From Streptomyces sp. Tu6071 (GTDB lineage Bacteria > Actinomycetota > Actinomycetes > Streptomycetales > Streptomycetaceae), in NCBI RefSeq assembly GCF_000213055.1, contig NZ_CM001165.1, positions 5,416,945 to 5,480,944 on the forward strand: DNA of 64,000 nt. The letters run 5' to 3'. Below the pieces are notes generated by a model. The model was not told the DNA's origin. It saw only the letters and a list, made by a program, of their open reading frames with translations, and made no database searches. Numbering within the stretch: position 1 is the first letter of the stretch; every line of letters starts with the position of its first letter. Positions 1-64,000 of this stretch are shown here, one piece after another. The translations under genes and the position numbers were made by a program.

Positions 1-104
1 TCCTGGACGCCCTCCTGCCGGGCGCGGGCACGAGCGCGCCGTGGCCCCGGCGCCGCGCGGTGCCGACGATCGGGTTCCGGGCGGGAGGCGGGGGAGCGGG
101 CTGA
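1..104 (+). CDS. 3' end of an unidentified upstream gene
   Basis: The third reading frame is open from the window edge to a TGA at 102-104, and nearly every codon ends in G or C, as expected for a coding tail in this genome. About 33 residues are visible, ending in a Gly-rich run. Nothing in so short a tail identifies the protein. It is convergent with the membrane-protein gene that follows on the other strand. Confidence 0.45.
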   Translation, partial: LDALLPGAGTSAPWPRRRAVPTIGFRAGGGGAG

Positions 105-153
105 GCGGCGGGCGGTACGGGGCGGAGACGCGACGGTACGGGGCCGGGGCGGC

Positions 154-780
154 CTACGCGCACGGTCCGCGCCCCGCGCCGCCTCCCGCCTCCTTCGTCC
201 CGGCCCCCTCCCGCGCCCCGGTCTCAGCCCGCGTCCCGGCCCCCTCCCGCGTCCCCGTCCCGGCCCCCTCCCGCGCCCCCGTCTCGGCCCGTACGAGCCG
301 GGGCTCCCAGTACCGCGCCCGCGCCGCCGTCAGCACGGGCAGCGCCACCCCCACGAGCAGCGCGCCGAGCGCCCACCACCCGGACACCGCCCCGCTCACC
401 AGTCCCCAGCACCCGGCGCCCACCGCAAGGGCCGCGCAACCCCGGGCGCACCACGCCTGGTTGCGCAGCAGCACGCGGCGCCGGGCCGCGACCCGCGCGA
501 GCCGCTCCGGGCACGCGGTCGACTCGCCCCGCCGGAGGGCCCGTTCCAGTCGCGCGTGTTCCTCGCGGGGGACCCCGGCGGCACGTGCGGCGAGCCGGTC
601 GGCGAAGAAGGTCTGGAAGACGGCCCAGAACGGTGCGTACACCGCCCACCAGGCCGCTCGCCCCCAGCCCAGCCACACCCCCGCGAGCAGCCAGAGCAGG
701 GCCGCGATGCCCAGGTTCAGCCCGAACGCCGCCCAGCGACGCCCCCTCGTCCGCTCCCGCCGCCCGTCGCCCACGCCCAC
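154..780 (-). CDS. small membrane protein of unknown function
   Basis: A protein of about 208 residues on the minus strand. Two hydrophobic segments lie near the N-terminus (Trp- and Gly-rich, roughly residues 15-50) and a further hydrophobic pair lies around residues 125-165. They are separated by a basic cytoplasmic-looking loop rich in Arg and Glu. The last 45 residues are a low-complexity Gly/Ala/Glu/Thr/Arg tail that corresponds to an imperfect DNA repeat at about 190-290. The start is taken as GTG at 780 (another GTG lies at 774) because the hydrophobic region follows immediately; upstream reading is Pro/Arg-rich and looks non-coding. It is divergent from phoH, and the 170 bases between them must hold both promoters. 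The family is not recognised. Confidence 0.6.
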   Translation of the reverse strand: MGVGDGRRERTRGRRWAAFGLNLGIAALLWLLAGVWLGWGRAAWWAVYAPFWAVFQTFFADRLAARAAGVPREEHARLERALRRGESTACPERLARVAARRRVLLRNQAWCARGCAALAVGAGCWGLVSGAVSGWWALGALLVGVALPVLTAARARYWEPRLVRAETGAREGAGTGTREGAGTRAETGAREGAGTKEAGGGAGRGPCA

Positions 781-949
781 CCCCCCGTCCGGTCCGCGCG
801 GGTACCCCCTCCCCCTTCCGGAAAACGGTGCGCCCCGCGCGGGAAAAGCCCTGCGGTGTTGTCGGCGGGGGGTCGTAGGCTTGGCCCAAGAGGTTTTCGA
901 CCGGCGAGGACCTGACACAGGAGGTATGCGCAGGCCACAGTGCCGGCCC

Positions 950-2026
950 ATGACTCAGACACCCACAGCCCACAGCCCCGAGCGTTCCACCGCTCGCATC
1001 ACCGTCCCGGCGAAGCACCCCATGGTGACGGTCCTCGGCTCGGGCGATTCGCTGCTCCGCGTCATCGAAAGCGCCTTCCCCGGCACGGACATCCACGTCC
1101 GGGGCAACGAGATCAGCGCTCAGGGACCCGCCGCCGACATCGCCCTCCTCCAGCGCCTCTTCGACGAGATGCTGCTCGTGCTGCGCACCGGGCAGCCGAT
1201 GACCGAGGACGCCGTCGAGCGCTCCATCGCGATGCTCCGCGCGAGCGGCGCGGGCGAGCCCGGTGGCGAGGAGCACCCCGCCGAGGTCCTGACCCAGAAC
1301 ATCCTCTCCTCGCGCGGGCGCACCATCCGCCCCAAGACGCTCAACCAGAAGCGCTACGTCGACGCCATCGACAAGCACACGATCGTCTTCGGCATCGGCC
1401 CCGCCGGTACCGGCAAGACGTACCTGGCGATGGCCAAGGCCGTGCAGGCCCTCCAGTCGAAGCAGGTCAGCCGCATCATCCTGACCCGCCCGGCCGTGGA
1501 GGCCGGCGAACGCCTCGGCTTCCTGCCCGGCACGCTCTACGAGAAGATCGACCCCTACCTGCGTCCGCTGTACGACGCCCTGCACGACATGCTCGACCCC
1601 GACTCCATCCCGCGCCTCATGGCAGCCGGGACGATCGAGGTCGCGCCGCTGGCGTACATGCGCGGCCGTACGCTCAACGACGCCTTCATCATTCTCGACG
1701 AGGCGCAGAACACGAACCCCGAGCAGATGAAGATGTTCCTCACCCGCCTCGGCTTCGAATCCAAGATCGTCATCACCGGCGACGTCACGCAGGTCGACCT
1801 GCCCGGCGGCACGAAGAGCGGGCTGCGGCAGGTGCAGGAGATCCTGGAGGGCGTGGACGACGTGTCGTTCTCGCGGCTCAGCTCGCAGGACGTCGTCCGG
1901 CACAAACTCGTGGGCCGGATCGTTGACGCGTACGAGAAGTACGACCATGCCCACGAGCGCGAGCAGGACCAGGGCCGCCGTCACGGCGGTCGCGCGCGGG
2001 GCGGCCATGACGGAAACGGGAAGTAG
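950..2026 (+). CDS. phoH: PhoH family ATPase/RNA-linked protein
   Basis: A cytoplasmic P-loop ATPase of the PhoH family, 358 residues. The family shares the helicase-like ATPase core of RNA helicases and is repeatedly encoded beside ybeY, suggesting RNA processing or ribosome maturation. Visible signs are Walker A GPAGTGKT (residues 150-157) and Walker B with LDEAQ (D250, E251), preceded by a KH-like N-terminal region. The start is ATG 950. An in-frame ATG at 926 sits only one base after a GGAGG (920-924), so it is less likely, but no good ribosome site lies right before 950 either. ybeY starts 15 bases downstream, so the two are probably co-transcribed. Confidence 0.93.
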
Positions 2027-2040
2027 ACCGGACCAGCACC

Positions 2041-2538
2041 ATGTCGATCGACGTCAACAACGAGTCCGGCACCGAGGCCGACGAGGAAGCCATCCTCGAC
2101 ATCGCCCGCTACGCCCTCGGCCGTATGCGCATCCACCCGCTCTCCGAGCTGTCCGTGATCCTCGTGGACGGCCCCGCGATGGAACAGCTCCACGTGCAGT
2201 GGATGGACCTCCCGGGGCCCACCGATGTCATGTCCTTCCCGATGGACGAGTTGCGTCCCCCGGCGAAGGACGACGAGGAGCCCCCGCAGGGACTGCTCGG
2301 CGACATCGTGCTGTGTCCCGAGGTCGCCGAGCGCCAAGGCCGCGAGGCCCCCACGGAGCACTCCACGGACGAGGAGCTGCAGCTCCTCACCGTCCACGGA
2401 GTGCTCCACCTGCTCGGCTACGACCACGAGGAGCCCGACGAGAAGGCCGAGATGTTCGGCCTCCAGCAGGCCATCGTGGACGGCTGGCGCGGCGAGCGCG
2501 GGCTCACCGGGCCCTCGCCGGCCCCGACGGTGTCATGA
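2041..2538 (+). CDS. ybeY: endoribonuclease YbeY, rRNA maturation factor
   Basis: A single-strand-specific, metal-dependent endoribonuclease involved in 16S rRNA 3' end maturation and ribosome quality control. The 165 residues carry the diagnostic motif [11 protein letters not shown], with zinc ligands H119, H123 and H129, and the upstream GDIVLCPE strand typical of the family. Its length matches the family. It lies in the phoH-ybeY-CNNM order common in actinobacteria, with 14 bases to phoH and 34 to the next gene, indicating an operon. The N-terminus is short and acidic. Nothing is unusual. Confidence 0.96.
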
Positions 2539-2572
2539 ACCGCCGAAAACCGGCCCGCACGGGGGGCTTCGC

Positions 2573-3895
2573 GTGAGCTACCAGCTGATCAGCGGCGCCG
2601 TCGCGCTCGTCGTCGTGGCCTGGCTCGCCGCCTGCGCCGAGGCCGGGCTCGCGCGCGTGTCCAGCTTCCGCGCCGAGGAGGCCGTACGGTCCGGGCGGCG
2701 CGGCAGCGCGCGCCTCGCCCAGGTCGCCGCCGACCCCACCCGCTACCTCAACGTGGCCCTGCTCGTCCGGGTCGCCTGCGAGATGGCGGCGGCGGCCCTC
2801 GTCACCTACGCCTGCCTGAAGGCGTTCGAGGAGACGTGGTCCGCGCTGCTCGTCGCCATCGCCGTGATGGTCCTCGTCAGCTACGTCGCGGTCGGCGTCT
2901 CGCCGCGTACGATCGGCCGTCAGCACCCGCTCAACACGGCGACCGCCGCGAGCTACGTCCTCGTACCGCTCGCCAAGGTCATGGGCCCCGTGCCCCCGCT
3001 GCTCATCCTCATCGGTAACGCGCTCACGCCCGGCAAGGGCTTCCGGCGCGGGCCCTTCGCCTCCGAGGCCGAACTGCGGGCGCTCGTGGACCTCGCCGAG
3101 AAGGAATCGCTCATCGAGGACGAGGAGCGCCGCATGGTGCACTCGGTCTTCGAACTGGGCGACACCCTCGTGCGCGAGGTCATGGTGCCCCGCACCGACC
3201 TCGTGTCCATCGAGCGGTTCAAGACGATCCGGCAGGCGCTCACGCTCGCGCTGCGCTCCGGCTTCTCGCGCATCCCCGTCACGGGCGAGAGCGAGGACGA
3301 CATCGTCGGGATCGTCTACCTCAAGGACCTCGCCCGCAAGACGCACATCAGCCGCGACGCCGAGTCCGAGCTGGTCTCGACGGCGATGCGCCCGGCGACC
3401 TTCGTGCCCGACACGAAGAACGCGGGCGACCTGCTCCGCGAGATGCAGCAGGAGCGCAGCCACGTCGCCGTCGTCATCGACGAGTACGGCGGCACGGCGG
3501 GGATCGTCACGATCGAGGACATCCTGGAGGAGATCGTCGGCGAGATCACCGACGAGTACGACCGCGAACTGCCGCCCGTGGAGGACCTCGGCGGGGGCCG
3601 CCACCGCGTCACCGCCCGGCTCGGCACGGACGACCTCGGCGAGCTGTACGGCATCGAGGAGTACGACGACGAGGACGTCGAGACCGTCGGCGGGCTCCTC
3701 GCCAAGGCGCTCGGCCGCGTCCCCATCGCGGAGTCCTCGGCCGTCGTCGCGCTCCCCGACGGGCGGGAGCTGCGCCTGACGGCGGAGTCCTCGGCGGGCC
3801 GCCGCAACAAGATCGTCACGGTGCTCGTCGAGCCCGTCGGCGAGGACGCCGGGTCCCGTGCGGACGAGGCGCTGAGCAAGGAGAACGCGGGATGA
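2573..3895 (+). CDS. CNNM/HlyC-CorC family membrane protein (CBS domains)
   Basis: A predicted divalent-cation (Mg or Co) transporter or regulator of the CNNM/CorC/'hemolysin C' family, 440 residues. The order is a DUF21 membrane domain (hydrophobic segments at about residues 3-22, 65-85, 90-115 and 125-150), two CBS domains (about 200-335; the second contains VVIDEYGGTAGIVTIEDIL) and a C-terminal transporter-associated domain (about 345-430). GTG 2573 is chosen because it directly precedes the first membrane segment and a run of G lies 7 bases upstream. Its TGA overlaps the next ATG (ATGA), so translation is probably coupled to the YjbR-like gene. Confidence 0.92.
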   Translation: MSYQLISGAVALVVVAWLAACAEAGLARVSSFRAEEAVRSGRRGSARLAQVAADPTRYLNVALLVRVACEMAAAALVTYACLKAFEETWSALLVAIAVMVLVSYVAVGVSPRTIGRQHPLNTATAASYVLVPLAKVMGPVPPLLILIGNALTPGKGFRRGPFASEAELRALVDLAEKESLIEDEERRMVHSVFELGDTLVREVMVPRTDLVSIERFKTIRQALTLALRSGFSRIPVTGESEDDIVGIVYLKDLARKTHISRDAESELVSTAMRPATFVPDTKNAGDLLREMQQERSHVAVVIDEYGGTAGIVTIEDILEEIVGEITDEYDRELPPVEDLGGGRHRVTARLGTDDLGELYGIEEYDDEDVETVGGLLAKALGRVPIAESSAVVALPDGRELRLTAESSAGRRNKIVTVLVEPVGEDAGSRADEALSKENAG

Positions 3896-4248
3896 GACCG
3901 GCGGCGCTGCGCGCCCTGTGCCTGTCGTTCAACGCGGCGGTCGAGGAGTTCCCGTTCAACCCGGAGACCTCGGTCTTCAAGGTCAACGGGAAGGTCTTCG
4001 CCCTCACGGACCTCGGAGCCGAGCCGCTCACGGTCTCGCTCAAGTGCGAGCCCGAGGAGGCGGTACGGCTGCGCGAGGCCCACCCCGACGTCGTCGTGCC
4101 CGGCTGGCACCTCAACAAGCGGCACTGGAACACGGTGACGGTCGGGGAGCTGCCCGCCGCGCGGGTGCGGGAGATGGTGGAGGACTCCTACGACCTCGTG
4201 GTGGCGAAGCTGCCGAGGGCGGAGAGGCTGCGACTGGACCGGCCGTGA
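3892..4248 (+). CDS. MmcQ/YjbR family protein
   Basis: A small cytoplasmic protein (118 residues) of the MmcQ/YjbR family, which has a CyaY-like fold and is often labelled DNA-binding although no biochemical role is firmly assigned. Typical family signs are an early VFKVNGKVFAL strand pair, SLKCEPEEA, and the conserved HLNKRHWNTV segment before the C-terminal helices. It is translationally coupled to the CNNM gene by an ATGA overlap. A strong bidirectional hairpin follows directly, so it is the last gene of the phoH operon as arranged here. Confidence 0.88.
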   Translation: MRPAALRALCLSFNAAVEEFPFNPETSVFKVNGKVFALTDLGAEPLTVSLKCEPEEAVRLREAHPDVVVPGWHLNKRHWNTVTVGELPAARVREMVEDSYDLVVAKLPRAERLRLDRP

Positions 4249-4258
4249 CCCGGGTTCC

Positions 4259-4308
4259 GGTACGGGGACGGGGCGGTGCCCATGTGGGCACCGCCCCGTC
4301 CCCGTACC
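4259..4308. terminator. perfect bidirectional terminator hairpin
   Basis: A 24-base arm (starting GGTACGGGGACGGGGC) and its exact complement are separated by only two bases (TG). It lies between the convergent yjbR-like and MFS genes and should end transcription from both sides. There is no U-tract, as is common for Streptomyces terminators. Confidence 0.85.
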
Positions 4309-4311
4309 CGC

Positions 4312-5796
4312 TCAAGAGCGCCGGGACCGCAGCCCCACCGCGATGAGCACCGCCGCCGCCAGGACGACGCAGGTGTCGACGAGGACCACGAGGCGGACGC
4401 CGGAGGCGAGGCCGCCCGCCGTCGTCGTGGCGAGGACGCCGAGGAGCGGGATGCCGATGGTGATACCGACCTGCTGCGTGCTCGTCACGAGACCCGTCGC
4501 GAGCCCCTGCTCCGCGTCCGGGACGCCCGAGGTCGCCGTCACCCCGTAGGAGACGATCGCCCCGAGGTGCCCGGCGCTCGCCACCGCGACCGCGCCCGTC
4601 GCGAGCCACACCGAGGCCGTTCCCGCGCCGAGAGCGAGCAGGGCGAGCGTCGTGAGGCCCTGGAGGAGCAGCGAGCCGACGAGGACGCGCCGCGCGCCGA
4701 AGCGGCTCACCGTCCGGCCCGCGACGAGACCCGCCAGCACCGAGAGCACGCCCTGCACGCCGAAGGCGAGCCCGGTGCGGAAGGCCGAGAGGTGCTGGAC
4801 CTCCTGGAACCACAGCGTGAGGACGAAGACGATCGTGCTCATCATCGAGAAGGTCACGAGCCCGCCGAGATTGCCGAAGGCCACCGTGGGCCTGCGCAGC
4901 ATCCCCAGCGAGACGAGCGGGTGCGCGGCACGGGACTCGACGCGGACGAAGAGGGCGAGGAGTACGAGGCCGAGCGGGAGCGCCACGAGGACGTCGGGGC
5001 GGCCGAAGCCCTGTGCGGCGGCGGTGGACAGCGCGTAGATGAGCGCGAGCAGGCCCCCGGTGACGGAGAGGGCGCCCGGGATGTCGAGGCGGGTGCGGGC
5101 GGGCACGCGGGACTCGGCGAGCAGGCGCGGGGCGAGCGGCAGGACGACGACGGCGAAGAGCGTGAGCAGGCCCATCGTGGAGCGCCAGCCGAGCAGATCG
5201 GTGAGTGTGCCGCCGCCGACCATGCCGAGCGTGAAGCCGAGCGAGAGGAGCGTGCCGCTGATGCCGAGCGCGCGGTCGCGGCGCGGGCCCTCGGGGAACG
5301 TCGTGGTCAGCAGCGCCATCCCGGTCGGCACGATCGCGGCGGCGCCGAGGCCCTGGAGGGCACGGCCCGCGAGGAAGGCCACCGGGTTCCACGCGAGCGT
5401 CGCGAGGAGCGAGGCCGCGCCGAAGAGCGCGAGGCCGCCGAGGAAGAGCCGCCGCCTGCCGTACAGGTCCCCGAGCCGCCCCGACAGGAGCAGGAAGCCG
5501 CCGGAGGGGAGGGCGAAGGCGGTGACGGCCCACTGGAGCGCGCTGTCGCCCATGCCGAGGTCGCGGCCGAGCACCGGCAGCGCGACGTTCAGGACCGAGA
5601 AGTCGAGCGCCACCATGAACTGCGCCGCGCACAGGACGAAGAGGACGAGGGCGTCGCGCGGCGTGAAACGGGGAGCGGCGGGCTCCAGACGAGCGGACGA
5701 GGACGCCGCGCCGGGCGCGAACTTCCCGCTGTCCGTGGCGTTTTCGGGAAGCGCGGGCCGGGCGGGCGGGGGAGCGAGGGGGAGTTCCGTGGTCAT
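4312..5796 (-). CDS. MFS efflux transporter, DHA2-like (14 TM)
   Basis: A proton-driven drug-efflux pump of the major facilitator superfamily, 494 residues, about 14 membrane helices after a 45-residue Ala/Pro-rich cytoplasmic lead. Visible motifs are LDFSVLNVALPVLGRDLG in helix 1 (the LDxTIVNVALP class signature) and GRLGDLYGRRRLFL (motif A) between helices 2 and 3. The substrate cannot be read from sequence. It is divergent from an XRE/MmyB-type regulator 92 bases away, the usual arrangement for a repressor-controlled pump. Together with that regulator it separates the yjbR-like gene from the cytidine-deaminase-like gene. Confidence 0.92.
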   Translation of the reverse strand: MTTELPLAPPPARPALPENATDSGKFAPGAASSSARLEPAAPRFTPRDALVLFVLCAAQFMVALDFSVLNVALPVLGRDLGMGDSALQWAVTAFALPSGGFLLLSGRLGDLYGRRRLFLGGLALFGAASLLATLAWNPVAFLAGRALQGLGAAAIVPTGMALLTTTFPEGPRRDRALGISGTLLSLGFTLGMVGGGTLTDLLGWRSTMGLLTLFAVVVLPLAPRLLAESRVPARTRLDIPGALSVTGGLLALIYALSTAAAQGFGRPDVLVALPLGLVLLALFVRVESRAAHPLVSLGMLRRPTVAFGNLGGLVTFSMMSTIVFVLTLWFQEVQHLSAFRTGLAFGVQGVLSVLAGLVAGRTVSRFGARRVLVGSLLLQGLTTLALLALGAGTASVWLATGAVAVASAGHLGAIVSYGVTATSGVPDAEQGLATGLVTSTQQVGITIGIPLLGVLATTTAGGLASGVRLVVLVDTCVVLAAAVLIAVGLRSRRS

Positions 5797-5815
5797 GGCA
5801 AAGAGCTTCCGATGA

Positions 5816-5856
5816 CGGGAACAACCGTGGGCAGCCCGTACTTATGCTGGTTCCCG
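5816..5856. promoter_or_regulatory. inverted repeat between MFS pump and its regulator
   Basis: CGGGAAC (5816-5822) and its exact complement GTTCCCG (5850-5856) flank the short divergent promoter region. TATGCT at 5844-5849, in the centre, is a plausible -10 for the rightward regulator. A binding site for that regulator is inferred, not shown. Confidence 0.4.
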
Positions 5857-5888
5857 CACCACCAGTCAGGCACCGGAGGGGGACCGGA

Positions 5889-6884
5889 ATGACGGACACG
5901 TTCACACCGCCGGGGACGGCCGCGCAGGCCCAGGACGGCACCAAGGACGCCCGGCTGCGCGAACTGCGTGCCTTTCTCACCGCCCGCCGCGCCCGCGTAC
6001 GCCCCGAGGACGTGGGCCTGCCCGCGGGCGGTCGCCGCCGCACGCCCGGTCTGCGCCGCGAGGAGGTCGCGGTGCTCGCCGGGGTCGGGCCCTCCTGGTA
6101 CCAGTGGCTCGAACAAGGCCGTGACATCTCCGTCTCGCCGCAGGTGCTCGACGCGGTCGCCGGGGTGCTGCGCCTGTCGAGCGCCGAGCGCCGCCACCTC
6201 TACCGCCTCGCCGGGCTCAACCCGCCCGCGCTGGAGGTCGCCCCCGCCGACCTCCACATGAGCGAGGGGCTGGAGCGGCTCATCGACCACTGGCTCCCGT
6301 ACCCGGCGCACATCATGGACACGTACTGGAACCTCGTGATGGCCAACGAGGCCGCCACCGAGGTCCTCGGGATGCACCCCGGGCTCCCGTACAACTGCCT
6401 CATCGCCTTCTTCACCGACCCGGCCTACCGCTCCCGCGCCGTCACCTGGGCGCAGGTCGCGCCGGTCGTCGTCGCGCAGTTCCGCGCGCTGTGCGCGGAG
6501 CGGCCGGGGGACCCGGGCTTCGCGTACGTCATCGAGGAGGCGCGGCGGGCGAGCGCGGAGTTCGACGAGCTGTGGAGCCGCGGGGACGTGTGCCCGAGCG
6601 GCCAGATGCGCAAGGAACTGCACCACCCGCGCGGCGGGCGGCTCCACATGGAGGCGACGACGCTCCAGATCCCGGCCCGCCCGGACCTGGTCATCGTCCT
6701 GCACATGCCGGTGCCGGGGACGGGGACGGAGGCGGCCCTCGAACGGGTGCTCGCGGGGCGGGGGACCGAGGCGGGTCCGAGGGGCGGCGGGCGCGGTCGC
6801 GTCGGGGGCCCGCTCCCGGGGGCGAGGGACGGGGCGGGGGCGGGGGCGGGGGCGCCGGTCGGCTCCGTATGCTCGGCGCCATGA
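5889..6884 (+). CDS. XRE family regulator with MmyB-like ligand domain
   Basis: A DNA-binding regulator of 331 residues. The N-terminal helix-turn-helix (about 20-95) has the typical RRTPGLRREEVAVLAGVGPS segment. It is followed by a PAS-like MmyB ligand-binding domain (about 110-280), with HIMDTYWNLVMANEAA as the family hallmark. The last 50 residues are Gly/Arg/Ala-rich low complexity. The start is ATG 5889, with GGAGGGGGA shortly before. Members of this family usually repress or activate an adjacent transporter or reductase, here the divergent MFS pump. Its TGA overlaps the ATG of the next gene. Confidence 0.9.
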   Translation: MTDTFTPPGTAAQAQDGTKDARLRELRAFLTARRARVRPEDVGLPAGGRRRTPGLRREEVAVLAGVGPSWYQWLEQGRDISVSPQVLDAVAGVLRLSSAERRHLYRLAGLNPPALEVAPADLHMSEGLERLIDHWLPYPAHIMDTYWNLVMANEAATEVLGMHPGLPYNCLIAFFTDPAYRSRAVTWAQVAPVVVAQFRALCAERPGDPGFAYVIEEARRASAEFDELWSRGDVCPSGQMRKELHHPRGGRLHMEATTLQIPARPDLVIVLHMPVPGTGTEAALERVLAGRGTEAGPRGGGRGRVGGPLPGARDGAGAGAGAPVGSVCSAP

Positions 6885-7234
6885 GTGAGAGCAGCGCGCT
6901 GAACCCCGAGGACGCCAAGATCATCACGCTCGCCCGTTCCGCGCGGGCCCGCAACCAGGTGCCGGAGGGCGCGGCGGTACGGGACGAGACGGGGCGCACG
7001 TACGTGGCCGGGGCCGTCGCCCTGCCGAGCCTCGCGCTGAGCGCGCTGCGCACGGCGGTGGCGATGGCGGTCGCGAGCGGCGCGGAGTCGCTGGAGGCGG
7101 CAGCGGTGGTCACGGCCGCCGCGTCCCTTCCGGCCGAGGACCTCGCGGCCGTCGCCGACCTCGGCGGCGCGGGCACACCGGTCTTCCTGGCGGGCCCGGA
7201 CGCGGTGGTGCGGGAGCGGCTCGCGGCGGGCTGA
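6881..7234 (+). CDS. cytidine deaminase-like protein lacking zinc ligands
   Basis: 117 residues resembling the short proteins annotated as cytidine deaminase that precede era in Streptomyces. The fold signs are weak: a GRTYVAGAVALPSLALSALR segment followed by Ala-rich helices and a short C-terminal strand region. No Cys residue is present, and there is no HAE/CAE or PCxxC signature, so the zinc site and catalytic Glu of true cytidine deaminases are absent. Catalysis is therefore unlikely; a structural or regulatory role is possible. It starts inside the last codons of the XRE gene (ATGA), although in its ancestral setting it probably belonged to the phoH-era operon. Confidence 0.75.
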   Translation: MSESSALNPEDAKIITLARSARARNQVPEGAAVRDETGRTYVAGAVALPSLALSALRTAVAMAVASGAESLEAAAVVTAAASLPAEDLAAVADLGGAGTPVFLAGPDAVVRERLAAG

Positions 7235-7366
7235 GGAGGGCGGCGGTACGGGGCGGCGGGGAGAGGCCGCCGGTACGGGGCGTCGGTACGAGGCCGGGCG
7301 GGGGGCGGTGCGCGGGGGTCGCGGGGCGGCTCGGGTGGCGCGGGCGGTCCGGCGGAGAGTGGCGGG

Positions 7367-7467
7367 CGGGCGGCTCCGGCGGGGTGTGCCGGGCGGCATC
7401 CCCGGAGTGGCATCGGACGGCTTTGCCCGCGTGCTTCGGGCGGCTCCGGCGGGGTGTGCCGGGCGGC
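7367..7467. repeat. two 31-bp direct repeats upstream of era
   Basis: The identical 31-base sequence beginning CGGGCGGCTCCGGCGGGG occurs at 7367-7397 and 7437-7467, a 70-base period. It lies in the 297-base space between the deaminase-like gene and era, which otherwise shows only G-rich low-complexity sequence. Function unknown. Confidence 0.7.
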
Positions 7468-7531
7468 CTCGGCGGGGGCCGCGCGGTGGCCCGGGTCGGC
7501 GGCGCTCGGCGGATCGGGGAGAATGGCCCGT

Positions 7532-8473
7532 ATGAGCGAACCCTCCACCGCCCCCGCCGCCCCGCACCGCGCGGGTTTCGCGTGCTTCGTCGGCCGTCCC
7601 AACGCGGGGAAGTCGACCCTGACCAACGCACTGGTGGGGCAGAAGGTCGCCATCACCTCGAACCGCCCGCAGACCACGCGGCACACCGTGCGCGGCATCG
7701 TGCACCGCCCCGAGGCGCAGCTGATCCTCGTCGACACCCCCGGGCTCCACAAGCCCCGCACGCTGCTCGGCGAGCGGCTCAACGACGTCGTGCGGGCAAC
7801 CTGGGCCGAGGTCGACGTGATCGGTTTCTGCCTTCCCGCCGATCAGAAGATCGGCCCCGGTGACCGTTTCATCGCCAAGGAACTCGCCGGGATCAAGCGG
7901 ACCCCGAAGGTCGCGATCGTCACGAAGACGGACCTCGTCGACAGCAAGCGGCTCGCCGAGCAGCTCATGGCGATCGACGCGCTCGGCCGCGAGCTGGGCT
8001 TCGAGTGGGCCGAGATCGTGCCGGTCTCGGCGGTCGAGGGCAAGCAAGTCTCGCTCCTCGCCGACCTCCTCGTGCCGCTCCTCCCGGAGAGCCCGCAGCT
8101 CTACCCGGAGGGCGACCTCACCGACGAGCCCGAGCAGGTCATGGTCGCCGAGCTGATCCGCGAGGCGGCGCTCGAAGGCGTACGGGACGAGCTTCCGCAC
8201 TCGATCGCGGTCGTCGTCGAGGAGATGAACCCGCGCGAGGGCCGCCCGGCCGACAAGCCGCTCCTGGACATCCACGCGAACCTCTTCATCGAGCGCTCCA
8301 GCCAGAAGGGCATCGTCATCGGCCCGAAGGGCCAGCGCCTCAAGGACGTCGGCACGAAGTCGCGCCGTCAGATCGAGGCGCTGCTCGGCACCCCGGTCTT
8401 CCTGGACCTGCACGTGAAGATCGCCAAGGACTGGCAGCGCGACCCGAAGCAGCTCCGGCGGCTGGGGTTCTAG
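7532..8473 (+). CDS. era: GTPase Era
   Basis: An essential ribosome-associated GTPase that binds the 3' end of 16S rRNA and helps 30S maturation, 313 residues. G1 is GRPNAGKS (21-28), G3 is DTPG (68-71), G4 is TKTD (131-134). The C-terminal KH domain (about 220-300) contains IVIGPKGQRLKDVG. ATG 7532 is favoured over the in-frame ATG 7523 because GGGGA lies 11 bases before 7532 but only 2 before 7523. Length and domain order are normal. It shares a functional theme with phoH and ybeY upstream. Confidence 0.96.
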   Translation: MSEPSTAPAAPHRAGFACFVGRPNAGKSTLTNALVGQKVAITSNRPQTTRHTVRGIVHRPEAQLILVDTPGLHKPRTLLGERLNDVVRATWAEVDVIGFCLPADQKIGPGDRFIAKELAGIKRTPKVAIVTKTDLVDSKRLAEQLMAIDALGRELGFEWAEIVPVSAVEGKQVSLLADLLVPLLPESPQLYPEGDLTDEPEQVMVAELIREAALEGVRDELPHSIAVVVEEMNPREGRPADKPLLDIHANLFIERSSQKGIVIGPKGQRLKDVGTKSRRQIEALLGTPVFLDLHVKIAKDWQRDPKQLRRLGF

Positions 8474-8562
8474 ACCCGCTACGGGACGAGACGGACGCAG
8501 CGCGGCGGGGCCTCCCCGGGCCCCTCCGCAGCGGCGGGTCCTCTCACGGCCTCTCCGACTCA

Positions 8563-8624
8563 GCGGGCATGCCGTCCCGTGGCCTCTCCGCCCCGGCGGG
8601 CATGCCGTCCCGTGGCCTCTCCGC
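8563..8624. repeat. 33-bp tandem repeat after era
   Basis: The 29-base sequence starting GCGGGCATGCCGTCCCGTGG is present at 8563-8591 and 8596-8624 (33-base period). A degenerate third copy lies at about 8531-8561. It sits in the convergent space between era and the GNAT gene; no terminator hairpin was recognised there. Confidence 0.7.
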
Positions 8625-8703
8625 TGCCGTGAGCGTGTCGTCCCTCGGTCTCGCGCGCTCGGTCACGCCGGGCTCCCTGGGCCACCACACCACCCGCCCC
8701 CCG

Positions 8704-9582
8704 TCACGCGCCCCCTGTCGGCCCCCCTTCCCCCGCCTCCAGCACCGTCGCCAGTCGCTTGAACCCCACGCTCTCGTAGATCCGGGCCACCTCCTCGTCC
8801 GCCGCCGTGAGGAACATCGTGCGCAGGCGGCGGGAGCGGGCCTCCGCGATCAGGGTGCGCAGGACGGCGGAGGCGTGGCCCCTGCGGCGGACCTCGGGGA
8901 GGGTGGCGACGGCGATGATCTCGGCGAGGTCGTCCAGGGTGTTGAACTGGCCCGTGGCCACGGGGCCTTCCTTCGTCTCGGCGATCGCGAGGGCGCGGGT
9001 GCCCGCGTGGATGCGGCGGGCCGCCTCGGCGGCCTCGCGGCGCAGATCTCCCGAGGCGAGGAGTTCGGCGACGGAGCCGCGGCCCTCGGGACCCCGGCCC
9101 GTGCCGGGGTACGCGAAGCCGACGTGCGCCACGGCGATCGCGTGCTCGACGCGCCAGTCGTGCGCCGCGAGGAGCCGGGCGCCGGGTGCGGGAGCGCACG
9201 CCGCCTCGCCGGAACCGTCTTCGCAGGGATCGATGAGCAGCACCGGGTGCTCCCGCACGACCAGGCCCGCCTCCTCGCAGGCGGCCCGCAGCGCCGGAGC
9301 CGTCTCCGCGAGCCACTCCAGGCCGCGCGGCGCCTGCCGTTCCCGCTGGGTGCGCAGCAGGTCCCGTACCTCCGCCGCCATGAAGGCCCGCTCCCGCTCG
9401 GCCGGGTGCGGGCGGGCGGGGAAGGCGCCCTGGAAGGGTTGCAGGTGCAGGACGAAGGGCCCGTACCGCTCTCGGACGCGGCAGCACTCGCGCGCGACCG
9501 TCTCGTGGAACCACTCGACGCGCGCGACGACGGGATCGGTGGCGCCGCTCGGTGGTACGGGTCCTGAGGCCATGGAGGACAT
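8704..9582 (-). CDS. GNAT family N-acetyltransferase
   Basis: A predicted acetyl-CoA-dependent N-acetyltransferase, 292 residues. The recognisable GNAT core is C-terminal (about 200-285), with RRRGHASAVLRTLIAEA matching the R/Q-x-x-G-x-A pyrophosphate-binding motif A and a late VARIYESVGFKRL motif B. The first half is unique and may set the acceptor, which cannot be predicted. Starts at 9582 or 9573 are both possible. It is followed at a distance by the emfourin gene on the same strand, but nothing ties their functions together. Confidence 0.85.
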   Translation of the reverse strand: MSSMASGPVPPSGATDPVVARVEWFHETVARECCRVRERYGPFVLHLQPFQGAFPARPHPAERERAFMAAEVRDLLRTQRERQAPRGLEWLAETAPALRAACEEAGLVVREHPVLLIDPCEDGSGEAACAPAPGARLLAAHDWRVEHAIAVAHVGFAYPGTGRGPEGRGSVAELLASGDLRREAAEAARRIHAGTRALAIAETKEGPVATGQFNTLDDLAEIIAVATLPEVRRRGHASAVLRTLIAEARSRRLRTMFLTAADEEVARIYESVGFKRLATVLEAGEGGPTGGA

Positions 9583-9610
9583 TCAAGCCCCCGCCGCCGG
9601 ACCCGCCCGC

Positions 9611-9892
9611 TCAGGCCCCTTCCTTGAGCACCCTCCGGAACAGCTCCCGCTGCGCCTCGCCCAGCCGCGGATCGGCCGCGTGGACGGTGCGGCCGTCGAC
9701 GGTGAGTGTGTAGCGGAAGCCGTCGGGGACGCCGCTCGGGGGCTCGGCGGCACCTTCGCGCAGGGCCTGCTCGGCGAGGGTGCGCCACTGAGGCGCGTCC
9801 GCGGCGCCCTGCGGGCTGTCCGTGTCGATCACCCCCGTACGCCGTCCGCCCGCGAAGCCGCCCGTCCGTGTCACCTCGATACGCATACCCAT
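9611..9892 (-). CDS. emfourin, protealysin-type protease inhibitor
   Basis: 93 residues with the N-terminal pattern MRIEVTRTGGFAGGRR, typical of emfourin (M4in), a small protein inhibitor of protealysin-like M4 metalloproteases. It has no signal peptide, so it would act in the cytoplasm. It lies directly downstream of, and on the same strand as, the M4 protease gene (54 bases between), the arrangement known for protealysin operons. It most likely keeps the protease silent inside the cell. Family assignment is from motif and context. The start could be 9892 or 9886. Confidence 0.85.
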   Translation of the reverse strand: MGMRIEVTRTGGFAGGRRTGVIDTDSPQGAADAPQWRTLAEQALREGAAEPPSGVPDGFRYTLTVDGRTVHAADPRLGEAQRELFRRVLKEGA

Positions 9893-9946
9893 GGATCTAC
9901 CCCGTCCGCCGTGCCGAGCACCGTCCGGGCCTCGTCGAACCGCCGC

Positions 9947-10996
9947 TCATGAGAGGGAAACCCCCACTTCCGACCACGCCTTCGTGACCGCTTCCTTCTC
10001 GTCGGCGCCGTCCGCCGCCGTGCTCGTGAGCGCCGCGAACTCCGCGAAGTCGGCCGTCGAGGACAGCTCGCCGCCCGTGAGCACGTCGAACCAGATGCGC
10101 CCGGCCCGCTCCCACGCGTATCCGCCGAGGGAGGTCGCGAGGAGGTAGAAGGCGCGGTTGGGGATGCCCGAGTTGATGTGGACGCCGCCGTTGTCCTCCT
10201 CGGTGTCCACGTAGTCGTCCATCGAGGCGGGCTGCGGGTCCTTGCCGAGCACGTCGTCGTCGTACGCGGTGCCCGGGGCCTTCATGGAGCGCAGCGCGGT
10301 GCCCTGGACGTCGGGGGCGAGGAGTTCGTCGCCGATGAGCCAGTCCGCGTCCTCGGCGCGCTGCTGCTTCGCGTACTGCTTGACGAGGGAGCCGAAGACG
10401 TCCGAGATCGACTCGTTGAGCGCGCCCGCCTGGTCCTGGTACTCCAGGTTCGCCGTGTGCTGCGTGACGCCGTGGGTCAGTTCGTGGCCGATGACGTCGA
10501 CCGGGAGCGTGAAGTCGAGGAAGATCTCGCCGTCCCCGTCGCCGAAGACCATCTGGTCGCCGTCCCAGAACGCGTTGTTGTACTCGCGGTCGTAGTGGAC
10601 GCTCGCGACGAGGGGCAGCCCGCGCCCGTCGATGGAGTCGCGGCCGAAGACCTTGCGGTAGAGGTCGAAGGTCGCGCCGAGCCCCGCGTACGCGCGGTTG
10701 ACGCTCGCGTCGCGCGTCGGCTCCTGGCCCTCGGCGCGCACCTTGTGGCCCGGGAGGCGGATGCCGTGCCGGGCGTCGTAGATGGTGCGGTCCGGGGTCT
10801 CGGAGTCGGTCGGTGCCCCGGCGGGGGCGGCGAGCGTGAGCGCGAGCGCCGTCTGCCGGCGCTGGTGGCGGCGGCCCGCGTCCTCGTCGAGCGTGCGGCG
10901 CGCGGCGGCGTGGCCCGCCCGCGCGAGGTGGTCGAGCAGGTGCGGAGGGACGATCGTGCAGAAGGTCTGGTGCGGGAGGTGCGGGTGTGTGTTCAT
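9947..10996 (-). CDS. M4 family (protealysin-like) metalloprotease
   Basis: A zinc metallopeptidase of the thermolysin family, 349 residues. Visible are HELTH (171-175, zinc ligands H171 and H175, catalytic E172), the third ligand E195 in GALNESISD, and a late GGVHINSGIPNRAFY carrying the active-site His. The propeptide is short (about 50 residues) with a PPHLL motif as in protealysin, and there is no signal peptide. Protealysin-type enzymes with short propeptides are cytoplasmic or released non-classically, unlike thermolysin. ATG 10996 is chosen; reading further upstream is non-coding. The adjacent emfourin gene supports the assignment. Confidence 0.93.
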   Translation of the reverse strand: MNTHPHLPHQTFCTIVPPHLLDHLARAGHAAARRTLDEDAGRRHQRRQTALALTLAAPAGAPTDSETPDRTIYDARHGIRLPGHKVRAEGQEPTRDASVNRAYAGLGATFDLYRKVFGRDSIDGRGLPLVASVHYDREYNNAFWDGDQMVFGDGDGEIFLDFTLPVDVIGHELTHGVTQHTANLEYQDQAGALNESISDVFGSLVKQYAKQQRAEDADWLIGDELLAPDVQGTALRSMKAPGTAYDDDVLGKDPQPASMDDYVDTEEDNGGVHINSGIPNRAFYLLATSLGGYAWERAGRIWFDVLTGGELSSTADFAEFAALTSTAADGADEKEAVTKAWSEVGVSLS

Positions 10997-11207
10997 GCAC
11001 ACACGGTTACCCCGTACATGCGCACTGTCACGAGCTGTGGGGGACTTTCGTACGAACGAGGGACATATCACGTACGCAGGTTTAGATCGTCTCCCGCCCG
11101 ACAGCAGATAATGGGACCGACGGAGCCGGACGATGGAGTCATGCCTCGTCCCGCATGGTGATACGGAATCTCGCGCCTCGCGGGACTCGGCTAAGGTGCG
11201 GAGCATC

Positions 11208-11255
11208 ATGCGTTTCGGGCTGCTTCTTCTTAGCTGCCGCGGCGAGGGTCTGTAG
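11208..11255 (+). CDS. leuA leader peptide (leucine attenuation)
   Basis: A 15-codon ORF, MRFGLLLLSCRGEGL, begins 144 bases before leuA. Four consecutive Leu codons are CTG CTT CTT CTT, and CTT is a rare codon in such a GC-rich genome. This matches the leader-peptide attenuation of leuA described for Streptomyces: ribosome stalling at Leu codons when leucyl-tRNA is scarce would favour the antiterminator. GGAG lies close before the ATG, overlapping the region GTGCGGAGC. Confidence 0.8.
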   Translation: MRFGLLLLSCRGEGL

Positions 11256-11260
11256 TCGTA

Positions 11261-13157
<1,897 letters not shown>

Positions 13158-13595
13158 GGCACTTGCCCGTACGGGCGTGACCGGGCGGTACGGGGACGAC
13201 CTCCCCGTACCCCCGCCACCCCCGCGCCGGGCGCGCCGCACGGGCCGCCGACCGCCCCCGTACGACACGCCCGGAACCCGGCCGGCGACCCCCTCGGCCG
13301 TCAACCGCCTTCCCCCACGCCTCACCCCTCGCGCGGGAGTTCGCGCTGTCATGACCACGCAGGCCCCGCAGGGTTCACTCCCTGTCGGGGCCTGCGGTCA
13401 CTCTCGGCCAGGTATCGACCGAGTAACGCCGGGGTACTGACGTCATCACGGCGATGTGGCTAACATCACGCCAAGGCGTCGGACACCCGGCGCCACCGTG
13501 CGGGGCATCCCAGTCCCCGTGCGCACAGCGGGTTCGCCCGTGGGCAGGACGAGCGCGGTGCGAGGACGCACGCGCGCCGAATAGGGAGGTGCGCC
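13158..13595. other. 438-bp intergenic region after leuA
   Basis: No gene is supported. The first 60 bases hold the leuA terminator. The remainder is C-rich low-complexity sequence and then a more mixed stretch (about 13390-13560) with the presumed promoter of the TerB gene. ORFs here have poor codon-position bias. Confidence 0.6.
13187..13211 (+). terminator. leuA terminator hairpin
   Basis: GGTACGGGGA pairs with TCCCCGTACC across a five-base loop, 30 bases after the leuA stop codon. Confidence 0.75.
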
Positions 13596-14348
13596 GTGGC
13601 ACGAGCCGGAGGCAGGGGCGAGGACCGTCACCAGCGGTCGGGGACCGGACCACACCGCACGCCGCCCGCCCGTTACGGCCCGCTGCGGCTGCGGACGCGC
13701 TGGAACGTCGAGAGCGACGGCGAGTTCTTCTGCCCCGACTGCGGCGGCGACCGCGCCTACGTGCGCAAGACCGGGAGCAAGTACGTCGCCCTCCTCGGCG
13801 TCCCGCTCCTCCCGCGCGGCACGACGGGCCCCGTCGTCGAGTGCGGCGCCTGCACCGCCGAGTACGGCGTCGAAGCGCTCGAACACCCCACGACGGCCCG
13901 CTTCGGCGCGCTCCTGCGCGACGCCGTGCACACCGTCGTCGTCGCCGTGCTCGCCGCGAGCGGCACCGCCTCGCGCTCCACGATGGACGCGGCCGTCGCG
14001 ACCGTCCGCGCGGCCGGCTGGACCGACTGCGAGGACGACCAGCTCTACGCCCTCATGCGCGCCCTCGCCGAGGACCCCGGCTCCCCGGTCTGCCCCGACG
14101 ACCCGGCCGAGGCCGAGACCGCCGCGCTCACGCTGGCCATAGAGCTCCACGAGTCCCTCGACCCGCTCGCCCCCCACCTCGCGGCACTCGGCCGCGCCTC
14201 GATCCTCCTCCAGGGCGCCCGCGTCGCCCTCGCGGACGGCCCCTACACCTCCGCCGAGCGCGAGGCGCTGAACGTCGTGGGCGCGGCGCTGCTCCTGGAC
14301 ACGGAGGAGGTCGGGCGGCTGCTGGAGGAGGCGAAGACACCGTCCTGA
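13596..14348 (+). CDS. zinc-ribbon/TerB domain protein
   Basis: 250 residues. The N-terminal basic, disordered lead (1-40) is followed by a zinc ribbon with CPDCGGD and VECGACTAEYG (two CxxC pairs at about residues 48-51 and 88-91). A C-terminal TerB-like helical domain (about 110-245) comes next. TerB domains are membrane-adjacent stress or metal-linked modules, and the molecular role here is not known. GTG 13596 is supported by GGAGGTGC 7-8 bases before. It lies downstream of leuA but is separated by a terminator and a long spacer. Confidence 0.8.
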   Translation: MARAGGRGEDRHQRSGTGPHRTPPARYGPLRLRTRWNVESDGEFFCPDCGGDRAYVRKTGSKYVALLGVPLLPRGTTGPVVECGACTAEYGVEALEHPTTARFGALLRDAVHTVVVAVLAASGTASRSTMDAAVATVRAAGWTDCEDDQLYALMRALAEDPGSPVCPDDPAEAETAALTLAIELHESLDPLAPHLAALGRASILLQGARVALADGPYTSAEREALNVVGAALLLDTEEVGRLLEEAKTPS

Positions 14349-14625
14349 GGGGTCTCTCCTGAGGGGTCCGTCCCGAGAGGGTCCGGGCGCAGGAAGCGTG
14401 ACATTGCCGGGAATCCCGGAGCTTGCGGAGAACATGTCAGTTCCCGTACGCAAGGGCGGGTTTGCCGCCTGAATGTGCGTGCACGGTGTCCTCCGTGGAC
14501 CTTGTGTGTGCTCTTTGTGTGCGCAAACATGGCTGGTGTGACGGCTGGGTCGGGGGACACGTCGGTCGCCGTCCGCGCGCAGTGAGGCCCCACCCGGCGT
14601 CCGCCGATGGTTCCTCGACCCTGGG

Positions 14626-16506
14626 ATGACTCACGTGCGCCTCACCAGACCCATGGCACTCACGGGTGCCGCTCTCGCCGCCACCCTCCTCGCGGGCTCG
14701 TTCGCGGGGGTCCCGGCCGCCGCGACCACGGGCGGCCCGGCGGCGAAGGACTCCCTCGCCTTCACCGCGCGGCTCGTCGTCGGCGACAGCCTGCGCGGCT
14801 GCTCCGCCGTCCTGGTGGCCCCGCAGTGGCTCGCGACCTCGGCCCACTGCTTCGCGGACGACCTGGCGCAGAGCCCGGGGCACGTGACCGCGGGGAAGCC
14901 GAAGTGGAAGACCACGGCGAGCATCGGGCGCACCGATCTCTCCACCGCGTCCGGACAGGTCCGCGAGGTCGTCGAGCTGGTCCCGAGGAATGACCGTGAT
15001 CTCGTCATGGCCCGCCTGGACACCCCGACGACGGGGATCGCCCCGGCGCCGCTGGCGCTCACCCCGCCCGCGGCGGGGGAGAAGCTGACCACGGCGGGCT
15101 ACGGCCGTACGCGGGAGGAGTGGGCGCCGCTCGCGCTCCACACCGCCTCCGGCGTCACGCGGTCCGTGGACGGCCCCGACCTGGCCACCGAGGGCGCGAG
15201 CGCGTCGGACGCGGTCTGCGCCGGTGACGCGGGCGGCCCCGTGCTGCGCGAGGTGGCTGGGACCTTGCGGCTGGTCGCCGTCAACAGTCGCTCCTGGCAG
15301 GGCGGTTGCTACGGGTCGGAGAGCACGGAGACCCGTACCGGCGCGGTGTCGACGCGCCTGGACGACATCACCGCCTGGGTCCAGCAGGTCGCCTCCCTGC
15401 CCCAGCGGGGCCTGCCGGTCGGGGGTGACTTCGACGGCGACGGCAAGGACGACGCCGCCGTGCTGTACGACTACGGTCTCGACAGCGCGAGCGGCAGGCG
15501 CCGGGTCGCGCTGTGGCTCCACACGAGCGAGGGCGGCCGTCTCTCGGCCCCCCGGGTCGTCTGGCAGAGCGAGGCGACGAGCTGGACCTGGAGCAACGTC
15601 AAGCTCGTCCCCGGCGACTTCGACGGCGACGGCAAGGACGACATCGGCGTCCTCTACGACAACGGCAAGACCGCCGACGGCACGAACGTGAGCGCGCTGT
15701 GGACCTTCACCAGCACGGGAGACGGCTTCGCGGAGCCGCGCCGGGTCTGGCAGAGCACGGGGAGCTGGAGCTGGGCGGCGAGCCGGCCGGTCGCGGGTGA
15801 CTTCGACGGCGACGGGAAGACCGACGTCGGCGTGCTCTACGACTACGGCAAGAACGCGAGCACCGGCCTTCAGGAAGTGGGGCTGTGGGACTTCCGGAGC
15901 ACGGGTTCCGGCTTCGCGGCCCCGAAGAAGGTGTGGACGAGCACCACGAGCTGGACCTGGAGTTCCATCAAGTCCACGGCGGGCGATTTCGACGGGGACG
16001 GCAAGGACGACATCGGCGTCCTCTACGACAACGGCAAGGACGCCAACGGGGCCTTCAAGACGGCCTGGTGGACCTTCGCGGGCACGAGCACCGGCCTCGC
16101 CGCCCCGCAGCGGGTCTGGCAGAGCACGGGAAGCTGGAGCTGGGCGGCGAGCCAGCCGCTCGCGGGGGACTTCGACGGCGACGGGAAGACCGATGCCGGG
16201 GTCCTCTACGACTACGGCAAGAACGCGAGCACCGGCCTCCAGGAGACGGGCCTGTGGACCTTCGCGAGCACGGGTTCCGGCTTCGCGGCCCCGAAGAAGG
16301 TGTGGACGAGTCCCATGAGCTGGACGGCGAGCCGGTCGCTCGCCTTCGGCGGTGACTTCGACGGGGACGGCAAGGACGACGTCGGCACCCTGTACGACAA
16401 CGGGATCGGCGCGGACGGGCGCCAGACCTACGGCCTGTGGCGGTTCACCAGCACGGGTCTCGGCGTGAGCGGGCCCGTCCGCGACTGGTACAGCCCCCTG
16501 TCCTGA
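14626..16506 (+). CDS. secreted trypsin-like protein with FG-GAP repeats; catalytic Ser replaced
   Basis: 626 residues. A signal peptide (about 1-33: basic start, hydrophobic core, cleavage near AAA) is followed by an S1 (chymotrypsin-like) domain (about 42-255). H74 lies in TSAHC and D125 in DRDLVMARL, as expected, but the usual GDSGGP is GDAGGP: the nucleophile position, residue 202, is Ala (codon GCG at 15229-15231). Six VCBS/FG-GAP-like repeats follow (about 265-620), each with a calcium-binding DFDGDGK motif at intervals near 60 residues. It probably acts outside the cell as a binding protein rather than a protease. It stands alone, with a strong terminator downstream. Confidence 0.88.
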   Translation: MTHVRLTRPMALTGAALAATLLAGSFAGVPAAATTGGPAAKDSLAFTARLVVGDSLRGCSAVLVAPQWLATSAHCFADDLAQSPGHVTAGKPKWKTTASIGRTDLSTASGQVREVVELVPRNDRDLVMARLDTPTTGIAPAPLALTPPAAGEKLTTAGYGRTREEWAPLALHTASGVTRSVDGPDLATEGASASDAVCAGDAGGPVLREVAGTLRLVAVNSRSWQGGCYGSESTETRTGAVSTRLDDITAWVQQVASLPQRGLPVGGDFDGDGKDDAAVLYDYGLDSASGRRRVALWLHTSEGGRLSAPRVVWQSEATSWTWSNVKLVPGDFDGDGKDDIGVLYDNGKTADGTNVSALWTFTSTGDGFAEPRRVWQSTGSWSWAASRPVAGDFDGDGKTDVGVLYDYGKNASTGLQEVGLWDFRSTGSGFAAPKKVWTSTTSWTWSSIKSTAGDFDGDGKDDIGVLYDNGKDANGAFKTAWWTFAGTSTGLAAPQRVWQSTGSWSWAASQPLAGDFDGDGKTDAGVLYDYGKNASTGLQETGLWTFASTGSGFAAPKKVWTSPMSWTASRSLAFGGDFDGDGKDDVGTLYDNGIGADGRQTYGLWRFTSTGLGVSGPVRDWYSPLS

Positions 16507-16512
16507 GCCCGC

Positions 16513-16550
16513 GGCGCCGGGGGCCGGCCCACCCGGCCACCCCCGGCGCC
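16513..16550 (+). terminator. terminator hairpin after the FG-GAP protein
   Basis: GGCGCCGGGGG (16513-16523) and CCCCCGGCGCC (16540-16550) form an 11-bp stem seven bases after the stop codon. A further GGCCGG/CCGGCC pairing is possible inside. Confidence 0.75.
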
Positions 16551-16662
16551 CGCCCTGCCACCGCCCGCTCGGCCCCCACGGGCGCCCGGCCGGGTCACTC
16601 GCGGGGAACACGGGACGGGTTCCCGGAAAAGGTGACAGGTTCTGACGGGATGGGCGCCCACG

Positions 16663-17631
16663 ATGGACGTCATGGACCACACCACGCGGGAACAGCGGCG
16701 GACGGCGGACGAACGTCCCCTCGCCGGCAGGATCGCGCTCGTCGCCGGAGCGACGCGCGGGCTCGGCAGGGCCATCGCCGTCGCGCTCGGCGCGGCGGGG
16801 GCGACCGTCTATGTGACGGGTCGCACGACCCGTGCGCACACGAGCGAGGTCGGGCGACCGCAGGAGACGATCGAGGAGACCGGTGAACTCGTCACGGCCG
16901 CCGGGGGTACCGGGATCGCCGTACCGACCGACCATCTCGACGAGGAGCGGGCCCGTGCGCTCTTCGCGCGGATCGAGGCGGACCACGGACGGCTCGACAT
17001 CCTCGTCAACGACCTCTGGGGCGGTGAACACCTCGTCGCGGAGCACGTGTTCGGCAAGAAGAGCTGGGAGACGCCGCTCGCGGACGGCCTGCGCATGCTC
17101 GACCTCGGCGTCCGCTCGCACGTCATCACGGCGGGTCTCGCGCTCCCGCTCCTGATCCGCTCGGACGGCCCCGTGCACATCGAAGTCACCGACGGCACGG
17201 CCGAGTTCAACGAGCGCTTCCGCGACAACCTGTACTTCGACATCGCCAAGACCACCCCGCACCGCATCGCCTTCGCCCTCTCCGAGGAGCTGGCCCCCTT
17301 CAACGGCACCGCGCTCAGCGTGAGTCCGGGCTTCCTGCGCTCCGAGCAGATGCTCTCCTTCTTCGGGGTCACGGAGGAGAACTGGCGCGAAGCCGTCGCC
17401 CAGGAACCGCACTTCGCGATCGCCGAGTCCCCCCACTACCTCGCCCGCGGCCTCGCCGCCCTCGCCGCCGACCCCCAGCGCGCCCGCTGGTCGGGCACAT
17501 CCGCGTCGAGCGCGGAGCTCGCGAGCGCCTACGACCTGACGGACGTGGACGGCAGCCGCCCGGACTCGTTCGCGTATTTCAAGGACGTGGTGTTCGGGGG
17601 GAAGAAGGGGGTGCCGGAGGACTACCGATGA
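16663..17631 (+). CDS. SDR family oxidoreductase, atypical active site
   Basis: A short-chain dehydrogenase/reductase, 322 residues. The cofactor-binding GATRGLGRA (about 30-38) is clear, but the structural NNAG motif is replaced by NDLWG. In the catalytic region (LYFDIAKT) Tyr is five residues before Lys instead of four, so the classical YxxxK is not present. This variant resembles a recognisable SDR subgroup with unassigned substrate. The start could be ATG 16663 or the in-frame ATG at 16672. It stands alone and is convergent with the NUDIX gene. Confidence 0.87.
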   Translation: MDVMDHTTREQRRTADERPLAGRIALVAGATRGLGRAIAVALGAAGATVYVTGRTTRAHTSEVGRPQETIEETGELVTAAGGTGIAVPTDHLDEERARALFARIEADHGRLDILVNDLWGGEHLVAEHVFGKKSWETPLADGLRMLDLGVRSHVITAGLALPLLIRSDGPVHIEVTDGTAEFNERFRDNLYFDIAKTTPHRIAFALSEELAPFNGTALSVSPGFLRSEQMLSFFGVTEENWREAVAQEPHFAIAESPHYLARGLAALAADPQRARWSGTSASSAELASAYDLTDVDGSRPDSFAYFKDVVFGGKKGVPEDYR

Positions 17632-17656
17632 GGTGAGGGGGGGCGCGGCGGCGGCA

Positions 17657-17680
17657 AGGGTGGGCAGGAGCGCCCGCCCT
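17657..17680. terminator. hairpin between convergent SDR and NUDIX genes
   Basis: AGGGTGGGC (17657-17665) pairs with GCCCGCCCT (17672-17680), with one G-T wobble on one strand. It is placed to serve both genes. Confidence 0.6.
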
Positions 17681-17690
17681 CCCCGTGCCC

Positions 17691-18353
17691 TCACTGCCGG
17701 AACGGGCCCTCCAGCGCCGCCCATTGCAGGAGCATGACCGTCTTCGCGTCCGCGATGCGGCCGTCGCGGATCATCGACAGGGCCTCCGGGAAGGGGAGTT
17801 CGAGGACCTCGATGTCCTCTCCCTCCTCCGCCAGGCCGCCGCCCCGGCTCACGCGGTCGGCGGGAGTGTACGGGGCCGCGTAGAAGTGGAGGCGTTCGGT
17901 GACCGAGCCGGGGCTCATGTACGTGTCGTAGACGTGGGTCAACGGGCCCAGGCGGACGCCGAGTTCCTCCTCCGCCTCCCGGCGGATCGCCGCCTCCGGG
18001 CGGTCCGCGTCGAGCAGCCCCGCCGCCGCCTCGACCAGCATGCCGTCCGGGTGCTCGTTCACGTAGGCCGGGTAGCGGAACTGGCGTGTCAGCAGCACGC
18101 GTCGGCGCTCGGCGTCGTACGGCAGGACCACCGCGCCGTCGCCCCTGTCGTACGTCTCGCGCTCCAGGGTCTGCCAGCGGCCGTCCTTGCGGCGGTACGC
18201 GAATCTCGTACGGCGCAGGACGTGCCACCCTTGCGAGGTCAGCGCGACGTCCTCGACCACGACGTCCGGGTTGCGGTCGAGGCCGCGCCCGGCCTCGTCG
18301 AGGCCGGTGCGGCCCCGGTGGTCGGGGATCTCGATGCCGGGGCGATCCGCCAC
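17691..18353 (-). CDS. NUDIX hydrolase, NudK/ADP-sugar type
   Basis: 220 residues. The Nudix box is GLLDADRPEAAIRREAEEEL, matching Gx5Ex7REUxEE, at about residues 113-134. The preceding strands (VVLPYDAERRRVLLTRQFRYP) and the following YMSPGSVTERLHFY resemble GDP-mannose or ADP-ribose pyrophosphatases of the NudK group. The exact nucleotide-sugar substrate is inferred only. GTG 18353 has AGGAG seven bases upstream. It is divergent from a DeoR-type regulator 83 bases away, which could regulate it. Confidence 0.92.
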   Translation of the reverse strand: MADRPGIEIPDHRGRTGLDEAGRGLDRNPDVVVEDVALTSQGWHVLRRTRFAYRRKDGRWQTLERETYDRGDGAVVLPYDAERRRVLLTRQFRYPAYVNEHPDGMLVEAAAGLLDADRPEAAIRREAEEELGVRLGPLTHVYDTYMSPGSVTERLHFYAAPYTPADRVSRGGGLAEEGEDIEVLELPFPEALSMIRDGRIADAKTVMLLQWAALEGPFRQ

Positions 18354-18436
18354 GAGGGGGCTCCTGGGGGTAGGGGGGAAGGGGGGACGAGCGGTAGACT
18401 ACCCGCAGGAACGTGCAAGAACAGGAGGGACTATGC

Positions 18437-19195
18437 ATGCTTGCTGCTGAACGCCGCGATCACCTCCTCGGTCTGCTGACGAACGAGGGCAAGATCATCG
18501 CCAAGGACGTCGCCGCCGACCTGGGCATCTCGGAGGACAGCGTGCGCCGCGACCTCCGCGACCTGGCCGCCGAGGGCCTGTGCCAGCGGGTGTACGGGGG
18601 TGCCCTTCCCGTCTCGCCCGCCGTCGCCGGGTACACCGCGCGGCAGGCCGTCGCCCCGGACGGCAAGCGGAAGGTCGCCGCGCTCGCCGCGAGGCTCATC
18701 CGTCCGGGCGGCGCGGTCATCCTCGACGGCGGCACGACCGCGCTCGCGCTCGCCCGCGCCCTCCCGCACGAACTGCCCTGCACGGTCATCACGCACAGCC
18801 CCACGATCGCCGCCGCGCTCCTCGACCACCCGCGTGCCGAACTCTTCCTCCTCGGCGGCCGTCTCTTCAAGCACTCGGCGGTCACGTGCGGGGCCGCCGC
18901 CGTCGAGGCCGCGCAGAACGTCTCGGCGGACCTGTGCCTCCTCGGCGTCACCGGGGTCCACCCGGAGGTCGGGCTCACGACGGGCGACGCCGACGAGGCC
19001 GCCATGAAACGCGCCCTCGCCTCCCGCGCCGCCGAGACCTACATCCTCGCCTCCTCCGAGAAGATCGGCACCGCGTCCCGCTTCCGCGTCCTGCCCTGGC
19101 AGAAGATCACCGGACTCGTCACGGACGCCGCACCCGACGACCCGGTCCTCGCCCAACTCGTGCGCCTGGGTGTGGAGATCCTGCGGGCGGAGTGA
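18437..19195 (+). CDS. DeoR family transcriptional regulator
   Basis: 252 residues. The N-terminal DeoR helix-turn-helix (about 3-57) contains AADLGISEDSVRRDLRDL, followed by the YGGA hinge. The C-terminal sugar-phosphate sensor domain (about 70-240) has the DGGTTALALARAL phosphate-binding segment. Such regulators usually repress sugar or nucleoside metabolism genes and respond to phosphorylated sugars. GGAGG eight bases before ATG 18437 decides the start. No sugar operon is adjacent; the divergent NUDIX gene and the downstream histidine phosphatase are the nearest candidates. Confidence 0.92.
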   Translation: MLAAERRDHLLGLLTNEGKIIAKDVAADLGISEDSVRRDLRDLAAEGLCQRVYGGALPVSPAVAGYTARQAVAPDGKRKVAALAARLIRPGGAVILDGGTTALALARALPHELPCTVITHSPTIAAALLDHPRAELFLLGGRLFKHSAVTCGAAAVEAAQNVSADLCLLGVTGVHPEVGLTTGDADEAAMKRALASRAAETYILASSEKIGTASRFRVLPWQKITGLVTDAAPDDPVLAQLVRLGVEILRAE

Positions 19196-19352
19196 GGGCG
19201 CGGGGGGAGCGGGGGCATCAACAGCGGTGACGGGGAGGGCGGTTCGGGCGGTACGGGAGCGGCGCCCCCGTCCCCTGGCCGGTCGCACGGAACCGCCCCA
19301 CGGGTGCGGGCGTCCCTCTCCCCGTCGTGATCACGTGCCCCGGAGGTTCCCT

Positions 19353-19967
19353 TTGCCCGCCACCCGCTTCGTGCATCTCGTCCGCCACGCCGAACCCGCG
19401 CCCGACGGCAGCGGGCTCACCGCGCGGGGGCGCGGGCAGGCCGAACTCCTCGGCGAGCGGCTGAAACGGCTGCCCCTCACCTCGCTCCACCACGGCCCGC
19501 TTCCCCGTGCCGCCGAGACCGCGCGGATCGTCGGCGAGCGCGCCGGAGTGCGGCCCGAGCCCGCCGAGACGGCGGGCGACTACGTACCGCACCTGCCGCG
19601 GCGCGACGAACTCCCGCCGCACCTCGCCGACTTCTACCTCGGCTTCCTCGCGGACACGACCCCCGAGGAGGCCGAAGCCGGACGCGCACTCGCGCGCCGG
19701 GCGACCGACTTGTACACCGGACCCGCCGAAGGCGACACCGTCCGCCACGACGTCGTCGTCACCCACAACTTCCTCGTCGCCTGGCTCGTCCGGGAAGCCC
19801 TCCACGCCCCGCGCTGGCGCTGGCTCGGCATCAACCACTCCCACGCCTCGCTCACCACGATCCGCCACACCCCGGGCCGCGCCCCGTGCCTCCACGTCCA
19901 GAACGACATGAGCCACCTCACGCCGGAGTCGCGCTGGACGGACGCCCCGCCGGAGGAGCACGTGTGA
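19353..19967 (+). CDS. histidine phosphatase family protein (TTG start)
   Basis: A phosphoglycerate-mutase-like phosphatase, 204 residues. The catalytic motif VRHAEP (R11, H12) is at the N-terminus and the second active-site His is in VVVTHNFLVAWL. A TTG start at 19353 is chosen because GGAGG (19342-19346) precedes it by six bases and the first strand starts right after; no ATG or GTG fits as well. The substrate is unknown. It is convergent with the MerR gene, four bases from its end. Confidence 0.88.
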   Translation: MPATRFVHLVRHAEPAPDGSGLTARGRGQAELLGERLKRLPLTSLHHGPLPRAAETARIVGERAGVRPEPAETAGDYVPHLPRRDELPPHLADFYLGFLADTTPEEAEAGRALARRATDLYTGPAEGDTVRHDVVVTHNFLVAWLVREALHAPRWRWLGINHSHASLTTIRHTPGRAPCLHVQNDMSHLTPESRWTDAPPEEHV

Positions 19968-19971
19968 GCGC

Positions 19972-20355
19972 TCAAGGCCCGGCGGGCGCGGTGCACGGCT
20001 GGGCGCGGACGGCGGCCAGGTAGGCGGTGATCGCGTCCCTGTTGCGCGTCAGGCAGGCGATGCGCTCGTCCATCCTCGCGCGCTCCGCCTCCAGCGTCGC
20101 GAGCGTCTCCGGGGTCGCGTCGGAGAAGTGGATCTCGCGGGGCTTGTCGAGGCACGGCAGGAGCTGTTTGATCACGCGGGTCGGCAGGCCCGCGTCGAGC
20201 AGGCCCCGGATCTGGTGGACGCGGTCCTCCGTGCGCGGGTCGTAGGAGCGGTAGCCGTTCGCGCAGCGGTCGGCGTGGATGAGCCCCTGCTCCTCGTAGT
20301 AGCGCAGGAGCCGTCGCGGCGTCCCCGTACGCTCCGACAGCTCACCGATCCGCAT
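19972..20355 (-). CDS. MerR family transcriptional regulator
   Basis: 127 residues. The winged helix-turn-helix MRIGELSERTGTPRRLLRYY is at the N-terminus, followed by the long dimerisation helix with DERIACLTRNRDAI. The C-terminal effector region is short and has a Cys near the end, so a small-molecule or redox signal is possible. It is divergent from an MFS pump, and a perfect 22-bp palindrome lies between them. It probably activates or represses the pump by MerR-type promoter distortion. Confidence 0.92.
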   Translation of the reverse strand: MRIGELSERTGTPRRLLRYYEEQGLIHADRCANGYRSYDPRTEDRVHQIRGLLDAGLPTRVIKQLLPCLDKPREIHFSDATPETLATLEAERARMDERIACLTRNRDAITAYLAAVRAQPCTAPAGP

Positions 20356-20394
20356 CCCGGCCCCCTCGTCCGACCGGCAACCCGGTCCCGCTTG

Positions 20395-20416
20395 ACCCTC
20401 ACACCGGTGTGAGGGT
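20395..20416. promoter_or_regulatory. MerR operator: 22-bp perfect palindrome
   Basis: ACCCTCACACC followed directly by its exact complement. TTGACC (20392-20397) overlaps its left edge and TATACG (20422-20427) lies just to the right. The MFS ATG at 20432 is only four bases after that -10-like element, so the pump mRNA is probably leaderless. A site between -35 and -10 is classic for MerR proteins. Confidence 0.7.
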
Positions 20417-20431
20417 TCGACTATACGGGGC

Positions 20432-21697
20432 ATGTCGAGCACAGACCGAGCAATTCCCGTACACAAGCGTCCCGTTGAGCCCGCGAAGGAGCGGCTTCCG
20501 CTGCCCGCGCTCCTCGCCCTGTCGACCGCCGTCTTCCTCACGTGCCTCACCGAGGTCCTTCCCGCCGGGCTGCTGCCCGCGATGAGCGCGGACCTCGGCG
20601 TGAGCGAGTCGGCGACGGGCCAGACCGTCACCGTCTTCGCGCTCGCCATCGCCCTCACCGCGCTCCCGCTCACCAGCGCGACCGCCCCGTGGCCGCGCAG
20701 GCGGCTGCTGCTGACCGCCATGGCCGGTTTCGGCCTCGCGAACACGGTGACCGCGCTCTCGTCGAGCTACCCCCTCACCCTGGCCGCCCGCGCCGTCGCC
20801 GGGGTCGCCGCCGGTCTCGCCTGGGCGCTCCTCGCCGGGTACGCGCGCAGCCTCGTCCCCGCGCGCCTGCACGGCCGCGCCGTCGCGGTGGCCCTCGCGG
20901 GCATCCCGGTCGCGCTCGCGGTGGGCGTCCCCGCGGGTACGTATCTCGGGCTCACGGCCGACTGGCGCACGGCCTTCCTCGCCATGACGGCACTCACGGT
21001 GGTCCTCCTCTGCTGGATCACCCTCGTGGTCCCCGACCGGCCCGGACGGCCCGCGGGCGCGCGTACCCCCGTGGCGCGCGTCCTCGCGATCCCCGGTGTC
21101 CTGCCGGTCCTCGCCGTGACGCTGCTCTTCGTGCTCGCGCACACCCTCTGCTACACCTACCTCGCGCCCTACCTGCACCACGTCGGCATGGGCGGGTCGA
21201 CCGACCGCGTCCTCCTCGTCTTCGGCCTCGCCTCGCTCCTGAGCATCTGGCTGGTCGGCGCGCTGATCCACCGCCGCCTGCGCGCCCTCACCCTCGCGGC
21301 CACGCTCCTCGTCGCGGGCGCGGCGGCGCTCCTCGCCGTACCGGCGCACAGCGCGGCGCTCGTGTACGCGGCGGCGGCGCTGTGGGGGCTCGGCTGGGGC
21401 GGTACGCCGACGCTCCTCCAGACGGCGGCGGGCGACGCGGGCGACGGCGCGGAGGAGGAGGACGAGACGGGCGGCGGCGCGGCGGAGGCGACGCAGGCGT
21501 GGCTCGTGACGCTGTGGAACGTGGCGACGGCCGGGGGCGGCCTCGCGGGCGGTCTCCTCCTCGACGGGCTCGGCACGGGGGCGCTGCCGTGGAGCGTCCT
21601 CGCCTTCCTCGTCCCGGCGCTCGCGGTGGCGGCGGGCGCCCGGCGGCACGGGTTCCCGGTACGGGCTCGGACGGCGCCCGACGCGGGGCGGCCCTAG
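20432..21697 (+). CDS. MFS transporter, DHA1-like
   Basis: A 12-helix major facilitator of 421 residues resembling sugar-efflux/chloramphenicol-resistance type pumps (AraJ-like). Helix 1 carries FLTCLTEVLPAGLLPAMSADL, in which the E-x-LPAGLLP pattern is typical. A long acidic Gly-rich loop (about 335-350) interrupts the C-terminal half. The substrate is unknown. The upstream MerR operator suggests induction by the pumped compound. Its TAG stop is shared within a CTAG with the stop of the convergent AraC gene. Confidence 0.92.
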   Translation: MSSTDRAIPVHKRPVEPAKERLPLPALLALSTAVFLTCLTEVLPAGLLPAMSADLGVSESATGQTVTVFALAIALTALPLTSATAPWPRRRLLLTAMAGFGLANTVTALSSSYPLTLAARAVAGVAAGLAWALLAGYARSLVPARLHGRAVAVALAGIPVALAVGVPAGTYLGLTADWRTAFLAMTALTVVLLCWITLVVPDRPGRPAGARTPVARVLAIPGVLPVLAVTLLFVLAHTLCYTYLAPYLHHVGMGGSTDRVLLVFGLASLLSIWLVGALIHRRLRALTLAATLLVAGAAALLAVPAHSAALVYAAAALWGLGWGGTPTLLQTAAGDAGDGAEEEDETGGGAAEATQAWLVTLWNVATAGGGLAGGLLLDGLGTGALPWSVLAFLVPALAVAAGARRHGFPVRARTAPDAGRP

Positions 21698-22470
21698 CCG
21701 CCCTCGGTGTGGAGCTGACGGTTGCGGTAGCGGCCGGGGGTCTCGCCGACGAGGGCGGCGAAAGCCTCGATGAAGCTCGTCGCATTGGCCCAGCCGCAGG
21801 CGAGAGCGGTGTCGGTGACGGACTTCCCCGCCGCGAGCCGGGCGAGCGCGTGATGGACGCGCAGCTGGGTGCGCCACTGGTGGAAACTCATCCGGAGTTC
21901 CTGCCCGAAGAGCCGGCTGAGTGTCCGCTCGCTCGCCCCGACGCGCGCGCCGAGCTCGGCGAGCGTCTGCTGGTTGGCGGGGTCGGCGTAGAGGATGCCG
22001 GTCAGCGCCCGGAGCCGGTCGTCGGCCGGTTCGGGCAGATGCAGCGGCTGTTCGGGCGCCGCCGTGAGCTCGTCGACGACGACCGCCCGGAGCCGGTCGA
22101 CCGCCTCCGGAGCCCGCCCGCCGGTCTCCGCCTCCTCGGCCGTGAGCGCGAGCAGGGCTTCGCGGGCGAGCCGGGAGACGGTGAGCACGGCGGGATGCGC
22201 GGGCAGCCGGGCGGCGAGCGCGCCGGACAGGAACAGAATCCGCATGTCCGCGTCGCCGTGCGCGGTGTGGTGGTGCTCGAAGGCCGCGGGCGTCCACGCC
22301 ACCCGGGTCGGCGGAGCGATCCACGTACCCCCGGCGGTGGTCACGGACAGCACGCCGGTCGCCGGATAGACCAGGTGGCCGCGGTCGTGGGCATGGGTGG
22401 GCAGCCGCTGCCCGTGCGCCAGGACGATGCGCCCGCGTGCCGCGGAGCCAAGATGGCGGGTTTCCCTCAT
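21694..22470 (-). CDS. AraC family transcriptional regulator
   Basis: 258 residues. An N-terminal cupin-like sensor region (about 10-100: HAHDRGHLVYPATG) is joined to a C-terminal double helix-turn-helix (about 160-255), with VGASERTLSRLFGQELRMSF and the second helix pair around CGWANATSFIEAF. ATG 22470 is preferred over 22527; TAGGAT eight bases before it looks like a -10, suggesting a leaderless mRNA. It is divergent from an MFS gene 55 bases away, its likely target. Confidence 0.92.
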   Translation of the reverse strand: MRETRHLGSAARGRIVLAHGQRLPTHAHDRGHLVYPATGVLSVTTAGGTWIAPPTRVAWTPAAFEHHHTAHGDADMRILFLSGALAARLPAHPAVLTVSRLAREALLALTAEEAETGGRAPEAVDRLRAVVVDELTAAPEQPLHLPEPADDRLRALTGILYADPANQQTLAELGARVGASERTLSRLFGQELRMSFHQWRTQLRVHHALARLAAGKSVTDTALACGWANATSFIEAFAALVGETPGRYRNRQLHTEGG

Positions 22471-22525
22471 GGATTGGCATCCTATCGGTAGCCCGCCGTC
22501 GGGGTGTCGTCCGAGAGTGGACGGC

Positions 22526-23821
22526 ATGAACAGCCCAGTGACCCCTCAGGCCCCGGTCGGCCTCCCGTCGCCGTCCCGGCGGCCCTCCCTCCCCGGACCG
22601 GCCGGGGCGCGCACCGTACAAGCCGCCTTCGCCTTCGGCCTGGCCGCGCTGAACCTGCGCATCGCCGTCGCGTCCCTGTCCCCCGTCCTCACGGAGGTCC
22701 AGCGCGACGAACACCTCTCGTCGTTCGGCGGCGGAGCCCTCTCGACGGTGCCGGTCGTCTGCTTCGGGGCGTTCGCCTTCCTCGCGCCCCGGCTCACCCG
22801 CCGCTTCGGCCCCCACCGCCTGCTGTGGTGCGCGCTGCTCGCGCTGGCGGGCGGCATCGTGCTGCGCTCGGTGCCGGGAGTCCTCGCCCTGTTCGGCGGC
22901 ACCCTGATCGCGGGCGCGGCGATCGCGGTCGGCAACGTCCTCATGCCGCAGCTCATCAAGCACGACTTCGCCGGACGCGCCGGGCTGATGCTCGGCTGCT
23001 ACTCCCTGGCCCTGTCCGGCGGCGCCGCGCTCGCCGCCGGTGTGGTCGTCCCGCTGGAGTCGGCCACCGGCTGGGGCTGGCGGCAGGTGCTCGCGCTGGG
23101 GGCGGTCCCGGCCCTCGTCGCCGCCCTCGCCCGGCTCCCCGAACTGCTCGTGCCGGACCGGCTTTCCCCGGACCGGCGTTCCCCGGACCGGCGGCGGGAT
23201 CAGGCGGAGCGCGCGGGTACCGATCCCGCCGCACCCGCGCTCAGGGCGCTGTGGCGCGACCGGACCGCCTGGGCGGTGACCCTGTACATGGGCCTGCAGT
23301 CCCTCGGCTACTACGCGATCCTGTCCTGGCTGCCGACGCTCCTCCAGGACCACGGCATGAGCGACAGTCAGGCCGGATGGATGCTCTCCTTCTCCAGCTT
23401 CCCCGGCATGGCGGCGTCCTTCGCGGCGCCCTGGCTGCAACAGCGTCTGCGCCCGGCCTTCGTCGCGCCCCTGGCGTCCGGCCTGCTGTGCGCGACCGGT
23501 TTCGTCGGCCTGTTCACGTCCCCCGTGTCGGGCGCCTACGTCTGGATGACCGCCCTCGGCCTGGGCCAGGGCCTCGCCATCGGTCTCGCCCTCGGCTACA
23601 TCGTCGCCCGCTCGCCCGACGCGCACCACACCGGCCAGCTCTCGACGATGGCCCAGGGAGCGGGCTACCTCATCGCCTGCCTCGGTCCCCTCGGACTCGG
23701 CCTGCTGCACTCCCTGAGCGGCGGGTGGTCGCTGCCCGTCGCCGTGCTGCTCGCCGTGCTCGTCGCGCAGACCGCCGCGGCCTTCGGCGCGAGCCGCGAC
23801 CGCCACGTCCTGGCGTCCTGA
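22526..23821 (+). CDS. MFS transporter, CynX/NimT family
   Basis: 431 residues, 12 membrane helices, resembling the cyanate/nitroimidazole transporter group: LNLRIAVASLSPVLTEV in helix 1 and FLAPRLTRRFGPHRLL (motif A variant) after helix 2. The central loop (about 210-240) is highly charged with a DRxSPDRRSPDR repeat. Substrate not known. It pairs with the divergent AraC regulator. A GTG or ATG upstream is possible, but ATG 22526 directly follows the intergenic promoter zone. Confidence 0.9.
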   Translation: MNSPVTPQAPVGLPSPSRRPSLPGPAGARTVQAAFAFGLAALNLRIAVASLSPVLTEVQRDEHLSSFGGGALSTVPVVCFGAFAFLAPRLTRRFGPHRLLWCALLALAGGIVLRSVPGVLALFGGTLIAGAAIAVGNVLMPQLIKHDFAGRAGLMLGCYSLALSGGAALAAGVVVPLESATGWGWRQVLALGAVPALVAALARLPELLVPDRLSPDRRSPDRRRDQAERAGTDPAAPALRALWRDRTAWAVTLYMGLQSLGYYAILSWLPTLLQDHGMSDSQAGWMLSFSSFPGMAASFAAPWLQQRLRPAFVAPLASGLLCATGFVGLFTSPVSGAYVWMTALGLGQGLAIGLALGYIVARSPDAHHTGQLSTMAQGAGYLIACLGPLGLGLLHSLSGGWSLPVAVLLAVLVAQTAAAFGASRDRHVLAS

Positions 23822-23883
23822 GGGGACAGGGTCAGCGGGGGCAGGGCCCGCGCGTCCGACAAGCCCCGCCGGGGCGTGGGCGG

Positions 23884-24327
23884 TTACGCGTCCCTGCGGG
23901 GCTCCTCCGCGGGGCGCGGGGCCGGGGCGCCCGGCTCCGCGCCCGTCCCCGTCTCCGGTGCGCGGCCTGTCGTGCCGGGGCGGCGCAGTACGGAGACGAG
24001 CATCGCGGTGCCGCCGAGGACCGCGCCCGCCGCGCCGCCCGCCGCCGAGATCACCGCCGCCGTGTCCGAGCCCTCGTCCTCCTGCGAGGGGACGAGGACG
24101 ACGAGGGGGTCGCCGTCCTCGGCGCGGCCCACGGTGGTCGCCTCGCCGCTCGGCGAGCCGACGCAGGCGCCGTGGCAACTAGGTCCCGAGCGGAGCGCGT
24201 TGACCGCGAAGGCGACGACGACCACCCCGGCGGCGAACAGCGGCAGGCCCCCGTACAGCCGCACCGTGCGGCGCCGGTCCCGCTCCACCCACGCTCCGGG
24301 CATTCCGCCCGCCCCCATCCGTCGCAT
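23884..24327 (-). CDS. hypothetical membrane protein (2 TM)
   Basis: 147 residues. A basic start is followed by one membrane helix (about 25-45), an extracytoplasmic segment with two Cys (SCHGAC), a second Gly/Ala-rich helix (about 88-108), and a Pro/Glu-rich cytoplasmic tail. No known domain is recognised. It stands alone, 63 bases after the MFS gene on the opposite strand. Confidence 0.65.
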   Translation of the reverse strand: MRRMGAGGMPGAWVERDRRRTVRLYGGLPLFAAGVVVVAFAVNALRSGPSCHGACVGSPSGEATTVGRAEDGDPLVVLVPSQEDEGSDTAAVISAAGGAAGAVLGGTAMLVSVLRRPGTTGRAPETGTGAEPGAPAPRPAEEPRRDA

Positions 24328-24391
24328 CCGGCAGCCACCGTAACCCCACTGGTTCGCACGCGAGTTGTGGGGCCGGGCGGGCGGCCGGGGC

Positions 24392-24889
24392 TCAGCGGGG
24401 TCCCAGACCCGTCCGCCCGTCGATGAGTTCGCGGACGGCGTCCAGGTGCCCGGCGTGCCGTGCCGTCTCCTCGATCATGTGCAGGACGACGCCGCGCACG
24501 TCGTCCAGTTCCGCCCCCATCGGCTCGGGGTGGCGGCCCATCGTGAGCGAGGAGAGCGGAGTACAGGCGAGCACCTCGTCGGAGATACGACACTGGTCCG
24601 CGTAGAAGGCGAAGACGGTTTCCGGGGGTCGCGGGGTCGTCAACCGAACCGGGGGTTCGGGCCAGTCGAGCGGTTCGGCCTTCCCGCGGATGACCTCCTG
24701 GAACCAGTGCCGCTCCGCGTACCCGAGGTGCTCCACGAGCCCGAGCGGTGTCCACCCGGAGGGCAGCACCGCCGTGGTGAGCGCCTGCGTGTCCAATCCC
24801 GCCACCACGGCGAGCACGCTGGCGCGCTGGGCCGCGAGAAACACCGAAAGAGCTTCTTTCTCCGTGCTGTCCTTGTCCATGCGGTGCAT
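24392..24889 (-). CDS. DinB family protein (DUF664)
   Basis: 165 residues of the DinB/YfiT four-helix metal-binding fold. The pattern VEHLGYAERHWF and late EETARHAGHLDAVRELIDG supply the usual three His positions. Actinobacterial members include mycothiol-dependent transferases, but the activity cannot be assigned. The start could be 24889 or 24880. It is a single gene. Confidence 0.9.
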   Translation of the reverse strand: MHRMDKDSTEKEALSVFLAAQRASVLAVVAGLDTQALTTAVLPSGWTPLGLVEHLGYAERHWFQEVIRGKAEPLDWPEPPVRLTTPRPPETVFAFYADQCRISDEVLACTPLSSLTMGRHPEPMGAELDDVRGVVLHMIEETARHAGHLDAVRELIDGRTGLGPR

Positions 24890-24956
24890 GCTGCCATTGA
24901 CAACGGGCCCTGGCGCAAGGCCAATTCAACGCCAAATGAGGCGCGATCGCGCTGTC

Positions 24957-25019
24957 GGCGTCCCAGGCGTCCCGGGCGTCCCAGGCGTCCCTGGCGTCCC
25001 TGGCGTCTCCGGCGTCCCT
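24957..25019. repeat. 9-bp tandem repeat (7 copies)
   Basis: Seven copies of GGCGTCCCA or near variants stand between the DinB gene and the end of the 344-residue gene. They translate to GVP triplets in one frame but lie in no supported gene. Confidence 0.8.
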
Positions 25020-25036
25020 CGCGCTCCCGCCCCTCC

Positions 25037-26071
25037 TCAGCCCCCCGCCCAGTACGCCGTCCGTACGGTGCCCTCGGTGAACTCCCGGCGGGGCAGGGTG
25101 AGTCCGAGGGATGTCTCCAAGGCGTGGAAGTAGAGCGCGTACGGGTCGGTCAGTTCGGGGTGGTCGAACTCGGCGCGCCGAAGCGCGCGGTTGAGGAAGT
25201 CCAGTGCGCCGCCGCGCCGGTAGGGGGCACGGCCGTAGGAGTAGGCCCGCAGTTCCATCGCGCCAAGGTCGCCGTCGTCGACGACGTGGTCGTCCTTGAC
25301 GTACTGGAACGTGTAGATGGCCTTCGCCATCGTGGCCGTGAGCCACACGCTCTCCCTGACGCCGAGCGCCGTGTACGCCGCCGTGTCCGCGAAGGCTCCC
25401 GGCGGGGTCTCGTGGTGGAGCAGGTACGCCCAGCCGCCCGCCTGCCCGTACGCGCAGCTCTCCCACTCCCGCTCGTCGTGCGCCCGGCCGCCGTCCACGG
25501 CCCGGAGGTCCCTCAGCCGGGTGCCCTCGGCGACCTGCGCGGGGTCGGCCCCGTACAGCAGCGCCAGGCGCTCCGCGTCGACGGGTCGTCCGGGGGCCGT
25601 GCGGAAGAAGGCGAGGCACGTGTACGGGTCCTGGTTCCGCCAGGACCTCGCGCTCCACGCGAAGCCGTCGAGCGGGTCCCGCCCGCACGGGGCGAGCGCC
25701 CCCGGGGCGCCGAGGCCGCCGCCCCGGAAACGCCTGCCCCACTCCGGCTCGATCCGCTCCAGCGTGTCGGCCGCCTCCGCCAGGTCCTCGCTCCGCTCCC
25801 GTATCGCGGTCTCGGCGACGAGGTAGAGGACGTCCCCCGGATCGCGGCTCGTGAAGCTCTCCTCGTACGCGCCGACCCGGCCCCGTACCGTGCCGTCCGC
25901 CTCCAGGAGCAGGCACAGGCCGCCGGTCCCCTCCTCCCCGGCGTGCTCCGCGTACGCGTCCAGTTCGTCCTCCGTGTCCGCGAGGAAGGGGAACGGGACG
26001 CCGTGGAGCAGCGGGTGCGAGGCGGCGGTCCGCTGCCAGGCATCGGCGAGCGACCGGTGGGTGATCTTCAT
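25037..26071 (-). CDS. hypothetical protein, 344 aa
   Basis: A soluble protein with good codon-position bias but no recognised catalytic motif. It is rich in acidic residues and Trp/Tyr. Features are an early FPFLADTEDELDAYAEHAGEEG segment, a central low-similarity linker, and a second half with YGQAGGWAYLLHHETPPG and VTA-type strands. The tail resembles uncharacterised Streptomyces DUF6461-like proteins in feel only. ATG 26071 is chosen; reading upstream is R/G-rich. It lies 74 bases upstream of the SRPBCC gene's stop codon on the same strand. Confidence 0.65.
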   Translation of the reverse strand: MKITHRSLADAWQRTAASHPLLHGVPFPFLADTEDELDAYAEHAGEEGTGGLCLLLEADGTVRGRVGAYEESFTSRDPGDVLYLVAETAIRERSEDLAEAADTLERIEPEWGRRFRGGGLGAPGALAPCGRDPLDGFAWSARSWRNQDPYTCLAFFRTAPGRPVDAERLALLYGADPAQVAEGTRLRDLRAVDGGRAHDEREWESCAYGQAGGWAYLLHHETPPGAFADTAAYTALGVRESVWLTATMAKAIYTFQYVKDDHVVDDGDLGAMELRAYSYGRAPYRRGGALDFLNRALRRAEFDHPELTDPYALYFHALETSLGLTLPRREFTEGTVRTAYWAGG

Positions 26072-26145
26072 GAGCGGGAGCTTAGGGAGGGGCACCGACA
26101 GTGAAGGGGGGCGCGCCCGGTTCCACGGGACGCCCCCGGTCCGTC

Positions 26146-26586
26146 CTACACGTCGTCGCGGACCCGCCCCGCCTCCAGCTCGGCGAGCTTCTGGAACTCG
26201 CCCAGGTCGTAGTTGGCGAGGGTCGCGTCGAGATTGGTGAGGGCGCCCAGGTGCTCGACGAAGCCCTCGGGCTCGTACTCGATCTGGAGCGTGACGCGGC
26301 TCTCGGTGGCGCTCAGCCGGTGGAAGGTGACCACCCCGGCGTGGTGCACGCCCTGGATCGTGCGCCAGGCGATGCGCTCGCCCGGGACGACCTCGGTCAG
26401 CTCGGCGACGAACTCCTTGTCCACGCCGGGCAGGGCGAGTTGCCAGACGAAGGTCACCTCGTCCGTGCGCTGGACGTGCTTGACGTGGCTGAGGAAGGCG
26501 GGCCAGCGCTCCACGTTCTCCCACAGCCCCCAGCTCACCGCCACCGGGGCCTTGATGTCGACGGCTTCGAGCAGCGAGGACGCCAT
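26146..26586 (-). CDS. SRPBCC family protein
   Basis: 146 residues of the START/Bet v1-like hydrophobic-ligand fold, akin to polyketide cyclase/dehydrase or coenzyme-Q-binding proteins. Typical signs are the first strand and helix VDIKAPVAVSWGLWENVERW, then PAFLSHVKHV and a final long helix. The ligand is unknown. AAGGAGA lies eight bases before ATG 26586. Confidence 0.88.
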   Translation of the reverse strand: MASSLLEAVDIKAPVAVSWGLWENVERWPAFLSHVKHVQRTDEVTFVWQLALPGVDKEFVAELTEVVPGERIAWRTIQGVHHAGVVTFHRLSATESRVTLQIEYEPEGFVEHLGALTNLDATLANYDLGEFQKLAELEAGRVRDDV

Positions 26587-27035
26587 GAGGGGTCTCCTTG
26601 TCCGGGGTGGGCGCCGGCCGGTCGGCCGGTCCACGGGCGGGTACCCCGTCCTGCCCGGAACTCTCCGGTCCGTGAGTGCCGTCCCGCGGCCGGTCCCGCG
26701 CCCGGGGGTGAACGCCGTGGCGCGTGGATGCCCTCGCACCGGACCCGCACGAGTCCGCGTGGCCCGTCCGCGCCTGGCCCCTCCACGCGTACCCCCACCA
26801 CGCGTGCCCCCGCGCGCGACCGCCCATGACCCGGCGCACGCCGTCCCACGACCGGGTGATTCGCGCGGAGGCCCCCGAGCGCCCGCGCCCCCGCGCCGGT
26901 CGGCCCGCGCCCCGTACCGGCCCCTTTAACCCGCCCCGGGGGCCGCTCCCGCGCCCCGCGCCGTGTCCTACCGTGGCTGCCCCACGGCCCGGTGCCACTC
27001 GGCGCGGCCCGGCTCGGCTCGGAGAGGGGTGCGGT
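26587..27035. other. 449-bp intergenic region
   Basis: It lies between divergent genes. It holds C-rich low-complexity sequence with short ACGCGTRCCCCC-like repeats (about 26780-26815) and presumably both promoters; CCTTTAACC at about 26930 is the most AT-rich spot. No ORF here is convincing. Confidence 0.55.
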
Positions 27036-27410
27036 GTGCACGGCGGCCTGACGGAACACGCGCGGTGTTTGTTCGGGGACGAGTACCGGGAGGTGCCCGA
27101 GTGCGGGCTCGAACACCGGGTGCACTACTTCGTCGAGGAGCTGACCTTCGCCGCGCCCGACGACATCCTCGGGATGCTGCACGCGCTGTGCCCGCACGGC
27201 GTGGACGGGCTGCTCCCCGTCTGGGTGCGCAATCTCGCGTACCGGCTCGTCCTCCTCCAGCGGCCCGACGAGCCCGCCCTGCTCCGCGAGGCGGCCGGGA
27301 ACCTGTGGATGCACGGGCCCGAGTGGGACGAGATCGCCGCCGGGCTGCGGCGCCGCGCGGCGTTCCTGGAGGCCGAGCCCGCGAGGAGCGAGGGGGCGGA
27401 GGCGGGGTGA
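27036..27410 (+). CDS. hypothetical protein, 124 aa
   Basis: A soluble, mostly helical, acidic protein. GTG 27036 is preceded by GGAGAGG at eight bases. It contains CGLEHRVHYFVEELTFAAP and LVLLQRPDEPALLREAAGNL, and a charged Ala/Glu C-terminus. It looks like a small conserved Streptomyces protein, but I do not recognise the family. It ends ten bases before the convergent DUF2071 gene. Confidence 0.65.
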   Translation: MHGGLTEHARCLFGDEYREVPECGLEHRVHYFVEELTFAAPDDILGMLHALCPHGVDGLLPVWVRNLAYRLVLLQRPDEPALLREAAGNLWMHGPEWDEIAAGLRRRAAFLEAEPARSEGAEAG

Positions 27411-27420
27411 CCGGCCGCCG

Positions 27421-28191
27421 TCACGCCCTTGCCGCCGCTCGGGCGAGGCGGCCGAAGCGCACCCTGACGCCGGGGGACCAGAGGACGCTCAGCGGCGGCC
27501 CGCCGGGCGCGGGCAGCCCTGCGGCGGGGATCAACGCGTCGTCGAGGTCGAGGAGTTCCGCGCGGTGCAGGGGCCAGCGGGGATGGATGTTGGGCAGGTG
27601 TCCCGAGCGTCCGAAGAACGTGTGGTGCATGCCCCAGCGGGCGGTCAGGAAGTGTTCCAGAGGGGTGGGCTCCGCGATCGGCTCGCCGACGCGCACGGAG
27701 ATCCGGCTGTGCGTGCCCCGGGGGCCGGGCAGGCGACGGCGGGTGCGGTAGGTGACGGTGTCCGCGTCGCGGGCGACCTTCATGCGGGCCCAGAAGTAGG
27801 GCAGTTGGAAGAAGGCGCGGGCGATGGCGACCGGCAGCAGCCGGGACGCCTCCAGGGAGAGGAAGACCACCGCGCGGCGCCCGTGCCGGTCCACCGAGTA
27901 CAGGCGCACATTGGTCTCGGGGAACGTCCCGAAGTAGGGGACGCCCGGCAGCCCGAACCAGCCCACGCGGTGCATCCGGAAGGCCACCAGGCCGATGTAG
28001 GTGCGGCCGTCGTGCGTGTCCGGCACGGTGCCGGCCGGGAGGAGGGGAGCGACGTCGGCCGGGTCCGCCGCCCAGTGCAGGAAGGCCACGTCGAGCCAGG
28101 ACTGGGTCAGCAGGGTGCGCGACAACCGCCGCACCGGCTCGGGCGTGATCGGCTCCACGGACGGCTCCTCGGCGGGCTTGGCAGGTGACAT
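27421..28191 (-). CDS. DUF2071 (YqjF-like) family protein
   Basis: 256 residues. The family is recognisable from TLLTQSWLDVAFLHWAADP at the start, YIGLVAFRMHRVGW, the PETNVRLYSVDRHGRRAVVF strand and the late HHTFFGRSGHLPNIHPRW. The fold is related to acetoacetate decarboxylase; the function is unknown. It is a single gene. Confidence 0.9.
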   Translation of the reverse strand: MSPAKPAEEPSVEPITPEPVRRLSRTLLTQSWLDVAFLHWAADPADVAPLLPAGTVPDTHDGRTYIGLVAFRMHRVGWFGLPGVPYFGTFPETNVRLYSVDRHGRRAVVFLSLEASRLLPVAIARAFFQLPYFWARMKVARDADTVTYRTRRRLPGPRGTHSRISVRVGEPIAEPTPLEHFLTARWGMHHTFFGRSGHLPNIHPRWPLHRAELLDLDDALIPAAGLPAPGGPPLSVLWSPGVRVRFGRLARAAARA

Positions 28192-28551
28192 GGCGGCAGC
28201 GTTCCCCGTCCGGCCGGATCAACGCCGCACGGCGCGCGGAGCGTCGGCGCTTCCCGGGCACGACGGGCCGCCGCCCGGGGGAGCGTCGGCCTGCCTCAGC
28301 GCCTCCGTCAGATCGTGCTCGGCGATTCCCGCCATGGAGGCCCGGTCGGGGAAGCCGCCGTCGAGCAGCCGCAGGGGGCCCGCCGTACGGGACCGTAGAC
28401 CGCTGGGTGGGTACGTGGACCGGCTCGGCGGGGCGAGGTGTCGGCCGGGGCGTCGGCGCACGGGGCGCCTCGGTCGTGTGCGGCCCCGCTGCGGGAAGCG
28501 GAGCGCCGTCCAACGGTGCGCCTCAATTGAGTCGCGTGCGGGGTGTGTTGA
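28192..28551. other. 360-bp region without a supported gene
   Basis: A minus-strand ORF (28219-28461, 80 codons) has a short stretch of plausible protein, MAGIAEHDLTEALRQ, but the rest is Arg/Pro-rich. It may be a gene remnant. No hairpin terminator for the XRE/DUF397 unit was identified with confidence. Confidence 0.5.
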
Positions 28552-28755
28552 TCAGTGGTCCTGGCGGACGGCGAGGTGGGAGAGGAAGGCGGACCAGGTG
28601 GGGGTGGAGAAGGTGAGGACGGGACCGGCGGGGGTTTTGCTGTCACGGGCGGCGGTCACGGTGGGGGAGGGGGCGACCTCGACGCACTCCGAACCTTGCG
28701 TGTCCGAGTAGCTCGACTTGCGCCAGTTGCTAGCCCAGTTGCTTTGCGTGTACAT
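28552..28755 (-). CDS. DUF397 domain protein
   Basis: 67 residues of the DUF397 family: WRKSSYSDTQGSECVEVA near the start, then TAARDSKTPAGPVLTF and a final WSAFL. In Streptomyces these small proteins are encoded next to XRE/DUF5753 regulators (WhiJ-like loci) and are thought to antagonise or modulate them. Its start overlaps the end of the regulator by 26 bases in another frame, so the two are translationally coupled. GC content here is lower than in neighbouring genes. Confidence 0.92.
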   Translation of the reverse strand: MYTQSNWASNWRKSSYSDTQGSECVEVAPSPTVTAARDSKTPAGPVLTFSTPTWSAFLSHLAVRQDH

Positions 28756-29596
28756 CCGCGTGCGTTCCTTGCGTGAGGGACGAGATGAGTTCGAGCGAAG
28801 TCTCTGGCGAGAGTGCCGCACTCCGCAGGCCAGCGTAAACCTCGAACGCGTACTCCACGGTCTCCGGTTCGTCCCGAGCGATGCTGTTGGACAGTGCCTC
28901 TGTATAGAGAACGGAAGGTGTGTCCTCGAAGCGGAAGAGGGAGAAGGGATTGACCGAAGCGCCGATGGCTCCAGCCGTGAAGGGCAGCACCTGAATGACG
29001 GCCTTCTTGGTGAGAACGCAGTCGGCGAGGTGGCGCAACTGTTCCCGCAAGACGTCTGGTCCGCCCACCGGCGTATGCAGCGCGGTCTCGTGAATGACCA
29101 CCCACAGTTGCAGGGCCTTCGGGCCGCTCAGGAGAGCCGCGCGTTGCACCCGAGCCTTGATGAGTTCCTCGATCTCGGGGTCGTCGGCGGGGGCGAACGG
29201 GCGAGAGGCCCGGAAGATGGCGTCCGCGTACCGCCGCGTCTGGAGGATGCCCGGAACCCGCGTGGCTTCGAAGGCGTTTACGGCTACGGCCTCCCGTTCC
29301 ATCTCGAAGAAGGGAAGCGCGAACGGGGGAAACGGCCCCTGGTCCTTGATGAGTTTCTGGATGATCCGCCAGAAGGTGCCGTTCGTCTTCAACGCCTGGT
29401 CGAGCCTCTTCGCCACGTCCTCCATCGGTTTGCGCCGACCGGCCTCGAACTGTGCGATGTAGCTGGCCGAGACGAATACCCGCTCCGCCAAATCGGCCTG
29501 TGTGAGCCCGGCCGCCTCCCGGAGCCGTCGCAGCTCCTCGCCGAAGTACTGCCACGTGAGAAGGCGGAGGGGGTCGCCGGGAGAGACGTTCGTCAT
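28730..29596 (-). CDS. XRE regulator with DUF5753 domain (WhiJ-like)
   Basis: 288 residues. The N-terminal XRE helix-turn-helix (about 15-75) contains LREAAGLTQADLAERVFVS. The DUF5753 domain (about 90-275) contains TRVPGILQTRRYADAI and QVLPFTAGA, both hallmarks. Such proteins control development or antibiotic genes through interaction with DUF397 partners. AAGGAG lies before ATG 29596. It is divergent from two small genes that probably belong to the same module. Codon use is a little less GC-biased than nearby genes, which may indicate separate acquisition. Confidence 0.93.
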   Translation of the reverse strand: MTNVSPGDPLRLLTWQYFGEELRRLREAAGLTQADLAERVFVSASYIAQFEAGRRKPMEDVAKRLDQALKTNGTFWRIIQKLIKDQGPFPPFALPFFEMEREAVAVNAFEATRVPGILQTRRYADAIFRASRPFAPADDPEIEELIKARVQRAALLSGPKALQLWVVIHETALHTPVGGPDVLREQLRHLADCVLTKKAVIQVLPFTAGAIGASVNPFSLFRFEDTPSVLYTEALSNSIARDEPETVEYAFEVYAGLRSAALSPETSLELISSLTQGTHADVHAKQLG

Positions 29597-29714
29597 GCGC
29601 TGGCTCCTTACAGTCCCGGTGTCAAGCGGTGGCTACTTCACAACGTAAGCGGAGCGCAAGAGCCTTGAAGGGCGGAATCCGCGAAACAACCCGATCCAAC
29701 TACGAGGTGAACCC

Positions 29715-29948
29715 ATGCCCCCCAACTCCCCCCAGCACGCCCCCGCTTGTGTTTCCGACGCCGAGGATGCCGTGGCCGAACTCCGGGCCGCTCTCGCCGC
29801 CAACGGGCTCCGGCTGCCCTCGCTCTCGCTCGATCTCGCCTCCGTCGCCCGTGAGGCGCCGTGCCCGCACGTCACTCTCGGTGGGTGCTCGCCCGAACTC
29901 GCCGCGAAGCTCGCCGCCGTGTTGCGGCGGAAGGCGGTCGGCGCGTGA
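29715..29948 (+). CDS. small hypothetical protein, 77 aa, XRE-linked
   Basis: A Leu/Ala-rich helical protein with one ordered-looking block, LRAALAANGLRLPSLSLDLA, and two Cys (PCPHVTLGGCSPELA). No recognised domain. ACGAGGTG lies just upstream. It is coupled to the next small gene by a GTGA overlap and is divergent from the XRE/DUF397 pair; such two-gene partners are common beside these regulators in Streptomyces. Confidence 0.75.
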   Translation: MPPNSPQHAPACVSDAEDAVAELRAALAANGLRLPSLSLDLASVAREAPCPHVTLGGCSPELAAKLAAVLRRKAVGA

Positions 29949-30160
29949 CGTTCAAGGCCGGGGCCTACGTCGTGGACACCGTCACCGACACGGTCGGCAT
30001 CGTCGAGGCCGCCGCGCCGGAGGTCGTCGTCATGCGGCCCATCGGGGGCGGCGCGCTCTGGGGGCGGCACACGAGTGAGGTGCGGCTCGCCGAGACGATG
30101 GAGCGGCTGCGGGCCGAGACGCGGTACCTGAACGCCCGCAGCCGGGGTGAGCGGCTGTAG
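29945..30160 (+). CDS. small hypothetical protein, 71 aa, XRE-linked
   Basis: Starts at GTG 29945 inside the stop of the preceding gene. It contains a compact beta-rich segment (VDTVTDTVGIVEAAAPEVVV, then RPIGGGALWGR), suggestive of an SH3-like or Tudor-like small barrel, with an Arg-rich C-terminal helix. Probably a co-translated partner of the 77-residue protein. Function unknown. Confidence 0.75.
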   Translation: MTFKAGAYVVDTVTDTVGIVEAAAPEVVVMRPIGGGALWGRHTSEVRLAETMERLRAETRYLNARSRGERL

Positions 30161-30458
30161 GCAGGGGTCCCCACGGGTGGGCGGGGTCAATGTCGCGCCC
30201 ACCCGTTCGTCCTTCCGGGTCCCCGGAGCAGGCCGTTTTCGGTCAGTGCGGGGGAGACGGGCGGGGCGCGGGCGGCGCCCGGGACGCCTGATGCCGTCCG
30301 ACGAGGGGCCCGCCCCGCCCCCGTACCGGAGAACCGTGGCCGAAACCGCGCCACGACACTTGGCCAGTGCTTGCGGAGCGCGCTGTACGGGGCCGTACTC
30401 GCGCGCTGTAGTGCTGCTCCGTGGCGGCCCCCGGCCGCCGAAGTGAAGGGGGAGCACC

Positions 30459-31865
30459 ATGACCACACCGTCCACGCCGCTCCGCGTCAGCCTCGTCAAC
30501 GGCAGTTTCGAGTCGCCCGCCGTCAGCGGGTTCGAGATCCTGCCGGACGCCTCGCAGCCGCAGGCGCGCAAGTTCGTGCCGGGGTGGCGCACGACGGCCA
30601 CCGACCACATGGTGGAGCTCTGGCGCACCGGCTTCAACGGCGTCCCGTCCACCGACGGGCAGCAGTTCGCCGAACTCAACGCCAACCAGGTCTCCACGCT
30701 CTACCAGGACCTGCCGACCACGCCCGGCACGAAGCTCTACTGGCGGCTCTTCCACCGGGGGCGGCAGGGCCGCGACACGATGGCGCTCGACATCGGACCC
30801 GTCAACGCACCCGTGGAACAAGGGAGGTTCACGGACGGCAACACCGCCTGGGGCCGCTACACCGGTACGTACGTCGTCCCCGCCGGGCAGACGCTCACCC
30901 GCTTCGCCTTCCGCTCGGTCTCGGCCGCCGGGGGCAACCAGGGCATCGGGAACTTCCTCGACGGCATCTTCTTCGGCACCGCGCCCCGCGTCGAGCTGAC
31001 CAAGATCGCCGTGCCGCAGGGGCCGTTGGACGTCGGCGACGTGCTCACCTACCGCGTCACGGCGCGCAACGAGGGCGGCGGGCCCGCCGAGAACCTCGTC
31101 CTCACCGACGTACTGCCGGAGCACACGACGTACGTGCCCGGTTCGCTCCGGATCGTCGACGGGCCCGGGGCCGGGGCGAAGACCGACGCGCGGGGCGACG
31201 ACCAGGCGTACTACGACGCCGCCGCGCGCACCGTGTTCTACCACCTCGGCGCGGGCGCGAACGCGACGGTGGGCGGGAGCCTCGCCAACACCGCCGATCT
31301 GCCGGACGGTTCGACGATCGAGTACCGCGTGCGGATCGACCTCGCGGCCGGGGGCACACGGCTCGTGAACACGGCGCGGGCGACGTACGAGAACCGGCTG
31401 GGCGACCAGCCCGAACCGCTCACCGCGACCTCCGACGAGGCGGCCACGGAGGTCAATCCGGCCGCCGACCTCGGCCTCGTCAAGTCCGCCGACCTCACGA
31501 GCGTGACCGTGGGGCAGACGGTCACGTACCGGATCACGGTGCGCAACGCGGGGCCGAACAGGGCGACGGGCGTCGTCGTCGCCGACCGGCTGCCCGCGAG
31601 CCTCGCCTTCCTCTCCGCCAAGGCTCACCCCGGGAGTTGGGACGCCGGAGCGGGGCTGTGGACGGTCGGTGATCTCGCGGTGGGCGCGAGCGCGACGCTC
31701 GTCCTGCGGGTCAAGGCGACGCGCGCGTGCCGCCTCGTGAACACGGCCACGGTGACCGGTCGCGAGCTGGATCCGGCGCCCGGGAACAACACGGACAGCG
31801 TCGTCGTGTGCGTCGAACCGGCGCCGCTGTGCTGCGATCCCTGTGTGCCGCGCGAGAGGTGCTGA
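30459..31865 (+). CDS. DUF11/conserved-repeat surface-type protein
   Basis: 468 residues. The N-terminal domain (about 8-180) begins SLVNGSFESPAVSGFE, resembling DUF642-like or choice-of-anchor carbohydrate-binding domains. Two DUF11 (Ig-like) repeats follow (about 185-330 and 345-450), each with a V-T-Y-R-[VI]-T-x-R-N motif. The C-terminus is Cys-rich (CCDPC and a final C). No signal peptide or cell-wall anchor is visible at this start, which is odd for such a protein. GGGGGAG lies before the ATG. It is monocistronic. Confidence 0.85.
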   Translation: MTTPSTPLRVSLVNGSFESPAVSGFEILPDASQPQARKFVPGWRTTATDHMVELWRTGFNGVPSTDGQQFAELNANQVSTLYQDLPTTPGTKLYWRLFHRGRQGRDTMALDIGPVNAPVEQGRFTDGNTAWGRYTGTYVVPAGQTLTRFAFRSVSAAGGNQGIGNFLDGIFFGTAPRVELTKIAVPQGPLDVGDVLTYRVTARNEGGGPAENLVLTDVLPEHTTYVPGSLRIVDGPGAGAKTDARGDDQAYYDAAARTVFYHLGAGANATVGGSLANTADLPDGSTIEYRVRIDLAAGGTRLVNTARATYENRLGDQPEPLTATSDEAATEVNPAADLGLVKSADLTSVTVGQTVTYRITVRNAGPNRATGVVVADRLPASLAFLSAKAHPGSWDAGAGLWTVGDLAVGASATLVLRVKATRACRLVNTATVTGRELDPAPGNNTDSVVVCVEPAPLCCDPCVPRERC

Positions 31866-31947
31866 CCGGAGGGAGACGAGACGGAGCCGGGCCGCGGGGG
31901 CCGGTGGAGCGAGGGGGCGGGGCGCCGTCGGGACGAGCCCTCCGCCC

Positions 31948-33150
31948 TCAGCCCCCCACCCCCAGCCACGGCATCGGGTCGTTGTAATAGCCGTCCCTGA
32001 TGACCTCGAAGTGCAGGTGCGGGCCTGTCGAGAGGCCCGTCGAGCCGACGTCGCCGAGGAGCGTGCCCGTCGTCACGTGCTGGCCGTTCGTCACGTGCAT
32101 CGCGGAGAGGTGGCTGTACGTCGTCTGCACGTGGGCGCCGCTGATCGTGCCGTGGTCGACGACGATCCGGTTCCCGTACGCCTTCGTCAGCGCCGCGAAG
32201 ACCACCGTGCCCTCGCGCGCCGCCGTCACCGGGGTGCCCTGCGCGGCCGGGAAGTCGACGCCCGTGTGGAGCTTCGTCACGTGCGTGAGCGGGTGCTCGC
32301 GGGTGCCGTACGGGGAGCTGACGGAGTGCGTCGCCGAGGGCCAGGCGAGGACGGCCGAGGTCGGCGCCGCCCCCTGGCCGGGGCTCGCGTCACCCTTGTC
32401 GAAGGTCTTGTAGTGCTTGGCGAGCTTCTCGATCTTCTTGACGTACGCGGTCGCCTTCGCGGGCACCTTGCCCGCCTTCGTGACCTCCGCCGTGCTCCTC
32501 GTGTACGCCGCGAGTGTCAGGTCGAGGAGGTCGCCGTTGACCGTGCCGCTCGTGCGCGCCTCCGTCACCTCGTCGGCGAGCGCGCAGTCCTGGCGGCCGA
32601 GCGCCATGATCGCGTCGACCGGTTCCTTCGGCGAGGACGTGCCGTTGCCGTCCGCGTCCTTGCCCCACTTCTTCCAGCCCGCCTCGTCGAAGCCCGCGAT
32701 CCCCGAGGGCCCGGTCAGCGCCGCGCTGTCGGTGTTCCAGCCCGAGTACGCGTCGATCTGCGCGGCCAGGACGGAGGGCCGCAGCACCGTGCACGCCCCT
32801 GCCGCCTGCTTGAGCCACGGCACGAACGAGTCGTCCACGAGAGCCGTCGCGTCGGCCTCCTCGGCGGCGGGCGTGCGCGCGGGCTCCTCGTCCTCCGCGC
32901 CGGGAGGCTTCCCCGCCACGGTGAGGAAGACGACGGAGCCGACGAGGACGGTGAGGCCGGGCAGGGCGAGGAGCGTGAAGGGGCCGGGGCGGCGGCGCTT
33001 CCGCGCGGGCTTCCGGGCTTCCTCCTGCTCGGACACGGCCGGGGCGTCCTCCGGCTCGGACACGGCCGGGGCGTCCCCCGGCTCGGACACGGAGTGTTCG
33101 GGCTCGCGCGCGGGCTGCTCGGGCTCGGGGGCGGGGGACGGCTCGTTCAC
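31948..33150 (-). CDS. M23 endopeptidase with SLT-like domain, membrane-anchored
   Basis: 400 residues. A Pro/Glu-rich cytoplasmic lead (about 1-55) and one membrane helix (about 60-80) are followed by a lysozyme-like SLT domain (about 110-210: PSVLAAQIDAYSGWN, GPSGIAGF). A C-terminal LytM/M23 domain (about 285-395) has the zinc motifs HTGVDFPA and HLHFEV. It should cut cell-wall peptide stems and perhaps glycan. GTG 33150 with GGAAG eight bases upstream is preferred over the longer reading from 33297. The lead carries a repeated SEPxDAPAV motif. Confidence 0.88.
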   Translation of the reverse strand: MNEPSPAPEPEQPAREPEHSVSEPGDAPAVSEPEDAPAVSEQEEARKPARKRRRPGPFTLLALPGLTVLVGSVVFLTVAGKPPGAEDEEPARTPAAEEADATALVDDSFVPWLKQAAGACTVLRPSVLAAQIDAYSGWNTDSAALTGPSGIAGFDEAGWKKWGKDADGNGTSSPKEPVDAIMALGRQDCALADEVTEARTSGTVNGDLLDLTLAAYTRSTAEVTKAGKVPAKATAYVKKIEKLAKHYKTFDKGDASPGQGAAPTSAVLAWPSATHSVSSPYGTREHPLTHVTKLHTGVDFPAAQGTPVTAAREGTVVFAALTKAYGNRIVVDHGTISGAHVQTTYSHLSAMHVTNGQHVTTGTLLGDVGSTGLSTGPHLHFEVIRDGYYNDPMPWLGVGG

Positions 33151-33301
33151 CGGTCGCGACTTCCTGGAAGAGGGCCACACGGGCCGTGGGAACACGGCTG
33201 CCCGCCGGACGCTACGGGAGCGCGGCGCGGATGTCAGGAGCCGCGGAGGCAGCACCGCGTGACCGGGCGGGCAGCACCGCCCCGTACGCGAGGCCACCCC
33301 G

Positions 33302-33409
33302 CCCCGCCGCCCTCTCAGCCACTCCGCCCCCGCACCTGCCCCGCTCCCGCCGCCCCGCCCTTTCAGCCGCCCCGCTTCCCCGCCGCCCTCTCAGCCACTC
33401 CGCCCCCGC
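33302..33409. repeat. 76-bp period direct repeat
   Basis: A 32-base sequence beginning CCCCGCCGCCCTCTCAGCC occurs at 33302-33333 and 33378-33409. Related CTTTCAGCCGCCCCGC units lie between and after. It is an imperfect tandem duplication in the space between the M23 gene and the large LuxR gene. Confidence 0.65.
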
Positions 33410-33441
33410 TCCGGCCCCGCCCCTTCAGCCGCCCCGCACCC

Positions 33442-36258
33442 TCACCCCCGCACCCCCCGCCCCAGTGCCCGTGTCAGCTCGCCCCGCTGCCGTATCCCCA
33501 ACTTCCGGTACGCGTGCGTCAGATGGGTCTCCACCGTGCGCAGCGCCAAGTGCAACTGCGCCGCTATCTCGCTGTTCGTGCGGCCCTCCGAGGCCAGCCG
33601 CGCGATGCGGTGCTCGCCCGCCGTGAGCACCGCGCCGGAGGCACCGGCCGGGCCCGCCGGGCCCTTCGTGCCGAGCGCCGTCTCCGCCTCGGCCCGCAGC
33701 CGCCGGGCCCCCGCCTGGTCCGCGCGGCCCGCCGCCTCGCGCAGCGCGGGCAGGCCCGCCGCGTCGTCGCCCGCAGCGCGCAGCGCCCGCCCGTACGACA
33801 GCAGCGCCTCGATCAGCTCCGTGTCCGCCGGGGAGTCCCGCAGCAACTCCACCGCCTCACGGAGCAGTTCGATGCGGCCCGTCACCACGCCCAGGACTCG
33901 CAGCGCCCTGCCGAGCGGGCGCGGCGTGCCCCACACCCGGGCGAGCCGCAGCTCCGCCTCGGCGAGCGCCACCGCCTCGTCCCGCTCGCCCAGCGCGAAG
34001 CGGCACAGCGCCGCCGCCGAGCGCCACGGCGTCACGACCGGCGAGACCACGGTGCGGCTCGCCTGCCGCCGCCCGCACTCCAGGAAGTCGTGGAGCGCCG
34101 CCGTCGTCTCGCCGCTCGCCGCGCGCAGCAGCCCCCGCGCGTACAGGAAGCGGTTCAACTCCCAGGAGTCCGGGGCCTCCCGCAGGTCGAAGCCCTCGGC
34201 GAAGTGCTGGGCCTCGCGGGTGCGGCCCGTCTCGACGAGCGCGATGAGAGCGTGCGCGTCGCCGTTCGCCGGACCCGGCTGCCGCAGCGCCGCCGAGCGG
34301 GCCCGCGAGGCGGCGAGCACCCAGTCCCAGGCACCGCGCGCGGCGGCCAGGTCGGTGCGGATGTTGTGCAGCGCGTGGTGCATCGGGTGCAGCACCGAGA
34401 AGGTACGGCCGAGCAGCGCGCGGTCCACGAGCCGTTCCGCCTCGTCGAGTTCGTCCGCCCACTGCGCGACCGCCGCGAGCGTGCCGAGCAGGAAGGGTTC
34501 CGCGAGCGGTTCGGCGGGCTCCGCGAGCAGCGCGCGGATGCGCCGCACCGCGTCCCGCGCCGAGCACACCCCGGCCGTCACCTCGTACCGCAGCAGCAGC
34601 GCCCGCCCCGCCGGGCCGACCGCCGCCGGGCACCGCTCCGCCTCCTCGCCGAGCCAGTCGTACATCTCCCTGCGCAGCTCCAGGTCCCGGTCCGAGAGCT
34701 GGACGAGCGCGACACGGGCGGCCCGCGCGGGCGCCGAGTCCGGCTCCTCGGCGGCGGCCGTGCGCAGCACCTGCGCGCCCGCACGGGTCTCGCCGCGCCC
34801 GAAGAGCGCGGTGCCGAGCGCGATCGCCGCGTGCACGCGCTCGTGCCCCGGGGCGGGCAGGCGCACGGCCTCGACGAGGCGCGGGATGCCGTCCGCCGCC
34901 GCGTCGAAGAAGTACTCCAGGGAGCCCAGTTCGGTGAGCAACCGGCGCCGCAAGGTGTCGGGGAGCGGTTCGTGCAGGGCGCGGCGCAGGAACGCGGCGG
35001 CGTCGTCGAGGCGCGCGTCGTCGAGCGCCGCCGTCGCCGCGTCGCCCAGGACCCGCGAGGCCCACGGGGCGCCGACCGTGCCCGCGTGCAGGAGCCGCCG
35101 CGCGACCGGTTCGGCGCGGTCGCCGCGCCGCAGCAGCGCCTCGGCCGCCTCGCGGTGCGCCAGTCGGCGGCGCGCGTCCGTCCAGCCCGCGAGGACCGCG
35201 TCCCGCAGCAGCGGGTGGGCCCAGCGGACCGCGTCCGGCCCGCCCGTGAGCGGCCCGAGGTGGGTCATCGCGGTGAGCCACCCCGCCGTGCGCGGCGCCT
35301 CGGTGCCCGCCGCGCCCGCCAACAGCTCGGGACCGCGCGCGTCCCCGCCGCGCTCCGCCCGCGTCCCGGCGCCGTCCGTCTCCTCCAGCGCCGCGAGGGT
35401 CCGCGCCACCCGTCCCGTCGCGGGGCCCGCGCTCTCCAGCCACCACGCGACGGCCGCCGCGTACGCGCCCGGGTAGAGCGCCGCGCAGGACACCGGGACC
35501 CGCTCGGCGGGCAGGCCCGCGAGGTCGTCGAGCAGGGCGTGCAGGAGCAGCGGGTTGCGCGCCCCGGCCCGTACGACGTCGGCGACCCATGCCGCGCCCG
35601 CCTCGGGGCGTGCCGCGCGCACGAGCGCCTCGGCGGCCTCCTGCCCGAGCGGTGCGAGCGTGTGCGTACGGACGAGGTCGGGCGGGAGCCGGTGCGTGAG
35701 CCCGGCGGGACGCAACTCGACGTCGTACTGACTGCGTTCGGTCGCCACGACGAGGACGGGCAACGTGTCGATCCGCTCCGCCGCGCCCACCAGCCAGCGC
35801 CGCGAGGCCCCGTCGGCGTGGTGCACGTCGTCGACCGTCACGAGGACGGGACCCCGCTCGGCGTAGGCGCGCAGCGTCTCCCAGCAGCGGTCCGACTCGG
35901 CCTGCGCGTCCGCGCCGTAGAACGGCGGCCGTCCCTCCGGGCCCCGCCCGAGGAACTGCCGTACGGTCCCGAGCGCTTCGCCGTCCTTGTCCGGGGCGCA
36001 CCGCGCGCGCAGCACCCGCACGCCGCGCCCCTCGGCGCCCGCCGCCACCGCGTCGAGCAGCGCGGTACGGCCCGTCCCGGTCGCTCCGCGCAGCAGCACG
36101 AGGCGGCCCCGGCCCGCGCGGGCCCTGGCGGTCTCGGCGGCGAGGAGGGCGAGGGCCTCGGCGCGCTCGACGAGGGCGGCGGTGGGCTCCGGCGCGGTGG
36201 TGCCGGAGCCGGAGCCGGAGCGAGGTGCCGGGGAGGCGGCGGGTTCCGTGGGGGTCAT
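33442..36258 (-). CDS. large ATP-binding LuxR (LAL) family regulator
   Basis: 938 residues. An N-terminal AAA/STAND ATPase (about 28-330) is followed by a long TPR-like helical region (about 380-850) and a C-terminal LuxR helix-turn-helix (about 868-930: LTAGEHRIARLASEGRTNSE, then LRTVETHLTHAYRKLGI). Walker A reads GATGTGRT (58-65), with Arg where Lys is normal; Walker B VLVTVDDVHHAD is present. AGGAGG lies six bases before ATG 36258. It is divergent from the small LuxR regulator and at the edge of the contractile injection locus, so it is a candidate master regulator of that locus. Confidence 0.92.
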   Translation of the reverse strand: MTPTEPAASPAPRSGSGSGTTAPEPTAALVERAEALALLAAETARARAGRGRLVLLRGATGTGRTALLDAVAAGAEGRGVRVLRARCAPDKDGEALGTVRQFLGRGPEGRPPFYGADAQAESDRCWETLRAYAERGPVLVTVDDVHHADGASRRWLVGAAERIDTLPVLVVATERSQYDVELRPAGLTHRLPPDLVRTHTLAPLGQEAAEALVRAARPEAGAAWVADVVRAGARNPLLLHALLDDLAGLPAERVPVSCAALYPGAYAAAVAWWLESAGPATGRVARTLAALEETDGAGTRAERGGDARGPELLAGAAGTEAPRTAGWLTAMTHLGPLTGGPDAVRWAHPLLRDAVLAGWTDARRRLAHREAAEALLRRGDRAEPVARRLLHAGTVGAPWASRVLGDAATAALDDARLDDAAAFLRRALHEPLPDTLRRRLLTELGSLEYFFDAAADGIPRLVEAVRLPAPGHERVHAAIALGTALFGRGETRAGAQVLRTAAAEEPDSAPARAARVALVQLSDRDLELRREMYDWLGEEAERCPAAVGPAGRALLLRYEVTAGVCSARDAVRRIRALLAEPAEPLAEPFLLGTLAAVAQWADELDEAERLVDRALLGRTFSVLHPMHHALHNIRTDLAAARGAWDWVLAASRARSAALRQPGPANGDAHALIALVETGRTREAQHFAEGFDLREAPDSWELNRFLYARGLLRAASGETTAALHDFLECGRRQASRTVVSPVVTPWRSAAALCRFALGERDEAVALAEAELRLARVWGTPRPLGRALRVLGVVTGRIELLREAVELLRDSPADTELIEALLSYGRALRAAGDDAAGLPALREAAGRADQAGARRLRAEAETALGTKGPAGPAGASGAVLTAGEHRIARLASEGRTNSEIAAQLHLALRTVETHLTHAYRKLGIRQRGELTRALGRGVRG

Positions 36259-36668
36259 GGCTGCCTCCTGAGGGGTGCCCGGTGGGGGACCGCTCGGGGG
36301 AGCGGTGGTGCGGGGGCGGCGGGGGGTGCGGTGGCCGGGGCGGCCGGGGTCGTGAAAGAGGGTGTGGCGACGGTGGGTGGTGACGTACTGTCGGGCCGAG
36401 TGGTGAAGACGGGGCCGGCGCCTCCGCGGTTCCCGCGATCACGAGGCCCGAACGGGCCACCGGCGTCCGGCGGACCGTGAGGGGCGGGCGGCCTTCTCGT
36501 GGTACGGATCGTGGTCGTCCACGATTGCGCGGGGCGGGTGCGGCTCGTGAGGATGGTGGTGACCACGACGTCCTCCGGCTGCCGCCGGGGGCTGCACGAC
36601 CGATACGGGGATACCTGTTGATACAGAGATCCGGTACTCCGGCGCACGACGTACGGGAGCGGATCGCC
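36259..36668. other. 410-bp divergent regulatory region
   Basis: It separates the two LuxR-type regulators. It contains a CCGCTC-GGGG-GAGCGG hairpin (36290-36305) in the 5' leader of the large regulator and mixed-composition sequence at 36500-36620 that likely holds the promoter of the small regulator. An alternative TTG start of the latter lies at 36618. Confidence 0.5.
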
Positions 36669-37268
36669 GTGACCGTGACGGCGTCCGACCCGCTCACCCG
36701 AGAAGGCGCCGTCAGCCAGTTGCGGCGTGAACCCGAGATAGAACTGCGCGAGGAACCGGGCCCGGGGTCCGTGGCACTGCTCATCGAGGAGGGACTCGAC
36801 GAGGACGCGTTCGCGCGCCTGCGCCGCGCCGTGCGCAGCGAGGGCTCGCGCGCGGTGCTCGTCGTGGGGGCCGTGCGCGAGAGCGAACTCCTCGACCTCA
36901 TCGAGTGCGGTGTACGCGCCGTCGTCTGGCGCCGCGAGGCGACCGGCCCGCGTCTCGTGCAGGCGGTACGGGTCGCGGCGCGCGGCGAGGGGGAACTCCC
37001 CGCCGACCTGCTCGGACGCCTCATCAGCCAGGTCGGGACGCTGCACCGGGGGAACGGCGCGGCGGGCGGTACGACGCTGGGACTCGCACCGCGCGAGGCG
37101 GATGTGCTGCGCCTGGTCGCCGAAGGGCTGGACACCGGTGAGATCGCCGGGAAGCTCTCCTATTCCGAGCGCACCGTGAAGAACGTGATGCACGGTCTCA
37201 CCACTCGGCTCCACCTGCGCAACCGCGCACACGCCGTGGCTTATGCCTTACGGCAGGGCTATATCTGA
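36669..37268 (+). CDS. LuxR/NarL-type response regulator-like protein with TTA codon
   Basis: 199 residues. The receiver-like N-terminal domain (about 1-115) is degenerate: the phosphorylatable Asp region reads VALLIEEGLDE. The C-terminal LuxR helix-turn-helix (about 130-195) contains LAPREADVLRLVAEGLDTGE and YSERTVKNVMHGL. GTG 36669 with GGGAG nine bases before it is preferred; TTG 36618 is possible. The Leu five codons before the C-terminus is encoded by TTA (37248-37250), so full translation needs the developmentally regulated bldA tRNA. It sits directly upstream of the injection-system operon and is its likely activator. Confidence 0.88.
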   Translation: MTVTASDPLTREGAVSQLRREPEIELREEPGPGSVALLIEEGLDEDAFARLRRAVRSEGSRAVLVVGAVRESELLDLIECGVRAVVWRREATGPRLVQAVRVAARGEGELPADLLGRLISQVGTLHRGNGAAGGTTLGLAPREADVLRLVAEGLDTGEIAGKLSYSERTVKNVMHGLTTRLHLRNRAHAVAYALRQGYI

Positions 37269-37453
37269 CCGAAAAGACGGCAATGCCTTTCGCGAGAGTG
37301 AAAATTTGACCGAACCGGTAACTTATCAGGCGGCTCTGGCCGTCTGACGGTCGCCGGTGCGCGGAACAGCGCGTCCCGCCCACGGAGAGCCCTCGCAACC
37401 CGCCCACGCAAAAGGGCACGTGAGACGCGTGCCACGACGAGGAGAGCACCGCG

Positions 37454-38119
37454 GTGATCCACGAGGTCGACGAGGTCGTCAAACGCCTCCTGGGCGGGGG
37501 AGCGCTGGCCGGCACGGGGATCGACATCTCCTTCGAGGCCCCCAGCCGGGACTGGGCGGCACGGCGTACGGGGCCCTCGGTCAATGTGTACCTGTACGAC
37601 ATTCGCGAGGACGTGAACCGGCGTCAGCGCGGGCAGGTGCCCGTGCGGGACGCGCGTGACATCGTCGTACGACGCAAGCAGCCCCCGCGCTGGTTCCGCC
37701 TCTCGTACCTCGTGACCGCCTGGACCCGCACACCGCAGGACGAGCACCGCCTGCTCTCGGCCGTGCTCGCGAGCCTCCTGCCGCACGAACTCCTGCCCGC
37801 GGCGACCCTGCCGCCCGCGCTCGCCGCGCTCGGCCTCTCGGTGCCGCTCAGCGTCGCGAGCGCGCAGACCGAGGCGCGGTCCTTCGCCGAGATCTGGTCC
37901 GCGCTCGACGGCGAGCTGAAGCCCTCGCTCGACCTCGCCCTCACGGTCCCCTTCCCCGCCCACCCCGAGTACGACGCGGGCCCGCCCGTCACCGAGGGCG
38001 CCGCGGTCCGCGTACGGGCGGTCGGCGAGCCGTCCGTCACGAGCGAGCGCGCGCACACGCCACGCCAGATCGAGGCGGCGCGCGCGGCGCGGCGCGGAGC
38101 CGTGGAGGAGGGACGATGA
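37454..38119 (+). CDS. cis16: CIS tail terminator/cap protein (DUF4255, Pvc16/Afp16-like)
   Basis: 221 residues. The DUF4255 N-terminal domain is recognisable by IHEVDEVVKRLL, VNVYLYDIREDVNRR and LSYLVTAWTRTPQDEHRLLS. In Afp/PVC systems the homologue caps the tube-sheath end and stops polymerisation. GTG 37454 with GAGGAGAG upstream. The preceding 185 bases include an AT-rich stretch (37270-37330) with TTGACC (37306-37311), probably the operon promoter. The gene is coupled to the ATPase by an ATGA overlap. Confidence 0.92.
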   Translation: MIHEVDEVVKRLLGGGALAGTGIDISFEAPSRDWAARRTGPSVNVYLYDIREDVNRRQRGQVPVRDARDIVVRRKQPPRWFRLSYLVTAWTRTPQDEHRLLSAVLASLLPHELLPAATLPPALAALGLSVPLSVASAQTEARSFAEIWSALDGELKPSLDLALTVPFPAHPEYDAGPPVTEGAAVRVRAVGEPSVTSERAHTPRQIEAARAARRGAVEEGR

Positions 38120-40116
38120 CCGCTCCCGCCGTCACCACGACGCCCGGGGCGAGCCTTCCCGCCCGCCTCGACGCCCTCCGGCACCGCGTGGCCGCCCTCG
38201 TCGCCGACCGGGCGGCCGGCGACCCCACGGCGGACGACCCGCTGCGCGGCCTCTACATCTCGCCCGACACCGTGCGCAGGCTCCTCGACGGCCCGCCGCA
38301 CGAGGACGACGGCCTGCCGGACGGCGCCGAGGCCCCCTCCCGGCCTGTACCGCCCGAGTCCGCGCCCGGCGGCGACCGCTTCGCCGCGCTCGCCACGCGC
38401 TGCGGCCTCACCGCCACCGAGCAGGCGATCCTGCTCCTCGCGCTCGCGCCCGACGTCGACCGCTCCTTCGAGACGCTGTACGGCTACCTCAACGACGACG
38501 TGAGCCGCCGCCGCGCCTCCACCGGCCTCGCCCTCGACCTGTGCGGCCTCTCCGCCGCCGATCCGGGGGCCCGCGCCCGCTTCCACGCCTCGGCCCCGCT
38601 CGTCCGCCTCGGCCTGCTCCGCGTCGACGAGCCCGAGGCGCCCTTCCTCGGCCGCGTCCTGCGCGTACCGGACCGCCTCGTCGCGCACCTCCTCGGCGAC
38701 GACACCCCCGATCCCGTGCTCGCCGGGCTGCTCGGGCCCGTACCCGCGGCGCCCCCGGACGCGCTCACCGAGCGGCTCGCCGCGCTCCTCACCCGTCCGC
38801 TGCCCCCGCTCACGCACCTGCGCGAGCGGCGCGAGGGCGACGGGCTCGCGAGCGCGGGCGCCGCGCTCGCCGCAGCCGGGCGCGAGGCGCTGCACTGCGC
38901 GCCGCCGGAGGACGGGGAACTCCCCGCCGAGGCCCTGCTCCTCGAAGCGCGACTGCGCGACGCCGTCCTCGTCGTCTCGCCGCTGCCCGCGCAGGCCGCC
39001 GCGCTCGTCCGCACGCTCGGCGCCGGGGAGGTGCCGCTCGTCCTCACCGGGCAGACGGCCTTCGACCCCGAGTGGGGCGCCGCCGTGCTCCTGGACGCCC
39101 CGCCCGCGCACGCCCGCGCTGCCGAGCTGTGGGCCCGCGCGCTCGGTACGGAGCCGGACTTCGACCTCGCCGCGACCGTCGCCCCGTACCGGCTCCCCGG
39201 CGCCCGCGTGCGCCGCGCCGCCGCCTCGGCGCTCGAACTCGCCGCCTTCGACGGCACCCCGCTCACCGCCGCGCACCTGCGCCGGGCGGCCCGCCACCAC
39301 ACCTCCTCGGGGCTCGAACAGCACGCGCGGCGCATCGTCCCCGACGTCGGCTGGGACGACCTCGTCCTGCCCCCGGACCCCCTCTCCCACCTGCGCGAAC
39401 TCGCCCTGCGCTGCCGCTACCGCGAGCAGGTGCTCGGGGACTGGCGGCTCAGCGCGGGCGGCGGCAGGGGGCGCGGCGTGCTCGCGCTCTTCGCGGGCGA
39501 GTCGGGGACGGGCAAGACGCTTTCCGCCGAGGTCATCGCCTACGAACTCGGCCTCGACCTCTACGTCGTCCAGCTCTCCTCCGTCGTCGACAAGTACGTG
39601 GGCGAGACGGAGAAGAACCTGGAGCGGATCTTCGCCGAGGCCGATCGCACCGACGCCGTGCTCCTCTTCGACGAGGCCGACGCCGTCTTCGGCAAGCGCT
39701 CCGAGGTCAAGAGCAGCCACGACAAGTACGCCAACATGGAGAGCGCCTACCTGCTGCAACGCCTCGAAGCCTTCGACGGCATCGCGGTCCTCACCACCAA
39801 CCTCCGCGCCAACATCGACGACGCCTTCACGCGGCGCCTCGACCTCATCGTCGACTTCCCCTTCCCGGACGAGGAGCAGCGCCGCGCGCTGTGGCGGCAC
39901 AGCCTCACGCACGTCCCGCACGCCCCGGACCTCGATCCCGGGGCGTGCGCGCGGGACTTCGAGCTGGCGGGCGGCGCGATCCGCAGCGCGGTCGTGACCG
40001 CCGCGTACGCCGCCGCCGCGCGGGGGGACAAGGTGACGGCGGCGGACCTGCGGACCGGGGCGGTGCGCGAGTACCGCAAGGCGGGGCGCATCGTGATGGA
40101 GGACGTGGGCTGGTGA
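38116..40116 (+). CDS. cis15: CIS-associated AAA+ ATPase (Afp15-like)
   Basis: 666 residues. The C-terminal AAA+ domain has Walker A GESGTGKT (461-468), Walker B LLFDEAD (D519, E520) and sensor/Arg-finger region LTTNLRANIDDAFTRRLD. The N-terminal half is a divergent winged-helix/ATPase-like region. Homologues in extracellular and cytoplasmic CIS are needed for assembly, probably at an early step or in recycling, though the exact role is unknown. It is translationally coupled to cis16. Two hairpins follow. Confidence 0.94.
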   Translation: MTAPAVTTTPGASLPARLDALRHRVAALVADRAAGDPTADDPLRGLYISPDTVRRLLDGPPHEDDGLPDGAEAPSRPVPPESAPGGDRFAALATRCGLTATEQAILLLALAPDVDRSFETLYGYLNDDVSRRRASTGLALDLCGLSAADPGARARFHASAPLVRLGLLRVDEPEAPFLGRVLRVPDRLVAHLLGDDTPDPVLAGLLGPVPAAPPDALTERLAALLTRPLPPLTHLRERREGDGLASAGAALAAAGREALHCAPPEDGELPAEALLLEARLRDAVLVVSPLPAQAAALVRTLGAGEVPLVLTGQTAFDPEWGAAVLLDAPPAHARAAELWARALGTEPDFDLAATVAPYRLPGARVRRAAASALELAAFDGTPLTAAHLRRAARHHTSSGLEQHARRIVPDVGWDDLVLPPDPLSHLRELALRCRYREQVLGDWRLSAGGGRGRGVLALFAGESGTGKTLSAEVIAYELGLDLYVVQLSSVVDKYVGETEKNLERIFAEADRTDAVLLFDEADAVFGKRSEVKSSHDKYANMESAYLLQRLEAFDGIAVLTTNLRANIDDAFTRRLDLIVDFPFPDEEQRRALWRHSLTHVPHAPDLDPGACARDFELAGGAIRSAVVTAAYAAAARGDKVTAADLRTGAVREYRKAGRIVMEDVGW

Positions 40117-40117
40117 A

Positions 40118-40138
40118 CGGGGCACGGACCGTGCCCCG
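40118..40138. terminator. short hairpin after the AAA gene
   Basis: CGGGGCACGG pairs with CCGTGCCCCG across a single base, immediately after the cis15 stop codon. It is the first of two stacked hairpins. Confidence 0.6.
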
Positions 40139-40140
40139 TA

Positions 40141-40188
40141 CATGACGGTGCGCCGTGACCCCCCGGGGGGTCACGGCGCACCGTCATG
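40141..40188. terminator. 48-bp perfect palindrome, bidirectional terminator
   Basis: CATGACGGTGCGCCGTGACC and the next four C residues are followed directly by the exact complement, with no spacer. It lies between cis15 and the convergent membrane-protein gene and ends 11 bases before that gene's stop codon. Confidence 0.85.
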
Positions 40189-40199
40189 AACGCTCCCGC

Positions 40200-41642
40200 T
40201 CAGTCGCGGGGCAGCAGCGCGAGCCCGTCGAGCGGGTTGCCGTTCGACGTGATGCCGATGAAGAGGTACTCGGGGCGCGGCTTGGCGCAGATGTAGTCCC
40301 CGAGGCTGTTCGTGTGGTGGAAGTGCACGATGTGGCACACCTGGCCGGTCCCCACGGTGACCTTCATCCCCGCGAACGTGGGCGGTTGCAGGTCGTCCTT
40401 GCCGCCCGGGTCGCCGATGTAGAGGTCCGAACCGTCCGGGATCACCTTCGTCGTCGGCCGCCACACGGGCTTCCCGCCGGGGTTGTTCACCAGCGCGGCG
40501 GCGCTGATGCCGTTCATGCCGTACGAGGCGATGTTGATCGCCGTGAACGGCTCCCCGAACGTCTTCCCGTCGGCGTTGATACCGGCGAAGTTGTCCTCGC
40601 AGTTCGGCTTGGACCAGTGGTCCTTCCCGATCCGGATGCGCATGCACATGTGCTTCTTGTCCGGCTTCTGGGTGGCGAGTCTGCGCACCGCCGTCGCGGC
40701 CGTCTCGACGGGGGGCTTCTTGGGCGCCGTCGACTCCTTGGGCTTCCCCCCGCCGCCGCCGTCGTTCTGCGACTGCGAGGGCTGGGGTTGTGCGGCCGGT
40801 GATTCGGCGGGGGCGGAGGGCTGGGCGGGGAGCGAGGGTTGTGCCGAGGGGCTGGGGGCGAGGGAGGAACCCACCTGCTCCATCTGTTCCTCGGCGCGGG
40901 TGGTGACGTTCGGCTTGTGCGCGAACCAGATCATGACGAAGGCGAGTACGAGGGCGAGGAGGATGCCGAGGAAGGTGGCGAGCCAGCGGGGCAGGAAGCC
41001 GCGCTGCACGTACGTGCCGTCGACGGCCTCGGGCGGGACGCCCGCGCGCTGGACGGAGACCTTGAAGGGGTGCTGTTCCTTCGAACCGAACCAGATGATC
41101 CGCTTGGGGCGCAGGGTGAGGTCGACGAAGTGGGCGCGGCCCGGCTCGATCTGCGCGTTGCCGGGGCGTATCTCGTAGGAGAGCTGGTCTCCGTTGTCCT
41201 CGCCGCTCATCGAGGTGGTGAGCTTGGTGTTGCCGAGGTTGTCGACGGCGAGTCTGGGCCTGCCGCGGAAGCGTCCCGCGACTGTCGGAGGGACGAGTTC
41301 GGCGCGCATCTCGGTGAAGGGCAGGATCGTGAGGTTGCCCTCGGGGACCGTGACCGCGTCGGGGTGTTCGGTCGGGGTGATGCGTACGGCGTAGGGGTTG
41401 GGGCCGGCCATCGCGTCCGGGGTGCGGGGCGGCGAGAAGGTCAGTTCGACGGTGCCGGTCGTGCCGGGGTAGAGGCGCAGGACGGCGGGTTCGGCGACGG
41501 TCCAGGGGGCCAGGTCGCCGACGGGTTCGAAGCGGTATTCGTCGACCACGTCCCCCGTGTTGCGCACACGGAGCCGCACGCGGGTGCTGCTGCCGGGCTC
41601 GACGGTCGCCGACGCTGGTTCGAGGGAGGTCCACAGGCTCAC
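40200..41642 (-). CDS. CIS-locus bitopic membrane protein, paralogue A
   Basis: 480 residues. Residues 1-215 form two Ig-like domains of the COG1470 type (LWTSLEPASATVEPG, LRLYPGTTGTVELTF). One membrane helix follows (about 221-241), then a Pro/Ala/Gln/Ser linker (255-320) and a C-terminal domain with four Cys that pair by position with those of paralogue B. There is no signal peptide. The Cys pairs suggest the C-terminal side is outside the cell. It starts with GTG, six bases after a TAGCCT element (leaderless). Homologues in CIS loci are often misnamed hydrolytic proteins. Its role may be membrane docking of the injection system. Confidence 0.85.
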   Translation of the reverse strand: MSLWTSLEPASATVEPGSSTRVRLRVRNTGDVVDEYRFEPVGDLAPWTVAEPAVLRLYPGTTGTVELTFSPPRTPDAMAGPNPYAVRITPTEHPDAVTVPEGNLTILPFTEMRAELVPPTVAGRFRGRPRLAVDNLGNTKLTTSMSGEDNGDQLSYEIRPGNAQIEPGRAHFVDLTLRPKRIIWFGSKEQHPFKVSVQRAGVPPEAVDGTYVQRGFLPRWLATFLGILLALVLAFVMIWFAHKPNVTTRAEEQMEQVGSSLAPSPSAQPSLPAQPSAPAESPAAQPQPSQSQNDGGGGGKPKESTAPKKPPVETAATAVRRLATQKPDKKHMCMRIRIGKDHWSKPNCEDNFAGINADGKTFGEPFTAINIASYGMNGISAAALVNNPGGKPVWRPTTKVIPDGSDLYIGDPGGKDDLQPPTFAGMKVTVGTGQVCHIVHFHHTNSLGDYICAKPRPEYLFIGITSNGNPLDGLALLPRD

Positions 41643-41648
41643 CCGGGC

Positions 41649-41676
41649 AGGCTAGTTGCCGCGTGAGAACGCGTCA
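41649..41676 (-). promoter_or_regulatory. leaderless promoter of membrane protein A
   Basis: On the minus strand TGACGC (-35), 16 bases, TAGCCT (-10), then six bases to the GTG. The same layout is preserved before paralogue B. Confidence 0.55.
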
Positions 41677-41732
41677 GGGGGCGGCAGGGCACACCCGGTG
41701 CGCGAAAGGGCCATGTATGCGTACCCAGGAAC

Positions 41733-41751
41733 GGGACGCACCATGCGTCCC
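41733..41751 (-). terminator. hairpin after membrane protein B
   Basis: GGGACGCA and TGCGTCCC with a three-base loop, about 60 bases beyond the stop of paralogue B. Confidence 0.55.
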
Positions 41752-41809
41752 GACTCCGGGCGCGGGACCCGTACTTCCGCGAGCAGGAGCCCCGCGCCCG
41801 CCGCCGCCG

Positions 41810-43225
41810 TCACACGTACTTGATGTACAGGAACATCCCGTCGATCGACTTGCTGTTGTCGTTGGTCCCGATGAAGAGCGACTCGGGCCTGGCCTTGTCG
41901 CAGACGAGGTCACCGCGGCTGTTCGTCACGTGGAAGTGCGCCACGTGGCAGATCTCGAACTTCCCGACGGTGATGTTCAGCCCGATCATGAACGGCGGGT
42001 AGTCCCCGCCGGCGCCGATGTAGATGTCCTGGTTGTCCCGCACCGGGGTCCACGGCAGCCACTTCGGCGTCCCCGAGGGGTCGGTCACGTGCGCCTGCGC
42101 CGAGATGCCGTCCACGCTCGACGCCGCGATGTTCATGCCCGTGATCGGCGGGCCCGTCCTGTCGAAGGCGCCGAGCGTGTTCTCGCAGACCGGCTTGCTC
42201 CACTTGCCGCCCTCGAAGCGCAGCCGGTAGCAGATGTGCGGCGCGTCCGGGTCCTCCTTGACCTTCCGGTGCAGCGCCGTCGCCGCCGTCTCCACGGGAG
42301 GCTTGCTCTCCTTCGGCTCGCCCCCGCCACCACCCCCGCCGCCGTCGTTCTGCGACTGCGAGGGCTGGGGTTGTGCGGCCGGTGATTCGGCGGGGGCGGA
42401 GGGCTGGGCGGGGAGCGAGGGTGGTGCCGAGGGGCTGGGGGCGAGGGAGGAACCCACCTGCTCCATCTGTTCCTCGGCGCGGGTGGTGACGTTCGGCTTG
42501 TGCGCGAACCAGAACATGACGAAGGCGAGGGCCAGCGCGAGGAGGATGCCGAGGAAGGTGGCGAGCCAGCGGGGCAGGAAGCCGCGCTGCACGTACGTGC
42601 CGTCGACCGCCTCCGGCGAGACCCCCGCGCGCTGCACCGCGACCTTGAAGGGGTGCTGCTCCTTCGAACCGAACCAGATGATCCGCTTCGGCCGCAGCGT
42701 CAGATCGACGAACTGCGCCCGCCCCGGCTCGATCTGCGCGTTGCCCGGCCGGATCTCGTACGAGAGGTGATCACCCGTGTCCTCGCCGCTCATCGACGTC
42801 GTCAGCTTGGTGTTGCCGAGGTTGTCGACCGCGAGTCTGGGCCTGCCGCGGAAGCGTCCCGCGACCGTCGTGGGCACGAGTTCGGCGCGCATCTCGGTGA
42901 AGGGCAGAATCGTGAGGTTGCCCTCGGGGACCGTCACCGCGTCGGGGTGCTCGGTCGGCGTGATGCGCACGGCGTACGGGTTGGGTCCCGCCGTCGCGTC
43001 CGGGGTGCGCGGGGGCGAGAAGGTCAGTTCGACGGTGCCGGTCGTGCCGGGGTAGAGGCGCAGGACGGCGGGTTCGGCGACGGTCCAGGGGGCCAGGTCG
43101 CCGACGGGTTCGAAGCGGTATTCGTCGACCACGTCCCCCGTGTTGCGCACGCGCAGCCGCACGCGGGTGCTGCTGCCGGGCTCGACGGTCGCCGACGCTG
43201 GTTCGAGGGAGGTCCACAGGCTCAC
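41810..43225 (-). CDS. CIS-locus bitopic membrane protein, paralogue B
   Basis: 471 residues, a tandem duplicate of paralogue A. The first 295 residues (Ig-like domains, membrane helix, linker) differ at only about ten positions, whereas the final 170 residues are strongly diverged apart from the four Cys and scattered motifs: SKPxCE, CHxxHFHxTNSxGDxxC and FIG. It is also GTG-initiated and leaderless. It is divergent from the sheath gene, with 267 bases between. Retention of two copies with different outer domains suggests different binding partners. Confidence 0.85.
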   Translation of the reverse strand: MSLWTSLEPASATVEPGSSTRVRLRVRNTGDVVDEYRFEPVGDLAPWTVAEPAVLRLYPGTTGTVELTFSPPRTPDATAGPNPYAVRITPTEHPDAVTVPEGNLTILPFTEMRAELVPTTVAGRFRGRPRLAVDNLGNTKLTTSMSGEDTGDHLSYEIRPGNAQIEPGRAQFVDLTLRPKRIIWFGSKEQHPFKVAVQRAGVSPEAVDGTYVQRGFLPRWLATFLGILLALALAFVMFWFAHKPNVTTRAEEQMEQVGSSLAPSPSAPPSLPAQPSAPAESPAAQPQPSQSQNDGGGGGGGGEPKESKPPVETAATALHRKVKEDPDAPHICYRLRFEGGKWSKPVCENTLGAFDRTGPPITGMNIAASSVDGISAQAHVTDPSGTPKWLPWTPVRDNQDIYIGAGGDYPPFMIGLNITVGKFEICHVAHFHVTNSRGDLVCDKARPESLFIGTNDNSKSIDGMFLYIKYV

Positions 43226-43231
43226 CCGGGC

Positions 43232-43259
43232 AGGCTAGTTGCCACGTACGAGCACGTCA
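43232..43259 (-). promoter_or_regulatory. leaderless promoter of membrane protein B
   Basis: TGACGT (-35), 16 bases, TAGCCT (-10), six bases to GTG 43225 on the minus strand. The same geometry as paralogue A supports function. Confidence 0.55.
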
Positions 43260-43492
43260 GGGGGCGTGAGGGCACACCCCGCTGCGCGAAGGGGACCCGT
43301 TCCGCGCCGGTACGGCCCGTACGCCCCATTGGCGGGACGCCACCGACGGGCCCCCGGCCCCTCCCCGTGCCCGTCTCGTGCCTCAGGGGGCAGGAGGAGT
43401 GCCCCGGACAAGGCACCCGCGGACGTTTCGACCGGCTCGCCGCGCGCGTGAGGGTGAAAGACGAGCATCGTGTACCCCGAGGAGATCAGAGC

Positions 43493-45073
43493 ATGCCGTC
43501 GTACCTGTCGCCCGGCGTCTACGTCGAGGAGGTGGCCAGCGGATCGCGCCCGATCGAGGGAGTGGGCACCTCGGTGGCGGCCTTCGTCGGACTCGCGCCG
43601 ACCGGGCCGCTCAACGAGCCGACCCTCGTCACCAACTGGACCCAGTACACGGCGGCCTTCGGCGAGTTCACCGAGGACTACTACCTCGCGCACTCGGTCT
43701 ACGGCTTCTTCAACAACGGCGGTTCGGCCGCCTACGTCGTACGGGTCGGCGGTGCCCCGCAGGGCGCCTCCGCCGAGTCCGCGACCGACGCCGCCAAGCC
43801 CCGTACCCCCGCCGCGCTGACCGCCGGGGAGCCCCGCCAGCTCGGCACCTTCTCCGTCTCCGCGAGCGGCGAGACGCCCGCCGCGCGGCTCAGCGTCGAG
43901 GTCTCCGACCCCGAGGGCGAGGGCCCCGCCGAGCGCTTCAAGCTCATCGTCAAGGACGGCGAGAAGGCCGTCGAGACCTTCGACGTGAGCGCGAAGAAGG
44001 GCAACCGCGCCTACGTCGTGACGCAGGTCAAGGAGAACTCCCGCTACATCACGGTCACCGAGGCCGCGCCCGCCGCACAGCTCGCGCGCCCCGAGAACCA
44101 GTCGCTCGCCCTCCCCGCCGCCCAGCCCGCGGCCCCGCCCGCCGTCCGCGACGACGTCGCGACACCCGGCCCGGCCCAGTACCTCGGCGACAGCAGCGAC
44201 CGCACCGGCTTCGGCGGCCTGGAGGCCGTCGACGAGATCTCGATGGTCGCCGTCCCCGACCTCATGGCCGCCTACCAGCGCGGCGCGATCGACCTGGAGG
44301 CCGTCAAGGCCGTCCAGCTCGGCCTCATCGCGCACTGCGAGCTGATGGGCGACCGCGTCGCCATCATCGACCCGCCGCCCGGCCTCAACGCCCAGCAGAT
44401 CCGCGTCTGGCGCCAGGACACCGCCGGGTACGACTCGAAGTACGCGGCCCTGTACTACCCGTGGATCAAGTCCTTCGACCCGGCGAGCGGCCAGTCCCGC
44501 CTGGTCCCGCCGAGCGGTCACATCGCCGGCGTGTGGGCCCGCAACGACTCCGAGCGCGGCGTGCACAAGGCGCCCGCCAACGAGGTCGTGCGCGGCGCCG
44601 TCGACCTGGAGCTCCAGATCACGCGCGGCGAGCAGGACCTGCTCAACCCCATCGGCGTCAACTGCATCCGCGCCTTCCCGGGCCGGGGCATCCGCGTCTG
44701 GGGCGCCCGCACCCTCGCCTCCGACCCGGCGTGGCGCTACCTCAACATCCGCAGGTACTTCAACTACCTGGAGGAGTCCATCCTCATCGGCACCCAGTGG
44801 GTGGTCTTCGAGCCCAACGACCACCAGCTGTGGGCCCGCATCCGGCGCAACGTCTCCGCGTTCCTCGTCAACGAGTGGCGCTCCGGGGCCCTCTTCGGCG
44901 CGAAGCCCGAGGACGCCTACTACGTCAAGTGCGACGAGGAGACGAACCCGCCGGAGTCCGTCGACATCGGCCGCGTCATCTGCGAGATCGGCATCGCGCC
45001 CGTCAAGCCCGCCGAGTTCGTCGTCTTCCGCCTCGCCCAGTTCTCCAGCGGCAGCGGCGAGCTGGAGGAGTAG
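43493..45073 (+). CDS. cis2: CIS contractile sheath protein
   Basis: 526 residues. The N-terminus YLSPGVYVEEVASGSRPIEG is the conserved sheath linker arm shared by phage T4-like tails, T6SS, Afp/PVC and CIS sheaths. The C-terminal core includes GIRVWGARTLASD, NIRRYFNYLEESI and a final VFRLAQFSSGSGELEE. An inserted variable domain lies at about 85-235. GAGGAG lies eight bases before ATG 43493. A single sheath gene is present, unlike Afp/PVC, which have several. A hairpin just after the gene may lower read-through into the tube gene. Confidence 0.97.
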   Translation: MPSYLSPGVYVEEVASGSRPIEGVGTSVAAFVGLAPTGPLNEPTLVTNWTQYTAAFGEFTEDYYLAHSVYGFFNNGGSAAYVVRVGGAPQGASAESATDAAKPRTPAALTAGEPRQLGTFSVSASGETPAARLSVEVSDPEGEGPAERFKLIVKDGEKAVETFDVSAKKGNRAYVVTQVKENSRYITVTEAAPAAQLARPENQSLALPAAQPAAPPAVRDDVATPGPAQYLGDSSDRTGFGGLEAVDEISMVAVPDLMAAYQRGAIDLEAVKAVQLGLIAHCELMGDRVAIIDPPPGLNAQQIRVWRQDTAGYDSKYAALYYPWIKSFDPASGQSRLVPPSGHIAGVWARNDSERGVHKAPANEVVRGAVDLELQITRGEQDLLNPIGVNCIRAFPGRGIRVWGARTLASDPAWRYLNIRRYFNYLEESILIGTQWVVFEPNDHQLWARIRRNVSAFLVNEWRSGALFGAKPEDAYYVKCDEETNPPESVDIGRVICEIGIAPVKPAEFVVFRLAQFSSGSGELEE

Positions 45074-45091
45074 GGCCGTACGCGTCACGCC

Positions 45092-45117
45092 GAGGGCCCT
45101 CGCGACCGGGGGCCCTC
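45092..45117 (+). terminator. attenuating hairpin between sheath and tube genes
   Basis: GAGGGCCC (45092-45099) pairs with GGGCCCTC (45110-45117). It sits 18 bases after the sheath stop codon and may separate sheath from tube expression or stabilise the sheath mRNA. Confidence 0.5.
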
Positions 45118-45263
45118 CCGTGGTTGCCACACCCCCCTGATTTTCCCCGCACCACAGCCCCAGCGGCTCCGGCGGCCACAGCGGTTCCAGCAGCCCGAGC
45201 GGCTGCCACCACCCCCGTGGTCCCCGTAGCTCCAGCAGCCTCAGCAGCGCGAAGGACGAGCAC

Positions 45264-45707
45264 ATGAGTCTCCAGCCGGGCGATGCCCTCACATCGCACA
45301 ATTTCGGCCTCCAGATCGACGGCGTCATGGTCGAGTACCTGGCCGAGGTCAGCGGCCTGAGCCTGGAACAGGACGTCATCGAGTACCAGCAGGTCTCGGC
45401 GCAGGGCGTCCCCGTCGTCAAGAAGATGCCGGGCGTCCAGAAGGCCGGCACCGCCACCGTCGTGCGCGGCATGACGCAGTCCAAGGCGTTCAACGACTGG
45501 ATCAACCAGTCCGTGCGCGGCGAGATGAGCAGCGCCCGCAAGAACGCCACGATCATGGTGATGGACTACCAGAACAACCCGGTCAAGCGGTACAACATGC
45601 GCAACGCCTGGTGCAGCAAGATCGACACCAGCACCGTCAAGGCGGGCGAGGCCAGCGCCCTCACCGAGAGCGTGACGATCACCTTCGAAGAACTGGTCAT
45701 CGAGTAA
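45264..45707 (+). CDS. cis1: CIS inner tube protein
   Basis: 147 residues of the gp19/Hcp-like tube family: HNFGLQIDGVMVEYLAEVSG at the start, VVRGMTQSKAFNDWI in the middle and a final SVTITFEELVIE strand. It stacks as hexameric rings inside the sheath. AAGGACGAGC precedes the ATG. Its stop overlaps the next start (TAATG). The only gap in the main operon longer than 150 bases is directly upstream and contains short CAGCGG repeats and no gene. Confidence 0.96.
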   Translation: MSLQPGDALTSHNFGLQIDGVMVEYLAEVSGLSLEQDVIEYQQVSAQGVPVVKKMPGVQKAGTATVVRGMTQSKAFNDWINQSVRGEMSSARKNATIMVMDYQNNPVKRYNMRNAWCSKIDTSTVKAGEASALTESVTITFEELVIE

Positions 45708-46201
45708 TGCGGCGCACTGCTGCCCGGGCGGCGGGCGGCGGGCCCGTCCCGCCGCCCGCCGCCGCGGCGTCGGAGGAGCCGCTCGGCACGGGTCCCGTCA
45801 CGGCCCCCGCGCCCTCCCCGGCACCCCGCCGCCTCCAGACCGAGTTCCCCTTCGAGCTTCCGCGCGGGTACGTGGACGACGCGGGCACGCTCCACCGCGA
45901 GGGCGTCATGCGGCTCGCGACGGCCCGCGACGAACTCGTGCCGCTGCGGGACGTACGGGTCCAGGAGAACCCCGCGTACCTGTCGGTCGTGCTCCTCGGC
46001 CGGGTCATCACCCGGCTCGGCACGCTGTCGCTCGTGCACGACGGGGTCGTGGAGAACATGTTCGCCTCTGACCTCGCCTTCCTCCAGGACTTCTACCGGC
46101 AGATCAACGCCGAGGGCCACACGCGCGCGGCGGTCGAGTGCCCGCACTGCGCGGAGCCCTTCGAGATCGACCTCGGCGGGAGCCGCCTGGGGGAATCGTG
46201 A
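45707..46201 (+). CDS. CIS assembly/chaperone-like protein with CxxC
   Basis: 164 residues. The disordered Ala/Pro-rich lead (1-42) is followed by a compact domain starting LQTEFPFELPRGYVDDAGTL and ending in CPHCAEPFEIDLGG, a probable half zinc knuckle. It resembles phage-tail assembly proteins found between tube and tape-measure genes. Its stop overlaps the GTG of the next gene. A role in tube or baseplate assembly is inferred from position. Confidence 0.85.
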   Translation: MRRTAARAAGGGPVPPPAAAASEEPLGTGPVTAPAPSPAPRRLQTEFPFELPRGYVDDAGTLHREGVMRLATARDELVPLRDVRVQENPAYLSVVLLGRVITRLGTLSLVHDGVVENMFASDLAFLQDFYRQINAEGHTRAAVECPHCAEPFEIDLGGSRLGES

Positions 46202-46353
46202 CGTACGCGAGCGACCGGCTGCACGAGGAGATCGCGTACGTCGCCTACCACTTCCACTGGGGCCAGGACGAGATCCTCGACCTCGAACACCACGACCGCC
46301 GCCGCTACGCCGAACACATCGCACGACTGGTGGCGCGGGGATCGGGGGGCTGA
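46198..46353 (+). CDS. small CIS protein (DUF6760-like)
   Basis: 51 residues, starting at GTG 46198 within the stop codon of the preceding gene. Conserved pattern: LHEEIAYVAYHFHWG then ILDLEHHDRRRYAEHI, resembling the tiny gpG/T-like proteins before tape-measure genes in phage tails. The His-rich amphipathic helix suggests a chaperone partner for the preceding 164-residue protein. Confidence 0.85.
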   Translation: MTYASDRLHEEIAYVAYHFHWGQDEILDLEHHDRRRYAEHIARLVARGSGG

Positions 46354-47494
46354 ACGCATGGGGTTTCTGGAGCGGGTGCGACGCGGAGGCCGGGGAGTCT
46401 CCGCCCCGGCGGCGGGGACTGCCGGGGAGGGCGCCGCCGGGAGCGGGGCTGCCGGGGCGGGTGACTCGGGGGCGGGTGCTTCCGGGGCGGGGGTGTCGGC
46501 CGCTGAGGGGCCGGGTCCGGCCTCGGGTTCTGGCTTGGGTGCGGCTTCGGGTGCTGGCTCGGGCTCGGGTGTGGGTTCTGGCCCGGGTTCGGCTTCGGGT
46601 TCTGGCTCGGGTTCGGGTGCGGCTTCGGGTTCGGGTGGGGTGACGCGGCCCGCCGTCGTGGCGTGGCGTGCGCTGCCGCCGCTTCAGCGTGCCCTCGGGG
46701 GTGCCCCCGCCGGGGTCGCCGACGCGGGGTTCGCGGGGCGGCTCGCGACGTGGCAGAGCCCCGCACTGGGCGCGGGGAGCGGGCCCGGCGTGCTCGACAC
46801 GTCGGAGAACGCGCTGCCGCTCTTCTCGGTGTCCGGGCCGGGGTCGGCCGACGCCGGGACGACGAGGGCCGACGGCCCGACGGGGCCCTCTGCCCCGGCG
46901 CCCGTCGAGGCGCCCGCGCCGCAGGTGCCGGTGCAGCGGGCGGCGTTGCCGATGATCCCGGGGGAAGAGGCGTTTCTGGCGGCGGGAGCGGCGGGCCCGG
47001 CCGCGGCATCCGCTCCGGCCCCGGCTCCGCTCCCGGCGCCCCGGGGAACTGGTCCGGGGGCGGCACGGAGTGCGGGGACGCGGCCCGCGTCCGCTCCGCG
47101 CGGGGCCGCTGCGGCCTCCCGCCCGGCGGCGGCCCGGTCCGCCTCGGCCCCGGTGGCGCGCGGCACGGCCCCCGCACCCCGCCAGGGGCGGCTCACCTCG
47201 GCGACGGCACCCGTGCAGCGGAGAGTCCTCCCGGTACGGGCCACGGAAACGAGGGCCCCGAGCCAGGGGACCCGTGACACGGGCGAGCAGAAGGGCGGCG
47301 GCGCGGCCCCCGCGAAGGTTTCGGGCCCTTCGCCGCACGCGGGACGGCGGGACACCACCGACAAGACGACGACGCGGGCGGCACAGGACGCGCCGACCGC
47401 CGCCACCCCCACCCCGCCGGTACGAAGCACCACGGGCTCCGCAGCCCCTGCGGCACCGCCCGTGCAGAGAGCAACGGCACGGGCCACGAAGCCG

Positions 47495-47557
47495 ACGCCG
47501 CCGACGCCGCCGACGCCGCCGACGCCGCCGACGCCGCCGACGCCGCCGACGCCGCCT
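47495..47557 (+). repeat. 9-bp tandem repeat encoding TPP x7
   Basis: Seven exact or near-exact copies of ACGCCGCCG, in frame, inside the giant disordered protein. This is a likely site of length variation. Confidence 0.85.
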
Positions 47558-48116
47558 ACGGGCGCGCCTTCGGTGAAGCGCGCACCGGGTGCGCCTTCGG
47601 CGGGAGGAGAAGCGGGGGCCCCGCCGTCGCCGGTACGGGGGCTGGGTGCGCCCATGCCGGTACGCGGGCCGAGTGCCGCTTCGGGCATGCGCGAGCCGCG
47701 TCCGGCTTCGCCCGTACGGGAAACGGGTGTGCCCTCGCCGACACGGGAAACTGGTGCGCCTTCGCCCGTGCGGGAAGCGGGTGCGCCCGGTTCCGCAGGG
47801 GGGCCGGGGGCGCCCGCGCCCGAGCGGGCAGCGAGTGCGCCTGGCGCGGTGAGGGACTCCGACGGGCGCGGTCCGGTACGGGAGCCGGGCGGTGCGCCCG
47901 GCCCGGTACGTCCGCGGCCGGGCGCCGGTGTGCCCGGTCCGGCGCGGGAGTCCGGTGCCTCCGCGCCCGTACGGCCTTCGGGGTCCTCCACTCCGGTGTC
48001 GCGGTCCGCCGTGCGGAACTCCGGTGGGGCGGGGCGGGCCGATTCCTCCTCGGCGCCGGTTCAGCGCGCGACGGCCGCGACGGACGCGGGGACCTCCGCC
48101 GCCGCTGCCCGTGGGG

Positions 48117-48373
48117 GAGAACGGTCGGTACCGCGTTCCGGCCCTGTGGCCCGTGGAGGCCGCGAGGGAGAACGTTCGGTACCGGGGCCGGTGCCGGGTG
48201 CCGCAGCGCGTGAGGGAGAACGTTCGGTACCGAGCCCGGAGTCGCGGCCGGAGCTGGGGCCGGTTGCGCGCGGGGGAGAACGTTCGGTATCGCCGTCACG
48301 CCCCGTTCCCCTTGAGGGGGAACGGTCGGTAGCGCAGCGCGCTGCCGTTCCGGCCGAGGGAGAACGTTCGGTA
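48117..48373 (+). repeat. six copies of GAACGKTCGGTA encoding GERSV
   Basis: Dispersed copies near 48119, 48170, 48218, 48278, 48320 and 48362, each GAACGTTCGGTA or GAACGGTCGGTA, all in the same frame and giving (G)ERSV in the giant protein. Confidence 0.8.
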
Positions 48374-50437
48374 TCGCGCTCAGCCTCAACCCCCCGTGTA
48401 CGACCGGGACTCGGCGCACCGCTCAGCACTCCGCAGGGAGAGACGGGGCCGCGCCCGTCCGCTGCGGGGAGGCGGGCCGGACACCGACTGACGCGGCGCC
48501 GCGTCCCGCCGTACGGCCGGGCCCCGGGGACGTCCCGCCGTCACCGTCGGCGTCGGCCCCCGTACCTCCGCGCCCCCGTCCGCGCGCGAACCCCGTGCAG
48601 CGGGCCGCCGCGAGCACGCCGCCGCGCCCGAGGGCCGCGCGTCCCGCGCTCGGCGCCCCGCTGCCCGCCCGTCCGGTGGACCCCGGGAAGCCGGGCGCGG
48701 AACCGTCGTCCCTGCCCACCCCGCCCGCGACACCCACCCCGGTGAGGCCCGGGGCGGCACAGCCCGCGCCGGGGGCGAAGGCCCCCGTGCCGGGGGAGAC
48801 TTCCGCCCCCGGCGAGAGTTCCGCGCCTGGCGAGGCTTCCGCGCCCGGCGAAGCGGCGCGGCGTTCGGCGACCGTGCAGCGCGCGGTGGCCGTGCGGCGC
48901 CCGGAGACATCGCGGCGCCCGGAATCCGTGCAGCGTCCCGAGACCGTGCAGCGCGCGGAGTCGGTGCGGCGTACGGAGGTTGCGCCGCGTGGAGAGAGCG
49001 CACCTCCTGGTACCGCCGCACCCCTTAGGGCCAACGCACCCCGTGGTGACAGCGCCCCCCTTGGGACCACCGCCTCCCGCGATGCCACCGCCTCCCGTAA
49101 TGCCGCCCCCCGCACGGCAGCCAGTTCCTCGCGCGGCGACGTTGTCGCCCCGCGTGGGGAGGGCGCCTCGCGTGGGGAGGGCGCCTCCCCTGCGGGGGCG
49201 GTGACGCGCTCGGAGGTGGGCCCGCGTGGGGCCACCGTGCAGCGGGCCGTGGGTGGGCCGCGCGGGGGAGTCGTCCCGCGCGGTGAGACCGTGCCCCCTG
49301 CGCGCGCCGCCACGCGTCCGGAAAGCACGCCGTCCACGGGGGTCGTTCCGTCCGCCGAGGCCGCGCCGCGTGCCGAGTCGTCCGCCCCGGCTGCCCGTCC
49401 CCGGGGCACGACCGCGCCCCTTGACGTGCCGTCCACCGCTCCGGTGGCCCCGCCTCGCGCGGACGTGGCGCCCGGCGCCGCGTACCCGCCCCGTTCGGCG
49501 CCGTCACCCGCGCCGCAAGCCACCCCTCGCAGTGCTGGGATTCCCGCCCCCTCCGCGTCGTCGGTGGCGCCCGTGGTGGCCAGGCGTCTGCTCCCGGGCG
49601 TACCGCCCCGTACCGCCGCCCCGGCCCCCGCCGGGACGCCCGCGCCCGTGTCCGCCCCGGCCCCCGCCGTCCAGCGCGCCACCGCGCGGACAGCGACCGC
49701 CCCGGACAACACCCCCGCCGCGCCCCCGGCCGCGCCCTCGCTTCCCGTGCGTGCCTCCGCGCCCGGCGCCACCGCGCCCACGGTCCAGCGCCGTACCGCC
49801 GCCGTCCCGTTGCGCCGGGCGCCCGCGAGGACGACCGGCGCGCCGCCGGCGGTCGCCCGCCCGTTCCCGGCGAGGCCGCTGCCCGTACCATCGAGCACCG
49901 CCGCGACATCCGCCCCCGAGGAGAACACGGCACCTCCCGCACCGCCCGCCCCCGAGGAGAACGCCCCGCCCGCCCCGACGCCCGTCCCCCTCGCCGTCCA
50001 GCGCGCGGCGGCCCAGCTCCCCACGAGTGCCCGTACGACGACGCCGCCGCAGTCCCCGACCGTGCAGCGCCGCGCCGTGTCGCTGCCCCCGCCCGGGGAG
50101 CCGCGGACGGAGACGAAGCGCACCGGCGAACCGGCGCCCGCCCCCGGGACGTCCTTCGACCCGCGCGCGCTCAACGACTTCCAGCTCGACGAGCTGACCC
50201 ACCGCCTGACGGGCCGCATCACCCGGCTGCTCCGCACCGAGCTGCGCCTCGACCGCGAACGCATCGGCCGACTCCGCGACCCCCGCCAATGACCACCCGC
50301 CCGCCCCGTCCCCGCCCCGTCCGCCACGGGGCACCGGCCGCTCCCCCCGCACCGCCGCCGCCCGGCCCGCCCCGTGCCCGTACCGCGTGACGGCAGGCCC
50401 GTCCCGCACCTGACGCTCCGCCCCAGAAAGGCCCCCG

Positions 50438-50863
50438 ATGTCACGCGAACTCGACCCGGGTTCCACCATCTTCTTCACCCTCACCATCGACGGCGAGAGC
50501 CTCGGCTACTTCAACGGGTGCGAGGGGCTTTCGTCGACCGTCGAGGTCGAGACGCGCCAGGAGGGCGGGAACAACGGCTTCGTGTGGCAGCTTCCCTCCC
50601 GCGTGACCTTCTCCACGATCCGGCTCACCCGGCCGCTCACGCCCGACACCACCAAGGTCGCCAAGTGGATCTCCTCCGTGACCACCGGGATCAAGCGGCC
50701 CACCGCGCAGATCGCCGCGCTGCGCGCCGACGGCTCCGAGGTGGCGCGCTGGGGGCTCATCGACGTGCTGCCCGTCAGCTGGCAGGGGCCCTCGCTCGAC
50801 CCGGCCAACCCCGGCGTCGCCAACGAGGTCCTGGAGATCACCCACCACGGCTTCACGGACTGA
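50438..50863 (+). CDS. second CIS tube-like protein (baseplate-proximal)
   Basis: 141 residues of the gp19/tube superfamily: GSTIFFTLTIDGESLGYFNGCEG at the start and VLEITHHGFTD at the end, more diverged from the cis1 product. In Afp/PVC, such second tube proteins (Afp5-like) form the first ring between spike and main tube. Its position right before the LysM protein supports this. AGAAAGGC lies before the ATG. Confidence 0.9.
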   Translation: MSRELDPGSTIFFTLTIDGESLGYFNGCEGLSSTVEVETRQEGGNNGFVWQLPSRVTFSTIRLTRPLTPDTTKVAKWISSVTTGIKRPTAQIAALRADGSEVARWGLIDVLPVSWQGPSLDPANPGVANEVLEITHHGFTD

Positions 50864-50885
50864 ACGGACTGAGGGGACATACGTC

Positions 50886-51605
50886 ATGGCTTCCAGCAGT
50901 GGCGCCGGGAAGAGTCTCGTTCGCGCCAGCCTCGCCATCCACGAGCCGCCCGTCGGCGACGGCACCTCGCCCGGCGCGCTCATGAAGACCTTCGACTTCG
51001 ACTTCAACCCCACGGGGCTCCAGCTCCAGCGGCGCACCGTGTGGAAGGCGACCGCGACCGCCGCCGTGCGCGACGGCGCGACGCCCGAGTTCATGGGGCC
51101 CGAGCCGCGCGAGATGACCGTCGAGATCTTCCTCGACACGTCCGACGAGCCCAGCTCGAACACCGTGCTGCGCAAGGTCGAGTCGCTGCTCGACTGCTGC
51201 GAGGTGACGAGCAAGAGCATCGCCGCCAAGCGGCCCTCGCCGCCCTGGGTCGTCTTCCAGTGGGGCTCGTTCTCGACGGCGCGGTTCATCGCCTACGTCG
51301 CCGCCGTGGACGTCTCGTACTCGCTCTTCGGCACGACCGGCGTGCCCATCCGCGCGACCTGCCGGGTGACCCTGCACGAGATACCCGGCTCCACCGAGGG
51401 CCAGAACCCCACGTCGGGGGCCCTCACCGCGCGCCGCGTGCACCGCGTCGTCGCGGGCGACTCGCTCCAGTCGCTCGCCTGGAACGAGTACGGGAACACC
51501 GCCGCCTGGCGCGCCATCGCCGAGGCCAACGACATCGACGACCCGTCCCGGCTCTCCAGCGGTACCGAACTCGTCCTGCCCGCCGCCGAGGAGGTGCGTT
51601 CCTGA
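50886..51605 (+). CDS. cis7: CIS LysM baseplate protein (Afp7-like)
   Basis: 239 residues. A baseplate core domain (about 30-175) with MKTFDFDFNPTGLQLQRR and SVSYSLFGTTG-like strands is followed by a C-terminal LysM motif (about 187-232: HRVVAGDSLQSLAWNEYGN). LysM here connects tube and spike proteins, as in gp53-like phage proteins, rather than binding peptidoglycan. The stop codon overlaps the next ATG by one base. Confidence 0.94.
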   Translation: MASSSGAGKSLVRASLAIHEPPVGDGTSPGALMKTFDFDFNPTGLQLQRRTVWKATATAAVRDGATPEFMGPEPREMTVEIFLDTSDEPSSNTVLRKVESLLDCCEVTSKSIAAKRPSPPWVVFQWGSFSTARFIAYVAAVDVSYSLFGTTGVPIRATCRVTLHEIPGSTEGQNPTSGALTARRVHRVVAGDSLQSLAWNEYGNTAAWRAIAEANDIDDPSRLSSGTELVLPAAEEVRS

Positions 51606-53509
51606 TGACCCGCCCCGCCCACTCCGCCGTCCTCCACGTCACGATCGGCGGCGCCCCGCTGCCCCGCGACGTCGCGCCGCTGCTCGTCGACGGCTGGGTC
51701 GACCAAGGCGTCGGCGTCCCCGCCGCCTTCCGGCTCACCTTCCGCGACCCGCACCACATCGTCCTCGGCAAGGTCAACGCCGACTTCGGCACGCCCGTCG
51801 TCATCGCGCCCGTCGCGGACGGCAAAGGCGCCTCCGAGCCACTGCTGACCGGCGAGGTGACGGGGCTCGAGGCCGACTACGACGGCACCGGTTCCTTCAC
51901 CGTCATCCGCGGCTACGACGCCGGGCACCGGCTGCTCCGCCAGCGCCGCGTCGCCGCGTACCGCAACCAGTCCGCGTCCGACATCGTGCGCAAGCTCGCC
52001 GGGCTCGACGGCGTGCCGATCGGCCGCGTCGAATCGACCCGCACCGTCTACGAGTTCCTCAGCCAGGCGAACGTCACCGACTGGGACTTCCTCGCCCGTC
52101 TCGCCGACGAGAACGAGATGGTCATGTCCGTCGACGCGAAGGGCAAGCTCCAGTTCGTCACGCCGGACCCGGCCTCCGGCGCGCCGCCCGTGAGCACGCC
52201 GGGCGACAAGAGCCCGTACGTCCTGGAGGCCGGCACGGACATCCTGCGGCTGCGCACCTCCGTGACCGCCGCCGAGCAGGTCGCGACCGTCGAGGCGCGC
52301 GGCTGGGACGTCACGACGAAGAAGGAACTCACCGCCACCGCGCCCGCGAAGAGCAACCCGGCCATCGGCATCGGGACGACGCCGGGCAAGGCGGCGGGGA
52401 AGTTCAAGAGCGCCAAGCTCGTCGACGCGCAGGTCCCCTACGACCGGCAGGCCGAGGTCAAGCACGCCGCCGACGCGCTCGCCGACGACGTCACCTCCTC
52501 CTTCGCCGAGCTGGAGGTCGTGGTCCGCGGAACGCCCAAGCTGCGCCCGGGACTTCCCGTCGCACTCGCCGACGTCGGCACGCCCTTCGAGGGCAAGTAC
52601 ACCGCGACCTCGGTGCGGCACGTCTTCGGCGACGGCAAGCACTACGAGGCGTGGGTCACGGTCAGCGGCAGGCAGTGGCGCTCCTTGTACGGGCTCGCCT
52701 CCGGCGGGGGCGGCGGCGACCGGCAGGGGCTCGCGCTCCCCGGCGTCGTCAACGCGCTCGTCACCGACGCGCAGGACCCGCTCAAGCAGGGCCGCGTCAA
52801 GCTCCGCTTCCCCTGGCTCGACGACGCCTACGTCAGCGACTGGACCCGCGTCACGCAGTGGGGCGGCGTACGCGGCGGCTCGATCTTCCCGCTCGACGTC
52901 GGCGACGAAGTGCTCGTCGGCTTCGACCGGGGCGCGCTCGACCACCCGTACGTCCTCGGCGGCCTCTACAACGGCAAGGACAAACCGACCAAGGTGACCG
53001 ACGTGCCCCTGCACGACGGGGCGCGGCAGAAGGCCGCCCGCCACACCCTCTCCGACCGCACGGGCAACAGGCTCGACCTGCTCAGCCAGCGCACCGGCGG
53101 CAAACAGGGCGTCCGCCTGACGAGCGGGGACGGCAAACTCGTCGTCAACCTCGACCGCGCGCAGACCGAGATCACCGTCGACAGCAGGGGCACGGTGAAG
53201 ATCAAGGGCAGCAAGTCGGTCTCCGTGGACGCCGGGACGAACCTCTCGCTCAGCGCCAAGGGCAGACTGAGCATCAGCAGCGGCGGGCCGCTGAGCATCA
53301 ACGGGAAGGGGCCGGTGAGCGTCCGCAGCCTGACCGCGCTCAACGTGGACGGCGGACCGGCGCTCAGCCTCAGCTCCAAGGGCGTGGCCACGCTCAGCTC
53401 CCTGGGCACCCTCCAGGTCAACGCCACCGCCAACCTCGGGCTGCGGGCCGCCTCGCTGCTCGTCCAGGGGATCGTCATGGTCAACGGGAAGCCGTACCCG
53501 ATCCCGTGA
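51605..53509 (+). CDS. cis8: CIS spike, VgrG-like (Afp8-like)
   Basis: 634 residues. The gp27-like hub occupies about 1-340 (TVYEFLSQANVTDWDFLARL). The OB-fold (about 385-480) contains DPLKQGRVKLRFPWL, the VgrG/gp5 signature. A C-terminal triple-helix beta spike follows, built from short repeats such as SLSAKGRLSISSGG. The end VNGKPYPIP matches where a PAAR tip would bind, but no PAAR gene is seen in the locus. Confidence 0.95.
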   Translation: MTRPAHSAVLHVTIGGAPLPRDVAPLLVDGWVDQGVGVPAAFRLTFRDPHHIVLGKVNADFGTPVVIAPVADGKGASEPLLTGEVTGLEADYDGTGSFTVIRGYDAGHRLLRQRRVAAYRNQSASDIVRKLAGLDGVPIGRVESTRTVYEFLSQANVTDWDFLARLADENEMVMSVDAKGKLQFVTPDPASGAPPVSTPGDKSPYVLEAGTDILRLRTSVTAAEQVATVEARGWDVTTKKELTATAPAKSNPAIGIGTTPGKAAGKFKSAKLVDAQVPYDRQAEVKHAADALADDVTSSFAELEVVVRGTPKLRPGLPVALADVGTPFEGKYTATSVRHVFGDGKHYEAWVTVSGRQWRSLYGLASGGGGGDRQGLALPGVVNALVTDAQDPLKQGRVKLRFPWLDDAYVSDWTRVTQWGGVRGGSIFPLDVGDEVLVGFDRGALDHPYVLGGLYNGKDKPTKVTDVPLHDGARQKAARHTLSDRTGNRLDLLSQRTGGKQGVRLTSGDGKLVVNLDRAQTEITVDSRGTVKIKGSKSVSVDAGTNLSLSAKGRLSISSGGPLSINGKGPVSVRSLTALNVDGGPALSLSSKGVATLSSLGTLQVNATANLGLRAASLLVQGIVMVNGKPYPIP

Positions 53510-53569
53510 GCCACCGGCCCCCCTTCCCCGTACGCCCGACACCCCACGACGAGAGCAGGTGCGTCCCTC

Positions 53570-54004
53570 ATGGCTGAACAATTCGTCGGTTCCGGCTGGG
53601 CCTTCCCGCTGCGCATCAGCCCCACCGGGGGCATCGCGCTCGTCAGCGGCGAGCGCGAGGTCGAGGAGGCAATCCGGCTCGTCCTCGCCACCGCGCCCGG
53701 CGAGCGGCCCATGCGCCCCGAGTTCGGCTGCGCGATCCACGACCTCGTCTTCTCGCCCGTCAACGAGGCGACGGCCGGGCGCATCCAGCACGAGGTGTAC
53801 GCGAGCCTCGACCGCTGGGAGCCCCGGATCGAGGTCCAGGAGGTCGACGTCACCGCCGGGGCCGAGCAGAACATCCTCTTCATCGACGTGCGCTACTCGA
53901 TCCGCGGCACCAACAACCCGCGCAGCCTCGTCTTCCCCTTCTACGTCATCCCCTCCCACGAGGAACCGGGCACGACCGGTGACTCCCCCGAAAGCGACCG
54001 CTGA
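53570..54004 (+). CDS. cis9: CIS baseplate wedge protein, gp25-like
   Basis: 144 residues of the GPW/gp25 family: GWAFPLRISPTGGIALVSGE, EEAIRLVLATAPGERPMRPEFG (with the conserved EPR-like core as ERPMRPEFGC), and a C-terminal strand region. It initiates sheath assembly at the baseplate. Its stop overlaps the next ATG. Confidence 0.95.
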   Translation: MAEQFVGSGWAFPLRISPTGGIALVSGEREVEEAIRLVLATAPGERPMRPEFGCAIHDLVFSPVNEATAGRIQHEVYASLDRWEPRIEVQEVDVTAGAEQNILFIDVRYSIRGTNNPRSLVFPFYVIPSHEEPGTTGDSPESDR

Positions 54005-55962
54005 TGGCACTGCCCTCGCCCCACCTCGACGACCGCCGCTTCCAGCAGTTCGTGGACGACGCCAAGCGCTACATCCAGCAGCGCGCCCCGGAGTGGACCG
54101 ACCACAACGTCTCGGACCCCGGCGTGACCCTCGTGGAGACCATGGCCCACATGGCCGACCAGGTCGTCTACCGGCTCAACCGCGTCCCGGAGAAGAACCA
54201 CCTGGCCTTCCTCGACCTCGTCGGCATCACCCTCTTCCCGCCCGCCGCCGCGCGCACCGACGTCACCTTCCGGCTCTCCGCGCCGCAGGAGGAGACCGTC
54301 CGCCTGCCCGAGGGCACCGAGGTCGCGACGCAGCGCACCGAGAGCGAGGAGGCCGTCGTCTTCGCGACCGAACGGGACCTCGCCGTCGTGCCCTGCGCGC
54401 TCGGCCACCTCGTCACGCAGCGCCAGGGCGCCTCCTTCAGCGACCGCACCACCGACCTTGCCGAGGAGAAGGACGTCCTCTGCTTCGCCGAGTCCCCGCG
54501 CCCCGGCGACGCGATGCTCTTCGGCCTCACCACCGCCGTGCCGCACTGCGTCGTCGCGCTCGAACTCGACAGCCGCGTCGACGGCGTCGGCGTCGACCCC
54601 CGCCAGCCCCCGCTCGTGTGGGAGGCGTGGACGGAGGACGGCTGGCAGGAGTGCGAGATCGACGAGGACGGGACCGGCGGCCTCAACCGCCCCGGGGACG
54701 TCGTGCTGCACGTGCCCGGCGGGCACGTCGTCTCGCGCTCGGGCGGGCAGCCCGGCGGCTGGCTGCGCTGCCGCGTCACCGAACCCCTCGCCAACCAGCC
54801 CTTCTACACGACGTCCCCGACCGTGCGCTCCGCCGCCGCCTGCACCGTCGGCGGCACCGTGCCCGCGGTCCACGCCGACACCGTCACCGACGAGGCCCTC
54901 GGCGAGTCCACCGGCCTTCCCGGCCAGCACCTGCGCCTCGCGCACGCGCCCGTCGTCGGCGACACCCCGCCGCTCCTGCTCCAGACCGCCGAGCAGGAGG
55001 GCTGGCAGGACTGGCACGTCGTCCCGCACTTCGCCGCCTCGGGCCCCGAGGACCGGCACATCACCGTCGACGCCACGACCGGCGAGGTGGCCTTCGGCCC
55101 GTCCGTACGCGAACCGGACGGGACCCTGCGGCAGTACGGGGCCGTCGCCCCCAAGGGCGCGGTCATCCGGGCCCGCCGCTACCGCATCGGCGGCGGGCGC
55201 GCGGGCAACGTGGCGCGCGGCGCGGTCCGCGTCCTGCGCACCTCGGTCCCGTACGTCTCCGAGGTCGTCAACCGCGAGGCCGCGCGCGGCGGCGTGGACG
55301 GCGAGACCGTGCAGGAGGCGAAGGTCCGCGCACCGATCACCCTGCGCGCGCAGGAGCGCGCCGTGACCCTGCGCGACTACGAGGAACTCGCCCGCCGCGC
55401 CGCGCCCGAGACGGCGCGCATCACGTGCCTGGAGGGCAAGGAGAACGAGCACGGTGCCTACGCGGTTCGTGTCCTCGTCGTCCCGCAGGCCGTGCCCGAC
55501 CCGGGAGGGCGGCTGCGCTTCGAGCAACTGGTCCCGGGCGACGCCCTGCTCCAGCGCATCACGCGGCACCTCGACGAGCGGCGCCTCATCGGCACGCGCA
55601 TCGCGGTCGGGCCGCCGTACTACCAGGGCGTGACGGTCGTCGCGACGGTGCACGCCTTCCGGGGCGTCGACACCGACCGCGTACGGCGCGAGGCCCACGA
55701 TGCCCTCTACCGGCACCTCGACCCGCTCACCGGCGGCGCGGACGCCAAGGGCTGGCCCTTCGGGCGGCCCGTGCAGGCCGGGGAGGTCTTCGCGGTGCTC
55801 CAGCGCGTGCCGGGCGTCGAACTCGTCGACGAGGTCACCCTCCACCCCGCCGACCCGCTCACGGGCAAGCGCGGCGAGGCCACCGACCGGATCGACCTGC
55901 GCGAACCGGCGCTCGTCTTCTCGTACGACCACCGGGTCCGTGTGATCGGGGGCAACGCGTAG
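54004..55962 (+). CDS. cis11: CIS baseplate J-like protein (Afp11-like)
   Basis: 652 residues of the 'putative baseplate assembly protein' family. The start holds WTDHNVSDPGVTLVETMAHM, which anchors to gp25 and LysM. A central insertion of beta-rich domains follows, and a C-terminal J-like part contains RGAVRVLRTSVPYVSEVVN and ITCLEGKENEHGAYAVRVLV. It forms the wedge of the baseplate with cis12. It is translationally coupled to cis9. Confidence 0.94.
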   Translation: MALPSPHLDDRRFQQFVDDAKRYIQQRAPEWTDHNVSDPGVTLVETMAHMADQVVYRLNRVPEKNHLAFLDLVGITLFPPAAARTDVTFRLSAPQEETVRLPEGTEVATQRTESEEAVVFATERDLAVVPCALGHLVTQRQGASFSDRTTDLAEEKDVLCFAESPRPGDAMLFGLTTAVPHCVVALELDSRVDGVGVDPRQPPLVWEAWTEDGWQECEIDEDGTGGLNRPGDVVLHVPGGHVVSRSGGQPGGWLRCRVTEPLANQPFYTTSPTVRSAAACTVGGTVPAVHADTVTDEALGESTGLPGQHLRLAHAPVVGDTPPLLLQTAEQEGWQDWHVVPHFAASGPEDRHITVDATTGEVAFGPSVREPDGTLRQYGAVAPKGAVIRARRYRIGGGRAGNVARGAVRVLRTSVPYVSEVVNREAARGGVDGETVQEAKVRAPITLRAQERAVTLRDYEELARRAAPETARITCLEGKENEHGAYAVRVLVVPQAVPDPGGRLRFEQLVPGDALLQRITRHLDERRLIGTRIAVGPPYYQGVTVVATVHAFRGVDTDRVRREAHDALYRHLDPLTGGADAKGWPFGRPVQAGEVFAVLQRVPGVELVDEVTLHPADPLTGKRGEATDRIDLREPALVFSYDHRVRVIGGNA

Positions 55963-56017
55963 TGCCTCGGCCGCAGTTCGTAGTGTTGTCCTTCGCGACG
56001 GGGGAGGTGACGGGCCG

Positions 56018-56590
56018 GTGAGGGGTTCGATCGACGGGCTCGGCTCGTCCGCGCCGCTCGGCGCCATGCTGCCCGCCGTCTTCGCCGACGACGACCTCGC
56101 GCAGCGCTTCGTCGGCGGGCTCGACGAAGTCCTCGCGCCGATCCTCAACGTCCTCGACTGCCTGCCCGCCTACTTCGACCCCGCGCTCGCGCCCGTCGAC
56201 TTCACGCGCTGGCTCGCGGAGTGGGTCGGCGCCGAGACGGACGGCGACGCGCCGGAGAACGCGGAGGCGGAGGCGCGGCTGCGGGACGCCGTCGCCGCCG
56301 CCGCGCGCCTGCACCGGGTCCGGGGCACCCGGCACGGGCTCGCCGAGGCGGTACGGCTCGCCTTCGGCGCCGAACCGGAGATCAGCGAGAGCGGGGGCGC
56401 CGACTGGAGCGCCCGCCCGCTCGGCGCCTTCCCCGGCGAGCGCAGGCCCCACCTGCACGTGACCCTCCGCCTCGCCGATCCCAAACCCACCGACACTCAC
56501 CGCCTCAGCGCCCTCGTCGCGGCGGCCCGCCCCGCGCACATGCCGTACACGGTCAAGGTGACCACGGCCGAAAGGACTCCTCGGACATGA
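56018..56590 (+). CDS. cis12: CIS baseplate protein, tail protein I-like (Afp12-like)
   Basis: 190 residues. Recognisable phage tail protein I features: MLPAVFADDDLAQRFVGGLD, the WLAEWVG core and RLHRVRGTRHGLAEAVRLAF. GTG 56018 follows GGGGGAGGTGACGGG. It partners the J-like protein in the wedge. Its end overlaps the next ATG (ATGA). Confidence 0.93.
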   Translation: MRGSIDGLGSSAPLGAMLPAVFADDDLAQRFVGGLDEVLAPILNVLDCLPAYFDPALAPVDFTRWLAEWVGAETDGDAPENAEAEARLRDAVAAAARLHRVRGTRHGLAEAVRLAFGAEPEISESGGADWSARPLGAFPGERRPHLHVTLRLADPKPTDTHRLSALVAAARPAHMPYTVKVTTAERTPRT

Positions 56591-58335
56591 CGACGACCCA
56601 GAACTGCGCCGAGTGCGGAACGCGCGCGGAGCCAGGCCAGTCGTTCTGCGACGGCTGCGGGGCTGTGCTGCGGTGGAAGGACGCGGGCGCGGCGGGCGGG
56701 GGTGCCGCTGGTGCGGGTGCTTCCGGCGGAGGTTCTTCCGGCGCGGGTGATTCCTTCGGTGGTGCTTCCGGCGCGGGTGCCTCTGGTGGGGGTGCCTCCT
56801 TCGGTGGTGCTTCCGGCGCGGGTGCCTCTGGTGGAGGTGACTCCTTCGGTGGTGCTTCGGGCGCCGGTGCTTCCGCTGGGGGCGCTTCCGGCGGTGGCGC
56901 TTCCGAGGACGGCGCGGCCGGCCGGGAGGCCGAGGTGCCGCGGTCGCGCGGGGTGCGGATGGAGCGGCCACGCGCGGAGGCGACCGGCGGTGCGGGTACC
57001 TCCGGCGGCGGTACGGGCGCGGGTGTCCCCGGTGCCGGTGAGCAGCCCCGTACCCCCACCGGGCAAGTCGAGCAGGTCCCGTGGCCCGCGCGGGCCGGGG
57101 CGCAGGGGCGCCAGATAGGCGCCGAGGAGCTGGAGCCGTCCGGCGGGGCGACGGGGACCGGGGTGTGGGCGCGCGGCGAAGTGGCCGGAAGCCCGGCCCC
57201 CGACGCGGAGGTCCCGACGCCCCACACCCCGGCTGCGGTCACGGGTGCGGGCAGGGGCACGGCTACGGGCTCAAGCGCGGGTTACGGCGCGGAGGCCCCG
57301 GCCCCGCACGCCCCGCTCCCGGACTCGGAGGCCCCGACGCCGCACACCCCCCTCGTCACCTCCGAGGCCCCGACCCCCAGCACCCCGCTCTCCGCGGGCC
57401 CGCTCCCCTCCGGCCCGCTCCCCTCGGGCCCCGGCCCGGAGACGCACGCGCGGGCCCGCAACCTGCTCGTGCCCGTCGCCGACGAGGAGCACCCGGCCCC
57501 CGCGACGCCCTCCGTCGCGCCCGTCCTGCCGGGCCGCCCTGTCGCCGACCGCCCGACCGTCCGCGCCCCCGGGCCCGAGACCGGTGCCGTGGGCGGCCCG
57601 CCGTGCCCCTGGTGCGGCACCCCGAACCGCCCCGACCGGCACCACTGCGCCCGCTGCGCGATGCCGCTCGCGCGCGGCGAGGAGGAGGACGAGGCCCGGC
57701 TGCCGTGGTGGCGCCGCATTCTCGACGGCCGCCGCAACGCGGTCCCGTGGGCGGGCGAACGCCCGCGCCTGCGCCGTACCTTCGACCGCGTCCTGCGCTG
57801 GATCGTCGCCGCCGTCGTCATCGGGCTCGTCGTCTTCCTCGGCATGAAGGCGCCCGCCGGGATACAGGCGACCCGTGACCACTTCGCGAAGCGCTCCCTC
57901 GTCAGCCCCGACGACTTCGCCGCCTCGCGCAACTTCCCCGGCCACAAGCCCGACCTCGCCTTCGACGGGCTCAGCAACACGTGGTGGGGGCCCGGGGTCT
58001 CGGGACCGGCGCAGGGCGAGTGGGTGGAGGCCCGCTTCGACGAGCCGACCCGCCTCCTCAACCTGATCATCACCCCGGGCGTCTCGACGAAGTCCAACCG
58101 CATCAGGGAATCCGCCCTTCCGCACCGCGTCACCGCGACCATCACCATGAAGGACGGCAAGATCAAGACGCGTGAACTCGTCCTCGACCAGGGCCCCGGC
58201 GGCCAGACCCGCGCCTTCGGCGTCGGCGAGGTGACCAAGGTCCGCTTCACGGTCGACTCGTCCTACGGGGCCACCAAGGAGAAGCAGCTCGCGATCGCGG
58301 AGATCGAGTTCTTCGGCCCCTCCGGCGACAACTGA
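56587..58335 (+). CDS. bitopic zinc-ribbon/discoidin membrane protein at CIS locus end (CisA candidate)
   Basis: 582 residues. The order is an N-terminal zinc ribbon (C7, C10, C21, C24), a Gly/Ala/Ser repeat segment with three 15-residue repeats (56-100), a long Pro-rich linker, a second zinc ribbon (C340, C343, C354, C357), a basic stretch, one membrane helix (about 405-421) and an F5/8 type C (discoidin, NADase-type glycan-binding) domain (about 435-582) that should lie outside the membrane. Architecture and last-gene position match, from memory, the bitopic protein CisA described for Streptomyces CIS, which links the particle to the membrane. That identity is inference. It is coupled to cis12 by ATGA. 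Confidence 0.88.
   Translation: MTTTQNCAECGTRAEPGQSFCDGCGAVLRWKDAGAAGGGAAGAGASGGGSSGAGDSFGGASGAGASGGGASFGGASGAGASGGGDSFGGASGAGASAGGASGGGASEDGAAGREAEVPRSRGVRMERPRAEATGGAGTSGGGTGAGVPGAGEQPRTPTGQVEQVPWPARAGAQGRQIGAEELEPSGGATGTGVWARGEVAGSPAPDAEVPTPHTPAAVTGAGRGTATGSSAGYGAEAPAPHAPLPDSEAPTPHTPLVTSEAPTPSTPLSAGPLPSGPLPSGPGPETHARARNLLVPVADEEHPAPATPSVAPVLPGRPVADRPTVRAPGPETGAVGGPPCPWCGTPNRPDRHHCARCAMPLARGEEEDEARLPWWRRILDGRRNAVPWAGERPRLRRTFDRVLRWIVAAVVIGLVVFLGMKAPAGIQATRDHFAKRSLVSPDDFAASRNFPGHKPDLAFDGLSNTWWGPGVSGPAQGEWVEARFDEPTRLLNLIITPGVSTKSNRIRESALPHRVTATITMKDGKIKTRELVLDQGPGGQTRAFGVGEVTKVRFTVDSSYGATKEKQLAIAEIEFFGPSGDN
56752..56886 (+). repeat. 45-bp in-frame repeat, three copies
   Basis: Three successive 15-residue units (SFGGASGAGASGGG plus A or D) in the Gly/Ser linker of the zinc-ribbon membrane protein. 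The flanking sequence has degenerate copies. Confidence 0.85.
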
Positions 58336-58348
58336 CGGCCTCCGGGGA

Positions 58349-58378
58349 GCCGCCGGGGGGCTGTCACCCCTCGGCGGC
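58349..58378. terminator. hairpin between convergent CIS end and MFS gene
   Basis: GCCGCCGGGGGG pairs with CCCCTCGGCGGC (one wobble). The loop contains the stop codon of the MFS gene on the opposite strand, so the hairpin overlaps its coding end. Confidence 0.65.
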
Positions 58379-59599
58379 CACCGCGTCCCCGCGCACCCGC
58401 CCGCGTCCCCGCCCCGGCAGCAGCAGGACGGGCGTCGCCAGCATCGCGAGGCCCGCCAGGCCGAGGGCGGCGCGCGGGCCCGTCCAGGTCGCGAGCAGGC
58501 CCCACGCCGCCGTCAGCGCCGCGATCGCCGCGCTCGTGCTCACCGTCCAGGCCGCGAGGGTGCGGGCCACGAGGTGCTGCGGGGTGAGGTCGAGACGGCG
58601 CGTCGCGAGGAGCGGGTTGAAGATCCCGCAGCACGTGATGAGCCCGAACTCGACGACCATCACCACGGCGAGCCCCGCCGCCCCGGGCCCCACGCACACG
58701 AGCCCCACCGGCCAGCACACCCGCAGCACCCCCGTCACACGCAGCACCCGCCGCGCCCCGTACCGCCGCGCGAGCGGTCGCGCCACGCGCGCCCCGAGCA
58801 GCCCGCCCAGACACGGCACGGCGAAGGCGAGCCCGTACTCCCAGGGTGCGTAGCCGAGCCGCCCGAGCAGCAGCACGGCGAGCAGCGGCTCGGTCGCCAT
58901 GAGCAGCCCGTTGACCGCGAGGGTGTTGAGGAACAGGGGCCGCAAGGCGGGCTCCGCGAGCAAGTGGCGCCAGCCCGCCAGGAGTTCGGTGGTACGGGGC
59001 GCCTTCGCCTCCCGTACGGGCTCCGGTTCCCTGCCGCCGATCGCGCGCAGCCCGAGCGCGGACAGCAGGTAGCTGACCGCATCCGCGAGCACCGTCGTCA
59101 CCGGGCCGAGGACGCCGATCGCCGCGCCGCCGAGCGGGGGGCCGAGCACCGTCGCGCTCCATGTCGTCGCCTCGAAGCGGCTGTTGGCGAGGAGCAGCCC
59201 GTCCGGGGGCACGAGCCACTTCAGGTACGCGCCGCTCGCCGCCCGGAACCCGATGTCGGCCGCCGCCGTGACGACCGACACGAGCAGCAACTGCCCGAAG
59301 GAGAGCACCCCGAAGCCGTACGCGAGCGGCACGCTCAGCAGCGCCCCGCAGCGCACGAGATCCGCCGCGACCATCACGGGCCGCTTGCGCCGGAACTCCA
59401 CCCACGGCCCCAGCGGCACCGCGAGCAGAGCCCCCACCGCCCGCCCGGCCGCCGCGAGCAGCGCGACGCGACCGGGCCCCGCGTCGAGCACGAGCACCGC
59501 GAGCACGGGAAACGCCCCGAACCCGACCCCGGTCCCGTACGCGCTCACCGCGTACGCCCCCCACAACCACCCGAACGACCGCCCCAGCCGACCCCTCAC
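58364..59599 (-). CDS. MFS transporter
   Basis: 411 residues, 10-12 membrane helices. It resembles the MFS_3/enterobactin-exporter-like group: FGWLWGAYAVSAYGTGVGFG in helix 1, and LGPWVEFRRKRPVMVAADLVR as a motif A variant. GTG 59599 is preferred because GAGGGAG lies about ten bases upstream and helix 1 follows; a TTG at 59668 gives a 23-residue longer N-terminus. Substrate unknown. No direct link to the CIS genes is visible. Confidence 0.88.
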   Translation of the reverse strand: MRGRLGRSFGWLWGAYAVSAYGTGVGFGAFPVLAVLVLDAGPGRVALLAAAGRAVGALLAVPLGPWVEFRRKRPVMVAADLVRCGALLSVPLAYGFGVLSFGQLLLVSVVTAAADIGFRAASGAYLKWLVPPDGLLLANSRFEATTWSATVLGPPLGGAAIGVLGPVTTVLADAVSYLLSALGLRAIGGREPEPVREAKAPRTTELLAGWRHLLAEPALRPLFLNTLAVNGLLMATEPLLAVLLLGRLGYAPWEYGLAFAVPCLGGLLGARVARPLARRYGARRVLRVTGVLRVCWPVGLVCVGPGAAGLAVVMVVEFGLITCCGIFNPLLATRRLDLTPQHLVARTLAAWTVSTSAAIAALTAAWGLLATWTGPRAALGLAGLAMLATPVLLLPGRGRGRVRGDAVAAEG

Positions 59600-59958
59600 C
59601 CGCGCCCCACTCCCTCGCAACCCGTCCCGACCAGCGGCATCCAAGCCGCCGAGGAACCCGCACGGCAAACAACCACCGGGGGAGCGGGGACAACCGCGGG
59701 TTGTGCGCCAGCGCGGAGCGGGGCTTCCGCGAGGACGAGGGGCCGAGGCTGCGGCGGGGACACGACCCGGGTGGTGCGGGGTCGGGCCGGGGCTCCCTCA
59801 GGCGTCCCGCAACGCCATGAGCAGATGCCGGTGCGCGCTCCGCGCGGCGGGGCCGGGGGCCCCTGACAACGGCCCTGCGGACGACTCGGGCAGACCCCGC
59901 ACGCCCCGTACGGCCCCGCGTGCGCCGGTCGCCCCGTGGGGGCCCCGGCGGGGTGCGG
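59600..59958. other. 359-bp region without a supported gene
   Basis: It lies upstream of the MFS gene and downstream of the TetR gene. Both flanking genes are on the minus strand, so it should hold the MFS promoter. ORFs crossing it are Arg/Pro-rich and unconvincing. Confidence 0.55.
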
Positions 59959-60600
59959 CTAGAACGGGGGCCAGGTGCGGAGGGAGGCGTCGACCAGGTT
60001 CTGGAGTTCCTCGCGGGGGACTCCGCTCGTGGCCTGGACGGCGAGGCCGTGGGCGAGGGTGGTGAGGTGGCGGGCGAGGAGGGCGGGGTCGGTTCCCGGG
60101 GGGAGGTCGCCCTCGTCGGCCGCACGCCGGAAGCGGTCGCGGAGCTGGGCGTACGCGTCCTCGCGCCAGTCCACCAGGAGATCGCGGACCGGCTCCCCCG
60201 CGCAGCTCACGGCCAGGGCGCTCTGGACGCCGAGGCAGCCGGGGGGACGGGCGGGGAGGGTCGTCGTGCGCACGACGCCGTTCAGGACGGCGGTCGCGAC
60301 GGCGTGCGCCGTCGGCTTCTCCATGGCGCGCGCGAAGTACCCGCCCGGTCCGTCGCTGTAGCGCTCCAGGACCTTGCGGAACAACTGCTCCTTGTTGCCG
60401 AAGGCCGCGTACATGCTCGTCGTGGAGATGCCCATCGCCCGCGTCAGCAGGGCCGTGCCCGCGCCCTCGTAGCCGTGCTCCCAGAAGACCAGCATGGCGC
60501 GTTCGAGCGCCTCTTCGGCGTCGAATCCCCGCGGCCTGCCGAGGGGGCCGCACGCCTTCGGCTCCTTCTTCGCCGTACCCGAAGTCTTCTCCACGGGCAC
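59959..60600 (-). CDS. TetR family regulator
   Basis: 213 residues. The helix-turn-helix (about 27-72) contains AMGISTTSMYAAFGNKEQLFR, typical of the subgroup that controls oxidoreductases. The C-terminal ligand domain includes PPGCLGVQSAL. GTG 60600. It is divergent from an SDR gene, with repeated operator-like sequences between them. Confidence 0.92.
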   Translation of the reverse strand: MPVEKTSGTAKKEPKACGPLGRPRGFDAEEALERAMLVFWEHGYEGAGTALLTRAMGISTTSMYAAFGNKEQLFRKVLERYSDGPGGYFARAMEKPTAHAVATAVLNGVVRTTTLPARPPGCLGVQSALAVSCAGEPVRDLLVDWREDAYAQLRDRFRRAADEGDLPPGTDPALLARHLTTLAHGLAVQATSGVPREELQNLVDASLRTWPPF

Positions 60601-60609
60601 AGTCTACCG

Positions 60610-60681
60610 CTTCCGCAGCGACCACTACAGAAGTGCTATGTTCGGCTTCCACGACTTCCGCAACGACCGTTCCGGAAGTCG
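60610..60681. promoter_or_regulatory. repeated operator candidates between TetR and SDR
   Basis: CTTCCGCARCGACC occurs at 60610-60623 and 60655-60668, 45 bases apart. The second copy lies in a dyad CGACTTCCG (60652-60660) / CGGAAGTCG (60673-60681). Binding by the divergent TetR protein is inferred. Confidence 0.55.
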
Positions 60682-60715
60682 ACGAGTCGGCTCGTCCACA
60701 CCTGTGAGGACACGA

Positions 60716-61402
60716 ATGACCATCACACTCATCACCGGGGCCAACAAGGGCATCGGCTTCGAGACGGCCCGTCAGCTCCTCGCGCGGGGCCACGTCGTCT
60801 ACGTCGGCGCCCGCGACCCCGAGCGCGGCGAGAAGGCCGCCGCCGCGCTCGGCGCGCGCTTCGTGCGGCTCGACGTGACCGACGACGCCTCGGTGGCCGC
60901 CGCCCTCGCGACGGTCGAGGCGGCCGAGGGGCGCCTCGACGTCCTCGTCAACAACGCCGGCATCCTCGCGAGCGAGACCGTCGACGGCCCCTCCGCGCTG
61001 CGCGCCTTCGACGTGAACGCGGTCGGGATCGTCCGCGTCACCGAAGCCGCGCTCCCGCTCCTGCGCAAGTCCGCGAACCCCCTCGTCGTCAACGTGACCA
61101 GCAGCCTCGGCTCCTTCTGGGCGGTCAACAACCCCGAGCGCGTCGAGTCCACGCTCCCCCTGCCGCTCTACGCCGCCTCCAAGGCGGCGGCCACGATGCT
61201 CACCGTCCAATACGCGAAGGCGCACCCGGGCATCAAGTTCAACGCCGTCGAGCCGGGCGCGACGGCGACCGACATGACCGCCGCGATGGGCATCGGCAGG
61301 CCGGTCGAGGAGAGCGCGGCGGTCGTCGTCCCGCTCGCGACCCTCGGCGCGGACGGCCCGACGGGCACGTTCAGCGACGAGAACGGGCCGCTGCCCTGGT
61401 AG
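60716..61402 (+). CDS. SDR family oxidoreductase
   Basis: 228 residues with the full classical SDR set: GANKGIGFETARQL (NAD(P) binding), NNAG, Ser in NVTSSLGS and YAASKAA (YxxxK). It most resembles small carbonyl-reductase-like SDRs induced with TetR regulators. ATG 60716 follows GAGGA by six bases. Probably controlled by the divergent TetR. Confidence 0.94.
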   Translation: MTITLITGANKGIGFETARQLLARGHVVYVGARDPERGEKAAAALGARFVRLDVTDDASVAAALATVEAAEGRLDVLVNNAGILASETVDGPSALRAFDVNAVGIVRVTEAALPLLRKSANPLVVNVTSSLGSFWAVNNPERVESTLPLPLYAASKAAATMLTVQYAKAHPGIKFNAVEPGATATDMTAAMGIGRPVEESAAVVVPLATLGADGPTGTFSDENGPLPW

Positions 61403-61464
61403 TCACGGCACGGGGCCGGGGCGGCGGCGGACCGGCACCGGTCCCCGTCCCGGCGGGCTCCGCC

Positions 61465-61479
61465 ACAACCCCCGGTTGT
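61465..61479. promoter_or_regulatory. 15-bp dyad before the LysR gene
   Basis: ACAACC-CCC-GGTTGT, 19 bases before the LysR ATG, in the form expected of an autoregulatory LysR site. TAGGCT (61486-61491) just after it could be a -10, giving a leaderless mRNA. Confidence 0.45.
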
Positions 61480-61498
61480 CCCCGGTAGGCTCCGGCGG

Positions 61499-62437
61499 AT
61501 GGATCTCGATGGGGTGCGCACCTTCGTCGCCGTCGTCGACGGCGGGCGCTTCCGCGATGCCGCGGCCGTGCTCGGGGTGACCCAGCAGGCCGTGTCCAAG
61601 CGGATCGCCGCGCTGGAGACGCGGCTCGGGGTGCGGCTCTTCGCGCGCGGCGCCCGGGGGGCCTCGCTCACGCCGGACGGGGCGGCGTTCCTCCCGTACG
61701 CCCGCGAGCTGCTGCGTGCCGAGACGCGCGCCCTCGACGCGGTACGGGCCGGACGCCGCCCCCTGCGCGTCGACGTGATCGGGCGCAGGCTCGCCCCCGC
61801 CGGACTGCTGCACGCCTTCTCGCTCGCGCACCCGGAGGTCGTGCTCGACGTCGTGACGCTGGAGGACGCCGTGCCCGCGCTGCGCGAGGGGAGCGTCGAC
61901 GCGAGCTTCCGCGCCGTCCCCGCGCCGCTCGCGGGACTCGCGCACGTCCGCGTCCACGACGAGCCGGTCGAACTCGTGACGGGCCCCGCGCACCCCCTCG
62001 CCACCGCGCCCGAGGTGAGCCCCGCGATGCTCGTCGGCCACCGCGTGTGGATACCGGGCCTCGTGCCTGGCACCGAGTGGGCCACGTACTACGCCGACCT
62101 GGCCGCCGCCTTCGGCCTCACGATCGTCCGCTCGGGCCCCGGCGCGGAACCCCTCCTCGACACCCTCGCCCACGAGCCCGCGCTCGCGACCCTCGTCGGC
62201 GCGGGCACCCGCCTCCACTGGCCCCCGGGGCTCGGCCTGCGCCGCGTCCCGCTCACCGCCCCGACCCCCGTCTACCCCCACGCCCTCGTCTGGCGCCGCG
62301 CCAACCCCCACCCCGCACTCGCCACCCTGCGCGAGTGGCTGGCGGCGAGCGCCGCGCGGGAGGAGCGGGGCGGAGGCGCGGGGGCGGAGCGGAGTGGAGG
62401 CGCGGGGGAGCGGTGGGCGCCGGAGTGGGCGCGGTAG
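61499..62437 (+). CDS. LysR family transcriptional regulator
   Basis: 312 residues. The N-terminal winged helix-turn-helix (about 2-60) contains FRDAAAVLGVTQQAVSKRIAAL; the periplasmic-binding-like effector domain is at about 85-285. The last 25 residues are Gly/Glu/Ala/Arg low complexity. Its target is not obvious, since both neighbours have their own regulators. Confidence 0.93.
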   Translation: MDLDGVRTFVAVVDGGRFRDAAAVLGVTQQAVSKRIAALETRLGVRLFARGARGASLTPDGAAFLPYARELLRAETRALDAVRAGRRPLRVDVIGRRLAPAGLLHAFSLAHPEVVLDVVTLEDAVPALREGSVDASFRAVPAPLAGLAHVRVHDEPVELVTGPAHPLATAPEVSPAMLVGHRVWIPGLVPGTEWATYYADLAAAFGLTIVRSGPGAEPLLDTLAHEPALATLVGAGTRLHWPPGLGLRRVPLTAPTPVYPHALVWRRANPHPALATLREWLAASAAREERGGGAGAERSGGAGERWAPEWAR

Positions 62438-62587
62438 GACGCGGGAGAGCCCGGCGGGTGCGTACCGCCGCCGACGGCTCCCTCGGCGCACTGCCCCCCC
62501 GCCACAACTCTCGCCGCGCCCCACAAGGCGGCCCGAGAAGGGAGAGCCCGCCGAAGGCGAGCCCCGCCCCCCGCCCCCGCCCCGCGC

Positions 62588-63499
62588 TCAGCCGATCCGT
62601 ACGTCCGAACTCCGCGACTCCACCGCGTCGAGCGCCGCCATCGCCGCCTCGTCGAGGACGAGGGACCCCGCCGCCGTGTTCTCCTCCAGGTGCGCGACGC
62701 TCGCCGTCCCGGGGATGAGCAGCGTGTCCGGGTAGTGGTGCAGGAGCCAGGCGAGGCCGATCTGCGAGACCGTGGCGCCGAGTTCGTCGGCGATCCGTAC
62801 CGCCGTGGCCTCCTCGGAGACCTTCGGGAGGCCCGGGAAGGAACCGCCGAGCGGGAAGTACGGGACCCACGCGATGCCCTCGGCCGCGCACACCGCGAGC
62901 ACGTCCTCGTCGTCCCTGCCGACCAGGCTGTACGCGTTCTGCACGCACACGATCCCCGCCGGGAGCGCCCGGCGCAGCACCTCGGCCGTCACGCTGCTCA
63001 TGCCGATCGCGCCGATCTTGCCCTCGTCGCGCAGCGCGGTCATGACCGCGAGCTGGTCGTCGAGCGGCACGATCTGGTCGCCCTCGGCGCGCAGGCCGGG
63101 GCCCGTGTCGGGGCGGCGGAGGTTGACGACGTCGATGCGCTCGCGGCCGAGCGTGCGCAGGTTGTCCTCGACGCTCGCGCGCAGCTCCTCGGGGCGCTGG
63201 GCGAAACGGAGCGGGACCGGCCCCTCGGGCTCCGGGTCGGCGCCGACCTTGCTCACGACCACGACGTCCTCGGAGTCGCCGAACGCCTCGCGGATCATCT
63301 CGTTGACGAAGCCGAAGCCGTAGAACTGCGCGGTGTCGACGTGGTTCACCCCCAGTTCGCGGGCGCGGTGCAGCAGGGCGACGGCGGCGGGGCGGTCGGC
63401 GTGGAGCCGTTCGAGCTGCATCGCGCCGTAGCCGACCCGGGCGATGGTGTGGGTGCCGAGCGCGGCCGTGCCGCCGGGGGTGGGGGAGTGCTGGTTCAT
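62588..63499 (-). CDS. aldo/keto reductase
   Basis: 303 residues of the AKR TIM barrel: VGYGAMQL, NHVDTAQFYGFGFVNEMI (catalytic D and Y), VVSKVG (catalytic K). The usual His is replaced in VVNLRRPD, as in several bacterial AKRs. C-terminal NADPH-binding IPGTASVAHLEEN. AGGAGGACCCCC precedes ATG 63499. It is divergent from a TetR gene that likely controls it. Confidence 0.93.
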   Translation of the reverse strand: MNQHSPTPGGTAALGTHTIARVGYGAMQLERLHADRPAAVALLHRARELGVNHVDTAQFYGFGFVNEMIREAFGDSEDVVVVSKVGADPEPEGPVPLRFAQRPEELRASVEDNLRTLGRERIDVVNLRRPDTGPGLRAEGDQIVPLDDQLAVMTALRDEGKIGAIGMSSVTAEVLRRALPAGIVCVQNAYSLVGRDDEDVLAVCAAEGIAWVPYFPLGGSFPGLPKVSEEATAVRIADELGATVSQIGLAWLLHHYPDTLLIPGTASVAHLEENTAAGSLVLDEAAMAALDAVESRSSDVRIG

Positions 63500-63554
63500 G
63501 GGGGTCCTCCTGCGAGTGGGTGCGGAGAAGGCGGACGTGGGACCATGGAGTGAA

Positions 63555-63611
63555 GCGGAGGTCCCTCCGCTCTTATGGACGACCGTAGCACTCATACCGG
63601 AGGTGCCTCCG
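63555..63611. promoter_or_regulatory. paired palindromes between AKR and TetR genes
   Basis: GCGGAGG-TC-CCTCCGC (63555-63570) and CGGAGG-TG-CCTCCG (63598-63611) share the same half-site and are 43 bases apart centre to centre. They are probable operators for the divergent TetR regulator, controlling both genes. Confidence 0.7.
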
Positions 63612-64000
63612 CTTTGGCCGCCGATTCCTCGTCCCGCGCCGCCGCCCCCGGAGCGCCCCGCGCCCCCCGCGCCGACGCCCTCCGCAACCGCGAGAAGCTG
63701 ATCGAGGCGGCCCGCCACGCCTACGCCGTCGCCAGCGAGGGCGGCCCCGAGGCGACCCTCGAAGGCATCGCGAAGGCCGCGGGCGTCGGCATCGGCACGC
63801 TGTACCGGCACTTCCCCGACCGCGAGGCACTCGTCGAGGCGGTGTACGCGGCCGAACTCGACGCGATCGTCGCGGCAGCCGCCGGGCTCGCCGCGAGCGA
63901 GCCCCCCGAGCGGGCGCTGCGGGCCTGGTTCGGGCGGTACGGGGAGTTCGTCGCCGCGAAGCGCGGCATGGCCGACACGCTGCGCTCCGCGTTCGACGCG
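63575..64000 (+). CDS. TetR family regulator, cut by window end
   Basis: The first 142 residues are visible and the frame is open at the window edge. Helix-turn-helix at about 45-90, with LEGIAKAAGVGIGTLYRHFP as a clear TetR signature. The start is ATG 63575, or TTG 63614, which has GGAGG ten bases before it; the second operator palindrome lies between these two candidates, which slightly favours the TTG. Confidence 0.88.
   Translation, partial: MDDRSTHTGGASALAADSSSRAAAPGAPRAPRADALRNREKLIEAARHAYAVASEGGPEATLEGIAKAAGVGIGTLYRHFPDREALVEAVYAAELDAIVAAAAGLAASEPPERALRAWFGRYGEFVAAKRGMADTLRSAFDA

Follow-up and report, generated by a model that had tools for sequence, protein, structure and literature searches.

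A disordered protein encoded between the tube genes as a candidate length ruler of the contractile injection system of Streptomyces sp. Tu6071

Contractile injection systems (CISs) of the Streptomyces kind are reported to form particles of uniform length (PMC10066040, PMC12237407), and three papers (PMC10066040, PMC12237407, PMC10286715) describe the clusters as lacking a tape measure gene or one of the typical kind. Which component, then, sets the length of this machine? Here, the question was approached through a CIS locus in a 64,000-nucleotide stretch of the Streptomyces sp. Tu6071 genome (the window) and through its relatives in other genomes. A search for sheath relatives found 289 stretches, the best 80 of which were used as named loci.

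A CIS locus of the Streptomyces kind

A preliminary description of the window had placed one complete CIS of the cytoplasmic actinobacterial type at positions 37454–58335. Gene calling and profile searches confirmed this: each part named earlier was placed by profile matches far beyond chance, and the core set is present in full, with matches to the cap, AAA ATPase, sheath, tube (two proteins), LysM hub, VgrG spike, gp25, J and I families (Table 1). The locus is arranged like an operon, as one unit. The sheath and Pvc16_N profiles each matched once in the whole genome, and the second tube protein was matched in 59 of 121 genomes of the genus. Two systems occur side by side in several genomes.

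Table 1. Features of the CIS locus and its upstream regulator, in window positions.
Feature	Position	Strand	Basis
LuxR-type regulator	36477..37268	+	GerE 7.5e-12; one TTA
Cis16 cap / tail terminator, Pvc16_N/DUF4255	37454..38119	+	profile 8.9e-43; PDB 9gts
Cis15 AAA ATPase, winged-helix domain	38116..40116	+	profile match
Sco4256-type putative effector, copy A	40200..41642	-	layout, TM scan, family profiles
Sco4256-type putative effector, copy B	41810..43225	-	twin of copy A
Cis2 sheath	43493..45073	+	profile 5.4e-31; PDB
Cis1a tube, T4 gp19-like	45264..45707	+	gp19 profile 6.6e-31
Zinc-ribbon-like protein, resembles phage tail / hub assembly proteins	45707..46201	+	phrog_508, Foldseek
DUF6760 small protein	46198..46353	+	8e-12
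Slot protein 5' ORF, conserved N-terminus	46358..48745	+	ORF calls, comparison with relatives
Slot protein 3' ORF, conserved C-terminal helix	48595..50292	+	ORF calls, comparison with relatives
Cis1b tube initiator, gp19	50438..50863	+	profile 7.2e-31; PDB
Cis7 tube initiator, CIS_tube+LysM	50886..51605	+	profile match
Cis8 VgrG-like spike	51605..53509	+	profile match
Cis9 gp25-like	53570..54004	+	3e-26
Cis11 Baseplate_J	54004..55962	+	profile match; PDB
Cis12 Tail_P2_I	56018..56590	+	profile match
CisA-like membrane adaptor	56587..58335	+	Zn_Ribbon_1 1.2e-5; NF047619 1e-22; TM scan

The assigned CIS type was likewise supported, as all four proteins that were compared singly with the PDB had their best match in CIS-Sc, the type IId system of S. 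coelicolor (sco4242–4260). The Cis2 sheath was nearest to 8bky/9gtp (1018.6 bits), Cis1b and the J-like Cis11 to 9gtp, the latter with all 652 residues covered, and the Cis16 cap to 9gts; PMC12237407 lists 9GTP and 9GTS among its deposits in the data statement. CIS-Sc also resembles the locus in its component kinds, its gene order, the CisA-like gene and the Sco4256-type genes, but three effector copies are reported there, compared with two here. The locus thus almost certainly encodes a cytoplasmic type IId CIS of the Streptomyces kind, and it is a new member of an already known kind, the machine itself being well studied. By analogy with published CIS work, the particle would remain in the cytoplasm and act on the producer in strain Tu6071 as well.

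Two further observations of the preliminary description held. A simple hydropathy scan revealed a strongly hydrophobic N-terminus in no protein of the locus, in agreement with the stated lack of signal peptides, and one internal transmembrane (TM) segment in three of them, namely both minus-strand proteins and the CisA-like protein. No adjacent head, packaging or integrase genes were found when ten of the flanking genes were compared with PHROGs, where terminase, portal and integrase were never the best match, and when 10 + 9 locus proteins were submitted to profile search. An M23 peptidase gene (31948–33150) is situated 4.3 kb upstream of the locus; through its M23 part, it hit PHROGs for endolysin, for one minor head protein and for several tape measures. 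A regulator at 28730–29596 showed a weak PHROGs match to a transposition protein.

Several genes had been overlooked in that description: a pair of twins at 40200–43225, the CisA-like gene, the genes for the zinc-ribbon-like and DUF6760 proteins and a long low-complexity gene, as well as the TTA codon of the LuxR-type regulator. Copy A of the twins has an Ig-like N-terminus, to which profiles matched weakly, followed by one TM segment, a low-complexity linker and a C-terminal domain; the TM segment lies at about aa 215–246 in both copies. At the DNA level, the copies share 80–100% identity per 60-column block over the first ~900 columns and about 58–73% thereafter, and 19 of 20 upstream bases are common to both. 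Their C-terminal parts are related (46% over 110 residues). According to PMC10066040, Sco4256–4258 each have a single TM and are highly similar at their N-termini; since the twins have the layout described there, they were assigned to the Sco4256 type, a likening by description that draws on architecture and on relatives in 75 loci. At the C-terminal domain, ChW was matched in 28 of 32 members of this family and, up to E = 1, in neither window copy. SLP of S. lividans, which carries Sle1/Sle2, belongs to the same intracellular CIS type but differs from the present locus: no Sle1/Sle2-type effector and no eCIS_core match was seen in the window, and the place upstream of the sheath gene is taken by the two Sco4256-type twins. 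Orphan eCIS_core matches are located elsewhere in the genome of strain Tu6071.

The CisA-like protein, whose start ATG overlaps the Cis12 stop, combines a zinc ribbon, a repeat-rich linker, a second CxxC pair (read from the translation), one TM segment at about aa 398–428 and an NADase-type glycan-binding domain. Its Cys-rich segment, TM and conserved C-terminal domain are the architecture by which it was likened to the published description of CisA (SCO4242). The TTA codon of the LuxR-type regulator is aa 258 of 263, and dependence on bldA is therefore possible, as control of this kind through a TTA codon in sco4263 has been reported (PMC10020575). As a rule for the clade, bldA control was rejected, because only 5 of the 56 regulator homologues examined contain TTA.

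A long gene of held length between the tube genes

The long low-complexity gene, located between the two tube genes at 46358–50292 and hereafter called the slot gene, is split in the window, with the frame changing inside the overlap of its two ORFs. Since three clade A loci likewise lack a single ORF and four contain N runs, the split possibly stems from misassembly of DNA that is rich in repeats and in GC. The product is a disordered, low-complexity chain rich in Pro, Ala, Ser, Thr and Gly.

Loci of three Streptomyces clades, and also seven distant actinobacterial loci (L146–L152; 687–1125 residues), have a slot ORF flanked by the two tube genes. In clade A, a single clean ORF fills the gap in 61 of 68 distinct loci and measures 1225 ± 97 residues (range 1006–1486); the seven loci left out of this mean have N runs (L011, L023, L034 and L061) or no single ORF that fills the gap (L036, L050 and L106). 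The C-terminal motif was found in 60 of the 61 retained loci. Slot proteins of clade B are shorter, with 641 ± 87 residues (7 loci). In clade C, the length is 955 ± 164 over 11 loci and 1030 ± 30 over the eight retained after omission of L098 and L099, whose ORFs of 609 and 614 aa lack the C-terminal motif, and of L092, in which the longest ORF lies in another frame and the proper slot ORF has 1045 residues from stop to stop. The order differs in L141–L145, where the tube initiator directly follows the DUF6760 gene; an ORF comes after the initiator in L141 and L142 (233–242 aa) and in L143 and L145 (1,202–1,288 aa), while the initiator match of L144 lies inside a 979-aa ORF. A large or low-complexity ORF comes after the second tube gene in Deinococcus and Nostoc. 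Finally, L153 (a 9.3-kb contig) has the DUF6760 gene, the tube initiator and a LysM-type hub match in succession and lacks a large ORF both before and after the second tube gene, which shows that a related cluster can do without a slot ORF at this place.

The constraint on this protein is distributed unevenly. An HMM built from 49 clade A C-termini was used to screen 42 other loci with 6470 ORFs. All 26 matches below 1e-4 fell on the C-terminal end of a slot ORF, and the next E-value was 1.4; 16 of the 42 loci, including those of Deinococcus and Nostoc, had no match. The middle of the protein is nearly shuffled in comparison, with 39% identity versus 35% for shuffled sequences in 150 sampled pairs. 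Its length difference nevertheless stayed flat with divergence, in a set of 150 pairs of which just eight exceed 45% identity. In 17 genomes, the slot ORF was clean and the CisA frame contained exactly four CxxC motifs, and these genomes allowed a direct comparison with the CisA linker: the coefficient of variation of length was 0.06 for the slot protein and 0.32 for the linker, and the length variance per residue was 5.5-fold lower for the slot protein (bootstrap 95% 1.7–20.9, uncorrected for relatedness). The chain also carries a recurrent VQR motif, present 12.7 times per slot protein compared with 0.21 times after shuffling, at a median spacing of 61 residues; in 59 of 60 slot proteins the count was above that of each of 100 shuffles.

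Tape-measure genes of phages follow the order tube, chaperone, long protein, hub. The same succession, with a chaperone-like gene of the phrog_508 type, is seen around the slot gene, and the length per residue is of similar size. The slot protein differs from the phage proteins in being disordered and Pro-rich instead of coiled-coil, and in having no known tape-measure profile match. Pfam gave no match for the intact slot relative P0009 or for either window ORF, NCBIfam no tape-measure family for the window 3' ORF, and none of the tape-measure PHROGs was matched by the Nostoc slot protein. Therefore, the slot protein is said here to work like a tape measure, yet it is not classed as one. The last 60 residues of P0009, used as a query, yielded just one protein among 59 candidates, and the size of the family was consequently counted from loci.

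The chaperone-like assignment concerns the zinc-ribbon-like neighbour, which by its place would correspond to SCO4251. In phage P1, a chaperone gene has been suggested just upstream of the tape measure. Of 157 neighbour ORFs, 30 members were chosen, and 28 of these matched phrog_508 (tail assembly chaperone) at E ≤ 0.01, although single matches were weak (best 2.5e-7; window copy 0.0024). The predicted model of the protein (pLDDT 80.6) gave a best viral Foldseek E-value of 6.8e-8, with low TM-scores of 0.47/0.29; the named fold matches are baseplate or T4-like hub assembly proteins, not chaperones. The PDB provided no fold match at E ≤ 0.001 and no profile match for this protein.

On the basis of the place between tube, chaperone-like gene and hub, the conserved ends, the near-random middle and the held length, we propose that the slot protein is the length ruler of the CIS, with a probability of roughly 0.6. 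The proposed ruler is shared by the Streptomyces clades examined and is not peculiar to strain Tu6071.

Published particles and competing explanations

Published knockouts narrow the choice of other rulers. Particles were built normally after loss of Sco4256–4258 (PMC10066040), and normal assembly is also reported after loss of Sle1/2, of the ATPase (PMC10020575) or of CisA (PMC12237407), so that these candidates drop out. The cryoEM atomic model, as described, comprises SCO4243–4248, 4252–4253 and 4260, with the slot gene product absent; judged by position, the three genes between the modelled ones would be the chaperone-like, DUF6760 and slot genes. The passage of PMC10020575 on particle proteins of unknown function names sco4242, sco4256 and sco4251 and leaves the slot gene unnamed, and particles without Sco4256–4258 appear mostly empty (PMC10066040). 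In such images, one disordered chain might escape detection. For the S. coelicoflavus slot protein, 40 tryptic peptides of 7–30 residues are predicted, which together cover 47% of the chain. Published accounts of CIS-Sc name no tape measure, whereas one is proposed here by position and constraint; in the titles, abstract openings and passages covered, no ruler assignment for the slot gene was found. A search for literature on DUF6760 found nothing, and the tag SCO4249, which by position would be that of the slot gene in S. coelicolor, turned up in one paper, as a label for PhoP.

The lengths reported for particles can be set beside those of the proteins. S. coelicolor particles are of one length, with 60 tube rings and an in-situ value of 233 nm, compared with 268 nm for the model (PMC12237407); a TEM length of 295 nm is found in PMC10020575, together with empty sheaths that vary in length. 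The slot protein of S. coelicoflavus, the nearest relative among the genomes compared, has 1354 aa, which, across these two different species, corresponds to 0.17–0.20 nm per residue at 233–268 nm; the value for phage TP901-1 is 0.145 nm per residue. The large ORFs after the second tube gene on Deinococcus plasmids have 1838, 1973, 1506 and ~1817 residues (mechanical starts; the last overlaps the tube gene), and D. aquatilis particles are 365 ± 39 nm long; for C. chliarophilus and R. castenholzii, the published in-situ values are 238 and 217 nm. The corresponding ORF of a Nostoc plasmid has 524 residues, and Anabaena particles measure 119 nm with 22 rings. The large D. psychrotolerans protein has three homologues and the Nostoc slot protein 13, each including itself, none of them labelled D. 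aquatilis or Anabaena PCC 7120, respectively. The lengths fit as a trend only, as each pair mixes species, the gene place differs and the cyanobacterial lineage is maybe another one. One simple length scale is unfit, because in S. davawensis a Tme protein of >2,000 aa stands against ~200 nm particles, seen in a truncation mutant.

Tme is likewise a large CIS-cluster protein with a tape-measure link, but it is described with a DUF4157 and an endonuclease domain, while the slot proteins tested have no Pfam domain. The Afp14 gene of the antifeeding prophage lies after the fibres. Its product has a reported role in length (PMC10066040) and was likened to the slot protein by description.

The chief competitor of the ruler is cargo: the slot protein could be a luminal cargo or an effector scaffold of an ordinary type IId CIS whose length is set otherwise. 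This is a live rival, since the large D. psychrotolerans protein after the second tube gene carries, close to its end, the effector core domain eCIS_core; tape-measure-like CIS effectors have also been published, and the orphan eCIS_core places of the Tu6071 genome would suit it. We nevertheless consider it unlikely, as the window ORFs and P0009 lack any Pfam domain, the length is tight despite near-random sequence, and known effectors are reportedly dispensable for assembly. The two readings overlap, since a phage tape measure can serve both as ruler and as cargo.

Less probable still, and on the whole doubtful, is that the slot protein merely glues the structure together, as a disordered factor for hub or spike assembly that nucleates the particle and measures nothing. 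Conserved N- and C-terminal segments and the Foldseek link between the neighbour and T4-like hub assembly proteins agree with such a role, but a nucleation factor has no need of a 1,000-residue spacer with 6–8% length variation. That the whole locus is a defective prophage tail or R-type tailocin, as its phage-tail order, its gp25/J/I baseplate and the endolysin-like M23 peptidase upstream could indicate, is highly implausible in view of the DUF4255 cap, the AAA ATPase, the LysM CIS_tube protein, the CisA-like and Sco4256-type genes, the CIS-Sc matches and the PHROGs result for the ten flanking genes scanned.

Proposed mode of measurement and its implications

Under the ruler hypothesis, the unfolded chain would be held by the chaperone-like protein, and perhaps by DUF6760 too, with the C-terminal helix serving as its anchor at the baseplate hub. 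Tube rings would then stack along the chain, whereby the VQR motifs may act as contacts, until none of the chain is left; at that point, the cap would bind and end growth. The finished sheathed tube with cap and baseplate would float in the cell. Under stress, as reported for S. coelicolor, the CisA-like membrane protein would dock the particle and trigger firing, and delivery of the Sco4256-type membrane effectors would kill or alter the producing hypha.

A wider proposition is tentative, and we give it slightly less than an even chance: that cytoplasmic CISs of Actinomycetota, and perhaps of Deinococcota and cyanobacteria, are measured by a new disordered VQR-repeat tape measure with conserved ends, that gene length predicts machine length, and that in Deinococcus, through an effector-core domain, a single molecule is both ruler and cargo.

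The locus as such adds a further copy of a well-studied machine, and its novelty rests in the slot protein. If this protein is the ruler, the published gap of the missing tape measure closes, and a disordered ruler would depart from the coiled-coil model of phages. CIS length would then become readable from genomes, with the machines of clade B (~640 aa) expected to be about half as long as those of clade A (~1,230 aa).

Integrity of the slot gene and its relatives

In the genome of Streptomyces sp. Tu6071, a frame change splits the slot gene, which encodes a long disordered protein proposed as a length ruler and lies between the DUF6760 gene and the second tube gene. A single slot ORF is likewise missing in 3 of the 68 distinct loci of clade A, one of three Streptomyces clades with slot-gene loci, and runs of N lie within 4 of these 68. 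Contig breaks seem to be frequent around the slot-gene position, because in 29 of the 80 named loci (the best 80 of 289 stretches encoding sheath relatives) the retrieved sequence contains DUF6760 and lacks the second tube gene.

The S. phaeoluteigriseus locus carries the front half of the cluster up to and including DUF6760, and no second tube or baseplate match was found within 9 kb beyond it. On the S. clavuligerus plasmid, the slot ORF of 1381 residues is missing in the distributed gene table, which is known to be incomplete and gives two small hypothetical genes there instead. One annotated ORF on the Deinococcus grandis plasmid resembles the tube protein at its start and, at its end, the large proteins present in the other Deinococcus loci; it looks as though the intervening genes had been lost or collapsed.

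Features discussed, with positions in the window unless a locus or contig is named
Feature	Position	Strand
HTH_31/DUF5753 regulator, then 67-aa gene	28552-29596	
M23 peptidase	31948-33150	minus
AAA_16 + LuxR regulator	33442-36258	
Twin effector gene, copy A	40200-41642	minus
Twin effector gene, copy B	41810-43225	minus
Slot gene	46358-50292	
D. grandis plasmid ORF	L154: 19675-23454	
S. clavuligerus plasmid slot ORF	L158: 16792-20937	
Orphan eCIS_core (DUF4157), L167	G000:C1:652638-652859	
Orphan eCIS_core (DUF4157), L168	G000:C1:3141947-3142161	

Genes bordering the locus

Upstream of the injection system, the M23 peptidase matched endolysin and tape-measure PHROGs via its peptidase domain. 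The large AAA_16 and LuxR regulator adjoins the CIS regulator, and tblastn found similar sequence bordering many other loci. Of the gene pair farther upstream, the profile scan covered the HTH_31/DUF5753 regulator; next to it, in the same orientation, comes a 67-aa gene whose product presumably resembles the small DUF397-type proteins that accompany regulators of this family.

Putative effectors within and outside the locus

For about 900 columns the twin Sco4256-type putative effector genes match almost completely; they diverge beyond, a pattern that suggests a recent duplication or gene conversion. Two or three effector N-terminal matches per locus occur in 32 of the 75 loci with a match, counting the window's own cut stretch; in one locus (L008), two of these matches resemble fragments of a single copy. 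Elsewhere in the genome, both orphan places encoding the effector core domain eCIS_core are distant from the CIS locus, and they could be effectors in trans.
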